A stretch of 64,000 nt of DNA from Thiosulfatihalobacter marinus (GTDB lineage: Bacteria; Pseudomonadota; Alphaproteobacteria; Rhodobacterales; Rhodobacteraceae), in NCBI RefSeq assembly GCF_016019955.1, contig NZ_JAECRZ010000008.1, positions 62,001-126,000 on the forward strand, read 5' to 3'. The notes under the pieces were generated by a model. That model did no database searches and was not told the origin of the DNA. It was given only the letters and a program-made list of their open reading frames with translations. A program made the translations under genes and the position numbers. Shown one piece after another: positions 1 to 64,000 of this stretch (the stretch's first letter is position 1; the number at the start of each line of letters is the position of its first letter).

Positions 1-1
1 C

Positions 2-82
2 ACCTATGCCGTGGTGCTGACCTTCCTGATCATGGTGGTCGTGCTCGCCTTCCGCCCGCAAGGGCTGATGGGAAGGAACTGA
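2..82 (+). CDS. Branched-chain amino acid-type ABC permease LivH, C-terminal end (partial)
   Basis: Only the last 26 codons are in the window; the gene begins upstream. The translated tail is a hydrophobic helix followed by the short basic end FRPQGLMGRN, which is typical of the C-terminus of LivH-family permeases, and it stops 3 bases before livM. It would pair with LivM to form the membrane channel of the Liv-type importer encoded next. The identification rests on this tail and on the following livM-livG-livF order. Confidence 0.8.
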   Translation, partial: TYAVVLTFLIMVVVLAFRPQGLMGRN

Positions 83-85
83 CGC

Positions 86-1150
86 ATGGCCCTGATCGAG
101 AACACCCCCGCCGCCATCGACGCTGTCGAACGCCGTTCGCTGTTCGAGCGCATCCCGGCGGCTTATTGGCTTGTGGGCTTCGTGCTGCTGGTCATGCCGA
201 CATTCGCCTCTCCCTTTGTTCTGTTCCAGATCTTCGGCTGGACCTTCATCCTGGGCATCATCGCCCTGTCGCTGATGTTCCTGGGCGGCTACGGCGGCAT
301 GGTCAGCCTTGCCCAGATGACGTTCGCGGGCAGCGCCGGGTACATGCTGGCGATCTTCGGTCCCAGCGCAATCACCGACATTTCGATGAACTGGCCCTGG
401 TATATCGCCATTCCGCTCGCGCTTGCGCTGGCGGTGCTGTTCGGCACGCTCACCGGCTGGCTGGCGGTGCGCACGGCGGGCATCTATACCATCATGATCA
501 CCCTCGCCATCGCGGCGGCCTTTTTCTATTTCACCCGCCAGAATTATACGATTTTCAACGGTTTCTCCGGCTTCAACGGCGTCCTGCCGCCAAAGCTTTT
601 CGGAGTCGACTGGCGCGGGTCGACGGCGTTCTATTATCTCACCCTGTTCTGGGCCACCCTGTGCTATTTCGCGGTGCTCTACCTGTCGCGCTCGCCGTTC
701 GGGCTGGCGCTTCAGGGTGTGCGCGACAATCAGCGCCGCATGTCGGCACTTGGCTACAACGCCAACGCTCACCGGGTTGCGGCCTATGCCTTTGCCGCGC
801 TGCTGGCCGGGATCGGGGGCATTCTTCTTACCTGGCAATCGGCCCAGATATCGCCCGGCACGGCGGGCATCGGTCCGGCCATCGACATTCTGGTGATTGC
901 CGTCATCGGCGGGCTGCGCCACCCGGTCGGCGCCTTCATCGGTGCGTTCATCTACGTGATCCTGAAAACCTTTGCACTGGATGCGCTGGTCGCCGTCGGC
1001 CTGTCGGGCGAACGCTTTCAGCTGCTGATCGGCCTCGGTTTCCTGGTGATCGTGTTCTGGTCGCCCGACGGCATCCTGGGTCTCTGGGCCAAATGGCGTG
1101 ACAGCCGCGGCAAGGATCCGCTGCGCGACCGCGGGGGGGACACGCCATGA
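86..1150 (+). CDS. Branched-chain amino acid-type ABC transporter permease LivM
   Basis: A 354-residue polytopic inner-membrane permease of the LivM family. About nine to ten hydrophobic segments are visible, and the usual LivM landmarks are present: GGYGGMVSLAQMTFAG near residue 68, the cytoplasmic coupling segment RSPFGLALQGVRDNQRRMSALGY near residues 205-227 with the EAA-loop position, and the C-terminal FWSPDGILGLW. The start at 86 follows a GGAAGGAAC ribosome site. It overlaps livG by 4 bases (ATGA), so the subunits are translationally coupled. Liv-type importers in alphaproteobacteria carry many ligands besides leucine, and the downstream catabolic genes suggest a dedicated substrate here. 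Confidence 0.93.
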   Translation: MALIENTPAAIDAVERRSLFERIPAAYWLVGFVLLVMPTFASPFVLFQIFGWTFILGIIALSLMFLGGYGGMVSLAQMTFAGSAGYMLAIFGPSAITDISMNWPWYIAIPLALALAVLFGTLTGWLAVRTAGIYTIMITLAIAAAFFYFTRQNYTIFNGFSGFNGVLPPKLFGVDWRGSTAFYYLTLFWATLCYFAVLYLSRSPFGLALQGVRDNQRRMSALGYNANAHRVAAYAFAALLAGIGGILLTWQSAQISPGTAGIGPAIDILVIAVIGGLRHPVGAFIGAFIYVILKTFALDALVAVGLSGERFQLLIGLGFLVIVFWSPDGILGLWAKWRDSRGKDPLRDRGGDTP

Positions 1151-1938
1151 ACGCGCCTGCCAAAGTGTCCGACCGACTGAGCGCCACCGGCACCGCCAAC
1201 GCGCTCGAATTGCGCAACGTGTCCAAATATTTCGGCGCCCTCGCCGCGCTTGAAGACATCAACATCACCGTGCGGCCGGGCGAACGCCGCGCCGTGCTGG
1301 GCTCGAACGGGGCGGGCAAGACCACCCTGTTCAACTGTGTCACCGGCGATTTCCTTGCCACAACCGGCAATATCCGCTTCTTTGGCGAGGACATCTCCGA
1401 ATTTCCCCCGCATGAACGTATCCGCCGGGGCCTGCGCCGCACGTACCAGATTTCGCTCCTGTTCACCGGGCTCAGCGTCCGCGACAACATTTACCTGTCC
1501 TGTGTCGGGGTCTCGCGCCGCCGGTTCTCGTTCCTGCGCCCGCGCCGCGACGACGCGCTGATGGCGGCCGCCGACAACCTTGTCGATGTGGTCCACCTGA
1601 CCGACGACCGCGACACGCTTGTCTCCAATCTCAGCTATGGCCAACAGCGCCAGCTGGAAATCGCCATGGCACTGGCCGGGGCGCCGCGCTTCATCCTGTT
1701 TGACGAACCCGCCGCGGGGCTGTCGCCCACCGAGCGCCGCGAACTGGTGGACATCCTCAACGGTCTGCCCGGCCATATGGGCTATATCATCATCGAACAC
1801 GACATGGACGTGGCCCTGCGCGTCGCCGAAAGCGTCACCATGATGCATAACGGGCGCATCTTCAAAGAGGGCAAACCCGCCGAGATCGAAGAAGACCCCG
1901 AGGTCCAGGCCCTGTACCTGGGGGGCGACGATGGCTGA
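1147..1938 (+). CDS. Liv-type ABC transporter ATP-binding protein LivG
   Basis: A 263-residue ABC ATPase. The Walker A motif GSNGAGKTT lies near residue 50, the signature is [15 protein letters not shown], Walker B is [11 protein letters not shown], and the switch histidine lies in IIIEHDMDV. The variant signature LSYGQ and the C-terminal PEVQALYLG are characteristic of LivG. The first 20 residues are a non-homologous extension. It overlaps livM by 4 bases and the next ATPase gene by 8 bases. It would energise uptake together with the LivF half encoded next. Confidence 0.93.
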
Positions 1939-4111
1939 GCGCTCTGCCACCCCCGCCCTCGAGGTCCGCGACCTCAATGTCTATTACGGACGCTCCCACG
2001 CGCTTCAGGGTGTCGATCTCACACTGGATCACGGCGTTTTGTCGGTCGTGGGCCGCAACGGCATGGGCAAGACGACGCTCTGCAAGGCGATCATGGGGCT
2101 GGTTCCGGTCGCCTCGGGAGACATCTCCTTTGGCGGGCAATCACTCTTGGGCAAGACCCCGGCCGAGATTGCCCGGCTGGGCATCGGCTATGTGCCCCAG
2201 GGCCGCCGCCTCTGGCCCTCGCTCACGGTGGACGAACACCTCAAACTTGTTGCCCGGCGCAGCGGAGCATGGTCGGTCGAACGGATCTATTCCACCTTCC
2301 CGCGCCTGGCCGAGCGCAAATCCAACGGCGGCGCTCAGCTGTCGGGCGGTGAACAGCAGATGCTCGCCATTGCCCGCGCCCTCCTGCTCAATCCGCGCCT
2401 GCTGGTAATGGACGAACCCACCGAGGGCCTGGCCCCGGTGATCGTGCAACAGGTCGAAGACATGCTGGTGCGCCTTGGCCGCGAGGGCGAGATCGAGGTT
2501 CTGGTGATCGAACAGAATATCGGTGTGGCCTGCGCCGTGGCCGAAAGCACCGCGATCATGGTCAACGGGCGCATCAACCGGGTCATGGAAAGCGGCGTGC
2601 TGGCCGCCGACCGCGATCTGCAACAGGCCATGCTGGGGGTCGGGCGCCACGCCCATGATGAAACCCCCGTGGCCGCCGCCACCGCCGAAGGCCGCGCGTC
2701 GGAGCAGGCCGCCAGCGGCATCACCCGCGTGTACTTGTCCAACCCCGCCACGCCCACCCGCTGGTCCCGCCCCGTCCCGGTGCGCGTGATCGAGGGCGCG
2801 GCCCGCACCATCACCCCCGAACCGCGCCGCACAGGCACCGGCACCGGCACCTCCGCCCCACCCGCCCGCGCCGCGCGCCGCACCGGCCCGGTTCTGGTCT
2901 GCGGCACGCTGGATACCAAGGGCGCAGAGTTGCGCTTTATCCGCGACATTCTCAAGGGTCAGGGCCTGCCGGTGCGGCTTGTGGATCTGTCCACCTCCGG
3001 CAAACCCTCGGGGGCCGAGGTGCCGCCCCATACCGTTGCCGGGTTTCACCCGCGCGGCGCCGCCGGGGTCTTTACCGGCGACCGGGGCAGCGCCGTCACC
3101 GGCATGACGCGCGCCTTTGAACGCTGGATGGGGGCACAACCCGATATCTCGGGCGTCATCGCCGCCGGCGGCTCGGGCGGCACCGCGCTGGTCGCGCCAG
3201 CCTTCCGCGCCCTGCCGGTGGGCCTGCCCAAGATGATCATCTCCACCGTCGCCTCGGGCAATACCGAACCGTATGTCGGCCCCTCCGACATCACCATGAT
3301 GTATTCGGTCGCCGATGTGCAGGGCATCAACTCGATCACCCGCGAAGTGCTGGGCAACGGCGCCCACGCGCTGGCCGGCATGGTGCGCGCGCGCCAACAG
3401 GCCGGTCAGGCGGCACCCGATGACAAACCCGCCGTGGGCCTTACCATGTTCGGCGTCACCACGCCCGCCGTGCAACAGGTTACTCAGGCGCTGGAGCCGG
3501 ACTATGACTGCCTTGTGTTCCACGCCACCGGCACCGGCGGCAGGTCGATGGAAAAGCTCATGGACAGCGGCATGTTGTCGGCCATCATCGACCTCACCAC
3601 CACCGAGGTGTGCGACATGATCGCGGGTGGCGTCTTTGCCGCCGATCAGGATCGCTTCGGGGCCGCGATCCGCGCGGGCCGCCCTTATATCGGGGCGTGC
3701 GGCGCGCTTGACATGGTGAATTTCGGCGCCCCCGAAACCGTGCCCGCCAAATACCGTGACCGGCTGTTTTACGAACATAACCCGCAAGTCACGCTGATGC
3801 GCACCACGCCCGGGGAAAACACCGCCATGGGCCACTGGATCGGCGAACGCCTGAACCTGATGACCGGCCCTGTACGCTTCTTCCTGCCCACCGGCGGCGT
3901 GTCGTTGCTGGACGCCCCGGATCAGCCCTTCTGGGATCCCCAGGCCGACGCCGCGCTGTTTGCCGCGCTTGAGGAAACCGTGAACCAGAACGCCACGCGC
4001 CAGCTGATCCGCGTGCCCCACAATATCAACGACCCCGAATTTGCTGCCCTGATCGTACAGACTTTCCGCACCTTCCATACCGCGCCCCGGCGCAAGACCG
4101 CAGGAGAATAA
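1931..4111 (+). CDS. LivF ATPase fused to a Tm-1-like (UPF0261) domain
   Basis: A 726-residue two-domain protein. Residues 1-240 are a complete LivF ATPase: Walker [10 protein letters not shown], a Q-loop in YVPQGRRLW, signature [15 protein letters not shown], Walker [11 protein letters not shown]. Residues 241-317 are a low-complexity Ala/Pro/Thr/Arg linker. Residues from about 318 are a full UPF0261 domain beginning [13 protein letters not shown], with [33 protein letters not shown] cut here at two halves: [15 protein letters not shown] then [16 protein letters not shown]0261 is the N-terminal half of tomato Tm-1, the tobamovirus resistance protein, and binds ATP in that setting; its bacterial role is unknown. 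The TIM-barrel half of Tm-1 is the next gene. The fusion physically ties the Tm-1-like unit to an ABC importer. No frameshift is apparent at the junction. Confidence 0.9.
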
Positions 4112-4114
4112 GCC

Positions 4115-4939
4115 ATGTTCGACCGTTCCGAATTGATGACGAGGTTCCGCGCCATGCGCGATGCCGGCACGCCGATCATCGGCGGCGGCGCGGGCACCGG
4201 CCTGTCCGCCAAATGCGAAGAGGCCGGCGGAATTGACCTGATCGTGATCTACAATTCCGGACGGTACCGTATGGCCGGGCGCGGCTCGCTGGCCGGGCTG
4301 ATGCCCTATGGCGATGCCAACGGCGTGGTGATGGAAATGGCCGGCGAAGTGCTGCCCGTGGTCAGGAACACCCCCGTTCTGGCCGGGGTCTGCGCCACCG
4401 ACCCCTTCCGCCTGATGGACAAGTTCCTTGACAGCGTAAAGGCCGCCGGGTTCTCGGGCGTTCAGAACTTTCCCACCGTGGGCCTGATCGACGGCACCTT
4501 CCGGGCCAATCTCGAAGAAACCGGAATGGGCTATGACCACGAGATCGACATGATCGCCATGGCCGCCGAAAAAGACATGCTGACAACCCCTTACGTATTC
4601 TCCGAAGACAACGCCGCCGCCATGGCCAAGGCCGGCGCCGACATCATCGTCGTGCATCTGGGCCTGACAACCGGCGGCTCCATCGGCGCCGAAACCGGCG
4701 TCACGCTGGAACAGGCCCCGGCCCTGACCGATGCCTGGGCGGCCGCCGCGCTCGAGGTCAACCCGGACGCCATCATCCTGGTCCATGGCGGCCCCGTCGC
4801 CATGCCGGAAGACGCCGAATTCGTGCTGAAGAACACCACCAACTGCCATGGCTTCTATGGCGCGTCGTCCATGGAACGTCTGCCGACCGAGATCGCGCTG
4901 ACAGAACAGACGGCGAAATTCAAGAAGATCGGGCGCTAA
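4115..4939 (+). CDS. PEP-hydrolase/TIM-barrel protein, partner half of Tm-1
   Basis: A 274-residue soluble protein of the phosphoenolpyruvate-hydrolase-like TIM-barrel family. Recognisable segments are [33 protein letters not shown] near residues 22-54, here given only as [24 protein letters not shown] and [13 protein letters not shown], then [24 protein letters not shown] and the late HGGPV. In plant and fungal Tm-1 proteins this domain is the C-terminal half, fused to UPF0261; here it is a separate gene 3 bases after it, with ribosome site CAGGAGA. Enzymatic activity in this family is poorly established; a C-C or C-P bond lyase/hydrolase acting on a degradation intermediate is possible. The exact reaction is not inferable. 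Confidence 0.88.
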
Positions 4940-4963
4940 GGCCCCCGAAGGGAGGAAAGACAG

Positions 4964-7900
4964 ATGACAGGGCAACTCATCGGACAACTGATCCTGTGGC
5001 TGATCGCCGCCGTGATCGTAATCTTCATCCTCTACTGGGTGATGCACTGGCTCTATCGCCGCTCCACCAAGGAGGTCGCCTTCGTGCGCACCGGGTTCCT
5101 TGGGGAAAAGGTGGTGATCGACGGCGGCGCCTTCGTGTGGCCGATCATCCACGACATCACCCCGGTCAACATGAACTCGATGCAGCTGGGCGTAACCCGC
5201 GAACGCGACGAAGCGCTGATCACCAAGGATCGCATGCGCGTTGACGTGGACGCCGAATTCTACGTGCGTGTTGCCCAGACCAAAGCGTCCGTCAGCCTCG
5301 CCGCCGCCACCCTGGGCCGGCGCGCGCTGGAACCGGAACGCCTGCACACCCTGCTCGAAGGCAAATTCGTCAGCGCCCTGCGCACCGTGGCCAGCGAAAT
5401 GACGATGGAGGAACTGCACGAAAACCGGAACGCCTATGTTGCCCGCGTTCTGGAGGCCGCGCAGGAAGGGCTGAACAAGAACGGGCTGGAACTGGAAAGC
5501 GTTGCCGTCACCGATATCGACCAGACCGATATCGAATATTTCAACCCGTCCAACACGTTTGACGCCGTCGGCCTGACCCGTGTCATCGAATCGATCGAAG
5601 AGCGCCGCAAGCTGCGCAATGACATCGAGCAGGACACGATGATCCGCATCCGCGCCCGCAATCTCGAAGCCGAGAAACAGGCGCTCAACATCGAACGCGA
5701 AAGCGAAGAGGCCCGGCTGGAACAGGAACGCGATGTCGAATTCCGCCGCGCCCAGCAGCGCGCCGAACTTGCCCGCGAACGTTCGGAGCGCGAGAAGGAG
5801 GCCGAACAGGCCACGCTCTCGTCGCGCGAGGCCATCGAAACCGCGCGTATCGCCAACGAACACCAGATCGCCGAGGCCCGCATCGCCTCGGAACGCGACA
5901 TCCGCCAGCAGGAAATCGAGCGCCAGAAGGTGGTGGACGAGGCCGAGATCGCCACCCATGAAGCGATCGAAAAGGCGCGCATCAGCCAGGAAAAGACCCT
6001 TACATCCGAGCGCATCAAGACCCGAAAGGAAACCGACGCCGCCGAGATCGCCGCCAAGGAAGCCATCGAAAAGGCGCGCATCGCACAGGAAAGGGCCATT
6101 ACCGAAGCCCGCATCGCCAAGGACCGTGAAACCCAAAGCCAGGACATCGAACGCCAGCGCATCGTGGACGAGGCCGACATCTCCGCCCGCGAGGTCGTCG
6201 AACGCGCCCGTATCGCGCAGGAAAAGGTGATCACCCAGGACCGGATCGCGCTCGAACAATCCACCAAGGAACGCGAGATTGCCCGCAACCTCGCCGTGCA
6301 GGAGGCCGAGATCGCCAGCCGCGAAGCCGCAGAAAAACTGCGTATCGCGCAGGAAAAGACGGTGAATGCCGAACGCATTGCCTCGGATCGCGAAACCCGG
6401 TCGCTGGAAATCGAGCGCCAGAAAGTTCTGGAAGAGGCCGAAATCGCCAGCCAGCAGGCCACCGAGGCCGCGCGCATCGCCCGCGAAAAGGCGCTGAGCG
6501 CCGAACGCATCGCCGCCGATCAGGACACCCGCTCGCGCGAGATCGAACGCCAGCGGATTCTCGACGAGGCCCAGATCGCCGCCGCCGAGGAAACCTCGCG
6601 GACCCGTATCGCCCAGGAAGAACGCATCCGGGCGCTGGAAATCGCCCGCAACCAGGCCGTGGACGAGGCCGAGATCGCCGCCCGCGAAGCCGTCGAAAAG
6701 GCCCGCATCGCACAGGACCGGCAGCTTGCGTTTGATCGCATCTCCGCCGCCGAGGCCACCCAGGAGCGCGAGGTCGCCAAGGTCGCCGCGCTGGATGCCG
6801 CGCAGATCGCCGCCAAGGAAGCGACCGAGGCCCGGCGCATCGCACAGGAAAAGGCCACCACCGCGGACCGTATCACCTACGAAAAGGAAACCCGCGAACT
6901 GGAGATTGCCCGCAATCAGGCCGTGCAAGAGGCCGAGGTCGCCTCTGCCGAGGCGGTTGACGCCGCGCGCATCGCCAAAGAGGCCAAACTCACCGTCAAA
7001 CGCATCGAAAGCGAGGAGCGCACGCGCGAACGCGACGTGGCCAAGGCCACGGCGCTCGAAGCGGCCGAAATCGCCCGCGCCGAGGCCACAGAGGCCGCGC
7101 GCATCGCCAAGGAGAAGAAGCTCGCCGCCGACCGCATCGCCTATGAACAGGACATGCGCGAACGCGAGATCGCCCGCAACCGCGCCCTTGATGCCGCCCA
7201 GATCGCCGCGGACGAGGCGATCGAGGCCGCCCGCGTGAGCAAGGCAAAAACGGTCGATGCCGAAAAGATCCTTGCCGAACAGGAACTCGACGCCAGGAAA
7301 CTGGAGCGCAAGAAGGTGCTCGAACAGCTCGAAATCGCCCGCGTCCAGGCGCTGCGCGAGGCCGAGATCGCCAGCCAGGAGGATGTCGAACGCGCAAGGA
7401 TCGCTTCCGAACGCGGGCTGGACGACGCCCGTATCGGCCACCAGACCGAACGTCGCAAGCTGGAGATCCAGCGCGAGAAACTGGTCGAGGAGGCGACCAT
7501 GGAAAAGGCGATCGCGCTGTATCAGAAATCGCTTGAGGAAAGCGCCGCCGCCGCCGAGGCCGACATTGCCCGCGCCCGCGCCGTGGAGGCCGCCGAAAAG
7601 GTTGCCACCACCCGCGAGACCGAAGAAGCGGCCCGCCGCAAGTCGGTGGACGTGGTCCTGGCCGAAAAACTGGCCGAGGAGAAACGCATCGCCGCCGAGG
7701 CCGAAAAGGTCCGTGCCGCTGTCGAGGCCGAGGCCCAAAAGCTCATCAACGAGGCCGAGAACGTGCTTACGGACGAGGCCCGCCACAGCCTGTTCAAGCG
7801 CAAGATGCTGGAACATGTCGAAGGCATCGTCGCCGCGTCGGTCAAGCCGCTGGAAAAGATCGACGAGATCAAGATCATGCAGCTGGGCGGCAACGGCGCC

Positions 7901-8173
7901 GCCGGGCTTGGCATGGGCAATGGCCGCGGTGGCCCGGGCGGCGGCGGGGGTTCCGGCGACGGCGGCAGCCCCACGGACGAGGTGATCAACTCGGCGCTGC
8001 GCTACCGCGTTCAGGCGCCGATGATCGACAGCCTGCTGGCCGATATCGGCATCGATGGCGCCAACCTTGCCAAATCCTCGGTGCTGCGTGATGCCCAGGA
8101 TCTGGCCCGTGCCGGTAACGAGGCCAAGCGCCTCAAGGGCGAAGACGCCCCCAAGGACGGGGAGAAAAAGTAG
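4964..8173 (+). CDS. Giant flotillin-like SPFH protein with 50 hendecad repeats
   Basis: A 1069-residue membrane-anchored scaffold. Residues 8-31 form one transmembrane helix. Residues about 33-215 are the SPFH/band-7 domain, with FVRTGFLGEKVVIDGG and PVNMNSMQL as in YqiK and flotillins. Residues about 220-293 are charged helix, and residues 294-843 are an uninterrupted array of fifty 11-residue units of pattern x-[RE]-[IV]-[AE]. Residues 844-950 are further Ala/Glu helix, followed by a flotillin-type segment LFKRKMLEHVEGIV and IDEIKIMQLGG, a Gly-rich linker near 978-1005, and RYRVQAPMIDSLLADIGIDG. Ordinary flotillins have 450-700 residues. SPFH proteins form oligomeric cages on membranes, so this one could organise the transporter and degradative enzymes encoded around it; that is inference. 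Ribosome site GGGAGG. Confidence 0.93.
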   Translation: MTGQLIGQLILWLIAAVIVIFILYWVMHWLYRRSTKEVAFVRTGFLGEKVVIDGGAFVWPIIHDITPVNMNSMQLGVTRERDEALITKDRMRVDVDAEFYVRVAQTKASVSLAAATLGRRALEPERLHTLLEGKFVSALRTVASEMTMEELHENRNAYVARVLEAAQEGLNKNGLELESVAVTDIDQTDIEYFNPSNTFDAVGLTRVIESIEERRKLRNDIEQDTMIRIRARNLEAEKQALNIERESEEARLEQERDVEFRRAQQRAELARERSEREKEAEQATLSSREAIETARIANEHQIAEARIASERDIRQQEIERQKVVDEAEIATHEAIEKARISQEKTLTSERIKTRKETDAAEIAAKEAIEKARIAQERAITEARIAKDRETQSQDIERQRIVDEADISAREVVERARIAQEKVITQDRIALEQSTKEREIARNLAVQEAEIASREAAEKLRIAQEKTVNAERIASDRETRSLEIERQKVLEEAEIASQQATEAARIAREKALSAERIAADQDTRSREIERQRILDEAQIAAAEETSRTRIAQEERIRALEIARNQAVDEAEIAAREAVEKARIAQDRQLAFDRISAAEATQEREVAKVAALDAAQIAAKEATEARRIAQEKATTADRITYEKETRELEIARNQAVQEAEVASAEAVDAARIAKEAKLTVKRIESEERTRERDVAKATALEAAEIARAEATEAARIAKEKKLAADRIAYEQDMREREIARNRALDAAQIAADEAIEAARVSKAKTVDAEKILAEQELDARKLERKKVLEQLEIARVQALREAEIASQEDVERARIASERGLDDARIGHQTERRKLEIQREKLVEEATMEKAIALYQKSLEESAAAAEADIARARAVEAAEKVATTRETEEAARRKSVDVVLAEKLAEEKRIAAEAEKVRAAVEAEAQKLINEAENVLTDEARHSLFKRKMLEHVEGIVAASVKPLEKIDEIKIMQLGGNGAAGLGMGNGRGGPGGGGGSGDGGSPTDEVINSALRYRVQAPMIDSLLADIGIDGANLAKSSVLRDAQDLARAGNEAKRLKGEDAPKDGEKK
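5843..7492 (+). repeat. Coding tandem repeat: 50 hendecads, mostly in 132-bp (44-residue) super-units
   Basis: Reading residues 294-843 of the SPFH protein in steps of 11 gives exactly 50 units with no phase break. Units fall into four types in the order ARIAQEK-, [DE]RIA-, [LR]EIAR/ERQ- and AEIA-, giving a 44-residue super-repeat (132 bp). Two super-units have lost exactly one hendecad each: units 5-7 and 24-26 have only three, so the frame of the coiled coil is kept. This implies growth by duplication of 132-bp blocks with occasional loss of 33 bp. Isoleucine or valine at position 3 is nearly invariant. Confidence 0.9.
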
Positions 8174-8611
8174 ATGGCCCGTGTCTATACGTCCACCGTG
8201 ATCGGCGCCGGCGCCGGTCGTGTCTGGGAAAGGGTGCGCGATTTCAACGCCCTGCCCCGCTGGCATCCCAAGATCCGCGACAGCCGGATCGAAGACGCCC
8301 TTCCCTCTGACAAGGTCGGCTGCATCCGCAACTTCAACCTGCAAAACGGCGACACGATCCGCGAACAGCTTCTGGGCCTGTCCGATTATGACATGTTCTG
8401 CACCTACTCGATCCTCGAAAGCCCGATGCCGCTGACGGATTACATCGCCACGTTGCGGCTGACCCCGATCACCGATGGCGACCGGTGCTTTGCCGAATGG
8501 TCCGCCGAGTTCGAATGCGACCCCGCCGCCGAGGACGATCTTGTCAGCGGCATCGGCGCGGATGTCTTCCAGGTCGGCTTTGATGCCCTCAAACGGCATT
8601 TCGGGGGCTGA
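8174..8611 (+). CDS. SRPBCC (START/Bet v1-like) protein, copy 1
   Basis: A 145-residue SRPBCC-fold protein with the usual N-terminal pattern TSTVIGAGAGRVWERVRDF, then W-H-P, the GCIRNFNLQNGDTIREQL strand pair and LLGLSDYD, and a long C-terminal helix ending DALKRHF. The fold provides a deep hydrophobic ligand cavity. CoxG-like members of this superfamily accompany molybdenum hydroxylase operons; CoxG is thought to help membrane anchoring, and other members bind or shuttle hydrophobic ligands. The gene starts directly after the SPFH stop codon with no gap and is 2 bases from its paralogue. Confidence 0.85.
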   Translation: MARVYTSTVIGAGAGRVWERVRDFNALPRWHPKIRDSRIEDALPSDKVGCIRNFNLQNGDTIREQLLGLSDYDMFCTYSILESPMPLTDYIATLRLTPITDGDRCFAEWSAEFECDPAAEDDLVSGIGADVFQVGFDALKRHFGG

Positions 8612-8613
8612 GA

Positions 8614-9060
8614 ATGGTCAAGGTGATCCGCTCCACCGTGATGAATGCCCCGGTCGAGGCCGTCTGGGAGGTCATCCGCGATTTCAACGGGCACGATCAA
8701 TGGCACCCTGCCGTGGCCACCAGCCTGATCGAACGGGGCAACCCTTCTGATATGGTCGGCTGCATCCGCCGCTTCAAACTCGAAGACGGCTCGGAGCTGC
8801 GCGAACAGCTGCTCACCCTGTCGGATATCGAGCAAAGCTTTACCTACTGCCTGCTGGATACCCCCATTCCGCTTTTCAACTACGTCGCCCATTGCCGCCT
8901 GTTTCCCGTCACCGACGGCGACCTGACCGTCTGGGAATGGCACAGCCGCTTTGACACCCCCGCCGGACGGCAAGAGGAACTCGCCACCATGGTCGGCGAC
9001 AACATCTATTCCGCCGGATTCGACGCGATCCGCACCCATATGGGACTGGAGGCCGCATGA
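8614..9060 (+). CDS. SRPBCC (START/Bet v1-like) protein, copy 2
   Basis: A 148-residue paralogue of the preceding protein. The two share IRSTVMNAPVEAVWEVIRDFNG-type N-termini (here shown as VWEVIRDFNG), the GCIRRFKLEDGSELREQLLTLSD block (shown as GCIRRFKL and LREQLLTLSD), and a helix with GFDAIRTHMG. Tandem duplication followed by divergence is evident. It overlaps the FAD-subunit gene by 4 bases (ATGA). Two such proteins could form a heterodimer, or each could bind a different intermediate. The role is inferred only from fold and position. Confidence 0.85.
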   Translation: MVKVIRSTVMNAPVEAVWEVIRDFNGHDQWHPAVATSLIERGNPSDMVGCIRRFKLEDGSELREQLLTLSDIEQSFTYCLLDTPIPLFNYVAHCRLFPVTDGDLTVWEWHSRFDTPAGRQEELATMVGDNIYSAGFDAIRTHMGLEAA

Positions 9061-9854
9061 GCATCACCGTCGAAACCTACCCCACCCTGCGCGAGGCCGC
9101 CTCGGCCATGCGCGACGGCACCCGGTTTCTGGGCGGCGGCACCATGGTGGTGCGCGGCCTGAATTTCGGCGCCCAGACCTATGACCGCGTGGTGCGCAGC
9201 ACCGATGCCGCCCTGCGCGACATCCGCTCCGACGGCACGGGCCTGCATATCGGCGCGGGCGTGACCATGGCGCAGATCATGCAGACCGCCAGCACCGATT
9301 TCCTGGCCCCCGTGGCGCGCGCCGTGGGCGGCCCGGCGGTGCGCAACATGGCAACCGTGGGCGGCAATCTGTTCGCGCGCGCGCCCTATGGCGATTTCGG
9401 CACGGCGCTGCTGGCGCTGGATGCCACGGTACAGATGGCCGATGGCCAGTCGCTCGCGATCGAAACCTTCTATGCCCATCGCGCCGGTTCGCGCGGGCTG
9501 GTCGCCGCCGTCACCGTGCCCCGTCCGGCATCGGGCGCGTTCCGCTTTGCCAAGATCACCCGCACCCGGCCCAAGGGCGCGTCGCTTCTGTGCATTGCCG
9601 CGCATCTGCCAGGCGGCACCCGCATCAGCGGCGCTCGTCTTGCCTTTGGCGCCATGGGCCCGACACCTCTGCGCGCCAAAGAGGCCGAGGCCGCGCTGGA
9701 CGGCGCCGCGCTCGACCCCGCCGGCATCCAGCGCGCGCTCGATACCTGCCTGAATGGCCTTGATCCGCAGGATGACGCGCTGGCCTCGGCCTGGTACCGC
9801 CGCGCGGTTGCCCCGGTCCACCTGCGCCGCCTGCTTCTGGGCGAGGAGACCTGA
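9057..9854 (+). CDS. Molybdenum hydroxylase FAD-binding (CoxM-type) subunit
   Basis: A 265-residue flavoprotein subunit of the xanthine dehydrogenase/CO dehydrogenase family. FAD-binding landmarks are present: FLGGGTMVVRGLNFG near residue 23, standing in for the first AGGT-type motif, and the second motif region VRNMATVGGNLFARAPYGD near residue 97. A CO-dehydrogenase C-terminal domain follows at about 160-265. It would carry electrons from the iron-sulfur subunit to an acceptor. It sits between an SRPBCC gene and coxS, with 4-base overlap upstream and 1-base spacing downstream. Catalytic identity (CO versus an organic substrate) cannot be read from this subunit. Confidence 0.9.
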   Translation: MSITVETYPTLREAASAMRDGTRFLGGGTMVVRGLNFGAQTYDRVVRSTDAALRDIRSDGTGLHIGAGVTMAQIMQTASTDFLAPVARAVGGPAVRNMATVGGNLFARAPYGDFGTALLALDATVQMADGQSLAIETFYAHRAGSRGLVAAVTVPRPASGAFRFAKITRTRPKGASLLCIAAHLPGGTRISGARLAFGAMGPTPLRAKEAEAALDGAALDPAGIQRALDTCLNGLDPQDDALASAWYRRAVAPVHLRRLLLGEET

Positions 9855-9855
9855 T

Positions 9856-10341
9856 ATGCCCAAGACCCCGATCCGCTTCACCCTCAATGGCGCCGAAACC
9901 GGCGTGTTTGCCAACAGCGGCGCCAACCTGCTGGACGTGCTGCGCCGCGAGGCGGGCGACCTGACCCCGAAACAGGGCTGCGCCCAGGGCGGCTGCGGCG
10001 CCTGCTCGGTCATGATCGACGGCGAGTTGCACCTCGCCTGCCTGACCCTGGCCGAAACCGCCGAGGGTCGGCGCATCGACACCGTGGCCAGCCTTGAAAC
10101 CGGCGCGCGGTTACACCCGCTGCAAAAGGCCTTTGCCGAAGGCTTTGCCGCGCAATGCGGCTTTTGCAGCCCCGGCATGATCATGGCCGCCAAGGCGCTG
10201 CTGGACACCACACCGAACCCGACCCGCGAACAGGTGGCCGAGGCCATCTCCGGCAATCTGTGCCGCTGCACGGGGTACGAACCGATCATCAACGCCATAC
10301 TGACAGCCGCCGCCGAACTGCGCGGCAGGGGGGCCGCATGA
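9856..10341 (+). CDS. Molybdenum hydroxylase [2Fe-2S] (CoxS-type) subunit
   Basis: A 161-residue iron-sulfur subunit. The N-terminal ferredoxin-like domain has GCAQGGCGACSVMIDG with a downstream Cys in HLACLTL. The C-terminal four-helix domain has CGFCSPGMIM and GNLCRCTGYEPI. All eight cluster cysteines of the family appear present. The start at 9856 was chosen because the protein then begins MPKTPIRFTLNG as homologues do; the reading frame is open further upstream but overlaps coxM. It transfers electrons from the molybdenum cofactor to FAD and overlaps the large-subunit gene by 4 bases. Confidence 0.93.
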   Translation: MPKTPIRFTLNGAETGVFANSGANLLDVLRREAGDLTPKQGCAQGGCGACSVMIDGELHLACLTLAETAEGRRIDTVASLETGARLHPLQKAFAEGFAAQCGFCSPGMIMAAKALLDTTPNPTREQVAEAISGNLCRCTGYEPIINAILTAAAELRGRGAA

Positions 10342-12209
10342 GCAGCGTCGAATTCCGCAAGGATCTGTTTGCCGACGAACGTGACGACAATCTCAACGAG
10401 ATCGGCAAGCCGACCATCCGCCAGGACATAATCGGGCATGTCACGGGCCGGTCGAAATTCTATGATGACCACCTGTTTGACGGGCTGTTGCACATGCGCT
10501 GCGTGCGCTCGCCCCATCACCACGCCAATATCCGCCATGTCGATACATCCGCAGCCGAACGGATGCCCGGCATTCGCCGCATCATCCGGCCCTCGGACGT
10601 GCCCCACAATATCAACACGCTGCTGGCGCTGATCAATTTCGGGCGCGACGACGAACAGCTCCTGAGCGCGGGCCGTGTCACCTACAAGGGCGAGCCGATC
10701 CTCGCGGTCGTCGCCGATACGGAACGCCAGGCCCGAGATGCCGTCGCCGCCGTGCGGGTGGAGTATGAGGAACTGCCACATGTGCTGGATGTCGAAGAGG
10801 CGCTGAAACCCGGCGCGCCGACCGTGAATGCCGAATACCCCAACAACTCCTTCGATTATCACGATCTCTACGATCACCAGAAACTGCGCTTTGGGGACAC
10901 CCAAGCCGCGCTGGCGCAGGCCGATCACATTGTCGAGGGCACATACCAGATGTCGCCCATCGAACAGGCCCCGGTCGAAACCTGCGGCGCCATCGCCGCG
11001 CCCGAACAGAACGGGCGCTATGTGTGCCACACCTCCACGCAGGCGCTTTTCTTTTCCATCGGTGTCACCGCGAAACTGCTCGACATGCCCTCGTCGCAGC
11101 TGCATTTCATCGGCGGCACCGTCGGCGGCGGCTTTGGCGGCAAGGTCGACAGCCACCACGAGCCGCTCGCCGTTCTGGGCGCCATGCTCACCGGGCGCCC
11201 TGTGAAATACATGTGGGACCGGACCGAGGAATTCCGCGTCGGCGCCCCGCGCGGAGCCGAACGCTGGCGCATCCGCGACGGCGTGATGAACGACGGGCGC
11301 ATCGTGGCGCGTGAATTTACCGGCTTCTTTGACTCGGGCGCCTACACACGCCTCTCCTCTTACGCGATCATCAAGGGCACCGGCCACCTGCCGGGTCCCT
11401 ACACGATTCCCAACGTATCCTCCAACGTCTACTGCGTCTACACCAACCGAACGCCCGCCACCGCCATGCGCGGCTTTGGCATCACCGGCGTCGATTTCGC
11501 CATCGAATGCCATATGGACAAGGTCGCCGAGACCGTCGGCATGAACCCGATCGAACTGCGCATCCTGAACGCCTATCGCGACGGCGACATGAAGGCGCAT
11601 CGCCGGGTGGCCAAGAACTGTGCCCTGATCGAATGCTGCCAGGTGGCCGCGCAAAAGGCCGGGATCACCCTCTCGCCCGAAGCGATGGCGGCCTCCTCCA
11701 AGGAGGGCGGCGGCATCGGCTGGCGCGCCGAGGTGCCGGAAACCGCGATTGACGACATGGGCCGCATCGGCGACCGCCGCAATCGCGAGATCCCGCCAGA
11801 ACCCTACGGCGGTGCCACCCAGCGCGGCAGCGTTCCCGCAGGCACCAGAGGCGAGGCCGTCGTCGCCGCCGAGGTACAGGACCCCGACATGCAGATCGAC
11901 CCCACCCGCGTCGGCCACGCCGTGTCGCAGGCAGTCGGCCAACCTGCCCCGCCCACACCCGCGCCGCAATCCGGCGCCCCGATCCCGGCTCCGGTCCCGG
12001 CTCCGGCACCCGCGCCGACGGCAAGCGCCCCGCCGCCCATCCCGGCTCCCTCTGCGGCGCCACCCCCGCAACAACCCGCGCCCTCGGCCTTTGCCGAACC
12101 CGGCGCCCCGGCCCAGCCGCAGCAGCCTTACAAACCCGAAAAACCCTTCCAGCGCGGCGTGAAACGCCCCGGCGTCTCGCGCTTCATTTCCGGCACAAGG
12201 AGGCGGTGA
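10338..12209 (+). CDS. Molybdenum hydroxylase large subunit, N-terminal half with proline-rich tail
   Basis: A 623-residue protein. Residues 1-440 are the N-terminal half of a CoxL/XdhB-type molybdopterin subunit: the a/b hammerhead domain (IIGHVTGRSKFYDDH, YKGEPILAVVAD), then cofactor-domain motifs VGGGFGGKVDSHHEPLA and TPATAMRGFGITG. Residues 445-535 are unfamiliar, about 535-605 are rich in Pro and Ala (for example PAPPTPAPQSGAPIPAPVPA), and the end is basic. Normal large subunits are single chains of about 750-800 residues; the rest is in the next gene. The ATG at 10338 overlaps the coxS stop. The tail could be a flexible tether between the two halves or to the SPFH scaffold; this is inference. 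Confidence 0.88.
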   Translation: MSSVEFRKDLFADERDDNLNEIGKPTIRQDIIGHVTGRSKFYDDHLFDGLLHMRCVRSPHHHANIRHVDTSAAERMPGIRRIIRPSDVPHNINTLLALINFGRDDEQLLSAGRVTYKGEPILAVVADTERQARDAVAAVRVEYEELPHVLDVEEALKPGAPTVNAEYPNNSFDYHDLYDHQKLRFGDTQAALAQADHIVEGTYQMSPIEQAPVETCGAIAAPEQNGRYVCHTSTQALFFSIGVTAKLLDMPSSQLHFIGGTVGGGFGGKVDSHHEPLAVLGAMLTGRPVKYMWDRTEEFRVGAPRGAERWRIRDGVMNDGRIVAREFTGFFDSGAYTRLSSYAIIKGTGHLPGPYTIPNVSSNVYCVYTNRTPATAMRGFGITGVDFAIECHMDKVAETVGMNPIELRILNAYRDGDMKAHRRVAKNCALIECCQVAAQKAGITLSPEAMAASSKEGGGIGWRAEVPETAIDDMGRIGDRRNREIPPEPYGGATQRGSVPAGTRGEAVVAAEVQDPDMQIDPTRVGHAVSQAVGQPAPPTPAPQSGAPIPAPVPAPAPAPTASAPPPIPAPSAAPPPQQPAPSAFAEPGAPAQPQQPYKPEKPFQRGVKRPGVSRFISGTRRR

Positions 12210-12210
12210 C

Positions 12211-13233
12211 ATGGCCCTTCACACCGGGCGCGGCTTCGCCTGTATCAATTACCCCATCGGCATGAACCTGGGTGGCGACCCCTCGCAGGCGCTGGTGCAT
12301 TCCACCCCCGACGGCAAGTTCAAGGTCACGCTCAGCGCCATCGACCTTGGCCAGGGCATGAAATCCGTCACCCGCCAGATCGCCGCCGAGGCACTGGGCG
12401 TGCCCATCGCGGATGTCTATGTCGACACCGCCGACAGCGACACCGGCCCGCATGACATGGGCAGCTTTGCCAGCCGCGGCACCCACCGCATGGGCAACGC
12501 CGTGATCCGCGCCGCCACCGAGGCGCGCCGCGCCATGCTGGAGGCCGCCGCCGAAGAACTGGAGGTCAACGCCGCCGATCTGGAAACCGACGGCAAGGGC
12601 AATATCCACGTCAAGGGCGCGCCCTCGCGGTCCATCACGGTCGAGGACACCGCCGTCGCCGCCCAGTTCAACCAGGGCCGCACGCTTGCCGGCCGCGGTA
12701 TTTTCCTGATCCCGCCCTCCGAGGCCAATGCCGACACCGGCGAAATGTCCCCCGTCACCACCTTCGCCCACGCCGCGCTTGTGGTGGACCTGACCGTCGA
12801 CGACGAAACCGGCGAGGTCTCCGTCCAGCAGATCAACTCCGCTTACGAAGTGGGCCGCGCGCTCAACGCCAGGCTGGTGGAACAGCAACTGATCGGCGGC
12901 GCGTGGATGGGGGTCAGCCACGCGCTGTATGAAACCACCGAACCCTATTATCCGGCGCGCGATCACATGCCCGGCGATTTTGTCGAATACCTGCAACCGG
13001 GCCCCGGACAGGTGGCCGATCATCACATCGCCATCCTGGAACGTCCCGCCGAAGACGGCCCCTATGGCGGCAAAGGCCCGGGCGAAATGTGCGCCAACCC
13101 GGTCATCCCTGCCGTTGCCAACGCGGTCTACAACGCCGTGGGCGTGCGCTGCGACAGCCTGCCGATCACCCCGGAAAAAATCCTGCGCGGGATCAAGGCC
13201 AATGGCGGCGCGCGGCCTCAGGGGAAGTTTTGA
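12211..13233 (+). CDS. Molybdenum hydroxylase large subunit, C-terminal half
   Basis: A 340-residue protein equivalent to the second molybdopterin-binding domain of CoxL/XdhB-type subunits. It begins GRGFACINYPIG and contains AIDLGQGMKSVTRQIAAEALG, DTDSG-like DTADSDTGPHDMGSFASRG (given here in parts: DTADSDTGP, GSFASRG), and near the end YGGKGPGEMCANPVIPA. That last segment matches the KGxGE loop holding the catalytic Glu of the family, so the residue is kept. The gene starts 1 base after the stop of the first half. Both halves must assemble for a working active site. There is no sign that the split is a simple frameshift, because the first half carries its own long extra tail. Confidence 0.88.
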   Translation: MALHTGRGFACINYPIGMNLGGDPSQALVHSTPDGKFKVTLSAIDLGQGMKSVTRQIAAEALGVPIADVYVDTADSDTGPHDMGSFASRGTHRMGNAVIRAATEARRAMLEAAAEELEVNAADLETDGKGNIHVKGAPSRSITVEDTAVAAQFNQGRTLAGRGIFLIPPSEANADTGEMSPVTTFAHAALVVDLTVDDETGEVSVQQINSAYEVGRALNARLVEQQLIGGAWMGVSHALYETTEPYYPARDHMPGDFVEYLQPGPGQVADHHIAILERPAEDGPYGGKGPGEMCANPVIPAVANAVYNAVGVRCDSLPITPEKILRGIKANGGARPQGKF

Positions 13234-13273
13234 TAATGATACCTCTTCTCCCGATACACCGCTCTCGAATAAT

Positions 13274-13334
13274 GGCCCCCGGATCGCGCGCGATCCGGTT
13301 CGCGCCCGGCCCCGCCCCCCAGGGCGGGCGCGAA
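13274..13334 (+). repeat. Palindromic intergenic repeat, family B copy 1
   Basis: In the 222-base gap between the large-subunit C-half and the MoxR-type gene. It contains a perfect 18-bp palindrome, CGGATCGCGCGCGATCCG (13280-13297), then TTCGCGCCCG and a second inverted repeat in CCCGCCCCCCAGGGCGGG followed by CGCGAA. The same ordered blocks occur at 24827-24932, also just after a plus-strand gene and in the same orientation. A further GGGCGCGAACCTGCCG at 13418 resembles the end of copy 2. No gene is seen in the rest of the gap. Confidence 0.7.
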
Positions 13335-13455
13335 TTGTGCCACCGTCTTCACATCCCGCACCGTCAGGCGATTTTTCCGATGTCGTGGCAAGCTGCAAAG
13401 CGCCCACCCTCGGGGCCGGGCGCGAACCTGCCGTCAATCCACTGCGTAACCTGAC

Positions 13456-14337
13456 ATGCCCGTCCGCTCCACCATATCCGGCATCTCCAGCCCCTCCGAC
13501 CTGCAAAAGGCCCTGCAAGGCGCGCAGTATCTCGCCGATGACGGGCTGGCCACCGCCGCCTATCTCGCGCTGGCCTTGGGCAAACCCCTCCTGCTCGAAG
13601 GCGCGCCGGGCGTGGGCAAGACCGAAGCCGCCAAGGCCATAGGCGCGGTCCTTTCCCGCCAGATCAGCCGCCTGCAATGTTTCGAGGGCATCGACGCCGC
13701 GGCAGCCATCTATGAATGGAACTACCCCCGCCAGATGCTCGCGATCCGGCAGGCGGGCGACAGCTACATCAATATCTACGGCGACCAGTTCCTGCTCGAA
13801 CGCCCCCTTCTGGGTGCCCTGCGCAACCCCTCCGATACGCTCCTGCTGATCGACGAAATCGACCGCTCCGACCACGAGTTCGAAGCGTTCCTCCTCGAAT
13901 TCCTCTCGGATTTCACCATCTCAATTCCCGAAACCGGCACCGTGCGCGCCGCGCAGCCCCCGGTCGTGGTGCTCACCTCCAACCGCACCCGCGACCTGCA
14001 CGAGGCGCTGCGCCGCCGCTGCGTCTATCACTGGATCGACTACCCCGATCCCTCGCTTGAGTCCCAGATCGTCATGGCCCGCGCCTCCTCGGTGGCGCAA
14101 GGCACTGCCGATGCCGTGGTCGCCGCCGTGGGCCGCCTGCGCGCCGAACCGCTGGCCAAGCCCCCCGGCGTGGCCGAATCCATCGAATGGGCCGAGGCCG
14201 CAACCCTTTTGCACGATCAGGGCAACCCGTGGCCCGATGCTTTCCTGCGCTCTATCGGCGTAGCGCTCAAGGATCACGACGATCTGACCTACATGCACCC
14301 CAATCTGGGACATGTCATTCCGGGCATGGCGGCATGA
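13456..14337 (+). CDS. MoxR-type AAA+ ATPase (CoxD-like)
   Basis: A 293-residue AAA+ ATPase with Walker A GAPGVGKTEAAK near residue 52, Walker B LLLIDEIDRSDHEFEAFLLEFL, sensor 1 VVLTSNRTRD and an arginine-finger segment ALRRRCVYHWIDYP. This is the CoxD/MoxR type: such ATPases work with a VWA-domain partner to mature or activate enzymes, and CoxD of CO dehydrogenase operons inserts the active-site cluster. Here it overlaps the VWA gene by 4 bases and follows a molybdenum hydroxylase, so maturation of that enzyme is the natural role. Confidence 0.92.
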   Translation: MPVRSTISGISSPSDLQKALQGAQYLADDGLATAAYLALALGKPLLLEGAPGVGKTEAAKAIGAVLSRQISRLQCFEGIDAAAAIYEWNYPRQMLAIRQAGDSYINIYGDQFLLERPLLGALRNPSDTLLLIDEIDRSDHEFEAFLLEFLSDFTISIPETGTVRAAQPPVVVLTSNRTRDLHEALRRRCVYHWIDYPDPSLESQIVMARASSVAQGTADAVVAAVGRLRAEPLAKPPGVAESIEWAEAATLLHDQGNPWPDAFLRSIGVALKDHDDLTYMHPNLGHVIPGMAA

Positions 14338-15434
14338 CCCTTCCGCGGGCGGCATATCCCTTTGTCGAATTCCCGGCGATCCTGCGCGGCCACGGCTTTG
14401 CCATCGCGCCGGACCAGACCATGGGCTTTATCGAGGCGATCGGCCTGCTTGGTCCCCGCGACATGGCCGATATCCATGCCGCCGGTCTCGCCATGCTCGC
14501 CATCCCTCACGACCGCCGGGCGGAATTCGACGCACTGTTCAACGCCTATTTCCTTGGCCGCACCGTCACCGCCCCCGCCGGGGGCGAAGACGACGACGCG
14601 GTCGAAGTGCACGAACCCGACGGCGGCCAGCAGCTGATCGAGGCCGACGAGGATGAAACCGAGGCGGGCGGCGAGGCCGTCACCGCCGAACGCCTTTCGC
14701 ATCGCCAGTTCGCCGAAGCCGATGAAGACGCCACCCTGCGCGCGCTGCGCCGCGACGCCCCCGCCCGCCTGCCCCGCCGCCGCTCTTACCGCCGCGCGCC
14801 CGCGCGCCATGGCGACCGGCTGAACATGCGCCAGACATTGCGCGAGGCCGTGCGCCGCGACGGCGAGGTCTTCACCCTGCCCCGAACCCGCCGCAAGACC
14901 CGCCAGCGCCGGATCGTGCTGCTTGTCGATGTTTCCGGCTCCATGCAGGAACGCACCGATACCACCATGCGCTTTGCCCACGCGCTGGCACAGTCCGCCG
15001 ACCGGATCGAGGCTTTCACCCTTGGCACCCGCCTCACCCGCATCACCCCGGCCCTGCGCATATCCCAACCCGACGAGGCCCTGGCCCGCGTCGGCGCACT
15101 GGTGGCCGATTTCGACGGCGGCACCCGGATCGGCGACGCGCTCGATGCCTTCCTGAGCGTGCCGCGCTTTGCCGGATTCGCCCGCGGCGCGGCTGTGGTG
15201 GTGCTGTCGGACGGGTTGGAACGCGGCACTCCCGACGCGATGATCCACGCCGTCCAGCGCCTCTCGCGCCTGGCCTGGCGGCTCGACTGGCTCACGCCGC
15301 TGGCTGCGGATGCCGCCTACACGCCGCGCACCGAGGCGCTGAACGCCGTCCTGCCATGGCTCGACAGCCTGTCCGACGGCAGCCGCCTGTCATCCATCAC
15401 AGCCCATGTCCTGAACCTCGCGAGGGCCGCATGA
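14334..15434 (+). CDS. VWA domain protein (CoxE-like)
   Basis: A 366-residue partner of the MoxR-type ATPase. Residues 1-90 are the CoxE-type N-terminal helical domain; residues about 80-165 are acidic then Arg-rich; the C-terminal VWA domain starts QRRIVLLVDVSGSM, whose DxSGS is a metal-ion-dependent adhesion site, followed by T in GTRL and D in VVVLSDGLERG. The start at 14334 overlaps the stop of the ATPase gene (ATGA). In CO dehydrogenase operons CoxD and CoxE act together in post-translational activation. It also overlaps the next gene by 4 bases. Confidence 0.92.
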   Translation: MTLPRAAYPFVEFPAILRGHGFAIAPDQTMGFIEAIGLLGPRDMADIHAAGLAMLAIPHDRRAEFDALFNAYFLGRTVTAPAGGEDDDAVEVHEPDGGQQLIEADEDETEAGGEAVTAERLSHRQFAEADEDATLRALRRDAPARLPRRRSYRRAPARHGDRLNMRQTLREAVRRDGEVFTLPRTRRKTRQRRIVLLVDVSGSMQERTDTTMRFAHALAQSADRIEAFTLGTRLTRITPALRISQPDEALARVGALVADFDGGTRIGDALDAFLSVPRFAGFARGAAVVVLSDGLERGTPDAMIHAVQRLSRLAWRLDWLTPLAADAAYTPRTEALNAVLPWLDSLSDGSRLSSITAHVLNLARAA

Positions 15435-16327
15435 TCGACGCCCATCACCATATCTGGCGGCAAAAGGATCTGCCCTGGCTGCTTGGCCCCGAACAGCCCC
15501 GCATCTTCGGCCCCTATGCCGCGATCAAGCGCGACTACGAGATCGGCGAATACCTGTCCGACATCAAGGGCACCGGCATCACCGGATCCGTCTATGTCCA
15601 GGCCAACTGGGCGCCCAACTGGGCCGCCGACGAGGTTGCCTGGGTGCAATCCGTCGCCGACCGGCACGGCTGGCCCCACGCCATTGTCGGCTATGCCGAT
15701 TTCACCGCCGATGACGTGCGCCCCCAGCTTGAGAAACTGAAACCCCACGCCCTGATGCGCGGTATCCGCCAGCAATTCCACTGGCACGAAAATCCGCTTT
15801 ATCGTTTCGCCGCCCGCCCCGACCTGCCCGCCGATCCTTTGGTTCGCAAAAACATCGCGCGCCTTGCCGATTACGGCTGGTGCTTTGACCTTCAGGTCTT
15901 CCCGTCCCAGATGCGGGACGCCGCCGCCCTTGCGCGCGCCTGCCCCGATGTCACCTTCATCCTGCAACATGCCGGGATGCTCGAAGACACATCCGAAACC
16001 GGCTGGACACAATGGCGCGACGGAATGCGGCGCCTGGCGGAATGCGGCAACGTCACCACCAAACTCTCGGCCTTCGGCACCTTCATCCACCGCAACGACT
16101 CCACGTTCATCCGGCAGATGATCACCGAAACCGAAAACATCTTTGGCGCCGACCGCTGCATGTTCGGCTCCAACTTTCCGATCGAGAAACTCTGGACCAG
16201 CTACCCGGACCTGTTCAACGCCTTCCGGCAAGGCGCATCCAAACTCGGCAAGAAGGCGCAACAGGCGATCTTTCACGACACCGCCGCCCGCGTCTACCAC
16301 CTTCAAGAAACGACTTCAGGGAGATAA
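15431..16327 (+). CDS. COG3618-type amidohydrolase (TIM-barrel lactonase/decarboxylase family)
   Basis: A 298-residue metal-dependent hydrolase of the amidohydrolase-2 group that includes L-fuconolactonase and 2-pyrone-4,6-dicarboxylate lactonase. The metal-binding start is MIDAHHHIW; further landmarks are GYADF, RGIRQQFHWHE, the late histidine in FILQHAGML, and FGSNFPIEKLW near residue 240. The ATG at 15431 overlaps the VWA gene by 4 bases. It would hydrolyse a lactone or related ring in the cytoplasm. Together with the next two genes it forms a group of three hydrolases. The substrate is unknown. Confidence 0.88.
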   Translation: MIDAHHHIWRQKDLPWLLGPEQPRIFGPYAAIKRDYEIGEYLSDIKGTGITGSVYVQANWAPNWAADEVAWVQSVADRHGWPHAIVGYADFTADDVRPQLEKLKPHALMRGIRQQFHWHENPLYRFAARPDLPADPLVRKNIARLADYGWCFDLQVFPSQMRDAAALARACPDVTFILQHAGMLEDTSETGWTQWRDGMRRLAECGNVTTKLSAFGTFIHRNDSTFIRQMITETENIFGADRCMFGSNFPIEKLWTSYPDLFNAFRQGASKLGKKAQQAIFHDTAARVYHLQETTSGR

Positions 16328-16331
16328 CAAG

Positions 16332-17180
16332 ATGGCTTTGACAATCCACGTGCTTGATTACGGCGATATCGAGCTGGAAACCTCGTTCCTCGTTCTGGGC
16401 CATGAATGCGGCCGCGTGCGCCGCGTGCCGGTCTATGGCTTCCTCATTCTGGGCGGCGAATACCCGGTGGTGGTCGATACCGGCTATCGCGACAACGCGA
16501 TCATGGAAACGCTGGGGATGCGCGGCCTGCAATTCCACGACAACATGATCGAGAACCAACTGGCCAGGCACGGGCTGAAACCGGGCGATATCCGCTATAT
16601 CCTGCACACCCACCTGCATATCGACCACGCCGGCAAGGACGATCTCTTTCCGATGAACACCACCGTCGTGCTGAACCGGCGCGAGATGGAATTCTCGGTC
16701 TCGGGCATCATGTACCCGCAATATCCCAAGCCCGACATCAAGCACCTTGTGGATCGCATCTACGAAGACGGCGCCATGCGGTTTCTGGATCTGGAAATCA
16801 CCCAGGCCGAGGAAATCATCCCCGGCGTCTGGTGCGAGGCCGCCGGCGCCCATACCGAAGGCTCCATGAACGTGATCGTGGAAACCGCCGAAGGGCTGGC
16901 CTGCATCTGTGGCGACGTGATCTATGATTTCAACGACCAGATCGTGAATCAGGTGCGCGTGAACAACTTCATGGAACCGCAGGTCACCGGCAATCACTCC
17001 GGCTCCAAACGCGCGGAAAAGGCCGCCATCAAACGCCTGCTGAACAACTATACCTTCCTGCTGCCGGTGCATGACAAACCCGCCCGGATCGAGAACCAGC
17101 AGGTGGTGGGCCGCCTCGGCATGTCCGTGCCCGGCCCGATGAGCGAAACCCTGCCCGCGCGGCAGTGGTTCCCGGTCTGA
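16332..17180 (+). CDS. MBL-fold hydrolase (N-acyl-homoserine-lactonase-like)
   Basis: A 282-residue metallo-beta-lactamase-fold protein. The dinuclear zinc motif HTHLHIDHAG lies near residue 95, with a later ligand His in AAGAHTEGSMNV, Asp in CICGDVIYD and His in LLPVHDKPA. Members closest in architecture are annotated as AiiA-like lactonases, but in a catabolic operon the ligand is more likely an operon metabolite than a quorum signal. The start at 16332 gives the conserved MALTIHVLDYGDIE. It lies 4 bases after the amidohydrolase stop. Confidence 0.88.
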   Translation: MALTIHVLDYGDIELETSFLVLGHECGRVRRVPVYGFLILGGEYPVVVDTGYRDNAIMETLGMRGLQFHDNMIENQLARHGLKPGDIRYILHTHLHIDHAGKDDLFPMNTTVVLNRREMEFSVSGIMYPQYPKPDIKHLVDRIYEDGAMRFLDLEITQAEEIIPGVWCEAAGAHTEGSMNVIVETAEGLACICGDVIYDFNDQIVNQVRVNNFMEPQVTGNHSGSKRAEKAAIKRLLNNYTFLLPVHDKPARIENQQVVGRLGMSVPGPMSETLPARQWFPV

Positions 17181-17209
17181 CCCAAGCGCCCTCCAACAAG
17201 GACAGGACG

Positions 17210-18757
17210 ATGCCCCACAAAGCGACAGATTCCCGTTTCGCCTCCCTGATCGATATCAACGCGCCCGTGGCCCAGCTTGGCTCCGGCTTCACCTTCACCG
17301 AAGGCCCGCTCTGGCATCCGACCGAAAACCATCTCCTGTTCTCCGACATGCCCGCCGATGTGCGCCGCCGCTGGACACCGGACGGCCAGGTGACAGAGGT
17401 GATGCGCCCCTCCAACAAGGGCAACGGCATGACCTATGATGCCGATCTCAACCTGCTGGTCTGCGAACACGCCACCAGCTCGGTCGCCCGGTTCCGCCCC
17501 GATGGCACGCGCGACGTGCTGGCCAGCCATTTCGACGGCAAGGAACTGAACTCGCCCAACGACATCTGCGTCGGGCGCAACGGCGCGATCTACTTCACCG
17601 ATCCCACCTATGGCCGTATGCCGGGCTTTGGCGTCGAACGCCCGCTTCAGCAGGGGTTCCAGGGCGTCTACATGCTCCCCCCGGGGCACCGTCCCGGCGA
17701 CGAGGCCATACTGGTCTGCGACCGCTACATGTTCACCCAGCCCAACGGCCTGTGCTTTTCTCCCTGCGAACGCTGGATGTGGGTCAACGATACCGAACAG
17801 GCCAATATCCGCATGTTCGACATCGCCGGGGATGGCCGCCTGACCAATCCACGCATCTTTGCCAGCGGCATCAAGGACGCCTTCCGCCCCGGCGTGCCCG
17901 ACGGCATGAAGGCCGACAGGAACGGCAATGTCTATGTCACCGCCCCCGGGGGCGTCTGGGTCTATTCCTTCGAGGGGCTCAAGCTGGGCGAAATCGAAGT
18001 ACCGCAAATGGTCGCCAACCTGCATTGGGGCGGCGATCGCTGGGACACGCTCTTCATGTGCGCCACCACCGGGCTCTATTCCGTCAAGACCCGCACGCAG
18101 GGGCGCGAAGAACCCTTCATGCGGTCCGGCGGCGCAGCCGCGCCCCTTCCCGAAGGCCGGATCGATCCGCGCCGCACCGCCCTGATCATTCAGGACATGC
18201 AGAATGACGTGATCATCGACGGCGGCGCCTTTGCCGACAGCGGCGCGCCCGATCACGCCCGGGATCAGAACGTTGTGGCCAATTCCCGCCGCCTCGCCGA
18301 GGCCTGCCGCGCCGCCGGCATTCCGGTGCTGCATGTCTGGTTCGTCTGCGAACCGGGCCATCCCGGGATGCCCGACAATTGCGGGCTGTTCCGCGGCGCG
18401 GTCCAGGCCAACGCCCTGGTGCGCGGCACCTGGGGCGCCGCACCCGTATCCGGGCTGGAGCCGCAAACCGGCGACATCGTCATTGAAAAAATGACCATGT
18501 CCGCCTGGGCCTCGTCCAAACTGGAAACCGTGCTCGCCACCCATGGCGTGGACACGATCATCAATACCGGCGCCTGGACCAACATGAGCGTCGAACACAC
18601 CGCGCGCACCGCCGCCGACAAGGGCTTTCGCGTCATCCTGCCCGAAGACGCCTGCGCCACCATGAACGCCGACTGGCACAACGCCTCGATCAACTACGCC
18701 ATGCAGAACGTTGCCGATGTCACCAATGTCGATGCCGTGATCGCCGCCATCGGATAA
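17210..18757 (+). CDS. SMP-30/gluconolactonase fused to an isochorismatase-like hydrolase
   Basis: A 515-residue fusion. Residues 1-300 are an SMP-30/gluconolactonase beta-propeller: FTFTEGPLWH (metal ligand E31), ELNSPNDICVGRNG and GVPDGMKADRNGN supply the usual Glu, Asn and Asp ligands. Residues about 315-515 are an isochorismatase-fold (cysteine hydrolase) domain, with D329 in LIIQDMQND and K427 in IEKMTMSAW at the catalytic Asp and Lys positions. The position of the nucleophilic Cys, normally TNxCV, is Ser460 in WTNMSVEHTAR. The second domain may therefore be a non-cysteine isochorismatase-type enzyme, or inactive. The start at 17210 follows AAGGACAGG. A lactonase and an amidase/vinyl-ether hydrolase in one chain suggests consecutive steps. 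Confidence 0.9.
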   Translation: MPHKATDSRFASLIDINAPVAQLGSGFTFTEGPLWHPTENHLLFSDMPADVRRRWTPDGQVTEVMRPSNKGNGMTYDADLNLLVCEHATSSVARFRPDGTRDVLASHFDGKELNSPNDICVGRNGAIYFTDPTYGRMPGFGVERPLQQGFQGVYMLPPGHRPGDEAILVCDRYMFTQPNGLCFSPCERWMWVNDTEQANIRMFDIAGDGRLTNPRIFASGIKDAFRPGVPDGMKADRNGNVYVTAPGGVWVYSFEGLKLGEIEVPQMVANLHWGGDRWDTLFMCATTGLYSVKTRTQGREEPFMRSGGAAAPLPEGRIDPRRTALIIQDMQNDVIIDGGAFADSGAPDHARDQNVVANSRRLAEACRAAGIPVLHVWFVCEPGHPGMPDNCGLFRGAVQANALVRGTWGAAPVSGLEPQTGDIVIEKMTMSAWASSKLETVLATHGVDTIINTGAWTNMSVEHTARTAADKGFRVILPEDACATMNADWHNASINYAMQNVADVTNVDAVIAAIG

Positions 18758-18788
18758 ACGGGGCCTCCCCGGACGCGTCCCCTCCGGC

Positions 18789-18853
18789 TTCTTTTGGCCC
18801 CAAATATCCCGGGGGTGAATTGGCCGCAGGCCAAGAGGGGGCTGGCCCCCTCC
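18789..18853 (+). repeat. 3'-end hairpin repeat, family A copy 1
   Basis: Between the convergent SMP-30 fusion (+) and SDR (-) genes. A conserved leader TTCTTTTGGCCCCAAATATC continuing into a CCCGGGGGTGAAT run is followed by hairpin 1 TTGGCC-GCA-GGCCAA (18820-18834) and hairpin 2 GAGGGGG-CTGG-CCCCCTC (18835-18852). Four more copies are at 38443, 45881, 47513 and 54058. There is no U-tract after hairpin 2, so it is not a standard intrinsic terminator. Confidence 0.8.
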
Positions 18854-18857
18854 CGCC

Positions 18858-19601
18858 TCAATAGGTCGCCCGCCCGCCCGACAGATCGAACACCGCGCCG
18901 GTGGCAAAGGAATTCTCCGGCCCCGCCAGCCACACGATCATCGCCGCCGCCTCGGCGGTTTCCAGGAACCGGCCCCGCGGGATCTTGGACAGCATATAGT
19001 CAATATGCTCCTGGCTCATCTGGTCGAATATCGGCGTTCGCGCCGCCGCCGGCGTCACACAATTGACCGAAATGTCATAGTCGGCCAGTTCCTTGCCCAG
19101 TGACTTGGTGAACCCGATCACCCCCGCCTTCGATGCCGAATAGGCACAGGCATTGGGATTGCCTTCCTTGCCCGCAATGCTGGCGATGTTGACGATCCGG
19201 CCATAGTTGCGCTCCTTCATGCCCGCAATCACCGCCTTGTTCACGTGATAGGTGCCGGTCAGGTTGATATCGACGATCTGCCGCCAGGCGTCATTGTCAT
19301 AGTCTTCCACCGGCGCATTCGGCCCGGCGATGCCCGCGCTGTTCACCACGCTGTCGATATGCCCGAACGCCTCCCGCGTCCGGCGCGCCGCCGCCAGCAC
19401 CGCATCCCAGTCGGTGATGTCACATTCCACCACCACGACCCCGGCCCGTGCGGGTTCCTCGTCCACGGCCCTCTGCGCCACCCGCGCATTGTGATCCCAG
19501 ATCGCCACCCGCGCACCCTTGGCCAGAAACGCATCCACAACGGCCAGACCAATGCCCTGAGCGCCACCCGTTACCACGGCACATGTTCCCAAAAACGTCA
19601 C
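18858..19601 (-). CDS. Short-chain dehydrogenase/reductase (SDR)
   Basis: A 247-residue classical SDR. The NAD(P)-binding motif is TGGAQGIG near residue 11; D at the end of strand 2 (AIWDHN) suggests NAD preference; NSAGIAG is the NNAG-type motif. Catalytic Ser and Tyr-Lys are in NIASIAG and YSASKAG. It starts with GTG (19601), supported by the ribosome site GGAGAAGGCG on the minus strand. It is transcribed away from the FAH gene and converges on the degradative operon. A 3-oxoacyl- or hydroxy-acid dehydrogenase in the same pathway is plausible. Confidence 0.88.
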   Translation of the reverse strand: MTFLGTCAVVTGGAQGIGLAVVDAFLAKGARVAIWDHNARVAQRAVDEEPARAGVVVVECDITDWDAVLAAARRTREAFGHIDSVVNSAGIAGPNAPVEDYDNDAWRQIVDINLTGTYHVNKAVIAGMKERNYGRIVNIASIAGKEGNPNACAYSASKAGVIGFTKSLGKELADYDISVNCVTPAAARTPIFDQMSQEHIDYMLSKIPRGRFLETAEAAAMIVWLAGPENSFATGAVFDLSGGRATY

Positions 19602-19783
19602 CGCCTTCTCCTTCCCGGATTGTCACAACCGCGCCGGATCGGCGCTGCTCCCTCACCCTAGGGCACCCAAATCCGGGGAACTTATCCGAAACTCTCTTTT
19701 TTGAGGCAATATGAGGTGTTTTGCTCTTTGCAATCGCCGGTCTCGCCGCGCATGATCCGACAAACTCAAATCGGACAGGTTTC
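19602..19783. promoter_or_regulatory. Divergent promoter region between SDR and FAH genes
   Basis: This 182-base gap must hold promoters for both flanking genes. It includes an AT-richer stretch (19681-19735) with ACTCTCTTTTTTGAGG, and an imperfect inverted repeat TCCGA-N10-TCGGA at 19756-19775 just before the FAH ribosome site. A further TCCGA lies at 19685. These could be operator arms for a pathway regulator, but no -35/-10 pair is clear enough to assign. Confidence 0.35.
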
Positions 19784-20935
19784 ATGACCAATTTTCTCAA
19801 CAACACCGACCAGGCCGGCACCTTTCTGGGGCGCGTCTGGAACCCGCAGGCCGGAGGCCCCGCTGTGGTCACGCTGCGCAACGGCCAGGTGATCGACATC
19901 ACCGCACGCACAGCCCCCACCCTGCGCGACATTCTCGAAATGGACGATCCCGTGGCCTATACCCGCGCCGCGCCGGGCAGCGATCTCGGCGCGCTGAGCG
20001 CTCTGTGCGCCGCGCCCGTGGGCGATGCCGGCACCTGCCATTTCCTCGCCCCCTGCGATCTTCAGGCCGTCAAGGCCTGCGGCGTCACCTTTGCCCGATC
20101 CATGGTCGAACGCGTGATCGAAGAGCGCGCCGCCGGTGATCCCCAAGCCGCCGAAGCGATCCGCGCCCGTATCGGCGCGCTGATCGGCGACAGCCTGAAA
20201 AACATCCGTGCCGGCTCTCCCGAGGCCGAAGCCGTCAAGCAGGCCCTGATCAAGGAAGGTCTGTGGTCGCAATATCTCGAGGTCGGGATCGGCCCCGATG
20301 CCGAGGTGTTCTCCAAGGCCCAGCCGCTCTCCTCGGTCGGCCCGCAGGCCCTGATCGGCCTGCATCCCATGTCCACCTGGAACAACCCCGAACCGGAAAT
20401 CGTGCTCGCCGTCACCTCCGACGCGCGTATCGTCGGCGCCACGCTGGGCAATGACGTGAACCTGCGCGATGTCGAAGGCCGGTCCGCATTGCTGCTCTCC
20501 AAGGCCAAGGACAACAACGCGTCCTGCGCCATCGGCCCGATGCTGCGCCTGTTCGATGACAGCTTCTCGCTGGATGACGTGCGCCAGGCCGAGATCGACC
20601 TCACCGTCACCGGCACCGACGGGTTCACCCTCACAGGCAAATCCTCGATGAACCAGATCAGCCGCGATCCCGCCGATCTCGTATCGCAGACCATCGGCCG
20701 CCATCACCAATATCCCGACGGTCTGATGCTGTTCCTTGGCACGCTCTTTGCCCCCACCCAGGACCGCGACGTGCCCGGCGAAGGCTTTACCCACAAACTG
20801 GGCGACGTGGTCACGATCTCCGCGCCCGGCCTTGGCGCGCTGACCAACACCGTGGCCCTGTCCACCCAATGTCCGCCATGGACCTTCGGCATCAGCCATC
20901 TGATGCGCAACCTTGCCGCGCGCGCCCTGATCTAG
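19784..20935 (+). CDS. Fumarylacetoacetate hydrolase family protein (COG3802/GguC-like)
   Basis: A 383-residue FAH-superfamily enzyme. The C-terminal catalytic domain carries the metal-binding pattern PEPEIVLAV near residue 205, then GATLGNDVNLRDVEGRSALL (a typical AraD1/GguC-type block) and AKDNNASCAIGP. The longer N-terminal half contains AVKACGVTFARSM. FAH-superfamily enzymes hydrolyse, hydrate or decarboxylate 2-keto or acylpyruvate intermediates. The start at 19784 follows GGACAGG. The position next to the degradative cluster suggests a final C-C cleavage or dehydration step, giving products for central metabolism. Confidence 0.85.
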   Translation: MTNFLNNTDQAGTFLGRVWNPQAGGPAVVTLRNGQVIDITARTAPTLRDILEMDDPVAYTRAAPGSDLGALSALCAAPVGDAGTCHFLAPCDLQAVKACGVTFARSMVERVIEERAAGDPQAAEAIRARIGALIGDSLKNIRAGSPEAEAVKQALIKEGLWSQYLEVGIGPDAEVFSKAQPLSSVGPQALIGLHPMSTWNNPEPEIVLAVTSDARIVGATLGNDVNLRDVEGRSALLLSKAKDNNASCAIGPMLRLFDDSFSLDDVRQAEIDLTVTGTDGFTLTGKSSMNQISRDPADLVSQTIGRHHQYPDGLMLFLGTLFAPTQDRDVPGEGFTHKLGDVVTISAPGLGALTNTVALSTQCPPWTFGISHLMRNLAARALI

Positions 20936-21031
20936 GGGCGGGAAAGAAAGCAACTTTCGGGTACGGCCGCATCTTCTCACGCGCCGCCGCGCGCGCAATC
21001 ATGGGCGCGGCAAGGCCATGGGAGGGCAAGC

Positions 21032-21532
21032 ATGAGCGGCGAGTTCGAAAAATCGGCACAGCACGGCATCTCGGCCACGCGCTGGCTTCTGGCGCCGATG
21101 TATCTGGGTCTGGGGCTTATGCTGGTCATCCTGCTGATCCAGTTCGTGCGCGATTTCCTGCGCGGCCTGCCAGGCTGGTTCCAAATGACGGCCCCCGAAC
21201 TGATCCCGGCCATACTGGGCCTCGCGATCGTGCTGCTCGCGGCGCATGGTGTACTGATGATCCTGCATACCGGCTATCAGGTCTTCATCCCCGGCCTGCG
21301 CCCCGAAACCGAACCGGCCGAAGGCCAGGGCAGCCCGGATTTCACCACCCTGCGCAACCGCCTGCTGGCGCTGGCCATCTCCCTGTCCCTGCTCATGCTG
21401 CTGCGCGACATGCTGTCCGGCAGCGCGTCATGGTCCACTCCGGGCGCCACGCTGCTGGCCATCCTCACCGCCACCGCGCTGGTGCTGGCGGTGGCCGACT
21501 GGTTCCGCGCCCTGTCCCGCCGCCACCTCTGA
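21032..21532 (+). CDS. UPF0114 (YqhA-type) membrane protein
   Basis: A 166-residue inner-membrane protein with about four hydrophobic helices (near residues 18-45, 57-85, 108-125 and 135-155). The start RWLLAPMYLGLGLMLVIL and the internal HTGYQVFIPGL are consistent with the UPF0114/YqhA family, whose function is unknown. Ribosome site GGGAGGG precedes the ATG. It lies between the FAH gene and polA with no clear functional link to either. Confidence 0.78.
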   Translation: MSGEFEKSAQHGISATRWLLAPMYLGLGLMLVILLIQFVRDFLRGLPGWFQMTAPELIPAILGLAIVLLAAHGVLMILHTGYQVFIPGLRPETEPAEGQGSPDFTTLRNRLLALAISLSLLMLLRDMLSGSASWSTPGATLLAILTATALVLAVADWFRALSRRHL

Positions 21533-21608
21533 CACCCCGCTTTCTCCACTGGCACCGCCGCGCCCGCCGTGGCACAACGGCTGTGACCAAAAACCAGGGA
21601 GCGCGCAT

Positions 21609-24407
21609 ATGAGTTTCGGCAAAGGGTGTCACCTGCATCTGATCGACGGATCGGCCTTCATCTTTCGCGCCTATCACGCGCTGCCCCCGCTCACCCGCAA
21701 ATCCGACGGCCTGCCCATCGGCGCCGTCGCCGGGTTCTGCAACATGCTGTTCAAACAGGTCGAGGACAACAAGGGCCCCGACGCACCCACCCATGTGGCG
21801 GTGATCTTCGACTATTCCGGCAAATCCTTCCGCAACGATCTTTATGATCAGTACAAGGCCAACCGCCCCCCCGCGCCCGAAGACCTGGTGCCGCAATTCC
21901 CGCTCACCCGCCAGGCCACCCAGGCCTTCAACATCGCCTGCAAGGAAATCGAAGGGTTCGAGGCCGACGACATCATTGCCACCCTGGCTTGCCAGGCGCG
22001 CGACGCCGGCGGCCGGGTCACGATCATTTCCTCGGACAAGGATCTGATGCAACTGGTTGGCGACGGTGTCGAAATGCTGGACGCGATGAAGAACAAACGC
22101 ATCGACCGCGATGGCGTGATCGAGAAATTCGGCGTCCCGCCCGAACGCGTGGTGGATGTCCAGGCCCTGGCCGGAGACAGCGTCGACAACGTGCCCGGCG
22201 CGCCCGGTATCGGCATCAAGACAGCCGCGCTGCTGATCAACGAATACGGCGACCTGGACACGCTTCTGGACCGCGCCGAAGAGATCAGGCAACCCAAACG
22301 CCGCCAGACCCTTCTGGAAAAACGCGACCAGATCGAGATGTCCAAACGGCTGGTGCAGCTGGATTGCGGCATGACGCTCGATTTCACGCTCGACGATCTC
22401 GAAGTGCGCGAGCCTGACAATGAAACGCTTCTGGGGTTCCTTGCCGAAATGGAATTCCGCACCCTGTCCAAACGCATGGCCGATCGCCTCGGTGTCGCGG
22501 CGCCCGCCATCCCCGAACCCGCGATCGCCGCCGAAGAGGCCGGCACGGCCGATGAGGCCCCCCCGATCGATCCCGACGCCTATGAATGCGTGCGCGATAC
22601 GGGCGCGCTTCAGGCCTGGATCAACCGGATCACCCATCGCGGCTATGTCGCGGTGGATACCGAAACAACGTCGCTTGATGAAATGGTGGCCGAACTGGCC
22701 GGCATCTGTCTCAGCGTCGAACCGGGCGCGGCCTGCTACATTCCCGTCGGCCACAAGAAAGGCGCCAGCGGCGATCTGTTCGGCGGGGACGAGATGCAGG
22801 ACGGCCAGATGCCGCTGAACGACGTGCTCGACATGCTGCGGCCGGTTCTGGAAAACCCCGCCATTCTGAAAATCTTCCAGAACGCCAAGTACGACTGCAA
22901 GATCCTCGCCCGCCACGGCATCGCCGTTGCCCCCATCGACGATACGATGCTGCTCTCTTACGCGCTTTTTGCCGGTGAACACGGTCACGGCATGGACGCG
23001 CTCGCCGAACGCTATCTCGATCACAATCCGATCCCGATCAAATCGCTCCTTGGCACCGGCAAATCCGCCATCACCTTTGACAAGGTGCCCATCGAAGACG
23101 CCGTGAAATACGCCGCCGAGGATGCCGACATCACCCTGCGGCTCTGGCAGAAATTCAAGCCGCAACTGCACCGCCGGCAGGTGACAACCGTCTACGAAAC
23201 GCTCGAACGCCCGCTGGTACCGGTGCTGGCGCAGATGGAAATGCACGGCATCAAGGTGGATCGCGACACGCTTTCGCGCATGTCCAACGCCTTTGCCCAG
23301 AAAATGGCCGGTCTCGAAGCCGAGATCCACGCACTTGCCGGTGAAAACTTCAACGTCGGCAGCCCCGCCCAGCTGGGCGAGATCCTGTTCGACAAGATGG
23401 GGCTGGAGGGCGGTAAACGCGGCAAGACCGGCAAATACTCCACCGGTGCCGACATCCTCGAAGACCTCGCCACCGAACATGACCTGCCCGCCCGCGTGCT
23501 GGACTGGCGCCAGTTGTCCAAGCTGAAATCCACCTACACGGATGCCTTGCAGGATCACATCAACGCCGAAACCGGCCGCGTGCACACGTCTTATGTGCAG
23601 ACCGGCGCCAATACCGGCCGCCTCGCCTCGACCGATCCCAACCTGCAAAACATCCCGGTGCGCACCGAAGAGGGCCGCCGCATCCGCGAAGCGTTCATCG
23701 CCGAGCCGGGCAAGACGCTGGTATCGCTCGATTATTCCCAGATCGAGCTGCGCATCCTTGCCCATATCGCCGATATCACCGCCCTCAAAGAGGCGTTCCG
23801 CGACGGGCAGGACATCCACGCCATGACCGCGTCCGAGGTGTTCGGCGTGCCCATGGATCAGATGACGCCCGAGATCCGCCGCCGCGCCAAGGCGATCAAT
23901 TTCGGCGTGATCTACGGCATCTCGGGCTTTGGCCTCGCGCGCAACCTGCGCATCCCGCGCGGCGAGGCGCAGGATTTCATCAACCGCTATTTCGAACGCT
24001 TCCCCGGCATTCGCGCCTATATGGACCACACCAAGGCCTTCGCCAAGGAACACGGGTTTGTGCAAACCCTGTTCGGGCGCCGTATCCATACGCCGGAAAT
24101 CAACGCCAGCGGCCCCAAGGCCAGCTTTGCCTATCGCGCCGCGATCAACGCGCCCATTCAGGGCACCGCCGCCGATGTCATCCGCCGCGCCATGATCCGC
24201 ATGCCCGATGCCATCGCCCACCTGCCCGCCAGGATGCTCTTGCAGGTGCATGACGAACTGGTGTTCGAGGTCGAGGATGCCGCCGTAGACGACACCATCG
24301 CCGCCGCCCGCAACGTCATGCAATCCGCCGCCCACCCGGCGGTGCATCTCGACGTGCCGCTGATCGTCGATGCCGGTCAGGGCGCCAACTGGGCCGAGGC
24401 GCATTAG
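21609..24407 (+). CDS. polA: DNA polymerase I
   Basis: A 932-residue three-domain polymerase. Residues 1-290 are the 5'-3' exonuclease (LIDGSAFIFRAYHALPP, DDIIATLA, LAGDSVDNVPGAPGIG). Residues about 315-510 are a 3'-5' exonuclease; VAVDTETTS keeps the catalytic D-x-E and YAAEDADIT the later Asp, so proofreading appears intact. Residues about 560-932 are the family A polymerase (TGRLASTDPNLQNIPV, LDYSQIELR, AKAINFGVIYG, QVHDELVFEVE). The start follows a GGGAG site. It repairs gaps and removes Okazaki primers. Confidence 0.98.
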   Translation: MSFGKGCHLHLIDGSAFIFRAYHALPPLTRKSDGLPIGAVAGFCNMLFKQVEDNKGPDAPTHVAVIFDYSGKSFRNDLYDQYKANRPPAPEDLVPQFPLTRQATQAFNIACKEIEGFEADDIIATLACQARDAGGRVTIISSDKDLMQLVGDGVEMLDAMKNKRIDRDGVIEKFGVPPERVVDVQALAGDSVDNVPGAPGIGIKTAALLINEYGDLDTLLDRAEEIRQPKRRQTLLEKRDQIEMSKRLVQLDCGMTLDFTLDDLEVREPDNETLLGFLAEMEFRTLSKRMADRLGVAAPAIPEPAIAAEEAGTADEAPPIDPDAYECVRDTGALQAWINRITHRGYVAVDTETTSLDEMVAELAGICLSVEPGAACYIPVGHKKGASGDLFGGDEMQDGQMPLNDVLDMLRPVLENPAILKIFQNAKYDCKILARHGIAVAPIDDTMLLSYALFAGEHGHGMDALAERYLDHNPIPIKSLLGTGKSAITFDKVPIEDAVKYAAEDADITLRLWQKFKPQLHRRQVTTVYETLERPLVPVLAQMEMHGIKVDRDTLSRMSNAFAQKMAGLEAEIHALAGENFNVGSPAQLGEILFDKMGLEGGKRGKTGKYSTGADILEDLATEHDLPARVLDWRQLSKLKSTYTDALQDHINAETGRVHTSYVQTGANTGRLASTDPNLQNIPVRTEEGRRIREAFIAEPGKTLVSLDYSQIELRILAHIADITALKEAFRDGQDIHAMTASEVFGVPMDQMTPEIRRRAKAINFGVIYGISGFGLARNLRIPRGEAQDFINRYFERFPGIRAYMDHTKAFAKEHGFVQTLFGRRIHTPEINASGPKASFAYRAAINAPIQGTAADVIRRAMIRMPDAIAHLPARMLLQVHDELVFEVEDAAVDDTIAAARNVMQSAAHPAVHLDVPLIVDAGQGANWAEAH

Positions 24408-24453
24408 GGTGAAAGGTCACGATATGGTACACTCTTCCGCATGGGAGAGTGCC

Positions 24454-24819
24454 ATGTCATCAATTGCCCGAACCGCCCTTGCGGCGATTCTGACCGCCTC
24501 CCCCGCGCTTGCACAGGAAGACGTGTTCTATGTCTCCGGCGCGGGCGACGACTATCGCATCTCCGCCAATGCCAACGGCTATCTCCTGACCTGCCGGTAC
24601 CCCAAGGCCCGCTTTGTCGAGGCCGGCGCCAACAGCCGCGTCGTGCGCGGCATCGAAACCTTCTATTTCGGCAAGGCCTGTGACGCGGCGCACGAGGTCT
24701 TTGGAAATGGCCGCTGGGGGTGGGCCAATGGCGGCTTCGGCGCAGAGTTCGGGGGTCTCACGCTGATGTTCCCGCGCCAGGAATTGCCCGACGGCCCGGG
24801 CCTGACCTGCCGCTGGTAG
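24454..24819 (+). CDS. Small secreted protein of unknown function
   Basis: A 121-residue protein with a clear signal peptide MSSIARTALAAILTASPALA followed by QEDVF. The mature part is about 100 residues with four cysteines (near LLTCRYP, GKACDAA and the terminal LTCRW) and a Gly/Trp-rich stretch GNGRWGWANGG. I do not recognise a family. The start at 24454 is preferred over 24424 because GGGAGAG lies directly before it and the signal peptide then begins correctly. It stands alone after polA and before a repeat. Confidence 0.7.
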   Translation: MSSIARTALAAILTASPALAQEDVFYVSGAGDDYRISANANGYLLTCRYPKARFVEAGANSRVVRGIETFYFGKACDAAHEVFGNGRWGWANGGFGAEFGGLTLMFPRQELPDGPGLTCRW

Positions 24820-24826
24820 AGGATAT

Positions 24827-24932
24827 GCCCCCGGGATCGCTTGCGATCCGGCTCGCGCCCGCATCGCCCCGGCAGGCCAATGCCATCGCCATTCTGCCGA
24901 GAGGGGCCCCGCCCCCCCAGGGCGGGCGCGAA
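24827..24932 (+). repeat. Palindromic intergenic repeat, family B copy 2
   Basis: Between the small secreted protein (+) and the convergent oxoprolinase gene (-). It shares with 13274-13334 the blocks GCCCCCGG, a GGATCGC-TT-GCGATCC hairpin (24834-24849), CTCGCGCCCG and, after about 50 extra bases, CCCCGCCCCCCCAGGGCGGG plus CGCGAA. Both copies follow the 3' end of a plus-strand gene in the same orientation. Confidence 0.65.
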
Positions 24933-24947
24933 CCTACTGTTGCAAAT

Positions 24948-27900
24948 CTATTCCGCCACGCCCCAGCCCCCGCCCCCCGGCGTGCCCATGCCAAACACCG
25001 CGCCCGCGGGCAGGTCGATCTCGTCAAACCCCTTGAGGTCAATCCGCGTCCCGTCCGGCATCTCGGCCCAGTTCACCCCCACCGCGCCCGGCGCCCCGCC
25101 GTCCACGCCGAACGGCGCAACCTTCCGGTGCGAACACAGCGTCGTCACCGTCACCGGCGCCAGGAACCGCATCGCGCGCAACGCGCCGTTGCCGCCGCGC
25201 CAGCGCCCCTCCCCGCCGGAGCCGTCCCGGATACCAAACGCCTCCAGCCGCACAGGAAAGCGTTTCTCCAGTATCTCCGGATCGGTCATCCGGGTGTTGG
25301 TCATGTGGCTTTGCACCGCGTCACAGCCATGAAACCCCGGCCCGGCCCCCGTGCCGCCGGCGATGGTCTCGTAATTCTGGAAATCGTCGTTGCCCCAGAT
25401 GAAATTGTTCATCGTCGCCTGGCTACAGGCCATCACCCCCAGCGCGCCATACACTGCGTTGCAGGTGGCCTGTGACACTTCGGTATTTCCCGCGATCACC
25501 GCCGCCGGGTATGTCGGGTTCAGCATCGATCCGTCCGGCACCACGATCCGCAGCGGCTTCAGACAGCCTTCGTTCAGCGGTATCTCCGCCCCCACCATGG
25601 TGCGGAACACATACAGCACCACCGCCCGGCACACGGCCAGCGGCGCGTTGTAATTGCCACTGTGCTGCGCGCTGGTGCCGGTGAAATCGATCACCGCCTC
25701 GCGCGCCGCGCGATCCACCGAAACCTTCACCTCGATCCGCGCGCCATGGTCCATCGGATAGGTAAACTGCCCGTCCTTCAGCCGATCAATCACCCGGCGC
25801 ACGCTTTCCTCGGCATTGTCCTGCACATGCCCCATATAGGCCAGCACCACCTCCAGCCCGTATTGATCCACGACCTTCAACAACGCCCGCCGCCCGGTCT
25901 CGTTCGCGGCCACCTGCGCCTTGAGATCGGCCATGTTCTGATCCGCATTGCGCGCCGGATACAGGCCACTGGCCAGCACGCGCCGCGCCCCGGCTTCCTG
26001 CAACACGCCCGCCTTCACCAGCCGCACATTGTCGATCAACACACCCTCATGGTCGATATGCGTGCTGTCCGGCGGCCCCGATCCCGGTGTGCGCCCGCCA
26101 ATATCGGCGTGATGCCCGCGCGAGCCCAGCCAGAACACCACCGCGCCGCCGTGAAACACCGGCGTCACCACCGTTACATCCGGCAAATGCGTGCCGCCAT
26201 TATAGGGCGAGTTCAACATGAACGCATCGCCCTCGTGAATGTCGCCCGCGTTTTCACGCATCACCGTACGAATGCTCTCGGCCATGCTGCCCAGATGCAC
26301 CGGCACATGCGGCGCGTTGGCCACAAGATCACCTTTCCCGTCAAAGATCGCACAGGAAAAATCCAGCCTTTCCTTGATGTTGACACTCCATGACGTGTTC
26401 GCCAGCGTCGCCCCCATCTGGTCGGCGACACTCATGAACAGATTGTTGAAAACCTCCAGCAACACCGGGTCCACATCCGTGCCCGCCGCCCGCTCGCGCG
26501 CCTTTTCCTCGACCCGCTCAAGGATCAGGTTGCCAAGCCCATCGACCCGCGCCTGCCAGCCCGGTTCCACCACGTTGGTGCCTGTCTTTTCCTTGATCAC
26601 CGCAGGCCCCGAGACCACCGTCCCGGTGTCGAGCCGGTCCCGGTCATACATCGCCACGTCGCGCCATGATCCTTCCGCATACATCTCGATCTCGGCCAAG
26701 GGCGCGCCGTCGCCCTCCGGCACCATCGGGGCCACCGTGCCCGATCCGCCCCCCGTCGCCTCGACGGACACCATGTCGATGATGATCTCGCGGTCGGGCG
26801 AGACAAAGCCGTACCGCTCCTTGTGACGCGCCTCAAAATCCGCCTGTGCCTGATGAACCGTATCAAAAGCCACCGGGATCGCCTCATGCGCCCCGTCATA
26901 GCGCAGATGCACCCGGTGCACCGCGCTCACCTCTTCAGCCCCCTGCGCAGCCACGTCTCCCATGGCCGCCTCGGCCAGCTCATCGGCCATGGCACGCGCC
27001 TTGTCCGCCTCGGCCAGCGGCACGTCCACCTGCGCCTCTTTCATCACCGTGATCTGCGCCAGCCCCATGCCAAAGGCCGACAAAACCCCCGCATAGGGGT
27101 GCACGAACACCCGCTTCATGCCCAGCGCATCGGCCACCAGACAGGCATGTTGCCCGCCCGCGCCGCCAAAACATTGCAGCGTGTATCCGGTCACGTCATG
27201 CCCGCGCTGCACGCTGATCTTCTTGATCGCATTGGCCATGTTGTCCACGGCAATCCGCAGGAACCCTTCGGCCATCTCCTCGGGGCTGCGCGGCGCCTCC
27301 TCGGTCTCTTTCGAGACCTCTTCGGCCATGGCGGCGAACCGCGCGCGCACCACCGCCACATCCAGCGGCTGATCCCCTTCGGGGCCGAACACATGCGGGA
27401 AATGATCCGGGTTCAGCTTGCCCAGCATCACGTTGCAATCCGTTACCGCCAGCGGCCCGCCACGCCGGTAACAGGCCGGTCCCGGATCGGCGCCCGCGCT
27501 TTCCGGCCCCACCTGAAAACGGCCATCGCGGAAGGTACAGATCGATCCGCCCCCGGCGGCAACCGTGTGAATATCCATCATCGGCGCGCGCATCCGCACA
27601 CCCGCCACCTCGGTCTCGAACGAGCGTTCATACTCCCCGGCATAATGGCTCACATCCGTGGATGTTCCGCCCATGTCAAACCCGATCAGCCGGTCAAACC
27701 CGGCCTTTTCGCCGGTCTCCACCATACCCACGATGCCCCCCGCAGGCCCCGACAGGATCGCGTCGCGCCCCTGGAAGCGGTGCGCCTCGGTCAGCCCGCC
27801 ATTGGACTGCATGAACATCAGCCGGTCGCACGCCGTTCCCAGATCCAGCGCCCCGGCCACCTGATCCACATAGCGGCGCAGGATCGGCGACAGATAGGCA

Positions 27901-28529
27901 TCCACCACCGTCGTATCCCCGCGCCCCACCAGCTTGGCCAGCTGGCTCACCTCGTGGCTGGTGCTGATCTGCGTGAACCCGATCTCGCGCGCCATCCGCG
28001 CCGCGCGTGCCTCGTGCACCGGGTTCAGATAGGCGTGCAGCCCGGCAATCGCAATTGCCCGGATGCCCCTGTCAAACCCGGCCTGCATCGCACCGCGCAA
28101 CGGGGCCTCGTCCAGCGCCCGCACCACGCCGCCTTCGGCATCCAGCCGCTCGTCCATCTCGATCACGTCTTCATAAAGCAGATCGGGCCGCCTGATCTCC
28201 AGATCGAACAGCCGGGGCCGGGTCTGATAGCCGATCTGCAACAGGTCACGAAACCCACTGGTGATCACCAGCAGAACCCGCTCGCCCTTGCGTTCCAAAA
28301 GCGCGTTGGTGGCCACCGTCGTGCCCATCTTCACCGCGCGGATCGCGCCTTGGGGAAACCGGTCGCCGACCCCCATCACCTCGCGAATGCCCTGCACCGC
28401 AGCGTCCCGATAACGTTCGGGGTTCTCGGACAAAAGCTTGTGCGTCTCGATCCCGCCATCCGGGCGGCGCGCCACGATATCCGTAAACGTCCCGCCCCGG
28501 TCGATCCAGAATTCCCAACGCCCGCTCAT
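24948..28529 (-). CDS. Hydantoinase/5-oxoprolinase, HyuA-HyuB fusion
   Basis: A 1193-residue cytoplasmic enzyme. Residues 1-690 are the HyuA/OplA-A half: [37 protein letters not shown] in parts, [25 protein letters not shown]. Residues about 700-1193 are the HyuB half: [50 protein letters not shown] and terminal GTPGGGGWG. Full-length fusions of this size are usually ATP-dependent 5-oxoprolinases, which open 5-oxoproline to glutamate; N-methylhydantoinase or a related cyclic amide hydrolase is an alternative. The start at 28529 gives [13 protein letters not shown]; the open frame extends upstream but without homology. Confidence 0.88.
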
Positions 28530-28756
28530 GGCCTGCCTCCGCCTCGTGTTGTCCGCCACAGGCTTCACCCCCCCGCGCGCCAATGTCAACGCGGCCTGCG
28601 GCAATTCGGCCGTTGAGTTATTCAGGTTTACGAATACATCATACGCGATACGCGACCCTTTCTCACATGGGCGCGGCGCGCGCTTGCGGCTATGTCCTCT
28701 GCCACATGCCCCGCCCCGGCCCGCCCCGGCCAATCGCCCAACCAAGGATCCCGCCC
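28530..28756. promoter_or_regulatory. Divergent promoter region with SqrR-like palindrome (28620-28635)
   Basis: The 227-base gap between the oxoprolinase gene (-) and the DUF442-SQR gene (+). It contains ATTC-AGGTTTAC-GAAT at 28620-28635, an ATTC-N8-GAAT palindrome. From memory this is the consensus for SqrR, the persulfide-sensing ArsR-family repressor of sulfide genes in Rhodobacter capsulatus. AT-rich sequence around it (28615-28650) is where a promoter would lie. The site is about 120 bases upstream of the sulfide-type gene, which fits repression of that gene. Confidence 0.6.
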
Positions 28757-30430
28757 ATGCAGATCAAGACCATTACCGCGCAAATCTCGGTTTCGCCCCA
28801 GATCGTGGCCGACGATCTGCCCGCCATCGCCGCCGCCGGGTTCCGCTCGATCATCTGCAACCGTCCCGATGGTGAAGCCGCCGATCAGCCCACCTACGAA
28901 GAGATCGAGACCGCCGCCAGCGCCGCCGGGCTTGAAGCGCGCTACCTGCCCGTCGTCGCGGGCAAGGTGCGTGACGAAGACGCCGAGGAATTCGGCACCG
29001 CCCTGCTGGAATTGCCCGGTCCGGTCTTTGCCTATTGTCGCACCGGCACCCGGTCGGCCACGCTCTGGTCGCTGTCGCAGGCCCGAACCATGTCCGCCGC
29101 CGACATTCTCGCCGCCACCAGATCGGCGGGCTATGACATGGCCGGGGTTGTGCGCCGCATCGTGAATGGCGGCAAGACCCCCACCGACACGGCGGATGCC
29201 GCGTTTGACGTGGTGATCGTAGGGGGCGGCGCGGCGGGTATCGCGGTGGCCTCGTCGTTGCTGGCGCGCAAGCCGGGGCTGGACGTGGCCCTGATCGACC
29301 CGGCCGATATCCACTATTATCAACCCGGCTGGACCATGGTCGGCGGCGGCATATTCGATGCCGAAACCACGGCCAAGACCATGGGGTCGCTGATCCCCAA
29401 AGGGGTGCACTGGCTCAAATCCGCCGTCGCCGCTTTTGAGCCGGGCGACAATGCGGTGATCCTGGATGGCTGCCGGGTGGTGAAATACAACCGCCTCGTC
29501 GTGTGCCCGGGCCTCAAGCTCGACTGGAACGCGATCTCCGGGCTGGTCGAGACGCTGGGCAAGAACGGCGTGACCTCCAATTACCGCTACGATCTGGCGC
29601 CCTATACCTGGGAACTGGTCAAGGGCCTCACACAGGGCCGCGCGCTCTTTACCCAGCCGCCGATGCCGATCAAATGCGCCGGCGCGCCGCAAAAGGCGAT
29701 GTATCTCTCCGCCAGCAACTGGGAGCGTATGGGCACGCTGGGCGATATCGATGTGCAGTTCATGAATGCCGGCGGCGTGCTCTTTGGCGTCAAGGATTAC
29801 GTGCCCGCCCTGATGGAGTATGTCGAACGCTACGATGCGACGCTGAACTTCCATCACAACCTTGTCGCCGTGGACGGCCCGGCCAAAACCGCCACCTTCA
29901 CCGTCACCGCGCCCGAAACCAATCCCGAAACCGTCACCGTCCCGTTCGACATGATGCATGTCACCCCACCCCAGACCGCGCCGGATTTCATCCGGGTCTC
30001 GCCGCTGGCCGACGCAGGCGGCTGGATCGATGTGGACCAGTCGACGCTGCGCCACAAGGCATATGACAATATCTGGTCACTCGGGGACGTGATGAACGCC
30101 CCCAACGCCAAGACCGCCGCCGCCGCCCGCGTACAGGCCCCCGTGGTGGCCGAAAACCTGATCGACGATATCCAGGGCAAATCGCCCACCGCGATCTATA
30201 ACGGCTACGGCTCCTGCCCGCTCACCGTGGAACGCGGCAAGATCGTGCTGGCCGAATTCGGCTATGGCGGCACGCTGCTGCCGTCCTTGCCGACATGGCT
30301 GATCGACGGCACCCGGCCAACCCGCGCCGCCTGGATCCTCAAGGAACAGATCCTGCCGCCGGTCTATTGGAAGGCGATGCTGCGCGGCAAGGAATGGCTG
30401 GCCAAGCCAGAGAAGATCAGCGCGGGCTGA
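28757..30430 (+). CDS. DUF442 sulfurtransferase/phosphatase-like domain fused to SQR-like flavoprotein
   Basis: A 557-residue fusion. Residues 1-140 are a DUF442 (beta-lactamase-hydrolase-like) domain of the protein tyrosine phosphatase/rhodanese fold with active loop YCRTGTRSA. From about residue 150 is a two-dinucleotide-binding flavoprotein: [35 protein letters not shown], and the later [21 protein letters not shown], as in sulfide:quinone oxidoreductases. Cys residues in VVCPGLKL and [10 protein letters not shown] match catalytic cysteine regions of SQR. The likely role is sulfide oxidation at the membrane quinone pool, with sulfur transfer or persulfide handling by the first domain. The start at 28757 was chosen by homology of the first strand. 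Confidence 0.88.
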
Positions 30431-30456
30431 AACCGCGCGGCGCGCCAGGCGCGCGC

Positions 30457-31170
30457 CTAGTCCGGGCGGGCCTCGTCGCCATACAGCCACCGCATGTCCG
30501 GCCCCTCGACCGTGTACATATGCACCCAGATATACGCGTGCTGAAACGCCGCCACGATCAGCGCCTGCCACGATCCACAGATCAGCGCGATGGCCCATAA
30601 CCCCATGAAACCGAACGTGTACATCGCGTTCTGCGACCAACCGAACGCGCCCTGCCGCACGATCGGCATCCGCCGGTACCGCTCGTGGAAATGATCCCCG
30701 CCCAAGGCCCGTTCGAAACTGAAATACCGCTTCACGCAATACATCGTATAGGCCGCCGGCACCAACAGAACCAGCCCCAGCCCCAGGCTTGCCCATCCCG
30801 GCCCGCCCAGGCTGCCCCGGTCCAGAACGCCAACGATCAGCACCGTCACCGGGCGCGCGATCAGCAACGGAAAGAACATCCGGCCCCACACCCGCAAATC
30901 GCGCGCGCCAAACAGGCGCGTCATAAACCCGGTGTGCAACTGCAACCGGAACACCACGGCAACCATGGCCTGATGGGCCACCGCCAGCCCGATCGAAATC
31001 CAGGCCCAGGTCACGCTGTCCATCCCCAAAAACCGCCGCGCCCCGGCCTCCCCCTGAAGAAACCACGCCGCCCCGGCCATCAGGAACACCCCAAGGATCA
31101 GGTGCTGCCCCTGACCCTCGGCCAGATCCCGCCAGCCGCTCCTGCTCCGAATGCTTTCCAACGTCGCCAT
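30457..31170 (-). CDS. Phospholipid/isoprenylcysteine methyltransferase-like membrane protein
   Basis: A 237-residue integral membrane protein with about six hydrophobic segments. The C-terminal part HFHERYRRMPIVRQGAFGW and AFQHAYIWVHMYTVEGPDM places it in the membrane methyltransferase group (PEMT/ICMT-like), in which such His/Glu/Arg residues bind S-adenosylmethionine. The substrate is not inferable. The start at 31170 is supported by GGAGGTGGGCC on the minus strand. It converges on the SQR-like gene with a 26-base gap. Confidence 0.65.
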   Translation of the reverse strand: MATLESIRSRSGWRDLAEGQGQHLILGVFLMAGAAWFLQGEAGARRFLGMDSVTWAWISIGLAVAHQAMVAVVFRLQLHTGFMTRLFGARDLRVWGRMFFPLLIARPVTVLIVGVLDRGSLGGPGWASLGLGLVLLVPAAYTMYCVKRYFSFERALGGDHFHERYRRMPIVRQGAFGWSQNAMYTFGFMGLWAIALICGSWQALIVAAFQHAYIWVHMYTVEGPDMRWLYGDEARPD

Positions 31171-31245
31171 GGCCCACCTCCAATCCCCGATTGAAAGGCC
31201 AATCCGCGCGCAGGTCAACGCCCCAGAATCCTCCGGCCAGTGCAC

Positions 31246-31290
31246 GGAATTTTGCAAAAATTCCGGACCGTTTTCATTTTATGAAAACGG
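31246..31290 (-). terminator. Two adjacent perfect inverted repeats downstream of the glycerate kinase gene
   Basis: Immediately after the glycerate kinase stop (minus strand) lies CCGTTTTCAT-TTT-ATGAAAACGG (31268-31290), a perfect 10-bp stem, then GGAATTTTGCAAAAATTCC (31246-31264), also palindromic. The first could act as a terminator on the minus strand, since its stem is followed by a short T-rich run. The second also lies about 75-95 bases upstream of the methyltransferase start and could be an operator. Confidence 0.5.
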
Positions 31291-31293
31291 GTC

Positions 31294-32574
31294 TCACCCG
31301 GACGCACGGCGCAGGAAAACCTGCATGTCGGCCACATTGGTGCCCGTCCCGCCGGTCATCAGCAGATCACCCGCCAGCGCCAGCGCCTTGTAACTGTCAT
31401 TATTCTCCAGCAACGCGGCTCCGTCGCCGCCCGCCGCCGCGATCCGCGCCGCGCTCGCGTCGTCCACGACACCGCCCGCCGCATCCGTTGGCCCGTCGCG
31501 CCCATCGGTCCCCCCCGACAGGAATACCCAGCCCCCGCCCAGCGCCGCTCCGGCCCCCAGCGCCACCCGCAGGGCCAGTTCCTGATTGCGCCCGCCCAGC
31601 CCGTCGCCGCGCAACCGCACCGTGGTTTCCCCGCCCCACAACAGTGCCACATCCCGGTCCCTGGGCGCATCCGCCGCCGCCGCAAGCACCTGACTGGCCG
31701 CGTCCGCCACGTCGCCTGTCAGACAATCCGACACCACCTCCGCCGCCCAGCCACGCGCCAGCGCCGCCGCCCGCATCGCCTCCAGCGAGTGCCGGTTCGA
31801 CCCGATCAACCGGTTCTGTGCCTGCGGTGCCCCGGTCAGTTCCGGTGCCGCTTGCGACAAACGCGCCCGCACCGCCTCGGGGGCCGCATCCCAGATCCCT
31901 GCCGCCTGCATCATCGTCCGCGCCGCGGCCCGCGTTCCGATCGGGGCCACCGTCGGCCCGCTGGCTATGGCGCGCAGATCGTCCCCGATCACATCCGACA
32001 GGATCAGCGCCCGCACCGGGGCCGGGGCCGCATGGCGCAGCCAGCCGCCGCCCTTCAGATTCGAAAGCTGCTGGCGGATCAGGTTCATGTCGTTGATTTC
32101 AAGCCCGCTGGCCAGCAACAGGGCGTTCACCGCCCGCTTGTCCGCCAGCGTCAGCCCCGGTGCAGGGGCCACCGCCAGCGCCGAGCCACCGCCCGAAATC
32201 AGCGCCAGCACCCGGTCCCGCGCCCCGGCCCCGTCCAGCAGTTCGACAATCGCCCGCCCCGCCGCCGCGCTGCTGTCATCCGGTTCGGGATGCGCACCGC
32301 AAATCACCTGGGCCCCGGCCAGCGTCCGCATGTTTTCCGGATTGGTGACCGCCAGCGCCTTTACCGGCCCCTGCGCGCGCTCCAGCGCCGCCTCCAGCAT
32401 CGGCACCGCCGCCTTGCCCAGCGCGATCACGATCAGCCGCCCGCCCTCGGGTGGCGCATCCAGCGGCGCCCGCGCCAGTTCCGCGCGCACCGCGCTGGCC
32501 GGATCGGCCCGTTGTACCGCCGCGCCAAACATCGCTTCCGCCTCGTGGCGCAATGCACCATTGTCCTGCTTCAT
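31294..32574 (-). CDS. Glycerate 2-kinase (DUF4147/MOFRL family)
   Basis: A 426-residue enzyme of the GckA/TtuD glycerate kinase family, often misannotated as hydroxypyruvate reductase. Residues 1-240 form the N-terminal DUF4147 domain (LIVIALGKAAVPMLEAAL, LISGGGSALAVAPAPGLTL, LSNLKGGGWL, LSDVIGDDLRAIASGPT), and residues about 300-420 the MOFRL domain (LLWGGETTVRL, GGRNQELALRVAL, LSGGTDGRDGPTDAAGG). It phosphorylates D-glycerate to 2-phosphoglycerate. The start at 32574 is supported by GGGAGG upstream. It is divergent from the SulP gene. Confidence 0.92.
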   Translation of the reverse strand: MKQDNGALRHEAEAMFGAAVQRADPASAVRAELARAPLDAPPEGGRLIVIALGKAAVPMLEAALERAQGPVKALAVTNPENMRTLAGAQVICGAHPEPDDSSAAAGRAIVELLDGAGARDRVLALISGGGSALAVAPAPGLTLADKRAVNALLLASGLEINDMNLIRQQLSNLKGGGWLRHAAPAPVRALILSDVIGDDLRAIASGPTVAPIGTRAAARTMMQAAGIWDAAPEAVRARLSQAAPELTGAPQAQNRLIGSNRHSLEAMRAAALARGWAAEVVSDCLTGDVADAASQVLAAAADAPRDRDVALLWGGETTVRLRGDGLGGRNQELALRVALGAGAALGGGWVFLSGGTDGRDGPTDAAGGVVDDASAARIAAAGGDGAALLENNDSYKALALAGDLLMTGGTGTNVADMQVFLRRASG

Positions 32575-32885
32575 CGTCCCGCCTCCCTTTGCCCTGCCGT
32601 TCTGACCCGCCCCCGGCGACAGGTCAACCACGGCCCCGGCCCCTGCCATCCTCATAACGGCCCGCACGCTGCATTAAACCGGCTCGACGGCAAATCCATA
32701 CCGACGCGATACCGACGTGATGCCGACGCAAAGCCGATCGGTGTTTGCGCCATGAATTGCACCGTTAACCCCGAATTTTCACCCGATTCGCCATTTTATG
32801 TGCCGTCCATGCCGGTCCCCCCTTTTACTTATTCTAAATTCTGAATATATAGGCCCGGAAAACCGCGCCATCCCCGGAATCACCC
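32575..32885. promoter_or_regulatory. Divergent promoter region between glycerate kinase and SulP genes
   Basis: A 311-base gap without a convincing gene. It contains the 11-bp tandem units described separately (32698-32741), a GTTAACC at 32763-32769, and an AT-rich block TTTACTTATTCTAAATTCTG then AATATATAGG (32823-32853), which is the best promoter candidate for the SulP gene. A 30-codon open frame from 32752 lacks a ribosome site and is not called. Confidence 0.4.
32698..32741 (+). repeat. Four tandem 11-bp units, consensus ATACCGACGYG (site 1)
   Basis: Units are ATACCGACGCG, ATACCGACGTG, ATGCCGACGCA and AAGCCGATCGG, with no spacers, so the CCGA core recurs once per helical turn. GCCATGAA (32749-32756) and GTTAACC (32763) follow downstream. 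A second four-unit site with the same trailing words is at 47621-47664. Iteron-like phasing suggests a protein bound along one DNA face. Not explained by any neighbouring gene. Confidence 0.65.
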
Positions 32886-34643
32886 ATGCCCCTTCCCCGA
32901 CCCGACCGCGCCCGCCTGGAACGTCACCTGCCGATCCTGAAATGGTCGCGCAGCTATGACCGCGATACGCTGACCTCCGACATGGTGGCGGCGGTGATCG
33001 TGACGATCATGCTGATCCCGCAGTCTTTGGCCTACGCGCTGCTTGCCGGTCTGCCACCCGAGATGGGGCTTTACGCCTCGATCCTGCCGCTGGTCGCCTA
33101 TGCGATCTTTGGCACATCCCGCGCGCTGGCGGTCGGGCCGGTCGCGGTGGTCTCGCTGATGACCGCCGCCGCCGTCGGCAACCTGGCGCTGCAAGGCAGC
33201 GCCGAATATGCCGCCGCCGCCATTACGCTTGCCTTCATCTCGGGTGTGATCCTGACGGTGATGGGGATCTTTCGTCTTGGATTCCTTGCCAATTTCCTGT
33301 CACACCCGGTGATTGCGGGCTTCATCACCGCCTCGGGCATCCTGATCGCCACAAGCCAGCTCAAGCATATTTTCGGCATCGACGCGCAGGGCCACAACCT
33401 GACCCAAATGGTGATGTCGCTGTTCGCCCATGCCCCGGAAACCAACCTCATCACACTGGCGATCGGCGTGGCCACCACGGCTTTTCTGTTCTGGGTGCGC
33501 AAGGGGCTGAAGCCGCTGTTGCAGGACATGGGCATCGCACCGCGCCTTGCCGATATCCTGGCCAAGGCCGGCCCCGTCGCGGCCGTGGCCCTGACAACGC
33601 TGGCGGTCTGGCTGTTCGGCCTTCAGGATCGCGGCGTGCGCATCGTGGGCGAAGTGCCCACCGGGCTGCCGCCCCTGACCCTGCCCGGTTTCTCGGGCGA
33701 GGTCTGGTCTTCGCTGTTTGTGTCCGCCCTGCTGATCTCGGTCATCGGCTTTGTCGAATCGGTCTCTGTCGCGCAAACGCTCGCCTCCCGAAAACGCCAG
33801 CGCATCGTCCCCGACCAGGAGCTTGTCGGCCTTGGCGCCTCGAATATTGCCGCAGCAATTTCAGGGGGTTATCCGGTTACGGGCGGTTTTGCGCGGTCGG
33901 TTGTGAATTTTGACGCCGGGGCCGAAACACCGGCTGCCGGGGCCTTTACCGCCATCGGCATCGCGCTGGCCGCCCTGCTGCTGACCCCGCTCCTGTTCTT
34001 CCTGCCAAAGGCGACACTGGCCGCCACGATCATTGTCGCCGTGTTGTCGCTGGTGGACTTCTCGATCCTGTCGCGCACCTGGAGCTACTCTCGTGTGGAC
34101 TTCTGCGCCGTTGCCGCCACCATCCTTCTGACGCTGGGATTTGGCGTTGAGCTGGGCGTGTCTGCCGGGGTCATCCTGTCCATCGGCCTGTTCCTGTACA
34201 AGACCTCGCGCCCGCATGTTGCCGAGGTCGGGCTGGTTCCCGGCAGCCAGCATTTCCGCAACATCATCCGCCACAAAGTGCAGACCAATCCCGCCATCGT
34301 CACCCTGCGCATCGATGAAAGCCTGTATTTCGCCAATGCCCGGTTTCTTGAGGATTACGTCAATGACCGCGTGGTCCGCGACACGTCGATCCGGCATGTG
34401 GTGCTGATGTGTTCGGCCGTGAACGAGGTGGACATGAGCGCGCTGGAAAGCCTGGAAGAGATCAACCGCCGCCTGCGCGACATGGACATTTCGCTGCATC
34501 TTTCCGAGGTGAAGGGGCCGGTGATGGACCGTCTGCAACGCAGTCATTTCCTGACCGATCTTTCGGGCCGGGTGTATCTGTCGCAATATGACGCATGGCG
34601 TGCGCTGACGCAGGCTACGGCGCCGAAAGCCGAAGCCGGGTAA
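32886..34643 (+). CDS. SulP family anion transporter with STAS domain
   Basis: A 585-residue inner-membrane transporter. The N-terminal SulP signature region LIPQSLAYALLAGLPPEMGLYASI lies near residues 43-66 (seen as LIPQSLAYALLAGLPPEMGL), followed by GTSRALAVGPVAVVSLM and about ten to twelve helices, with GGYPVTGGFARSVVNFDAGA near residue 320. Residues about 460-575 are a cytoplasmic STAS domain (IVTLRIDESLYFANARFLED, MCSAVNEVDMSALE). SulP proteins carry sulfate, bicarbonate or dicarboxylates; the ion cannot be assigned here. The upstream AT-rich region is its probable promoter. Confidence 0.93.
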   Translation: MPLPRPDRARLERHLPILKWSRSYDRDTLTSDMVAAVIVTIMLIPQSLAYALLAGLPPEMGLYASILPLVAYAIFGTSRALAVGPVAVVSLMTAAAVGNLALQGSAEYAAAAITLAFISGVILTVMGIFRLGFLANFLSHPVIAGFITASGILIATSQLKHIFGIDAQGHNLTQMVMSLFAHAPETNLITLAIGVATTAFLFWVRKGLKPLLQDMGIAPRLADILAKAGPVAAVALTTLAVWLFGLQDRGVRIVGEVPTGLPPLTLPGFSGEVWSSLFVSALLISVIGFVESVSVAQTLASRKRQRIVPDQELVGLGASNIAAAISGGYPVTGGFARSVVNFDAGAETPAAGAFTAIGIALAALLLTPLLFFLPKATLAATIIVAVLSLVDFSILSRTWSYSRVDFCAVAATILLTLGFGVELGVSAGVILSIGLFLYKTSRPHVAEVGLVPGSQHFRNIIRHKVQTNPAIVTLRIDESLYFANARFLEDYVNDRVVRDTSIRHVVLMCSAVNEVDMSALESLEEINRRLRDMDISLHLSEVKGPVMDRLQRSHFLTDLSGRVYLSQYDAWRALTQATAPKAEAG

Positions 34644-34733
34644 CGGGCCGATGGCCCGTCGCCTGCGGCTGTGAGTATTTTTGGCAAAATGAAGAATGGA
34701 CCCGGCGTGTTGTGCGGCATGTCGCGCTTTGAC

Positions 34734-34749
34734 TTGACCATATGGTCAA
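34734..34749. promoter_or_regulatory. Perfect 16-bp palindrome upstream of deoC
   Basis: TTGACCATATGGTCAA is a perfect inverted repeat about 87 bases before the deoC start. Overlapping TTGAC hexamers (TTTGACTTGACC) resemble a -35 element, so a regulator bound here would occlude the promoter. The symmetry fits a GntR- or TetR-type operator. The preceding bases 34644-34700 carry GGGCCGATGGCCC and a GAGTATTTTTGGCAAAATGAAGAA-like remnant, split here as GAGTATTTTTGGC and AAAATGAAGAA, a degenerate relative of the family A leader. Confidence 0.6.
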
Positions 34750-34835
34750 AAAAGTGGCGTTTCCCTTACGCGCCAGCTTGAAAAGCGCGAAGTGGCGTGA
34801 CACGGTGACTCCTGTTTTTCGCACAGGATGGACAT

Positions 34836-35828
34836 ATGCAGACGCCCAGCATGACCGAAACGGGCCACCAGTTGCCCACGGCATTGGAACCACGCAATCC
34901 CGGCATGGCGCTTGATCTGGATTGGGTGCGCAGCGCGCAGGCCAATACTTCGGCCATCGAACGGCGCGCCATGACCTTGCCGGGCCGCCGGTCCGTCAAG
35001 AAGGACTATCAGGCCGCCTGGCTGTGCCGCGCCATCGCTTGTATCGACCTGACCACGCTGGCGGGCGATGATACCGAGGAACGCGTGCGCAGGCTATGCG
35101 CCAAGGCGCGCCAGCCGGTGCGCGCGGGTCTGCTTGACAGGCTGGGCATGACCGGGCTGACCACCGGGGCCGTTTGCGTTTATCACGACATGGTGCCCAC
35201 CGCGGTGGACGCGCTGCACGGCTCGGGCATTCCCGTGGCCGCCGTGTCCACCGGATTTCCGGCGGGCCTGTCCCCGTTTCACCTGCGACTGGCCGAGATC
35301 GGAGAGAGCGTGAAAGCCGGGGCGGAGGAGATCGACATCGTGATCACCCGTCGCCATGTGCTCCAGGGAAACTGGCAGGCGCTGTTTGAAGAGATGCAGG
35401 CGTTTCGCGAGGCCTGTGGCGACGCGCATGTCAAAGCCATCCTGGCCACGGGCGAGCTTGGCACCCTGCGCAATGTCGCGCGCGCGTCGCTGGTGTGCAT
35501 GATGGCCGGGGCCGATTTCATCAAGACATCCACCGGCAAGGAAAGCGTCAACGCCACCCTGCCCGTCAGCCTGGTGATGATCCGCGCCATCCGCGACTAT
35601 TATCAGCGCACCGGCTATCGCGTCGGATACAAACCCGCGGGCGGCATTTCCAAAGCGAAGGACGCGCTGGTCTATCTGTCCCTGATGAAGGACGAACTGG
35701 GGGACCGCTGGTTGCAACCCGACATGTTCCGCTTTGGCGCCTCGTCCCTTCTGGGCGATATCGAACGCCAGCTGGAACACCATGTCACCGGCCATTATTC
35801 GGCCTCTTACCGTCACGCCATGGCCTGA
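34836..35828 (+). CDS. deoC: Deoxyribose-phosphate aldolase
   Basis: A 330-residue class I aldolase converting 2-deoxyribose-5-phosphate to acetaldehyde and glyceraldehyde-3-phosphate. The Schiff-base lysine is in DFIKTSTGKESVNAT and the second active lysine in VGYKPAGGISK; DLTTLAGDDTEERV is the N-terminal signature. About 70 residues of extra N-terminus match the longer form found in many alphaproteobacteria and animals. Ribosome site AGGA. It is the first gene of an operon with the small gene at 35839 and ALDH16, which could oxidise the acetaldehyde. Confidence 0.95.
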   Translation: MQTPSMTETGHQLPTALEPRNPGMALDLDWVRSAQANTSAIERRAMTLPGRRSVKKDYQAAWLCRAIACIDLTTLAGDDTEERVRRLCAKARQPVRAGLLDRLGMTGLTTGAVCVYHDMVPTAVDALHGSGIPVAAVSTGFPAGLSPFHLRLAEIGESVKAGAEEIDIVITRRHVLQGNWQALFEEMQAFREACGDAHVKAILATGELGTLRNVARASLVCMMAGADFIKTSTGKESVNATLPVSLVMIRAIRDYYQRTGYRVGYKPAGGISKAKDALVYLSLMKDELGDRWLQPDMFRFGASSLLGDIERQLEHHVTGHYSASYRHAMA

Positions 35829-35838
35829 AGGAACTAAT

Positions 35839-36069
35839 ATGAGTACAAAAGCAGATTTGCAGGAATGGGTGTCGCAGGCACTTCGTGACTTGGGCGGCGA
35901 GGCACATCTTGCTCGAATTGCCGAACACATTTGGAACCATCACGAGGATGATCTTCGAAAGTCAGGAGATCTCTTCTTCACTTGGCAGTATGACATGCGC
36001 TGGGCTGCACAGAACCTACAGAAGGTTGGAAAACTCAGGAAATTAAGCCGCAGTTGGAGACTCCTATGA
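35839..36069 (+). CDS. Small winged-helix-like protein, low GC, in the deoC operon
   Basis: A 76-residue basic protein. Its pattern, an N-terminal helix (LQEWVSQALRDLGG), a second helix (ARIAEHIWNHHEDDL) and a closing basic strand pair (VGKLRKLSRSWRLL), resembles a HARE/winged-helix HTH domain. Base composition is close to 50 percent GC by eye against about 65 percent in its neighbours, and its codon use (aca, aaa, tta, cga) differs from them. That points to recent acquisition. Ribosome site GAAGGA; it overlaps the ALDH start by 4 bases (ATGA). The function is unknown; a DNA-binding modifier of the operon is possible. Confidence 0.6.
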   Translation: MSTKADLQEWVSQALRDLGGEAHLARIAEHIWNHHEDDLRKSGDLFFTWQYDMRWAAQNLQKVGKLRKLSRSWRLL

Positions 36070-38411
36070 CCATCAAGGAAATCTTCGAGACCATGGAGTA
36101 TGGCCCCGCCCCTGAATCCGCCGCCGACGCGCTTGCCTGGATCGTCGACCAGGGCGCCGCCTTTGGCCAGTATATCGACGGCCAATGGACCGCGCCGCGC
36201 AAGGACTTCCAGTCGCGCAACCCCGCCAATGGCGAAACTCTCGCCGACCTCAGCCAAGCCTCGCAGGACGAGGTCAACGCCGCCGTCGCCGCCGCCCGCA
36301 AGGCCCAGCCGAAATGGCAAAGGCTCGGCGGTCATGGCCGCGCCAAGCACCTTTACGCCATTGCCCGCCTCCTGCAAAAACACGCCCGCCTGTTCGCCGT
36401 TCTGGAAACGCTCGACAATGGCAAGCCGATCCGCGAAAGCCGCGACATCGACATTCCCCTTGCCCAGCGCCACTTCTATTTTCACGCAGGCATGGCGCAA
36501 CTGGCAGAGGCCGAACTGCCCGATCAACAGGCCATCGGCGTCTGCGGCCAGATCATCCCGTGGAACTTCCCGCTCCTGATGCTGGCATGGAAAATCGCCC
36601 CTGCGCTGGCCATGGGCAATACGGTGGTGTTGAAACCCGCCGAATACACGTCACTCACCGCGCTCCTGTTTGCCGATATCTGCACCCAGGCCGGCTTGCC
36701 CGCCGGGGTGGTCAACATCGTCACCGGCGACGGCGCCGTGGGCGAGATGATCACCGCGCATGACGACATCGACAAGATCGCCTTTACCGGCTCCACCGAT
36801 GTGGGCCGTGCCATCCGCACCGCGACTGCCGGCTCGGGCAAATCGCTGACCCTCGAACTGGGCGGCAAGTCCCCCTATATCGTCTTTGACGATGCCGATA
36901 TCGACAGCGCCATCGAAGGGCTGGTCGATGCCATCTGGTTCAACCAGGGCCAGGTCTGCTGCGCCGGGTCGCGTCTTCTGGTGCAGGAAGGCATCGCCAA
37001 CCGCTTCTATGACAAGCTCAGGGCCCGCATGGACGGGCTGCGCCTGGGCAACCCGCTTGACAAATGTATCGACGTGGGCGCCGTGGTCGATCCCGTACAG
37101 TTGCAAACCATCACCGACATGGTGGCCTCCAACACCGAAGGGCAAACCTATCACGCCAATGTCGATATCCCGGCAGAGGGCTGTTTCTATCCACCCACCC
37201 TGATCACCGGCCTCGCCCCCTCGGCCCGCCTCATGCAAGAGGAAATCTTCGGTCCGGTTCTGGTTGCCACCACGTTCCGCACCCCGGGCGAGGCCGTCGC
37301 ACTGGCCAACAACACCCGCTACGGGCTGGCCGCCTCGCTCTGGAGCGAGAACGTCAACCTCGCCCTGGATGTGGCCCCGAAACTGGCCGCGGGCGTGGTC
37401 TGGGTCAACGCCACCAATCTCTTCGATGCCGCCGCCGGCTTTGGCGGCCTGCGCGAAAGCGGTTATGGCCGCGAAGGCGGCTGGGAAGGTCTGTCGGCCT
37501 ACACCAAACCCAGGGGCACCGCCAAACCGCTCAAACCCATCGCGGCTTTCCCGGGTGACAAGGGCCCCACAGATCCGCTCGACCGCACCGCCAAGCTCTA
37601 TATCGGCGGCAAACAGACCCGCCCCGATGGTGGCTATTCCCAGAACATCCATGGGCGCAACGGCACGCTCCTCGGGCAGGCCCCGATCGCCAACCGCAAG
37701 GATATCCGCAACGCCGTCGAGGCCGCCGGGGCCGCCAAAGGCTGGTCCGCCACCACCGGCCACCTGCGCGCCCAGATCCTCTATTACATCGCCGAGAACC
37801 TGTCGGCGCGCAGCGATGAATTCGCCCATCGCATCAACGCCCTCACCGGCGGCCGCTCCGGCGCCAAGGAAGTGGACACCGCCATCCGGCGCCTCTTCAC
37901 CTATGCCGCCTGGGCCGACAAATATGACGGGCAGGCGCATGGCGTGCCCATTCGCGGTGTCGCGCTGGCGATGAAGGAACCTGTGGGCGTGATCGGTGCC
38001 TTCTGCCCGGATGACGCGCCACTTCTCGGGCTGGTGTCCCTCATGGCCCCGGCCATCGCCATGGGCAACCGCGCGGTCCTTGTCGCTTCCGAACCCTTCC
38101 CGCTTGCCGCCACCGATTTCTACCAGGTGCTGGAAACCTCGGACGTTCCTGCCGGCGTCGTGAACATCCTCACCGGCGCCCATGCCGACCTTGCCAAACC
38201 TCTGGCCGGCCACATGGATGTCGATGCGGTCTGGTCCTTCTCCTCGACCAACCTCGCAAGACCCATCGAACGCGAAAGCGCGCTCAACCTCAAACGCAGC
38301 TGGGTCAACAATGGCGCCGCGCGTGACTGGTTCGCTGCCGCGGGCGAGGGGCGCGCCTTCCTGCAAGCCGCCACCGAGATCAAGAATATCTGGATCCCCT
38401 ACGGCGAATAA
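36066..38411 (+). CDS. ALDH16-type aldehyde dehydrogenase (catalytic plus degenerate second ALDH domain)
   Basis: A 781-residue protein. Residues 1-490 are a full aldehyde dehydrogenase: IIPWNFPLLMLAWKIAPALA, FTGSTDVGRAI, the general base in LTLELGGKSP, and catalytic C298 in FNQGQVCCAGSR. Residues about 500-781 are a second, incomplete ALDH-like domain (GGKQTRPDGGYSQNIHG, EPVGVIGAFCPDDAPLLGL, WVNNGAARDW) lacking a catalytic block. This layout defines ALDH16; bacterial members, unlike human ALDH16A1, keep the cysteine, as here. The start at 36066 has GGAG upstream and overlaps the small gene. Downstream of deoC it probably oxidises acetaldehyde to acetate with NAD. Confidence 0.92.
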   Translation: MTIKEIFETMEYGPAPESAADALAWIVDQGAAFGQYIDGQWTAPRKDFQSRNPANGETLADLSQASQDEVNAAVAAARKAQPKWQRLGGHGRAKHLYAIARLLQKHARLFAVLETLDNGKPIRESRDIDIPLAQRHFYFHAGMAQLAEAELPDQQAIGVCGQIIPWNFPLLMLAWKIAPALAMGNTVVLKPAEYTSLTALLFADICTQAGLPAGVVNIVTGDGAVGEMITAHDDIDKIAFTGSTDVGRAIRTATAGSGKSLTLELGGKSPYIVFDDADIDSAIEGLVDAIWFNQGQVCCAGSRLLVQEGIANRFYDKLRARMDGLRLGNPLDKCIDVGAVVDPVQLQTITDMVASNTEGQTYHANVDIPAEGCFYPPTLITGLAPSARLMQEEIFGPVLVATTFRTPGEAVALANNTRYGLAASLWSENVNLALDVAPKLAAGVVWVNATNLFDAAAGFGGLRESGYGREGGWEGLSAYTKPRGTAKPLKPIAAFPGDKGPTDPLDRTAKLYIGGKQTRPDGGYSQNIHGRNGTLLGQAPIANRKDIRNAVEAAGAAKGWSATTGHLRAQILYYIAENLSARSDEFAHRINALTGGRSGAKEVDTAIRRLFTYAAWADKYDGQAHGVPIRGVALAMKEPVGVIGAFCPDDAPLLGLVSLMAPAIAMGNRAVLVASEPFPLAATDFYQVLETSDVPAGVVNILTGAHADLAKPLAGHMDVDAVWSFSSTNLARPIERESALNLKRSWVNNGAARDWFAAAGEGRAFLQAATEIKNIWIPYGE

Positions 38412-38442
38412 CAACCGGGCGGCGCAATCGCACCGCCCTGCC

Positions 38443-38500
38443 TTCTTTTGGCCTGAAATATCCTGGGGGAGTCCCGCAGGGACGGGGGCAAAGCCCCCTC
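38443..38500 (+). repeat. 3'-end hairpin repeat, family A copy 2
   Basis: Between convergent ALDH16 (+) and the M16 gene (-). Leader TTCTTTTGGCCTGAAATATC then CTGGGGG; hairpin 1 GTCCC-GCA-GGGAC; hairpin 2 GGGGGC-AAA-GCCCCC. Both stems differ in sequence from copy 1 yet still pair. Confidence 0.75.
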
Positions 38501-39797
38501 ACACCCCCTCGGGCTTGCCCACGACCACGAACATCATGGCCTCCGGATCCAGAAGCTCGCGCGCCACACGGTTCACGTCCTCCAGCGTCACCGCATTCAT
38601 CCGGTCATTGCGGGTCACGGCGTAATCGATGGGCATGCCGTCCACTTGCATCCCCACAAGGATCCTCGCAATCGCACCATTGCCGTCAAATCGCAGCGGA
38701 TAGGCCCCGGTCAACAACGCCTTGGCATCCCCCAGCTCCTTCTCGGTCACGCCCGCTTCGGCCATCCGCGCCCATTCGGCACGGATCACCCCGATCGCCT
38801 CGCCGATCCGGTCATTGGCCGATGACACGCTGCCCATGTACAGATTCGCCAGATCCTTGGGCACCAGGTAGGAATAGACGCCATAAGTCAGCCCCCGCTT
38901 CTCGCGCACCTCGCTCATCAACCTGCTCTTGAACCCGCCACCACCCAGCACCGTGTTCAACAGATAGGCCGCAAAGAAATCCGGGTCATCCTGATCCATC
39001 CCCGGCTGGGCGAACACCGCCACCGATTGCGGCGTGTCAAACTGCACCACCTCAACCCCGCCGGTGAAACCCGGGGCCACCGGTGCGGGCATCGGCGCCC
39101 CCGTCTCGGGCAGATCCCCCAACAACCGGTCCAGCAACGGCCCCAGGTCTTCGGCGGTAATATCCCCCACCGCCGACACATACAGCCGGTCACGCGCCAG
39201 CGCGCCGCGATGGGCGGCGATCATGTCCTCACGCGTCAACGCGCTCACGCTCTCGATCGTTCCCGCCGGGTCCGACCCATAGGGATGATCGCCAAACAGC
39301 AACGCGTCCATCCGCGCGCCTGCAATCTTGTCCGGGTCGGTCGCGCGCGACCGGATTCCGCTCAGCACCTGCGCCCTCACCCGATCCAGCGCCACCTGCG
39401 AAAATCGCGGCTCCACAAGCGACAGGCGCAACAGCTCTACCGCCTCGTCCCGGTTTTCCGTCAGGAAACGCGCCGAAACCGAAACGCCATCGTCAGACCC
39501 GTCAAATCCGAACTGCGCCGCCAGCGCCTCGGTCGCGCGGGCAAAGCCCTGGGCATCCAGATCCCCCGCGCCTTCCTCCAGAAGCCCAACCATCAGGCTG
39601 GTCGCCCCGCGCTTGCCCGGCGCGTCCAGCGACGTGCCGCCCCTGAACCGCAGTTCCAGCGCCACGAACGGGATCGACGGCTCCTCGACCAGCCAGGCGG
39701 TGATGCCACCGGGCGAGGTCACTTCCCTGATGTCGGTCTGGGCCCAGGCCGGCAGCGCGGCAAGAAAGCCCGCGATCACCAAAGCAAAACGGATCAT
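38499..39797 (-). CDS. M16 peptidase family protein, non-catalytic-type subunit
   Basis: A 432-residue exported protein with signal peptide MIRFALVIAGFLAALPAWAQ. It has the M16 fold (ELRFRGGTSLDAPGKRGAT, LMVGLLEEGAGDLD; later PYGSDPAGT and EVREKRGLTYGVYSYL), but the HxxEH zinc motif is absent: LLEEG lacks the histidines. It would form a heterodimer with the zinc-bearing protein encoded just upstream, like the alpha/beta arrangement of processing peptidases. It starts at 39797 with a 4-base overlap with that gene. It acts in the periplasm. Confidence 0.9.
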   Translation of the reverse strand: MIRFALVIAGFLAALPAWAQTDIREVTSPGGITAWLVEEPSIPFVALELRFRGGTSLDAPGKRGATSLMVGLLEEGAGDLDAQGFARATEALAAQFGFDGSDDGVSVSARFLTENRDEAVELLRLSLVEPRFSQVALDRVRAQVLSGIRSRATDPDKIAGARMDALLFGDHPYGSDPAGTIESVSALTREDMIAAHRGALARDRLYVSAVGDITAEDLGPLLDRLLGDLPETGAPMPAPVAPGFTGGVEVVQFDTPQSVAVFAQPGMDQDDPDFFAAYLLNTVLGGGGFKSRLMSEVREKRGLTYGVYSYLVPKDLANLYMGSVSSANDRIGEAIGVIRAEWARMAEAGVTEKELGDAKALLTGAYPLRFDGNGAIARILVGMQVDGMPIDYAVTRNDRMNAVTLEDVNRVARELLDPEAMMFVVVGKPEGV

Positions 39798-41152
39798 TGC
39801 GTCACCTCCTCTTCGGTCATAAGCCAGCCGGTCACGGACCGGCGCTTGTCGAATACCGTCCGCGCGGCCTCGACGATTTCCTCTTCGCTCACCGATTGCA
39901 GGATCTCCGGCCACTCCTGTATATCAGCCACCGTCAGCCCCGAACTCAGCGCCCGCCCGTACCGGTTCGCCAGGCGCTCCACATCGTCGCGGGCATAGAT
40001 CTGCGACGCACGCAGCTGCATCTTGATCCGGTCCAGCTGGTCGCTATCCACGCCGGTTTCGATAAACGCCGCAAGCGTCTCGTCCAGCGCCGCCTCGGCC
40101 TCTTCCAACGCAACGCCGGGCACCGGCACGACGGTCAGGTTGAACGTGGTCGTGTCCAGCGAAACGCCACTATACCAGGCCCCGGCATAAACCACCTGCT
40201 TGCGCCGGAACTGCAACTCCTGGTTCAGGACCGAGGTCTGCGACCCGCCCAGAACCTCGGCCAACAGCGTCAATGCCGCCGCCGGTCGCTGATCGCCGGG
40301 GTTGCGCTCGGGGGCCAGGTAGCTGCGCGTGACATAGGGTTGGGCCACCCGCGGATCGGAATAGGTCATGCGCCGTTCCGTGGTCTGGGGTGGTTCGCTT
40401 GGCCGCACCCGTTCCGGCAGATCGGGATTGGCAGGGATCACACCATAATACTTCTCCGCCAGCGCCTTCACCGCCTCCGGCTCCACATCGCCGGCCACCA
40501 CCAGCGTCGCGTTGTTGGGCGCGTAATAGGTTTTGTAATACGCCAGCGCATCATCCAGCGTCAGCGCCTCCATCTCGTGGCGCCAGCCGATCACCGGCAC
40601 GCCGTAGCGATGGTTGAAATACTGCACCGCGTCCATCTGTTCGCGAAACAGCGCGCCGGGGCTGTTTTCCACCCGCTGGTTGCGTTCCTCGATCACCACG
40701 TCCCGCTCGGTCAGGATGTCTTCCGCATCCAGACGCAGATTGACCATCCGGTCGCTTTCCATCTGCATCATCAGATCCAGCCGGTCGGCCGCGACACGCT
40801 GATAATAGCCGGTGTAATCATAGCTGGTGAATGCGTTGTCGCGACCGCCATTGGCCGCCACCGTCGCCGAAAACTCGCCCGGCTCAAGCGTATCCGTGCC
40901 CTTGAAAAGCAAATGCTCCAGGAAATGCGCCACGCCGGATACGCCGGGCCGCTCGTCGGCCGAACCTGCCCGGTACCACAGCATGTTGGTGACAACCGGC
41001 GCGCGGTGATCCTCGATCACGACCACCTGCAACCCGTTATCCAGGGTGAACCCCGTCACCTGCTCTGTCGCCTGCTCCGCACCCTGCTCGCGGGCCAGTG
41101 CCGGCGCCGCCGCCAGCCCCAGCGCCAAAGCGGTGGCCAATATTCGCACCAT
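39794..41152 (-). CDS. M16 zinc peptidase, catalytic subunit
   Basis: A 452-residue periplasmic protease with signal peptide MVRILATALALGLAAAPALA. The inverted zinc motif is intact in GVAHFLEHLLFKGT (HFLEH), with the distal Glu in ERDVVIEERNQRVE. The C-terminal half carries the R-Y-type region SLDTTTFNLTVV. The start at 41152 follows GGGAGG; the frame is open a further 21 codons but lacks a ribosome site. It is coupled to the non-catalytic partner. It would degrade short peptides in the envelope. Confidence 0.92.
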   Translation of the reverse strand: MVRILATALALGLAAAPALAREQGAEQATEQVTGFTLDNGLQVVVIEDHRAPVVTNMLWYRAGSADERPGVSGVAHFLEHLLFKGTDTLEPGEFSATVAANGGRDNAFTSYDYTGYYQRVAADRLDLMMQMESDRMVNLRLDAEDILTERDVVIEERNQRVENSPGALFREQMDAVQYFNHRYGVPVIGWRHEMEALTLDDALAYYKTYYAPNNATLVVAGDVEPEAVKALAEKYYGVIPANPDLPERVRPSEPPQTTERRMTYSDPRVAQPYVTRSYLAPERNPGDQRPAAALTLLAEVLGGSQTSVLNQELQFRRKQVVYAGAWYSGVSLDTTTFNLTVVPVPGVALEEAEAALDETLAAFIETGVDSDQLDRIKMQLRASQIYARDDVERLANRYGRALSSGLTVADIQEWPEILQSVSEEEIVEAARTVFDKRRSVTGWLMTEEEVTQ

Positions 41153-41261
41153 TCCCCGTGCCTCCCTGAAATCCCATGTCACAACGATAGATACGCCCGT
41201 CATCGGGCGCTGCAAGATGGCTTACGGTTTTGTGAGATCACGCGGGCGCGCCCACGCATGT

Positions 41262-41780
41262 TCAATAGTTGGGCGGCGGAACCGCAGGGGTACGCGCCCC
41301 GGCCTGACGCCAGCGCCACCATTCGGCATATTCCTCAAGCGCCTCGCGCTTGTAGACCTTGTTGTACAGGTCTGTGCGGGCAATGCGGATATTGGTCAGG
41401 CGCGATTTCTTGCGGCGAAACTCGGCATCCTCGTTCGCAAGCTGCTGGCGGATATCCGCCGGGCGCCCGTTGCGCGATGCGTAATTGACCAGCGCCCCAT
41501 CCGAACGCCCGATGCCGCTAGTGTCTTCCACCGCCTTGCGCGATCCGCCCAGCGCCACCACAGCGTCGGCCTTGGGATTCTGATCCGTGATATTGCCCTG
41601 CCCCGGAGTCGGGGTCGGCAACGCGGTGTAATCCTTGGGCTGCGTCAAAGGCTTGCCGGGAAGGATCATGAACTCGTCCGGCCCCTCTCCCTGGCTGGTC
41701 AGGTTGTGCAAACCCTTGTCGGTGCTGCACGCGGCAAGCAACGGAATCAACCCCAAAATGAGCACACGCAACACGCGCAT
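41262..41780 (-). CDS. DUF3035 family lipoprotein
   Basis: A 172-residue predicted lipoprotein. The lipobox LLAAC ends an N-terminal signal sequence (MRVLRVLILGLIPLLAAC). Mature-part landmarks are DEFMILPGKPLTQP and a C-terminal region rich in Arg, Trp and Pro ending TPAVPPPNY. DUF3035 lipoproteins are common in Rhodobacterales, usually next to lspA as here, and have no known role. Ribosome site GGAGGG precedes the ATG. It is 52 bases downstream of lspA on the same strand. Confidence 0.85.
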   Translation of the reverse strand: MRVLRVLILGLIPLLAACSTDKGLHNLTSQGEGPDEFMILPGKPLTQPKDYTALPTPTPGQGNITDQNPKADAVVALGGSRKAVEDTSGIGRSDGALVNYASRNGRPADIRQQLANEDAEFRRKKSRLTNIRIARTDLYNKVYKREALEEYAEWWRWRQAGARTPAVPPPNY

Positions 41781-41832
41781 GGCAACCCTCCTGCATTCAC
41801 AGGCCCAGCTTTATCGCAAACTCCGGACAAGG

Positions 41833-42303
41833 TCACGCCTCTCTTTTGCTGCCGCCAAAGATGATCAGCCCGAACGCCCCCGCAAACACCCAGACATCCG
41901 ACAGGTTGAACGCAAAAGGGTTGTCGATTCCGCAACAGGACATGTTCAGAAAGTCGGCAACGGCACCGTATAACAGCCGGTCCGCCACATTGCCCAGCGC
42001 CCCGCCGATCATCAGCCCGGCACTGATCATGCCCCAGCGCCCCGGCGGCTCGCGCCGCACCCAGATCAGCACAAAGGCGCAGATCGCCAGCGCGATCGCG
42101 ATCAGCACCCAGCGCGCCGCCTCTGATCCGTTGGCGAACAGACCGAAATTGATGCCGTCATTCCACCCCATCCGAAACTGCAACAGTGGCGGCAAGACCT
42201 CGATATACAACAGCTCGCGCAGATTCATCATGTGCACGACAATGTACTTGCTGGCCTGATCCGTCAGAAACGCCCAGAACCCTCCCCAAAACACCAGACG
42301 CAT
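41833..42303 (-). CDS. lspA: Lipoprotein signal peptidase (signal peptidase II)
   Basis: A 156-residue inner-membrane aspartyl protease that cleaves prolipoproteins. Four hydrophobic segments are visible. The catalytic pair lies in GNVADRLLYGAVADFLN, and FWAFLTDQASKYIV is the N-terminal signature. Length is typical. It lies between purH and the DUF3035 lipoprotein gene, one of its likely substrates. Confidence 0.95.
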   Translation of the reverse strand: MRLVFWGGFWAFLTDQASKYIVVHMMNLRELLYIEVLPPLLQFRMGWNDGINFGLFANGSEAARWVLIAIALAICAFVLIWVRREPPGRWGMISAGLMIGGALGNVADRLLYGAVADFLNMSCCGIDNPFAFNLSDVWVFAGAFGLIIFGGSKREA

Positions 42304-42422
42304 CCGCGCCCCCTTTCTGCCTCGCTGTGCCCTGCGCGCCCCCTTGTTTTCAGGGGCTAGCGCGTATCGTGAAACGGGCCGCCCGGCACAGCCCGGACTG
42401 CCCGATGCGTCACAAGCCCGCC

Positions 42423-44012
42423 CTAGTGGCGGAAGTGGCGCATTCCGGTAAAGACCATCGCCAGCCCGGCGTCGTCGGCGGCCTTGATCACGTCGTCATC
42501 CCGCATGGACCCACCCGGCTGGATCACACATTTTCCGCCCGCTGCCGCCGCTTCCAGCAACCCGTCCGGGAACGGAAAGAACGCATCCGACGCCACGGCA
42601 CAGCCCTTGGTGGGCACCTCGTCCAGCCCCAGTTCCGCAGCCATGCGCCCGGCCTTGGCCGCGGCCACATTGGCGCTGTCCAAACGGCTCATCTGCCCGG
42701 CGCCCACGCCCACGGTGGCGCCGTCCCTGACATAGACAATGGCGTTCGACTTGACGTGTTTCGCCACTTTCCAGGCAAACAGAAGATCGGCCATTTCCTG
42801 CGCATCCGGGGCTTTCCTTGTCACGACTTTCAGATCGTCCAGCCCGACATGGCCCACGTCCTTGTCCTGCACCAGCATCCCGCCCGCAACCTGCTTGTAG
42901 GCCACGATGGGTTTGCGCGGGTCGGGCAGGCCATCGGTCAGCAACAGCCGCAGGTTCTTCTTGGCGGCAAAGATTTCCCTGGCTTCGTCCGAAGCACCGG
43001 GCGCAATCACCACCTCGGTGAATATCTGCGTGATCTTCGCCGCGGTCGCCGCATCCAGCGGCTGATTCATCGCCACGATCCCGCCAAAGGCGCTGGTGCG
43101 GTCACAGTCAAACGCCTTCTGATAGGCCTCTTCCAACGTCCCGCCCACGGCGACACCGCAGGGGTTGGCATGTTTGATGATCGCCACCGCCGGGCCATTT
43201 TCGGGGGCGAATTCGGCCACCAGCTCAAACGCCGCATCCGTGTCGTTGATGTTGTTATAGCTCAGTTCCTTGCCCTGAAGCTGCACCGCCGTCGCCACGC
43301 CGGGGCGGTTGCTGCCGTCGGTGTAGAACGCCGCCTTCTGATGACTGTTTTCGCCATAACGCAGCGTCTGTTTCAGCTCTCCGGCGAAAGCGCGGCGTTT
43401 GGGGGCCTCCAGCTCAAGCTGGTCCGCCATCCAGTTGCTTACCGCCGCGTCATAGGCCGCGGTGCGCGCATAGGCTTTCTGCGCCAGTTTGCGCCGGAAC
43501 CTGGCGCAGGTCGCGCCACCATGCTGATCCATGTCGCCCAGCAACCTGTCGTAATCCTCGACATCCACCACCACGTTCACGAAGGCGGCGTTCTTGGCCG
43601 CCGCCCGGATCATTGCCGGGCCACCGATATCGATATTCTCGATACAGGTGTCATAATCGGCGCCCGCCGCCACCGTAGCCTCGAACGGGTACAGGTTCAC
43701 CACCAACAGGTCGATCCCGCCGATCCCGTGCTCGTGCATCGCCGCCACGTGATCGTCATTGTCGCGCAGCGCCAGCAGCCCGCCATGCACCTTGGGGTGC
43801 AGGGTCTTGACCCGCCCGTCCATCATCTCGGGAAAGCCCGTTACCTCGGACACATCCCTGACCGCCAGCCCCGCCTCGCGCAGCGCCCTGGCGCTGCCGC
43901 CGGTCGACAACAGCTCGACCCCGCGCGCGGCCAGGGCCTTGCCCAGGTCGATCAGCCCGGTCTTGTCGGAAACGGAAATCAATGCGCGGCGGATGGGGGT
44001 GGTATCGGTCAT
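42423..44012 (-). CDS. purH: Bifunctional IMP synthesis enzyme (AICAR transformylase/IMP cyclohydrolase)
   Basis: A 529-residue enzyme for the last two steps of purine biosynthesis. Residues 1-200 are the MGS-like cyclohydrolase domain ([48 protein letters not shown]). The rest is the transformylase ([38 protein letters not shown], and the end [25 protein letters not shown]). Length is standard. It precedes lspA on the same strand and follows the heparinase-like gene by 19 bases. Confidence 0.97.
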
Positions 44013-44031
44013 GGTGTGCGGAATCCCAGGG

Positions 44032-45774
44032 TCAGGTTGTCAGGTCCAGTTCGTCCCGGTTCAGGTCTCTGATCGCCACGGATGTTTCGTGGGCCTTGCT
44101 CAGCGACCACCGGATGCGCGTCGCATACTCCATCGCCACGCCAGATAGAACGACCTGTTTTGTCGCGCGCGGCTTTAATCGGCCTTTTTCCAGAAAAACA
44201 CTGGGTTCCAGCGCCACTTGCGCCACCGCATCATGCCGGAACACCCATAATTCGCCGCTTTTCAGGGCAATCGACACCGCCGCGCCGCCCATATCCAGCT
44301 CGGCATCGGCATCGGGATGAAGATGGAATCGGATGTCAAAGGGCACGCCCTGCAACGCATGGGCATCCATGAGCCTGTCGAACCGGCGCCTTGCACTGTC
44401 CTCCAGCGCCACCAGAAGATCCTCGCCCGCCATGCCGCGCCCGTCAAATGTCAGCTCCAGCGTGCGCGCATGGGTCAGCCCGTGGGTGCGCAGATACCCG
44501 TCGTGCCCGCCCTCGAATCTAAGCCCATCCGGCGCCTGGCTCATCTGGATCGGTACGTCACGCGGCGCGTCCACCAGCTGTTCCTCGCGCCACCCGCGCC
44601 CCAGCTCGCCCAGCCGCGCGCTGGACAACCCGTCCAGACTCAGCGTCGAATGCGACGGAGTGGCCCGCCCCGCGCGGCGCCATTCCTCGCCGAAACTGGC
44701 CCCGGATCCGCAGCTCACGACCACCGAACGCCGTCCGCTGGTCAGCTCGAAAGCCAGCGTGGACGCGTGCGCATTGACCGAGCTTTCGCCCCTGGGCGGT
44801 GGGCTTGCATCCACGATCACGCTGGTGCGCCCCGCGCTCAGCCGGGCATAGCCCATCGCCAGCCCGTCCGCCTGCCGCGTCTTGACCGTGCTTTCCGCCA
44901 GCGCGCTGTCCAGCCGCCCTTCCAGGCCGCGCCCGCCGCCATGGAACCGCGCCAGCCCGCCATCGGCGTGGCGCAGGGTGCGCAGCGTCGGCGCGATCCG
45001 CTCGATCGCCTGCATATGCGCGTCTGAAACAGTCTGCCCCGCCTCGCCCAGCGCCGTTGCCGCCCAGGTCAACAGCGTGAACACTTCCAGAAGTTCCTCG
45101 GGGTTGCGCGTCGGGATTCCGCCCTGTGCATCCACCTGGCGTTTGCATTCCTTGTCCAGCGCCCGGCGCGCCGGATCGACATGCCGGCCCATCCCCTCCA
45201 GCGCCAGTCCGGCATAGATCAGCCCGGTCAACGCCTCGAAACGCGGCAATCCCGGCAGCGTCTTGTGCCAGCGGCGGCTCAGGAAAATCGTCTGCTGCGC
45301 CAGCGACCGGTAGAAGGCTTCGGATTGTTCGGCATCGCGGGCACGTAGCAGGAAAAGCGCATGGCTGATCCAGCGAATCAGCCGCCGCCCGGTCAGGTCC
45401 GGGGTCCAGCCCGGCCCGCGCCCGCGCCCGAACCGGTCGATCCAGCGCCACAACCAGATCTGCGCCCGTTCGCGCGCCGCCGTATCGCCCACCGCCGCCA
45501 GATCGTCCAGCCAGGCAAAGCCATGCAGATCCTGCCCGAACACTTCGTCGGGCACGTCAATGTCCCAGATCGACATATCCGGCGCCGTAACCAGATGCCC
45601 CGCAAACAGAAAATTGCCCGCCGCCAGTTGTTTGCCACGCGCAAAAAGGCCAATGGTGCGCGGCTCGGGCATCGAGGTGAACCCGGTCGCGGGCCGCGCC
45701 ATGGTGGAAATGCGCGCGTGAACGCGATGCATCGCGCGTGTTCCGCGCGCCGAAAGGCTGTTGGGGTCGGACAT
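44032..45774 (-). CDS. Heparinase II/III family protein
   Basis: A 580-residue protein with an alpha-helical N-terminal part ([18 protein letters not shown]-like, seen as [20 protein letters not shown]) and a C-terminal beta-sandwich of the heparinase II/III type ([57 protein letters not shown]). No signal peptide is evident. The gene upstream of purH in many Rhodobacterales is of this type; the usual roles proposed are polysaccharide lyase or cell-surface glycan processing, without proof. The start at 45774 is the longest; later ATGs within 25 codons are possible. Confidence 0.85.
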
Positions 45775-45880
45775 GTGCTCTGCCTTTACGCTCTTTGGCG
45801 TTTGGCCGGAGTGTAGCCGCCTTCGCGCCCCAAGTCACACATTGAATCGGTGCCGTGCCGGGCGAAGCAGGCGCGGGCGC

Positions 45881-45945
45881 AAGGGGGCCAGCCCCCTCTT
45901 GAGCCTGTCGGCTCAATTCACCCCCGGAGTATTGGATGGAACAAT
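45881..45945 (-). repeat. 3'-end hairpin repeat, family A copy 3
   Basis: Lies directly after the RsmB-like gene's stop, read on the minus strand. Its leader is diverged, but ATACTCCGGGGGTGAATTG is clear; hairpin 1 is TTGAGCC-GACA-GGCTCAA and hairpin 2 is AGGGGGCTGGCCCCCT. Hairpin 1 shows compensatory changes relative to the other copies. The remaining bases of the gap 45775-45880 hold no gene. Confidence 0.75.
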
Positions 45946-45952
45946 GAAAGTG

Positions 45953-47224
45953 TCAGGCGGGTTTTGTCAGGCAGGCAATGTAGAATCCGTCCATGCCGCC
46001 CTGATCGCCAAGGTAATCCGGGCGCAGCCGCAGACCGCCCTCCGGGGTGATCCATTCGGGCGCGATCCCGGGCAGGGCAAGGGCCGCGCGATCCACCTTT
46101 GTGCCGTCATCGCGCGCCAGCACCTCGTCCACCTGGCATTCGCCCTCGTCAGGCAGCAGCGAGCAGGTGCAATAGACCAGCCGCCCGCCGGGTTTGAGCA
46201 GGGTCAATGCATGAGTCAGCATCGCGCCTTGCAGTTCGATCAGGTCGCCAAAGCCGCTGCCGTCCTTGGCAAAGGGCAGGTCGGGGTGGCGCCGGATCGT
46301 GCCGGTCGCCGAACAGGGCGCGTCCAGCAGGATCGCGTCCCATGTGCCGGTCTGCGCCAGCGCATCGCCCACCACCAGTTCGGCGGTCAGGCCGGTGCGT
46401 TTCAGGTTGTCGCGCAGGCGCGCCATCCGGGCCGGATTGTCATCAACCGCCGTCACCCGGGCGCCCGTGGCGGCCAGTTGCATCGTCTTGCCGCCCGGTG
46501 CGGCGCACAGATCGAGTACGTTTTCGCCGGGTTGCGCGTTCAGCACCCGGGCCGGGAGCGCGGCCGCCACGTCCTGCACCCACCAGTCACCCCTGTCATA
46601 GCCCGGCAGCGTTGACACCTGCCCGGCATCATGCAGGCGCACGGTGCCGGTTGGCAGCAGCACGGCGCCGAGCGTCTGTGCCAGAGCCGCCGGATTGCCC
46701 CTGGCTGTCAGGTCCAGCGGTGCACCTTGGAAATGCGCCGCTTCCATTGCCGCCACGGCGGGGGCGCCATAGGCCTCTGCCAGCGGCGCGCGCAGCCATT
46801 TGGGCAGGCGCGGCACGCGCAGTTTGGCCCAGTCGTCCGGGCCTTGCGCCGCCACTTTGCGCAGCACCGCGTTGACCATACCCTTCATGCCTTGTGTGCG
46901 CTTGTTGCGCGCGACAATCTCGACCGCGTCATTCACCACCCCATGCGCCGCGCCACCCCGGCACAGTTCGACGGCGGCCAGCCGCAGAACATTATGCACG
47001 GTCAGCGCGGGCGTTTTCTTCAGGTGCTTGTGCAAGACCCGGTCCGCCCGTTCCAGACTGCGCAGTGTATCGGTTGCCAGCCGCTGGGCGCGCGCGCGCT
47101 CGGGCGGGTCCAGCCGATCCAGAGCACCCGCCCCGATCAGCTCGGACAACAGCCGCCCTTCTCCCAGCACCTGATCAAGCAGGTAGACGGCACTGCGGCG
47201 GGTCTGCATCCCGGATTTCGACAT
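45953..47224 (-). CDS. RsmB-like 16S rRNA (cytosine-C5) methyltransferase
   Basis: A 423-residue SAM-dependent methyltransferase. Residues 1-140 are a NusB-like RNA-binding domain (RSAVYLLDQVLGEGRLL, VNDAVEIVARNKRTQGMKGM with VNAVLRK). The catalytic domain has LDLCAAPGGKTMQLA, the cysteine in LDAPCSATGTIRRHP and the second cysteine in LVYCTCSLLPDEGE. It probably methylates 16S rRNA C967 or an equivalent. The start at 47224 has GGGAG 10 bases upstream; an ATG at 47254 would add ten residues but lacks a ribosome site. It is divergent from the SDH assembly gene. Confidence 0.92.
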   Translation of the reverse strand: MSKSGMQTRRSAVYLLDQVLGEGRLLSELIGAGALDRLDPPERARAQRLATDTLRSLERADRVLHKHLKKTPALTVHNVLRLAAVELCRGGAAHGVVNDAVEIVARNKRTQGMKGMVNAVLRKVAAQGPDDWAKLRVPRLPKWLRAPLAEAYGAPAVAAMEAAHFQGAPLDLTARGNPAALAQTLGAVLLPTGTVRLHDAGQVSTLPGYDRGDWWVQDVAAALPARVLNAQPGENVLDLCAAPGGKTMQLAATGARVTAVDDNPARMARLRDNLKRTGLTAELVVGDALAQTGTWDAILLDAPCSATGTIRRHPDLPFAKDGSGFGDLIELQGAMLTHALTLLKPGGRLVYCTCSLLPDEGECQVDEVLARDDGTKVDRAALALPGIAPEWITPEGGLRLRPDYLGDQGGMDGFYIACLTKPA

Positions 47225-47301
47225 CTGCTTGCGACTCCCTGCTCTCTTGCCCATCGGCGACGGGCGCGTATATCAAGGCGTGAGCCCGAAAGGAACCCGC
47301 C

Positions 47302-47502
47302 ATGAGCGATATGAGCGATCAGACCCCATCCGGGGAAAACCCCGACCTGCCACCCGCCGCGCAGCGCGCGCTGGCCGAGGCAGAGGAACGCCGGCGCAAG
47401 GCCGGGGCACCGGACCTGCCGACCGAGCTGGGCGGGCGCGACGGGCCCGAACCGGTGCGTTTTGGCGACTGGGAGAAAAAGGGCATCGCCATCGATTTTT
47501 GA
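47302..47502 (+). CDS. DUF1674 protein (succinate dehydrogenase assembly factor 4-like)
   Basis: A 66-residue protein ending with the family signature GGRDGPEPVRFGDWEKKGIA and IDF. This matches mitochondrial SDHAF4, which binds flavinylated SdhA and protects it during complex II assembly. The N-terminal half is charged and disordered-looking. Ribosome site AAAGGAA. It is monocistronic and followed by a 209-base gap holding two repeats. Confidence 0.88.
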   Translation: MSDMSDQTPSGENPDLPPAAQRALAEAEERRRKAGAPDLPTELGGRDGPEPVRFGDWEKKGIAIDF

Positions 47503-47512
47503 CGGGTGGCTG

Positions 47513-47577
47513 GAGGGGCCTTGCCCCTCTTGGCCCGAGGGGCCAATTCACCCCAGGATATTTGTGGCCAAAAGAAG
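47513..47577 (-). repeat. 3'-end hairpin repeat, family A copy 4
   Basis: Read on the minus strand: leader CTTCTTTTGGCCACAAATAT then CCTGGGGTGAAT, hairpin 1 TTGGCCC-CTC-GGGCCAA, hairpin 2 GAGGGGC-AAG-GCCCCTC. It lies in the convergent gap between the DUF1674 gene (+) and the ABC permease gene (-), oriented as if downstream of the minus-strand ABC operon. Confidence 0.78.
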
Positions 47578-47620
47578 AATGCGGCGTTCGGGGCATTTAG
47601 GGCCGGGTTTGCCGGTCCCG

Positions 47621-47664
47621 GCGCTGACGCTATACCGACCTGGTACCGATGTGCCGCCGACGCG
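47621..47664 (+). repeat. Four tandem 11-bp units, consensus ATACCGACGYG (site 2)
   Basis: Units GCGCTGACGCT, ATACCGACCTG, GTACCGATGTG and CCGCCGACGCG, contiguous. GCCATGAA (47670-47677) and GTTAACC (47686-47692) follow, as at site 1. This copy is between convergent genes, so a promoter role is unlikely for the motif in general. Confidence 0.6.
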
Positions 47665-47711
47665 GCCTTGGCCATGAAACAAGGGCGTTAACCGTGGAGC
47701 GCCGCGCCGTG

Positions 47712-49748
47712 TCACAGGCCCAGCGCCCGGCGGCGTTCCTCGGCAAAGCCCTGCACCAGACGATCCGCCACCAGCGCCAGGATCGCCATGGCGGCCCCTG
47801 CCGTCACGCCCAGGCCCACATCGGCCTGTCCCAGCGCCAGATAGATCGACTGGCCCAGGCCCGTCGTGCCGATCAGCGCGGCGATCACCAGCATGGCAAA
47901 GGCATAGAGGATGGTCTGATTAAGGCCCAACAGGATGGTTGGCGCGGCATAGGGCGCGCGCACCTCGAACAGGGTTTGCCAGCGCCCTGCCCCCGTGGCC
48001 TGGGCCGCCTCGATCAGTTCTTCGGGGGTGTTGATCAGCCCGTGGCGCGTGTAGCGGATCATGGGCACGATGGCGTAAAGGCAGATCGCCAGGAAGGCCG
48101 AGAATTCGCCGATCTGAAAGAACATCAGAACCGGGATCAGAAACACGAAAAGCGGGATTGTCTGCAACAGGTCGCACACCGGGCGCAGCACGCGCCACGC
48201 GGTTTCGCTGACCGCGCCCCACAGGCCCAATGCACCGCCAAGAATGGCGCAGGCCACCACGGAAGCCCCTGAAAGATATAGCGAAAGCAGGGCGCGTTCC
48301 CACAGGCCGGAAATCAGTATCAGGCCCAGCAGGATCACCACCAGCCGGGTCAGCTTCCATCCGCCCGACACCCAGCCCAGCGCGCCTGCGCCGACGATCA
48401 CCACCGGCCAGGGCAGTTGCGAAATGCCGGTCTCCAGCATGATCGCCAGAACCCCGATGACCAGACCCGCCGTCAGATGACCCCGCCACACCAGAAAGCC
48501 GGCAATCGCGGCGGTTGCACCGTAAAAAATCGCGCCGTGCTTGGCCGTCCACGAGAAGCCCCAGGTAAACGGCAGAACCGCATCCGCCAGCCCGATCCGA
48601 AGCGGCAGCAGCCCATAGAACATGGCGTTGTTCTTGACCGCGTCCAGCGCCGCGCCATTGGTTGCGGTAAAGCGGCCCACGGCGTCATCCACCCGATCGG
48701 CCACGCCGTCAAACGCGGCCACCCCGTCCGGGTTCCAGCCCGCCGCCAACGCCCAGCCCGATACCGCCAGCCCGGCCGCCAGCATCGCCCAGGCCACGCG
48801 CCGATCCTGCGCCGGGCGTTGCAGCGCCAGCGCACCGGACATCCTGTCGATCACGACAGCAAAGACGACGATCACCAGCCCGGCCAGAAAAGACTGTCCG
48901 AACAAGGCTTTGCGCATGGTCAACAGCACTTCCCAGCCGATATCGTCGAACCCGCCGATCACCGCGGCGATAATCACCATGCTCAGCGCCGCCATCAGGC
49001 TTTGATTGATGCCCACCATGATCTGCGTGGTTGCCGCCGGCAGTTCCACCAGGAACAATTGCTGTCGCCGCGTCCCCCCGGACATGACCGCCGCCTCGCG
49101 GATTTCATGCTCTACCCGCTCCAGCCCCAGCAGCACGTTGCGCGCCATGGGCGGGGCGGCATAGATCGCCGAGGCAATGAGCCCCACGACAGGACCAAAG
49201 CCGAACAGCACCAGAAGCGGGGTCAGATAGGCAAAGGTTGGCACCGTCTGCATGATATCCAGAAGTGCCTGTACCGGCCCTTTCAGGCGCGGGTATTCAT
49301 AGGCCAGAATCCCGATCGCGGCCCCCGTCACCAACGCCAGCGGCACCGAAACCACAACCAGCGCCAGGGTATTCATGCTTTCGGCCCAATAGCCCGACAG
49401 CACCACGAACCCCAGGCCGAAAAACCCCAGCGCCGCAAGCCGCAGCCCGCCGATCATCCAGCCCAGCGCCGTGACGCCGCCCAGCACCAGCGGCCAGGGC
49501 GCATAGCCCAAAAGCGCGCCGATCCAGGTCATCGGGTAACTCAGCAGGAGCGAGAAGAACCGGGCGATTGGCTTGAAAACACTCAGGAAACTTCCGACCG
49601 CCGCACCAACCCATTCGGTCATCGGCACGGTCAGCGCCTCCGGCCAGCCCACCAGCCACGCCATCTGACCGCCCAAAAGGCGGGTGATCACGGCCACGGC
49701 AAGCACAAGCAAGGCTGCCTGCGCCCCGCGGGTCAGCGAAAGGCTCAT
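47712..49748 (-). CDS. Glycine betaine-type ABC transporter permease, two fused permease domains
   Basis: A 678-residue protein with two tandem binding-protein-dependent permease domains, each about 280-300 residues with its own EAA-type coupling loop: EIREAAVMSGGTRRQQLFLVELP in the first half (seen as EIREAAVMSGGTRRQQLF) and ELIEAAQATGAGRWQTLFEV in the second. About a dozen or more transmembrane helices. Members of the ProW/OpuAB family are normally single-domain homodimers; the fused form replaces the dimer by one chain. It overlaps the ATPase gene by 4 bases. Confidence 0.88.
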   Translation of the reverse strand: MSLSLTRGAQAALLVLAVAVITRLLGGQMAWLVGWPEALTVPMTEWVGAAVGSFLSVFKPIARFFSLLLSYPMTWIGALLGYAPWPLVLGGVTALGWMIGGLRLAALGFFGLGFVVLSGYWAESMNTLALVVVSVPLALVTGAAIGILAYEYPRLKGPVQALLDIMQTVPTFAYLTPLLVLFGFGPVVGLIASAIYAAPPMARNVLLGLERVEHEIREAAVMSGGTRRQQLFLVELPAATTQIMVGINQSLMAALSMVIIAAVIGGFDDIGWEVLLTMRKALFGQSFLAGLVIVVFAVVIDRMSGALALQRPAQDRRVAWAMLAAGLAVSGWALAAGWNPDGVAAFDGVADRVDDAVGRFTATNGAALDAVKNNAMFYGLLPLRIGLADAVLPFTWGFSWTAKHGAIFYGATAAIAGFLVWRGHLTAGLVIGVLAIMLETGISQLPWPVVIVGAGALGWVSGGWKLTRLVVILLGLILISGLWERALLSLYLSGASVVACAILGGALGLWGAVSETAWRVLRPVCDLLQTIPLFVFLIPVLMFFQIGEFSAFLAICLYAIVPMIRYTRHGLINTPEELIEAAQATGAGRWQTLFEVRAPYAAPTILLGLNQTILYAFAMLVIAALIGTTGLGQSIYLALGQADVGLGVTAGAAMAILALVADRLVQGFAEERRRALGL

Positions 49749-50794
49749 CCTTCGTCCACCTGGAGCGCCGCGGCCAGGTCCGCCGGCTGAACCGCGCCTA
49801 CAACAGTGCCGGTTCCGTCGCGCACCGGCACCGGTTCGTAAAGCGACATACATTTGGCCAGCGCCGTGTCCAGCGTCATGCCAATGCGCAGCCCCGGATC
49901 ATCGGGCATATGGGTGGGCAGATCGCGCAGCATCACCGATTCAACCCGCGCGTGGCGGCCTTTGGCCACGTCCTTGGAAAACTCGGCCACGTAATCGTTC
50001 ACCGGGCGCAGAACGATCTCTTCAGGCGTGCCGATCTGCACGATCTCGCCATCCTTCATGATCGCGATCCGGTCGGCCAGTTTCAGCGCCTCGGTAATGT
50101 CGTGGGTGATGAAAACAATGGATTTTTTCAACGTTGCCTGAATGTGCAGAAACTCGTCCTGCAACTGCCGCCGGATCAGCGGGTCCAGCGCCGAAAACGG
50201 CTCGTCCAGGAACCAGATATCGGGGTTCACAGCCAGCGAACGGGCGATCCCCACACGCTGCCGCTGCCCGCCGGACAATTCGCGCGGATAGGCGTCCTCG
50301 CGCCCTTCCAGCCCGACAAGCTCGATAACTTCCATCGCCCGCTTGCGCCGCTCGGCCTTGCCCGCGCCCTGCATTTTCAGGGGAAAACCCACATTGTCGG
50401 CCACGCTCATATGCGGGAACAGCCCGAAATGCTGAAACACCATGCCCAGCTTGTGGCGGCGCAGTTCGATCAGCCGCTTTTCGCTGGCTTGCAGAATATC
50501 CTCGCCATCGATCCGCACCGCCCCGGCCGTGGGCGTGACAAGGAGCGAAATGCAGCGCACCAAAGTTGACTTGCCCGATCCGGACAGCCCCATGATCACG
50601 AACAGTTCGCCCGAGCGTACCTCGAACCGGGCATCCCGCACCGCGGGGATCAGGCCCTTGTTTTCCAGGGCCTCGGCCGTGGCCTGGGGCGATCCCGCCC
50701 CGCGTGCGTCACGCAGGGCGGCGGTGGCGTTGGGGCCAAAGACCTGCCACAGGTCTTCGACCGCAATCGCCGGGGCGGAACTGTTCTTGGTCAT
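49745..50794 (-). CDS. Glycine betaine/proline-type ABC ATPase (ProV/OpuAA-like)
   Basis: A 349-residue ATPase. Walker A GLSGSGKST, signature LSGGQRQRVGIARSL, Walker B IWFLDEPFSALDPLIRRQLQ, switch His in FITHDITEAL. The ProV-type N-terminal extension (VFGPNATAAL) and a short C-terminal CBS-like tail (ESVMLRDLPTHMP, CMSLYEPVPVRDGTGTVVG) are present. CBS domains of this family sense ionic strength. It would power import of a quaternary-amine osmolyte. It lies 6 bases after the binding-protein gene. Confidence 0.92.
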   Translation of the reverse strand: MTKNSSAPAIAVEDLWQVFGPNATAALRDARGAGSPQATAEALENKGLIPAVRDARFEVRSGELFVIMGLSGSGKSTLVRCISLLVTPTAGAVRIDGEDILQASEKRLIELRRHKLGMVFQHFGLFPHMSVADNVGFPLKMQGAGKAERRKRAMEVIELVGLEGREDAYPRELSGGQRQRVGIARSLAVNPDIWFLDEPFSALDPLIRRQLQDEFLHIQATLKKSIVFITHDITEALKLADRIAIMKDGEIVQIGTPEEIVLRPVNDYVAEFSKDVAKGRHARVESVMLRDLPTHMPDDPGLRIGMTLDTALAKCMSLYEPVPVRDGTGTVVGAVQPADLAAALQVDEG

Positions 50795-50800
50795 GTCGGT

Positions 50801-51760
50801 TTACTGGGTCGCCGCGTCGACCACGGGTTTCCACTTGGCCTGGTTGGCGCCGATCCATTCAGACACCACCTCTTCGACCGGGCGGCCTTCAACGTCAACC
50901 GCACCCATCATCGGCTGCTGATCTTCCACCGAGAGCGTGTAATTAACCAGAATTTCATACGCGGCAGGCCATTTTTCCTTCAGGCCGGGCCAACCGGCCT
51001 TGAAAATACGGCTGGGCGCAAAATCGCAATCGTTCACCGCGTTCGGGTTGGGACCCCAGGCCGGGTCTTCGAAACAGGCCGGTTCGCCCGGCGGCAGGTC
51101 CACGAATTTCACGTCATAGGCCGACATTGCCCAATGCGGCTGCCAGAACGTGATCAACAGGGGGGATTTCTTTTCGGTCGATGCACGCAATTCCGCGATC
51201 AGCGCACCTTCGGACCCGGCAGGCACCGCCTTGAACGGCAGGTCCAGACCGACCATGCGATCGGCGCCCGGCGTGCCCCAGTCCGCGGGGTAATCCACCA
51301 GCCTGCCCTGCGGCAGGGTTTCGGCGGTGGCAAAATTCATCGCGCAATCCTGAAGCGCCTCCCAGGCCGGAAGACCGGGGCACAGATCGGCCACATGCGC
51401 GGGATAGGCGATGCCCTCGCGCGCTTCCAGACCAAGGTCGGACAGCTCTTCCAGCTTGCCCTCGTCTTTCAGCACGGCGTATTGATCGGACACGTTGGAA
51501 GACCAGATTTCCAGCGTCGCGTGAATGTCGCCATCGGCAATCGCCTGAAACTGGTTCATCATGCCGGCGGTGACATATTCCACCTTATAGCCGGCAGCCA
51601 TCAGCATCTCACCCGCCACGCGCGTGGTGACATGCTGGCCGGTCCACTCGTTGAGCGCCAGCTTGATCGGTTCGTCGGTGGCCCCCAATTCGGCGGCACC
51701 GACGGCACTTGCCGTGATCAGTGCTACAGCCGAAAGGCCCATGCGAAGGGTCGCTTTCAT
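50801..51760 (-). CDS. Glycine betaine-type periplasmic substrate-binding protein
   Basis: A 319-residue OpuAC/ProX-type binding protein with a signal peptide (MKATLRMGLSAVALITASAVGA then AELG; cut here as MKATLRMGLSAVALITASAV). Mature segments LALNEWTGQHVTTRV, YVTAGMMNQFQAIADGDI, LEIWSSNVSDQY and LITFWQPHWAMSAYD supply aromatic residues typical of cation-pi ligand pockets. Four Cys (DLCPG, QDCAMN, PACFED, NDCDF) may form disulfides. The start at 51760 follows GGGAGA. First gene of the importer operon. Confidence 0.88.
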   Translation of the reverse strand: MKATLRMGLSAVALITASAVGAAELGATDEPIKLALNEWTGQHVTTRVAGEMLMAAGYKVEYVTAGMMNQFQAIADGDIHATLEIWSSNVSDQYAVLKDEGKLEELSDLGLEAREGIAYPAHVADLCPGLPAWEALQDCAMNFATAETLPQGRLVDYPADWGTPGADRMVGLDLPFKAVPAGSEGALIAELRASTEKKSPLLITFWQPHWAMSAYDVKFVDLPPGEPACFEDPAWGPNPNAVNDCDFAPSRIFKAGWPGLKEKWPAAYEILVNYTLSVEDQQPMMGAVDVEGRPVEEVVSEWIGANQAKWKPVVDAATQ

Positions 51761-52001
51761 TTTGGTCTCCCTGGGTTTTGGCCGATTTCTTGAACAGCCA
51801 TTCAATTTTTTGTTCCGGCATAAAACCACGCGCACGCAATTCTGCCAACCTGTTTTTTACCCGATCCTACGCCGATTGCGCCGCCCGACAAAGAGCGCGC
51901 TGAATCTGGGCTGTTTTTCATGCGGTTGCCGGTTCGCAGCGCATGATCGTCGCTGCGGGGGCACAAAAGAATCGCCCCACGCAAAACGCCTCGTCCGGCG
52001 G
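51761..52001. promoter_or_regulatory. Promoter region of the betaine-type importer, with TTGAA-N6-TTCAA palindrome (51790-51805)
   Basis: The 241-base gap between the binding-protein start and the dapB stop, both on the minus strand. TTGAACAGCCATTCAA at 51790-51805 is an inverted repeat 30 bases upstream of the coding start, placed to repress the importer. TTGAA/TTCAA arms are reminiscent of BetI-type choline-responsive operators, an association made from memory. The rest, 51830-52001, holds a pyrimidine-rich stretch and no gene. Confidence 0.4.
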
Positions 52002-52811
52002 TCAGAGGCCCAGAACGTCCATCATATCGTACTGACCCGGCTTCTTGTCCTGCCCCCACAGCGCCGCCTTCAGCGCCCCGCGGGCAAAGATCGCCCGGTC
52101 GGTCGCAACGTGGCGCAGCACGATCCGCTCTCCGGCCGCCGCGAACAGCACATCATGTTCGCCCACGATGTCGCCGCCACGAATGGCGGTGAACCCGATA
52201 TCGCCCCGCTTGCGCGCACCGGTCATTCCGTCCCGGCCCCTGTCCGCCACATCCGCCAGCGCCACACCGCGCCCTTCGGCCGCTGCCTCGCCCAGCATCA
52301 GGGCGGTGCCCGAGGGCGCGTCCACCTTGTGATGGTGATGCGCCTCGATGATCTCGATGTCGAAATCCTCGTCCAGCGCCGCCGCCACCTTGCGGGTCAG
52401 GGTCGTCAAAAGGTTCACCCCCAGGCTCATGTTGCCCGCCCGCACGATCACCGCATGGCGTGCGCACGGGTCCAGCCTGGCAATATCCGCGTCGCTCATG
52501 CCGGTCGTGCCGATCACATGCACCGCCCGCGCCTGCGCCGCCAGCCGGGCAAACGCCACCGTCGCCGCCGGCGCCGTGAAATCTATCACCGCCTGCGCCC
52601 TGGCAAAGGCGTCCAGCGGCTCGTCCGTCACCACAACGCCCAGCGCCGCGCCGCCCATCGCTTCGCCAACATCGCGCCCGACCCAGTCATGCCCCTTGCG
52701 CTCGATCGCCCCGACCAACCGCGCCCTGTCGCTGTCAACAACGGTGCGGATCAGCATCTGCCCCATGCGCCCCGAGGCCCCGGTGATCACGATACCCGGC
52801 AGGTCTTCCAT
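52002..52811 (-). CDS. dapB: 4-Hydroxy-tetrahydrodipicolinate reductase
   Basis: A 269-residue enzyme of lysine and diaminopimelate synthesis. The N-terminal Rossmann motif is [25 protein letters not shown] and NMSLGVNLL follow; the substrate and catalytic motif [16 protein letters not shown] is complete. The start at 52811 gives [14 protein letters not shown] with GGAG upstream and normal family length. It is divergent from rbfA with a 104-base gap. Confidence 0.97.
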
Positions 52812-52915
52812 AGAAATCACTCCATTCTTCGGCGGTCGGTCGAAACTTGCTCGCGCCCTGACTATCCCATGCCTGCCCGCTTGGCAAAGCCTTGTGAAAG
52901 CCCTAAACGGGGGCC

Positions 52916-53314
52916 ATGGCAAAGAACACGTTTCACGATGGCCCCGGCCCCTCCCAGCGTCAGCTGCGCGTGGGCGAACTGATCCGCCGCACCCTGTCCG
53001 AGGTGCTGGCGCGCGGCGACATCCATGACCCCGACCTCAACCGCCTTTCCATCACCGTTGGCGAGGTGCGCACCTCTCCCGACCTCAGGATCGCCACGGC
53101 CTATGTGCTGCCGCTGGGCGGCAAGGGCCAGGAAGATGCCGTGGCCCTGCTTGCCCGCAACAAGGGTGAACTGCGCCGCGTCATCGGCAAGAAAACCGGC
53201 CTGAAATACACGCCAGACCTGCGCTTCCGGCTGGACCAGACCTTCGATCAAATGGACGAAACCCGCCGCATGCTGTCCGAAGACCGCGTGCGCCGGGACG
53301 TTGACGAACAGTGA
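52916..53314 (+). CDS. rbfA: Ribosome-binding factor A
   Basis: A 132-residue 30S maturation factor with a KH-like fold: [19 protein letters not shown] at the N-terminus, then [20 protein letters not shown] and [20 protein letters not shown]. It helps process the 16S rRNA 5' end and is needed in the cold. It overlaps the next gene by 4 bases (GTGA) and lies upstream of truB and rpsO, a common alphaproteobacterial order though without nusA-infB here. Confidence 0.96.
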
Positions 53315-54048
53315 TTCTCCTGCCGCTCCTGCTCGTGGCGGCCGCGCTCCTGACGCCGCAAGCGGCATCTGCCGTGACCTGCCGTGACCTGTCCTTCGAA
53401 GGCACATCCTACACGGTATGCGAAGTCGCCCCCGCCAGCGAAGACCTGCGCCTGTTCCTGCGCGGCGACGACGGGGAAATCCTGGGACAGTTCACCGACA
53501 TATCGCGCACACTGGACAGCGGGCAAACCCTCGCTTTCGCCATGAATGCTGGCATGTATCACCCGGATCGCCGCCCGGTCGGGTACTATGTCGAAAACGG
53601 ACAACGCGAAACACGCCTCCTGACCAGCGCCAGCAGCGGCAATTTCGGCCTGTTGCCCAACGGCGTTTTCTGCATCCGTGACGGGCGCGCCGACGTGATC
53701 GAAACCCTGCGCTTTGCCGATACCGCGCCGGGCTGCACCTATGCCACCCAATCCGGGCCGATGCTGGTGATCGATGGCGCCCTGCACCCCCGCTTTCTGC
53801 CCGACAGCACCTCGCGCCACACCCGCAATGGCGTCGGCACCTCCGCCGACGGAAAACGCGCGCTCTTTGCCATCTCCAACACCCCGGTCACTTTCTACCA
53901 GTTCGCCCGCCTGTTCCGAGACCGCCTCAACACCCCCAACGCGCTCTATTTCGACGGCAGGATCAGCCGCCTGCACGCCCCCCAGCTGAACCGCTCCGAC
54001 AGCGGCTTCTGGATGGGCCCGATCGTCGGCGTTGTCTCCGGGAACTGA
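53311..54048 (+). CDS. DUF2233 phosphodiester-glycosidase-like exported protein
   Basis: A 245-residue protein with a signal peptide ([20 protein letters not shown]). The mature region carries the NAGPA/DUF2233 fold motifs [57 protein letters not shown] and the last [12 protein letters not shown]. The family is related to the enzyme that uncovers mannose-6-phosphate in lysosomes; bacterial members are thought to act on cell-wall or exopolysaccharide phosphodiesters. It starts with GTG at 53311, overlapping the rbfA stop. Confidence 0.87.
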
Positions 54049-54057
54049 CCCCGCCTC

Positions 54058-54120
54058 TTCTTTTGGCTCCAAATATCCCGGGGGTGAATGGGCCAACGGC
54101 CCAGAGGGGGCTGGCCCCCT
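54058..54120 (+). repeat. 3'-end hairpin repeat, family A copy 5
   Basis: Directly after the DUF2233 gene: leader TTCTTTTGGCTCCAAATATC then CCGGGGGTGAA, hairpin 1 TGGGCC-AAC-GGCCCA, hairpin 2 AGGGGGCTGGCCCCCT. It lies between two co-directional genes, 77 bases before truB. Confidence 0.78.
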
Positions 54121-54196
54121 TCGCGCGACCATCAAATTGACACGACATCGCGATTGGGCTACCCCGCCGCCCTCATTCACGCATACGGACAGGCAC

Positions 54197-55111
54197 ATGG
54201 CACGCAAACGCAAGGGACGCGACATTTCCGGCTGGATTGTCATCGACAAACCCGCAGGCATCACGTCAACCGCCGTGGTCAACAAGGTCCGCTGGGCATT
54301 CGATGCGAAAAAGGCCGGGCATGCCGGCACACTGGACCCGGACGCCACCGGCGTACTGGCCGTTGCCCTGGGCGAGGCCACCAAGACCGTGCCCTACATT
54401 ACCGATGCACTCAAATGCTATCGTTTCACCGTACGCCTCGGGCAGGCCACCAATACCGACGACGCCGAAGGCAAGGTGATCGCCACTTCCGACAAACGCC
54501 CGACAGATGACGAAATCAAGACCGCGCTTGGCCGGTTCGTCGGCGACATCATGCAGGTTCCGCCCAAATTTTCCGCAGTGAAGATCGACGGCCAGCGCGC
54601 CTATAAACTGGCCCGCGATGGTGAGGATGTCGAGCTTGCCGCCCGCCCGCTCTGGGTCGAGGAACTGCTTCTGACCGACCGCGAAGATGCCGATCATGTC
54701 ACGCTGGAAATGACCTGCGGCAAGGGCGGTTACGTACGCGCGATCGCCCGCGATCTCGGCGCGGCATTGGGCTGTCATGGCCATGTACGCGAATTGCGCC
54801 GCATCTGGTCCGGCCCGTTCGATGCCGGGGACGGCATCACCATCGACCAGGTCGACGCTTTGGCAAAGTCGTCCGAACTCGATAGCCATCTGCGCCCGCT
54901 CGAAGAGGGCCTTACCGACCTGCCCGAAGTCAAGGCCACCGCGCAAGGCGCCGCGCGCCTGCGCAACGGCAATGCCGGCATGGTGCTCGCCACCGACCTG
55001 GACTATGGCGATGAATGCTGGGCCTCTTTCGATGGGCGCGCCGTCGCCGTCGGCACCTACAAGGGCGGTGAACTGCACCCCAGCCGTGTCTTTGTCCTGC
55101 CACCCGCATGA
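54197..55111 (+). CDS. truB: tRNA pseudouridine-55 synthase
   Basis: A 304-residue enzyme that makes pseudouridine 55 in the T-loop of tRNAs. [15 protein letters not shown] is the N-terminal signature. The catalytic Asp lies in [40 protein letters not shown] and [14 protein letters not shown] follow. The start at 54197 has GGACAGG upstream. It overlaps the DUF1643 gene by 4 bases. Confidence 0.97.
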
Positions 55112-55626
55112 TCACCCGCGGCTTTCAGAAAGACGATGCCGCCTCTTGGGCCATCTACTCGGATTGCGAAACCTACCGCTACGCGCTCACCCGCGTCTGG
55201 GACACATCCGGCAAACGCGTTCTGTTCATCATGCTCAACCCCTCCAGGGCGACCGAACGCCAGAACGACCCCACAATAGAGCGCTGTGAACGCCGTGCCC
55301 GCGCGCTGGGCTTTGGCGGGTTTCGGGCGGTGAATATCTTCGGCCTGCGTGAAACCCACCCCCGTCTCTTGCGCCGGCACCCCGCACCGGTTGGTCCGGA
55401 TAACGACGCGATCGTTGCCCGGGGCTGTGACTGGGCCGATACGATCATCGCGGCCTGGGGCGCACATGGCGATCACCTCGGGCGCGGGGCGGAGATGCGC
55501 GAACTGCTGATCGCCACCACCCGTCCGGTCCACCATTTCGGGCTCACCAAACAGGGCCACCCGCGCCACCCGCTTTACATTGCCTACGCCCGATCCCCCG
55601 GCCCCTGGCGGATTGACGGAACATGA
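55108..55626 (+). CDS. DUF1643 family protein
   Basis: A 172-residue cytoplasmic protein. The family pattern is evident in [59 protein letters not shown] and the closing [15 protein letters not shown]. No activity has been established for DUF1643 to my knowledge; conserved Asn, Asp, Arg and His residues suggest a nucleotide or nucleic-acid enzyme. It is coupled to truB by ATGA overlap. Confidence 0.85.
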
Positions 55627-55730
55627 CCTTCGGCTCTGGCGGCGCGTTAACCACTAACCGCAAAAGAGATTTACCCAGCCACGTGTTCCTGCTGTAATCG
55701 CGTTGGGAAAGTGTGTGGAGTGGTAAGGCA

Positions 55731-56762
55731 ATGCTGTTTCTTGCGGGAATTCTCGGGCTGATGGCCGGTGCGACAGTCTTTGTCGCACTGGACCCCGATC
55801 CGGGCGATATCGACGATGAAACGGACGCGGAACCGGAAACCGCGTCTGCGGACGAAGATGGCAACTCCGGCGCACAGATCCTGATAGACACCGGTCCGGA
55901 CGCGGCGCCCGACGATCCCTCCGGATCCGTGGTCGCGCGCCACGGCGGGGCGGGCAATGACATCCTGTCCGGCGGTGACGACACCGACGAAATCCACGGG
56001 GGTGCGGGCAACGATCAGATCAACGGCTATGGCGGCGACGACACGCTTTCCGGCGCTGCCGGGCGCGATGCGCTGTATGGCGATGACGGGGACGATTCGC
56101 TTTCCGGCGGCGATGATGCCGACCTTCTGCATGGCGAGGGTGGCGCCGATACGCTCGCGGGCGACGCGGGTGATGACACGCTGTTCGGGCATCTTGACGA
56201 CGATTTTCTGAGCGGGGGCGAAGGCGCGGATTCGCTGGTTGGCGGCGCCGGTGACGACGTGCTGCAAGGCAACGCCGGCGATGACGCGTTGCATGGTGGC
56301 CATGACGATGACCGCCTCGAGGGCGGCGCCGGGCAGGACACACTGTTCGGCGGGTTCGGCAATGATCTGGTACGGGGGCTTGGCGCCCAGTCCGATGCCG
56401 GGGATTCGGATTATCTGAACGGCGGTGCGGGCAATGACACCCTGATTGGCGGGCGCGGCGACGTGCTGACCGGCGGCGAGGGCGTGGATGACTTTCTGCT
56501 GGCCCAATGGGATCAGCCCGGCGACGTTCTGACCGTGATGGATTTTGATCCGGACGAAGACAACCTGCTGTTGCTGTACGAAGATTTGGGCGGTGACCCG
56601 GATATCCTTGTGGAACCGGACGCCAATGCCCTTGGCAGCGTGCGGGTTCTGGTGAACGGATCCGAACTGGCGGTGATCCACAACGGTGCGGGCCTGACGG
56701 CGGCGGACATTACGCTTTTGCCGCAGGGAAGCCCGGGTGCCGTGGAATTGCTGCGTCTCTGA
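55731..56762 (+). CDS. RTX-repeat calcium-binding protein with N-terminal membrane segment
   Basis: A 343-residue acidic protein. Residues 1-21 are a hydrophobic segment ([20 protein letters not shown]), followed by an acidic linker rich in Asp and Glu. Residues about 72-260 hold roughly 15 glycine-rich nonapeptides of GGxGxDxLx type ([43 protein letters not shown]), which bind calcium and fold into a parallel beta-roll. The C-terminal 80 residues resemble other RTX tails ([14 protein letters not shown]). The hydrophobic N-terminus is unusual for type I secreted RTX proteins and suggests membrane anchoring. The start at 55731 is preferred over GTG 55713. Confidence 0.85.
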
Positions 56763-56913
56763 TCGGCGCGCCCGACGACGAGGCCCTTTTCTTTTCCGCC
56801 GGTATCCCCTATATGCGCGCATCTGCCGGACGAATCCCGGCGGTTTTCTCCATAGGACCCTGCTGGACGACATCCCGGCTTGTGCCCTCAATCCTCAACC
56901 AAAGGAGATCCCG

Positions 56914-57183
56914 ATGTCGATCACTGTCGAAGAAAAAGCCCGCGTCATGCAGGAATTCGCAACCAAAGAAGGCGACACCGGTTCGCCCGAAGTTCAGGTT
57001 GCCATTCTGACCTCGCGGATCAACACCCTGACCGAGCACTTCAAGACCCACAAGAAAGACAACCACGGCCGCCGTGGTCTTCTGAAGATGGTGGCCCAGC
57101 GTCGTAAGCTGCTGGACTATCTCAAGGGCAAGGAAGAAGCGCGCTATCAGGATCTGATCAAGCGTCTGGGCATCCGCCGCTAA
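56914..57183 (+). CDS. rpsO: 30S ribosomal protein S15
   Basis: An 89-residue protein with the complete S15 pattern: [39 protein letters not shown] and [16 protein letters not shown]. It binds the central domain of 16S rRNA. The ribosome site AAAGGAGAT precedes ATG 56914. The gap 56763-56913 has a TATATG-type -10 candidate near 56811 and C/T-rich leader sequence. A strong terminator follows. Confidence 0.98.
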
Positions 57184-57206
57184 AGCGAACCTGCGCAATC
57201 GAATTG

Positions 57207-57237
57207 AAAACGCCCGCTTGATCAAGCGGGCGTTTTT
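57207..57237 (+). terminator. Intrinsic terminator of rpsO
   Basis: Perfect stem CGCCCGCTTG/ATCAAGCGGGCG (57211-57232), flanked by AAAA on the left and TTTTT on the right, 24 bases after the rpsO stop. The near-symmetric A/T flanks allow it to serve the convergent SGNH gene as well. Confidence 0.92.
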
Positions 57238-57256
57238 CGTTCCTGCCGGGGGAACC

Positions 57257-57982
57257 TCAGTTCACCCGCGGCGCCTCGACCGCCTTGATAACCTCGGCCA
57301 CGCGCTGCCCGATCTCGCGGCTCGCCTTGAGCGAAGGGTGGATCATGTCGACCGCGTGATAGGATCTGTCCCCCTTGGGCACCAAGTCCTTGAGCGACAC
57401 GAAATAAACGTCGGGCAGTATTTCCGCCAGCTTTTCGATCCGCGCTTCCAGCTTGTCGCCATCATCGCGGCATTGTTCAATGGGCGACCACGTGCCTGGA
57501 CTGCGCAAATAGCCTACATACACGATCTGAGCGCCGGTCTTGCGCAGACCGTCGACAAGTTTCGGGATCTCACCCTTGCGCCCGTCCTGGGAAATCATGC
57601 GGTTGATCTTCTTGTCACAAGCCATGCAACCACAGCCCATCAACAGATCGTTGCCACCCCCGTTCAGGACGATCCAGTCCCACGCGCCCGGCTTGTACTG
57701 CTTTGCGATCTTCATGCCCATCGCGCCCGAAACAGGCAAATTGTAAATAATGCGCGCGCCGCCAACGGAACGATTCAGAACCGGTTCGCCCAGTTCGTTG
57801 GCAACCGAATGCGAGATCGAATTCCGCGTGATACCATGCCAGGCCATCATACTGTCCCCCATCGCCAGAATGCGCGGGCTGTCGTTGCGCGCCACGATCT
57901 CGGTCTGGCCACGGGTGACGGTTTCGGCGCAAGCGCCCAGAACCAACAAGGCGGCGAAAAGAAGAAAACCGGGAATTTTCAT
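57257..57982 (-). CDS. SGNH/GDSL-type hydrolase lipoprotein
   Basis: A 241-residue predicted lipoprotein: signal and lipobox in MKIPGFLLFAALLVLGAC. SGNH blocks are complete: ILAMGDSMMAW (block I Ser), a Gly in GGARIIY, LNGGGNDLLMGCG (Asn) and DMIHPSLKAS (Asp and His). A CGCMAC cluster after the Asn block may bind metal or form disulfides. It probably deacylates a lipid or carbohydrate ester in the envelope. The start at 57982 was chosen for the signal sequence; the frame stays open upstream without one. Confidence 0.88.
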   Translation of the reverse strand: MKIPGFLLFAALLVLGACAETVTRGQTEIVARNDSPRILAMGDSMMAWHGITRNSISHSVANELGEPVLNRSVGGARIIYNLPVSGAMGMKIAKQYKPGAWDWIVLNGGGNDLLMGCGCMACDKKINRMISQDGRKGEIPKLVDGLRKTGAQIVYVGYLRSPGTWSPIEQCRDDGDKLEARIEKLAEILPDVYFVSLKDLVPKGDRSYHAVDMIHPSLKASREIGQRVAEVIKAVEAPRVN

Positions 57983-58339
57983 TGATCTGCTCACATTACT
58001 CAAGGGGGCGTCGTAGTGTGACGCGTTGACGAAAACCGAACCTGCTGCCCCCTGAGGCCCGGCATGTGGGCCCAGTATTGCCGCATTCCTGCCACAAATC
58101 CACAGCCGCATCGTAAACAGTGTGTTCACTGGTTGGGCCGGCCCGATCAGGCCCTCGGCATCGCTGCCTGAAAATCTTTGTTTTCAAGGCAACCATTTTC
58201 CTATATGGCCGCTGCATCTGTGACGTGACGCCCTGACCCCGGCGCATGGATGGATGAAGGGGTCGGCGGCAATGGGGCCGCTATTTGAAAACGGGAGACC
58301 CGGGATACGCCCGGGAGTGCTCCCAACTAGGAAAAACTG
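57983..58339. promoter_or_regulatory. Divergent region and pnp leader, with long hairpin (58293-58324)
   Basis: A 357-base gap between the SGNH gene (-) and pnp (+). It contains an inverted repeat CCTGAAAATCTTTG then TTTTCAAGG (58168-58189) and TATATGG (58203), a possible -10. A nested hairpin lies just before the pnp start: outer arms GGGAG (58293-58297) and CTCCC (58320-58324), inner CCCGGG-ATACG-CCCGGG (58299-58315). It ends 15 bases upstream of the ATG, where it could control translation. No gene is seen. Confidence 0.55.
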
Positions 58340-60490
58340 ATGTTTGACGTATCGAAGAAAACAATGCAGTGGGGCGAAGAAACGCTCACACTGGAAACGG
58401 GCAAGATTGCCCGTCAGGCCGACGGCTGTGTGATCGCCACTCTGGGCGAAACCTCGGTCATGGCCGCGGTGACTTTTGCAAAGTCGCCCAAGCCCGGTCA
58501 GGACTTCTTTCCCCTGACGGTCCACTACCAGGAAAAATACTACGCCGCGGGCAAGGTGCCCGGTGGCTTCTTCAAGCGCGAGGCGCGGCCGACCGAAAAG
58601 GAAACGTTGACCGCACGCCTGATCGACCGCCCGATCCGCCCGCTGTTCGTGCCCGGCTTCAAGAACGAAGTTCTGGTCATGTGCACCGTACTGAGCCACG
58701 ATCTGGTCAATGACCCCGATATCGTTGCCATGATCGCCGCTTCGGCCGCGCTCACCATTTCCGGCGCGCCGTTCATGGGTCCGATCGCAGGTGCCCGCGT
58801 GGGCTTTGAAGATGGTGAATACATCCTGAATCCCACCGTGGACGACATGCAGGATCTGCGCAACAATCCCGATCAGCGCCTTGATCTGGTGGTGGCCGGC
58901 ACCAAAGACGCCGTGATGATGGTGGAATCCGAAGCCTATGAACTGACCGAAGCCGAAATGCTGGGCGCCGTGAATTTTGCGCACGAGCAGATCCAGCCGG
59001 TCATCGACCTGATCATCGATCTGGCCGAGGCTGCCGCGAAAGAGCCGTTCGATTTCCAGCCGCCGGATTACACCGATCTTTACGCCGCCGTGAAAGCCGC
59101 CGGGGAAGAACAGATGCGCGCCGCGTTCGCCATCACCGACAAGCAGGAACGCACCTCGGCCGTAGCAGCGGCCCGCGAAGCGATCATCGCCGCGCTGACC
59201 GAAGAACAGGCCGAAGATGCCAACCTCGGCTCGGCCCTCAAAAAGCTCGAAGCCTCGATCCTGCGTGGCGACGTGGTGAAAACCGGCAAGCGGATCGATG
59301 GCCGCCGTACTGACGAAGTGCGCGACATCGTTTGCGAAACCGGCCTCCTGCCCCGGACCCACGGCTCGGCGCTGTTCACTCGTGGCGAAACCCAGGGTCT
59401 GGTTGTGACCACCCTTGGCACCGGCGATGACGAACAGTTCATCGACGCGCTGCATGGCAACTTCAAATCCAACTTCCTGCTGCACTACAACTTCCCCCCC
59501 TACTCGGTGGGCGAAGCGGGTCGCGTGGGCCCTCCGGGCCGCCGCGAAATCGGCCACGGCAAACTGGCATGGCGCGCGCTGCAAGCCGTGCTGCCCGCCG
59601 CAACCGATTTCCCCTATACCGTGCGCATCGTGTCGGAAATCACCGAATCCAACGGCTCTTCGTCCATGGCATCCGTCTGCGGCGGTTCGCTGTCGATGAT
59701 GGACGCGGGCGTTCCGCTGAAATCGGCGGTTGCCGGTGTGGCCATGGGGCTGATCCTGGAAGACGACGGTGATTATGCCATCCTGACCGACATCCTGGGT
59801 GACGAAGACCACCTGGGCGACATGGACTTCAAGGTGGCAGGAACCGAAAACGGTATCACCTCCTTGCAGATGGACATCAAGGTGGCCGGCATCACCCCGG
59901 CAATCATGGAGAAGGCCCTGGCACAGGCCAAGGATGGCCGGATGCACATCCTGGGCGAGATGAACAAGGCGCTTTCGGGCGCGGCGGACTTCTCGGTTCA
60001 CGCACCGCGCATCGAAACCATGAACATCCCGACCGATAAGATCCGCGAAGTGATCGGGTCCGGCGGCAAGGTCATCCGTGAGATCGTCGAAGTGTCGGGC
60101 GCCAAGGTCGACATCAACGATGACGGCGTGATCAAGATCGCTTCGCCGAACGGCGAAGCCATCCAGAAGGCCTATGACATGATCCACTCGATCGTGGCAG
60201 AACCCGAAGAAGGCGCTGTCTATACCGGCAAGGTCGTGAAAATCGTCGATTTCGGCGCCTTCGTGAACTTCTTTGGCAAGCGTGACGGCCTTGTGCATGT
60301 CTCCCAGATCGAGAACCGCCGCCTGAACCATCCTTCGGACGTTCTCAAGGAAGGCCAGGAAGTGAAGGTCAAGCTTCTGGGCTTTGACGATCGCGGCAAG
60401 GTGCGCCTGTCGATGAAAGTCGTCGATCAGGAAACCGGCGAGGAACTGCCCCCGCAGCCGCGCGAGAAAAAGGACCGGAACGAGGATTGA
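58340..60490 (+). CDS. pnp: Polyribonucleotide nucleotidyltransferase (PNPase)
   Basis: A 716-residue phosphorolytic 3'-5' exoribonuclease. Two RNase PH domains are evident: residues 1-230 with [18 protein letters not shown] and [18 protein letters not shown], and residues 310-550 with [54 protein letters not shown] and ISGIAMG-like [14 protein letters not shown] domain ([16 protein letters not shown], near 565) and an S1 domain ([16 protein letters not shown], near 633) complete it. It is separated from rpsO here by the SGNH gene, breaking the usual rpsO-pnp pair. Confidence 0.98.
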
Positions 60491-60514
60491 TCCTCTTCCC
60501 TTTCCGAAAAATAG

Positions 60515-60546
60515 AAAGCCCCGGTGAACCATTCACCGGGGCTTTT
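60515..60546 (+). terminator. Intrinsic terminator of pnp (probably bidirectional)
   Basis: Stem AAAGCCCCGGTGAA-CCA-TTCACCGGGGCTTTT between convergent pnp and the peroxiredoxin gene. The flanking A and T tracts are symmetric, so it can end transcripts from either side. It lies 24 bases after the pnp stop. Confidence 0.92.
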
Positions 60547-60567
60547 GCGTTCAGGGCTGGCGCCGCA

Positions 60568-61221
60568 TTACTGGGGCAGCCTGGTGGTGCGCAGATAGGG
60601 GAAATGCGTGGTGAAATCACCGTATTTCGCCCTGGCGTCCTCGTCCGATACCGTCGTGGGGATCACCACATCGCCGCCGGGTGTCCAGTTCGCCGGGGTC
60701 GCCACGTTTTCGCGCGCCGCTGTCTGCAACCCGTCAAGTGCACGCAGCACCTCGGCAAAATTGCGCCCCACATTCATCGGGTAGGTCATCGACAGCTTCA
60801 CCTGCTTGTCCGGCCCGATGATGAACACGGTACGCACCGTGGCACTGTCGGCGGGGGTGCGCCCGTCGGGCAGATAGGCTTCGGCCGGCAACATGTCGAA
60901 CGCCTTGGATACCTCCAGCCCCTCATCCGCAATGATCGGAAAGCCGGCACCGGTGCCCGCATAGCTTTCGATATCGCCTTTCCAGCCCTTGTGCTCCTCT
61001 ACCCCGTCCACGGACACGCCGATCACCTTGGTGTTGCGGCTGGCCCATTCATCGGCCAATTGCGCGACGGCGCCGAATTCCGTGGTGCAGACCGGCGTGA
61101 AATCCTTGGGATGCGAGAACAGGATCGCCCAGCTATTGCCGATCCAGTCGTGGAAATTGATTGTGCCCTGATCGGTTTCAGCGGTGAAATCCGGAACGGT
61201 ATCATTAATTCGAAGGCCCAT
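60568..61221 (-). CDS. 1-Cys peroxiredoxin (Prx6 type)
   Basis: A 217-residue thiol peroxidase. The active loop is SHPKDFTPVCTTEFGAVAQ, with peroxidatic Cys near residue 45, Thr before it and Arg in DSATVRTVFIIG. Only this cysteine is present, as in Prx6. The C-terminal extension TPANWTPGGDVVIPTTVSDE is characteristic of Prx6 enzymes. It reduces hydrogen and organic peroxides. Ribosome site GGGAGAG. It is divergent from the ALDH gene across a 265-base gap. Confidence 0.95.
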   Translation of the reverse strand: MGLRINDTVPDFTAETDQGTINFHDWIGNSWAILFSHPKDFTPVCTTEFGAVAQLADEWASRNTKVIGVSVDGVEEHKGWKGDIESYAGTGAGFPIIADEGLEVSKAFDMLPAEAYLPDGRTPADSATVRTVFIIGPDKQVKLSMTYPMNVGRNFAEVLRALDGLQTAARENVATPANWTPGGDVVIPTTVSDEDARAKYGDFTTHFPYLRTTRLPQ

Positions 61222-61486
61222 CGGTCTCTCCCTTTTGTGGTCCCAAATGACGTTCTGTCACAACACATAGGCACGAAACCCCGTAACCAGAACAGCCTGC
61301 CTGCCAATTCCCGCAAAAACTTCCTCTGCGCAACGTGGCAATCACTTTGGAGCCACCTGGCCCGCCAAATCCACCCTTTACGGCGCGAAATTAATTTGAT
61401 CAAATTATTTGTGACGTGGCGCGCATCCCCTTGCCGCGCGCCATGGGCGCTGACACAGTGCAACACAGATTCTCAGGGAGATTACC
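61222..61486. promoter_or_regulatory. Divergent region with a perfect 16-bp palindrome (61392-61407)
   Basis: The 265-base gap between the peroxiredoxin (-) and ALDH (+) genes. TAATTTGATCAAATTA at 61392-61407 is a perfect inverted repeat about 80 bases before the ALDH start, in an AT-rich island (61388-61411) that could overlap the promoter. It looks like an operator for a dimeric regulator. No other structure or gene is seen. Confidence 0.5.
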
Positions 61487-62914
61487 ATGATCGAGAAACG
61501 CCAATTCTATATCAACGGCCAATGGGTCGACCCGGCAACCGCCAACGATTTCGACGTGATCGACCCGGCCACCGAGGAAGCCTGCGCCGTTATTTCGCTG
61601 GGAAGTCAGGCCGATACGGATGCCGCCGTGGCCGCCGCGCGCGCCGCTTTCAACGGCTGGGCCGATACCCCGCTGGAAGATCGGGTCGCGCTGATCCGGA
61701 AACTGGGCGAGGTTTACAATGCCCGGCGCGAGGAAATGGCCGAAGCCATGCGCATGGAGATGGGCGCGCCGATTGACCTGGCGCGCACCAGCCAATGGGG
61801 AGCCGGAAGCTGGCACCTGGCCGGATTCCTGGAGGCGCTGGAAAACTTCGACTTTGAAAAACAGATGGGCGCTGACCGCATCCGCAAGGAACCGATCGGG
61901 GTATGTGCCTTGATCACGCCCTGGAACTGGCCGATGAACCAGGTCGCGCTCAAGGCGATCCCGGCGATGGCCGTGGGCTGTACCATGGTGCTGAAGCCCT
62001 CCGAAATCGCGCCGTTGTCGTCGCTTCTGTTTGCGGAAATGGTTGACGAGGCCGGCTTCCCGCCGGGCGTGTTCAATCTGGTGAATGGCGATGGTGTCGG
62101 TGTCGGATCACAGCTTTCGGCCCATCCCGATGTGGACATGGTCTCCTTTACCGGCTCCACCCGCGCCGGGATTGCGATCTCCAAGGCGGCGGCGGACACG
62201 CTTAAACGCGTCAGCCTGGAACTGGGCGGCAAGGGCGCCAACATCATCTTTGCCGATGCCGACGAAAAGGCGGTCAAGCGCGGTGTGATCCACTGTATGC
62301 AGAACTCGGGCCAGTCGTGCAACGCGCCGACCCGGATGATGGTGGAACGCGCGGCCTACCCGCAGGCGCTCGAAGTGGCCCGCGCCACGGCAGAGGCCAC
62401 GTCGGTCGGCCCGACCACGCAAAGCGGCCGCCATATCGGCCCGGTCGTGTCGGAATTGCAGTTCAACAAGATTCAGGGCCTGATTGAAACCGGCATCAAG
62501 GAGGGCGCGACCCTGCTCGCAGGGGGGCTTGGCCGTCCCGAAGGCATGAACAAGGGGTATTACGTGCGCCCCACCGTCTTTGCCGACGTGACACCCGACA
62601 TGACCATTTACCGCGAGGAGATCTTTGGCCCGGTCCTGTCGATCATTCCGTTCGACACCGAGGATCAGGCTATCGAAATGGCCAACGATACGGTCTACGG
62701 CCTGACCAACTATGTCCAGACGCAAGACGATGACAAACGGCTGCGCGTGGCCCGCAAGGTGCGGTCGGGCATGGTGGAAACCAACGGTATCTCGCGCGTG
62801 CAGGGCTCTCCGTTTGGCGGCTACAAACAATCTGGCAACGGGCGCGAAGGCGGCGTTTGGGGGCTTGAGGAGTTCTGCGAAACCAAGGCGGTTTCGGGCG
62901 TGCCCATGGGGTGA
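61487..62914 (+). CDS. NAD(P)-dependent aldehyde dehydrogenase
   Basis: A 475-residue single-domain ALDH. Recognisable are ITPWNWPMNQVALKAIPAMA, FTGSTRAGIAI, the general base in VSLELGGKGANI, the catalytic Cys in NSGQSCNAPTRM, and EEIFGPVLSIIPF. Length is typical. The Asn-Trp in the PWNWP motif is common to a clade annotated as broad aldehyde dehydrogenases. Ribosome site AGGGAG. It is followed by its own terminator; pairing with the aminotransferase downstream is possible (for instance acting on sulfoacetaldehyde) but not shown by the sequence. Confidence 0.92.
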   Translation: MIEKRQFYINGQWVDPATANDFDVIDPATEEACAVISLGSQADTDAAVAAARAAFNGWADTPLEDRVALIRKLGEVYNARREEMAEAMRMEMGAPIDLARTSQWGAGSWHLAGFLEALENFDFEKQMGADRIRKEPIGVCALITPWNWPMNQVALKAIPAMAVGCTMVLKPSEIAPLSSLLFAEMVDEAGFPPGVFNLVNGDGVGVGSQLSAHPDVDMVSFTGSTRAGIAISKAAADTLKRVSLELGGKGANIIFADADEKAVKRGVIHCMQNSGQSCNAPTRMMVERAAYPQALEVARATAEATSVGPTTQSGRHIGPVVSELQFNKIQGLIETGIKEGATLLAGGLGRPEGMNKGYYVRPTVFADVTPDMTIYREEIFGPVLSIIPFDTEDQAIEMANDTVYGLTNYVQTQDDDKRLRVARKVRSGMVETNGISRVQGSPFGGYKQSGNGREGGVWGLEEFCETKAVSGVPMG

Positions 62915-62951
62915 GCCGGCGGCTGAAGCTGTAACATGCCAATACGAATTT

Positions 62952-62977
62952 CGCCGGGGCCAGCGCCCCGGCGTTTT
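62952..62977 (+). terminator. Intrinsic terminator after the aldehyde dehydrogenase gene
   Basis: Stem CGCCGGGGC (62952-62960), loop CAGC, stem GCCCCGGCG (62965-62973), then TTTT. It lies 38 bases after the ALDH stop and separates that gene transcriptionally from the aminotransferase gene. Confidence 0.9.
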
Positions 62978-62998
62978 CATTTGCAGCGCCCGCCACAT

Positions 62999-63030
62999 CT
63001 GGACCTATATCGAAACACGATTGGACCTAT
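62999..63030 (+). promoter_or_regulatory. Direct repeat [CT]TGGACCTAT x2, TauR-like operator
   Basis: CTGGACCTAT at 62999-63008 and TTGGACCTAT at 63021-63030, spaced 22 bases start to start (two helical turns), about 95 bases before the aminotransferase gene. From memory, the MocR/GntR-type activator TauR of Rhodobacter capsulatus binds direct repeats of CTGGACYTAA before taurine genes. The match in word, spacing style and target gene supports a TauR site. Confidence 0.65.
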
Positions 63031-63125
63031 CGCCATGGCGATTTATCCGGTCTGAATATGATCAGGTTCCGGCACGCGACTCTCGTGCCGCTTTCTGCTT
63101 CCATCATCGCCAAGGAGGTTCCGCC

Positions 63126-64000
63126 ATGGACGGCACTCTGAACGAAAACGATCTCAGCCGCGTCGTGAATGCCGACAAGGCTCATGTCTGGCACCATCTT
63201 GTACAGCACAAACCGTTTGAAACCAGCGATCCGCGCATCATCATCGAAGGCAAGGGCATGCGCGTGTGGGATCAGAACGGCAAGGAATATATCGATGCGG
63301 TGTCCGGCGCGGTCTGGACGGTCAACGTGGGCTATGGCCGCGAACGTATCGCCAATGCCATGCACGACCAACTGATGAAGATGTGCTATTTCGCACAGGC
63401 CGCCGGATCGGTTCCCGGCGCCTTGTATGCCGAAAAGCTGATCGAAAAAATGCCCGGCCTCAGCCGCGTCTACTATACCAATTCCGGGTCCGAGGCGAAC
63501 GAGAAGGTGTTCAAGATGGTGCGCCAGATCGCGCACAAGAAATATGGCGGCAAGAAGCACAAGATCCTGTTCCGCGACCGCGACTATCACGGCGGCACGC
63601 TGGCCACCATGTCGGCGGGTGGCCAGGATGAACGCGTCATGCAATACGGCCCGCTTGCACCGGGGTTCGTGCGCGTGCCGCATTGCATGGAATACCGCAA
63701 GGAAGAGCTGGGGCTGGAGCATCTGTCGGGCCGCGACTTCGGCATCGCGGCGGCCAACCTGATCGAAGACGTGATCCTGCGCGAAGGCCCCGAAACGATT
63801 GGCGCGCTCTGCCTTGAACCGGTCACGGCGGGGGGCGGCGTCATCACCCCGCCCGAAGGCTACTGGGACCGGGTACAGGAGATTTGCAGACAGTATGACA
63901 TCCTGCTGCATATCGACGAGGTTGTCTGCGGCGTCGGGCGCACCGGCACCCATTGGTTCGGCTACCAGCATTACGGCATCAAGCCCGATTTCGTGACCAT
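63126..64000 (+). CDS. tpa: Class III aminotransferase, taurine:pyruvate aminotransferase-like (partial)
   Basis: The first 291 codons of a PLP-dependent class III aminotransferase; it runs off the window before the PLP-lysine. The start MDGTLNENDLSRVV and VDADKAHVWHHL-like NADKAHVWHHLVQHKPFE match the N-terminus of taurine:pyruvate aminotransferases of this family. Fold motifs are present: VYYTNSGSEANEKVFKMVRQ, RDRDYHGGTLATMSAGG and DEVVCGVGRTG. The enzyme would convert taurine and pyruvate to sulfoacetaldehyde and alanine. Ribosome site AAGGAGGTT; the upstream direct repeat supports taurine control. Other omega-aminotransferases are possible. Confidence 0.8.
   Translation, partial: MDGTLNENDLSRVVNADKAHVWHHLVQHKPFETSDPRIIIEGKGMRVWDQNGKEYIDAVSGAVWTVNVGYGRERIANAMHDQLMKMCYFAQAAGSVPGALYAEKLIEKMPGLSRVYYTNSGSEANEKVFKMVRQIAHKKYGGKKHKILFRDRDYHGGTLATMSAGGQDERVMQYGPLAPGFVRVPHCMEYRKEELGLEHLSGRDFGIAAANLIEDVILREGPETIGALCLEPVTAGGGVITPPEGYWDRVQEICRQYDILLHIDEVVCGVGRTGTHWFGYQHYGIKPDFVT

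Follow-up and report, generated by a model that had tools for sequence, protein, structure and literature searches.

The gene set that opens the window, the 64,000-nucleotide stretch of Thiosulfatihalobacter marinus DNA analysed here, is a real conserved unit in which a split molybdenum hydroxylase carries a long tail with a conserved C-terminal peptide, and this tail is present or absent together with a flotillin-containing import platform. The conserved set comprises ~17 genes and is kept in many marine and soil bacteria. Positions refer to the window and to its forward strand unless noted.

Gene order and conservation

The order livF:UPF0261–PEP-hydrolase-like–giant flotillin–SRPBCC1–SRPBCC2–coxM–coxS–coxL(N half)–coxL(C half)–MoxR–CoxE–amidohydrolase–lactonase–SMP30:isochorismatase is repeated, within the limits of the contigs, in almost every tail-bearing relative examined, and because it recurs across these loci chance is excluded. 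Profile searches and ORF coordinates bear out the gene content, the one-strand run and the tight spacing to position 18757 described in the initial annotation. With starts picked by homology and overlaps given as negative values, the spacings in nucleotides are −4 for LivM/LivG, −8 for LivG/LivF:UPF0261, +3 for UPF0261/PEP_hydrolase, +24 for PEP_hydrolase/flotillin, 0 for flotillin/SRPBCC1, +2 for SRPBCC1/SRPBCC2, −4 for SRPBCC2/CoxM, +1 for CoxM/CoxS, −4 for CoxS/CoxL-N, +1 for CoxL-N/CoxL-C, +222 for CoxL-C/MoxR, −4 for MoxR/CoxE, −4 for CoxE/amidohydrolase, +4 for amidohydrolase/MBL and +29 for MBL/SMP30:isochorismatase. The 222-nt gap is wider than in mapped relatives and contains GC-rich palindromes; its inspection revealed no promoter-like site and no T-tailed terminator-like site. 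Just upstream of the window, the same locus (L009) encodes LivK and LivH of the importer, an Fe-alcohol dehydrogenase, an ALDH and an AraC regulator.

The proposal that these genes form one system is strongly supported; the Liv/UPF0261, SPFH and hydroxylase blocks, which should normally lie apart if it were wrong, co-occur at tail-bearing loci. Counted over such loci with enough flank, some genomes being entered twice, livF is present at 32/32, UPF0261 at 95/96, PEP_hydrolase at 92/96, flotillin at 96/97, MoxR at 103/103, CoxE at 98/98, the amidohydrolase at 93/96, MBL at 75/79 and SMP30 at 71/73. Elsewhere the blocks are separable: the platform occurs with a different oxidoreductase instead of the hydroxylase, and the hydroxylase occurs without the platform, then lacking the tail. 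A sample of 149 genomes from the window's family, Rhodobacteraceae, contained 15 with the CoxL C half; 12 of these have an adjoining platform and the contigs of the other three end too early. Of 297 genomes of an order plus relatives, 49 likewise have the C half, and the 25 of them whose surroundings were inspected divide into 18 with the platform and seven without. No shell-like protein was seen among the neighbours that recur in at least five loci.

The SDR dehydrogenase (18858–19601, reverse strand) and the FAH-family protein (19721–20935, PF01557) do follow the cluster as annotated, but the SDR gene lies on the opposite strand and neither is core. The SDR is near the cluster at 19 of 95 loci and regions, whose flanks often stop short of its position, and the FAH-family protein at 3 of 95. 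Among the same 95, most of which do not extend that far upstream, the window's own locus is the only one at which ALDH was seen; a separate mapping placed it at two further loci.

Importer, flotillin and SRPBCC proteins

The LivM permease (86–1150, PF02653, 7.9e-34) and the LivG ATPase (1147–1938, PF00005) are followed by a LivF ATPase fused to UPF0261, the N-terminal half of Tm-1 (1931–4111, PF00005, PF06792 and PF23189). Both halves of a Tm-1-like protein are present, as had been claimed, with the correction that the UPF0261 half is part of a 726-residue fusion with LivF. The fusion measures 719–736 residues in all 12 regions having the gene, and the alignment reveals a conserved block inside its linker. 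The UPF0261 part matches the Tm-1 structure 3WRY (5.8e-96), and its N-terminal PF06792 (2.4e-58) and C-terminal PF23189 (1.2e-89) domains, together with the partner PF09370, place it in the UPF0261/Tm-1 family. This partner is a PEP_hydrolase-like TIM barrel (4115–4939, PF09370, 2.5e-129), the C-terminal half of Tm-1. UPF0261/PEP_hydrolase pairs without flotillin are also found elsewhere.

The giant flotillin (4964–8173, 1069 residues) contains an SPFH domain, ~14 hendecad-type 44-residue repeats, a Gly-rich linker and a conserved C-terminal module. SPFH/Band_7 (PF01145, 2.4e-20) precedes Flot (PF15975, 2.1e-33), as in flotillins, and the protein scores 48 of 700 bits against NCBIfam FloT. The lag-44 identity of the repeats is 0.35, versus at most 0.17 in 50 shuffles.

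SRPBCC1 (8174–8611), a helix-grip ligand-binding protein, and SRPBCC2 (8614–9060) belong to PF10604, with a weaker PF03364 match for SRPBCC1. The AlphaFold2 model of SRPBCC1 (pLDDT 94.8) is closest in fold to XoxI and PYR/PYL receptors, the best 50 folds listed being mostly PYR/PYL and structural-genomics proteins. Neither a CoxG family in Pfam nor, for SRPBCC1, a CoxG fold among these 50 was found, so the tie to CoxG is at the superfamily level only and quinone carriage is not specifically supported.

Split molybdenum hydroxylase and downstream hydrolases

The hydroxylase comprises a CoxM-like FAD subunit (9057–9854, PF00941 and PF03450), a CoxS-like [2Fe-2S] subunit (9856–10341, PF01799 and PF00111), a CoxL N half with MoCoBD_1 (10338–12209, PF01315 and PF02738) and a CoxL C half with MoCoBD_2 (12211–13233, PF20256, 2e-54). 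The FAD, two [2Fe-2S] and Mo-binding domains and a conserved candidate catalytic Glu assign it to the xanthine dehydrogenase family. MoCoBD_1 and MoCoBD_2 reside in separate proteins, split at the same site as in PDB entry 3HRD, the nicotinate dehydrogenase of Eubacterium barkeri. The N half matches 3HRD_A with 3.9e-56. The candidate Glu292 of the C half is invariant in 14/14 sequences and aligns with the GVGE Glu of 3HRD_B; an equivalent Glu is catalytic in enzymes of this family. In the PDB matches of both halves, hydroxylases of other substrates score about as high as nicotinate dehydrogenase. Form I CO dehydrogenase was rejected: the 12 intact aligned rows have TAMRGFG at the site of the active-site motif, which PMC13240472 gives as (A/S)YRCS(F/L)R.

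A MoxR/CoxD-like AAA+ ATPase (13456–14337, PF07728 and PF00004; best NCBIfam match MadB, under cut-off) and a CoxE-like VWA protein (14334–15434, PF05762, 6e-47) follow. Three hydrolase genes complete the run: an amidohydrolase-2 of lactonase type (15431–16327, PF04909; best NCBIfam match L-fucono-1,5-lactonase, under cut-off), a metallo-beta-lactamase-fold lactonase-like hydrolase (16332–17180, PF00753; AiiA/4-pyridoxolactonase-like, under cut-off) and an SMP-30/gluconolactonase fused to an isochorismatase-like domain (17210–18757, PF08450 and PF00857). The last fusion is 510–536 residues long in 13 of the 14 regions having the gene, the remaining one being a broken contig. Its isochorismatase-like domain has Ser where Cys is usual, and the segment NMSVEHT is conserved.

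Tail of the CoxL N half and sister system

Residues 506–623 of the CoxL N half (11853–12206) form a Pro/Ala-rich tail that is predicted to be disordered, with pLDDT <50 throughout, and is of variable length among relatives. It ends in the conserved peptide RFISGTRRR (12180–12206; consensus F-x-S-G-x-R-R-R), and R-[RK]-R terminates 87 of 89 CoxL-N ends, the two exceptions (L123, G063) being broken ORFs. A few loci (L071, L079) have a degenerate motif, and G108 and G116 have Tyr in it. Within it, AGGAGG at 12198–12203 doubles as the Shine-Dalgarno of the next gene. Codon usage was compared over 80 distinct ends, selected by the R-[RK]-R ending itself. AGG is the most frequent codon at −2 and −3 (58 and 61 of 80), whereas five different codons encode the last Arg; Gly(−5), conserved in 75 ends, is written with all four of its codons, and Ser(−6), conserved in 73, with four. 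The Arg triplet is also retained in five loci where the next gene starts 11–772 nt past the tail stop (L074, L106, L109, L110 and L118). Judged from these codons, the peptide is under selection at the protein level even while encoding the Shine-Dalgarno.

Of the distinct loci whose upstream flank reaches 7 kb or more, 86 have tail and flotillin, eight have neither and one has a tail without flotillin (L076, at an assembly gap). The tail is absent in all eight split relatives that lack the platform and have full flank, and searches of these loci with the composition filter off revealed no SPFH domain, UPF0261 or PEP_hydrolase. MoxR and CoxE persist in seven of the eight, which argues that the tail does not serve maturation. 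Once shared descent is corrected for, tail length and flotillin length correlate only weakly over 70 loci (r 0.25, p 0.034; rank test p 0.076). PEP_hydrolase is gone in L264, L267 and L268 while tail and flotillin are retained, which argues against it as the docking partner.

A sister system combines this set of importer, UPF0261, flotillin and SRPBCC proteins with a different oxidoreductase, which a Pro/Ala linker joins to SRPBCC2 as one fusion protein. SRPBCC2 and oxidoreductase share one frame at 12/12 loci having that enzyme, ten of which were chosen for a long open frame and only two (L166, L168) unselected. The SRPBCC1 and SRPBCC2 groups are common to both systems (tree support 92 and 97); the payload enzyme has been exchanged between the two platform systems. 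At L171 the platform half was found without any oxidoreductase beside it.

Proposed mechanism and alternative explanations

The reading that we favour, with moderate confidence, is that of a modular platform at the membrane, linking uptake with oxidation and holding an exchangeable redox enzyme by a tail or a fusion. A small organic compound would enter through the Liv-type ABC importer, whose LivF is fused to the Tm-1-type UPF0261 domain, and flotillin would form a membrane scaffold beside it. The two SRPBCC proteins may bind a hydrophobic ligand there, either substrate or quinone, and a flexible Pro/Ala-rich tether would keep the redox enzyme at the scaffold. In the window the payload would be the split nicotinate-dehydrogenase-like hydroxylase, matured by MoxR/CoxE and tethered through its CoxL N half, with the terminal peptide possibly docking to SRPBCC2, flotillin or LivF:UPF0261; in the sister system it would be a quinone-reductase-like dehydrogenase held covalently by SRPBCC2. 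Electrons might pass to quinone, and two or three lactonase-type enzymes would hydrolyse the hydroxylated product. The tail, the SPFH protein and the sister-system fusion are in keeping with the membrane-associated compartment initially proposed; ring opening of one compound is a guess. 

A broader version is possible but more tentative: importer, UPF0261/TIM-barrel pair, flotillin and SRPBCC pair may be a general platform into which redox enzymes plug by fusion or docking peptide, the CoxL split being older than the tail and its free internal C-terminus having enabled the peptide. If true, this would be a membrane-bound counterpart of microcompartment cargo targeting.

It is less probable, although a serious alternative, that the cluster is an ordinary catabolic operon of co-regulated, physically independent proteins, in which the role of flotillin and the SRPBCC proteins would be to safeguard or tune the membrane or respiration, with the tail acting locally, for example in assembly of the halves or in Mo-cofactor insertion by MoxR/CoxE. 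Every part is a known family, and PMC12005517 and PMC13086221 link bacterial SPFH proteins to respiration and membrane organisation. The tree moreover has a single joint gain of tail and platform (one change, one independent pair), so their association is not replicated by evolution. However, split halves do without a tail in 10 relatives, as does the best-matching nicotinate dehydrogenase chain; the retention of MoxR and CoxE at tail-less loci and the oxidoreductase–SRPBCC2 fusion of the sister system also speak against this reading.

That the basic-aromatic peptide inserts directly into acidic lipids with no protein partner is improbable. The peptide combines basic residues with Phe and small ones and may resemble MARCKS-type membrane-binding segments, but the fixed Ser-Gly-x-Arg-Arg-Arg spacing to the C-terminus is stricter than membrane binding would lead one to expect, and tail-less relatives manage without the peptide. 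Finally, although AGG AGG encodes Arg-Arg 7 nt ahead of the C-half ATG, the synonymous codons and the displaced next genes described above largely refute a functionless by-product of the Shine-Dalgarno, which has a very slight chance of being correct.

What bacterial flotillins and UPF0261/Tm-1 proteins do has long been debated, and this locus ties both, in fixed order, to one importer and one redox enzyme. With a short peptide, tail-less relatives as natural controls and a sister system that uses a covalent fusion, it permits a direct test of whether flotillins organise metabolism by keeping particular enzymes in place.

Comparison with known systems

No description of the whole gene set was found in the literature searched, and the set may serve a hitherto undescribed mode of consuming a single compound right at the membrane. 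It resembles the cox cluster of Oligotropha carboxidovorans (CoxD, CoxE, CoxG) in its CoxMSL-type enzyme, AAA+ and VWA maturation proteins and SRPBCC proteins; according to PMC4240915, an SRPBCC protein probably brings CO dehydrogenase to the membrane so that electrons can pass to quinone. The window differs in the absence of the CO dehydrogenase motif, the split CoxL and an SRPBCC of another Pfam family, and has the importer, UPF0261, flotillin and lactonases in addition.

The UPF0261 and TIM-barrel domains are adjacent as in plant Tm-1 and Tm-1-like proteins, and PMC5028733 reports their co-evolution in bacteria. The window differs from plant Tm-1 in that LivF carries the UPF0261 domain and the TIM barrel is a protein of its own. 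Cargo enzymes of encapsulins and bacterial microcompartments carry a flexible linker and a short conserved terminal peptide, as the CoxL N half does, whereas no shell protein was seen among the recurrent neighbours of the window system. With human Flotillin1/2, whose complex is a closed membrane cage according to PMC11260169, and with bacterial FloT-type proteins the window flotillin shares the SPFH and Flot domains and a long coiled region; it differs in ~600 residues of 44-residue repeats and in its constant gene neighbourhood, which includes an importer and a redox enzyme.

By sequence, the closest known enzyme is the split nicotinate dehydrogenase of Eubacterium barkeri, likewise a member of the xanthine dehydrogenase family with its Mo subunit divided at the same place into a large and a medium protein. 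3HRD is the best PDB match of the N half and the second of the C half (6.4e-41). Unlike the window CoxL-N, its large chain is aligned through residue 416 of 425, leaving no room for a long tail, and the platform-free tail-less class 3 loci are closer to nicotinate dehydrogenase than the window locus is.

Organization and conservation of the gene set

The window corresponds to C65:62001–126000 of a 4.16 Mb genome assembled in 66 contigs. The initial annotation proposed that a Liv importer, Tm-1-like proteins, a large flotillin and a split molybdenum hydroxylase form one system of tightly packed genes on one strand, and both the gene set and its packing were borne out from LivM to the SMP30:isochorismatase fusion gene. 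LivK, an Fe-alcohol dehydrogenase (Fe-ADH), an aldehyde dehydrogenase (ALDH), an AraC regulator and LivH are encoded on this strand before the window begins, and the SDR gene lies on the strand opposite to the set. LivF is fused to UPF0261 through a linker (window about 2645–2885) that contains a 20-residue conserved block. The 222-nt gap upstream of MoxR (window 13234–13455) contains perfect GC-rich palindromes, and no promoter-like or terminator-like site was found in it.

The isochorismatase-like domain fused to SMP30 (window 17210–18757), assigned from Pfam and the lengths of the fused ORFs, has a serine in the conserved NMSVEHT. The usual residue at this position is a catalytic cysteine, and the replacement makes amide hydrolysis by this domain doubtful. 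An ORF of ~160 amino acids resembling a small membrane protein follows 3' of this gene in 9 of 95 loci and regions, for example at 23240–23728 of the G109 region. UbiD-like, OsmC-like, BKACE-like, cyclase-like and TRAP-type transporter genes (families judged by eye) occupy both strands directly upstream (642–8175 of L009, the contig stretch that includes genes preceding the window) and are probably a separate catabolic locus. A glycine-betaine-type ABC transporter (OpuAC binding protein, ATPase and permease) at window 47712–51835, minus strand, bears no relation to the gene set.

The C-terminal half of the split CoxL (CoxL-C, window 12211–13233) is present as a single copy in 15 of the 149 genomes of the window's family, its own genome counted. 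Gene order around it is the same in 12 of these; in the remaining 3 the contig ends early or is frameshifted. CoxL-C relatives were found in 5/289 genomes of the class sample, in 49/297 of the sample of the order with relatives and, with a more distant query, in 15/378 of the phylum sample. A collection of 84,980 species yielded 366 stretches encoding a relative, and gene order was mapped in the best 80 of these, which are recorded as alphaproteobacterial (Rhodobacteraceae-type, Rhizobiales-type and others) or, in a few cases, as gammaproteobacterial bins. The last are metagenome-assembled genomes of Granulosicoccaceae and Arenicellales, for which binning errors are possible. Within the best 80 the order is kept as far as the contigs extend; the exceptions are isolated losses of a hydrolase gene and L076, where an assembly gap interrupts the upstream region. 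The recurrence of this order in the family genomes and in the best 80 of 366 relatives supports and sharpens the single-system reading.

Presence was counted per gene over tail-bearing loci (tail described below) with enough flank, some genomes entering twice, under a genome handle and as a named contig. The counts were livF 32/32, UPF0261 95/96, PEP_hydrolase 92/96, flotillin 96/97, SRPBCC1 100/101, SRPBCC2 101/102, CoxM 103/104, CoxS 103/104, MoxR 103/103, CoxE 98/98, amidohydrolase 93/96, MBL 75/79 and SMP30 71/73.

The split CoxL and its conserved tail

In nicotinate dehydrogenase (3HRD), the chains that match the two CoxL halves are the large and the medium subunit. The N-terminal half (CoxL-N, window 10338–12209) carries a C-terminal extension that is Pro/Ala-rich, poorly conserved in sequence and predicted to be disordered. 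Measured from the conserved DGDMK, the extra stretch is 126–233 residues long with the tail versus 44–48 in tail-less relatives (7 measurable). The end of the tail is conserved as F-x-S-G-x-R-R-R or R-F-S-S-[ILV]-x-G-x-R-R-R (RFISGTRRR in the window), and 87 of 89 CoxL-N ends terminate in R-[RK]-R, the other 2 being broken ORFs. Two further loci, L122 and L273, seemed to lack CoxL-N, an artefact of how the BLAST composition filter treats the low-complexity tail; CoxL-N and tail are both present when read by hand, and these loci were left out of the per-gene counts and of the tree and tail tally.

The AGG AGG within window 12198–12211 encodes two arginines of the tail and doubles as the Shine-Dalgarno sequence of CoxL-C, an overlap kept in most loci. 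An effect at the nucleotide level was therefore tested. Among 80 distinct ends, the last Arg is encoded by 5 codons, Gly(-5), present in 75, by all 4 codons and Ser(-6), present in 73, by 4 codons, and the Arg triplet is retained in 5 loci where the next gene starts 11–772 nt past the stop codon of the tail. Thus, the tail as a by-product of the Shine-Dalgarno sequence is rejected, and selection acts on the peptide itself. A search of 8 genomes with one form of the motif, allowing all Arg codons, gave 13 matches, 5 of them CoxL-N ends. The control with the motif reversed gave 28, and this search thus pointed to no other protein with the tag. Tail length matches flotillin length weakly. Selenocysteine in CoxL-C was also rejected, as in-frame TGA codons at three loci are terminal stops or, in one case, lie in a frameshifted contig.

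Tail-less hydroxylases

Eight loci (L219–L221, L259–L261, L272 and L278) encode a split hydroxylase without tail and without flotillin, and with the composition filter off none of them contained an SPFH domain, UPF0261 or PEP_hydrolase. L199 and L200 are likewise tail-less, on contigs cut upstream. The existence of such hydroxylases implies that the split predates the tail, and it disfavours the tail as glue for the split halves. Because MoxR and CoxE are kept in 7 of the 8 loci (L272 is without MoxR, CoxE and SRPBCC), the tail goes with the importer–flotillin group of genes (Liv importer, UPF0261, PEP_hydrolase, flotillin, SRPBCC1 and SRPBCC2; hereafter the platform) rather than with maturation, and a role as a MoxR/CoxE recognition site is likewise disfavoured. 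PEP_hydrolase as the docking partner is disfavoured by its loss from three tail-bearing loci (L264, L267 and L268). A single change, on a branch of SH-aLRT 100, accounts for the tail in a quick tree built from 55 CoxL-C sequences; identical sequences were removed for it, as for the tail/flotillin tally. Judged from sequence, the tail and the platform are one co-gain and not repeated evolution.

L219–L221 keep one SRPBCC gene and, with an AraC gene and the tail-less split hydroxylase, represent a third arrangement; L219 and L220 are located downstream of a sugar-type ABC importer.

A sister system with a fused dehydrogenase

PEP_hydrolase (PF09370) occurs in 29 of the 149 family genomes, 14 of which also have a CoxL-C match. 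G147 has CoxL-N on a short contig, and the short contig of G022 ends within flotillin. L166, L168 and L171 contain importer, UPF0261, PEP_hydrolase, flotillin and SRPBCC genes and no hydroxylase. In the remaining genomes UPF0261/PEP_hydrolase lie in a different gene context, PEP_hydrolase stands alone or the contig is very short. In G126 (C5; L165) a PEP_hydrolase 89% identical to that of the window is accompanied by no UPF0261 or other cluster gene in the 20 kb fetched.

In L166 and L168 a Pro/Ala linker joins SRPBCC2, in the same frame, to a dehydrogenase of the zinc type that resembles NADPH:quinone reductase; the family assignment (258 of 348 bits) is under the curated cut-off. L171 has neither SRPBCC2 nor dehydrogenase. 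Further SRPBCC2 loci comprised ten picked for a long open frame and two short ones, the latter without flotillin and dehydrogenase. All ten share the order (FAH-hydrolase-amidohydrolase)-LivHMKGF:UPF0261-(PEP_hydrolase)-flotillin-SRPBCC1-SRPBCC2::dehydrogenase as far as the contigs extend. The fusion is thus found in 12 of 12 dehydrogenase-bearing loci among 15 examined, ten of the 12 having been selected for a long open frame. The SRPBCC1 and SRPBCC2 groups are common to both systems (tree support 92 and 97). The sister flotillin has 730–744 residues in 8 loci, with an outlier of 529 (L171), and the hydroxylase-linked flotillin has 614 to 1190 in 75 loci, those under 600 being excluded. G481, G541, G994, G852 and G882 carry a tail-less-kind CoxL-C and a sister platform at separate places (hydroxylase neighbourhood read except in G541).

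Since a fixed set of importer, scaffold and binding proteins pairs with either of two redox enzymes, of which one is fused and the other tagged, the simplest account is a membrane platform that takes a plugged-in enzyme. The most likely partner of the tag would be SRPBCC2, by analogy with the sister fusion, or flotillin.

Substrate and comparison with known systems

LivK matches branched-chain, urea and unnamed extracellular binding proteins, and some PDB entries among these matches presumably hold aromatic acids. Fe-ADH and ALDH are nearest to 4-hydroxybutyrate dehydrogenase and 2-oxoglutarate semialdehyde dehydrogenase, respectively, both with scores below the cut-off. The enzyme would hydroxylate a heterocycle at a position adjacent to the heteroatom, or else a cyclic hemiacetal, to give a lactone on which the amidohydrolase, MBL and SMP30 could act. 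This lactone-forming chemistry is a guess and rather unlikely to be correct.

The literature searched, from which subscription journals are mostly absent, yielded no description of the whole gene set and no paper joining flotillin with CoxL or a Tm-1 protein as whole words. The sole paper there matching two such terms is PMC5028733, flotillin not being among them. The literature matches listed include none joining flotillin/SPFH with SRPBCC or a molybdenum hydroxylase and do not mention homarine, and a homarine-type cluster was dropped. PMC5028733 reports a near-universal pairing of UPF0261 with PEP_hydrolase; L264, L267, L268, L291, L292, L293 and L295, in which UPF0261 is kept and PEP_hydrolase is missing, run against it.

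The flotillin comprises an SPFH domain, a Flot domain, ~14 copies of a 44-residue (4 × 11) repeat, a Gly-rich linker and a conserved module. For human flotillins, PMC11260169 describes a closed membrane cage with a width of 32 nm and a height of 22 nm. CoxG is an SRPBCC protein thought to bring CO dehydrogenase to the membrane (PMC4240915) and is described as quinone-binding (PMC13240472). Identification of the SRPBCC proteins as CoxG has no fold support, the closest folds to the SRPBCC1 model (pLDDT 94.8) being XoxI and abscisic-acid receptors, with no CoxG among the 50 nearest folds listed. Judging from this model, SRPBCC1 probably binds some small hydrophobic ligand and, because its closest folds are these and not CoxG, a quinone is just one option.
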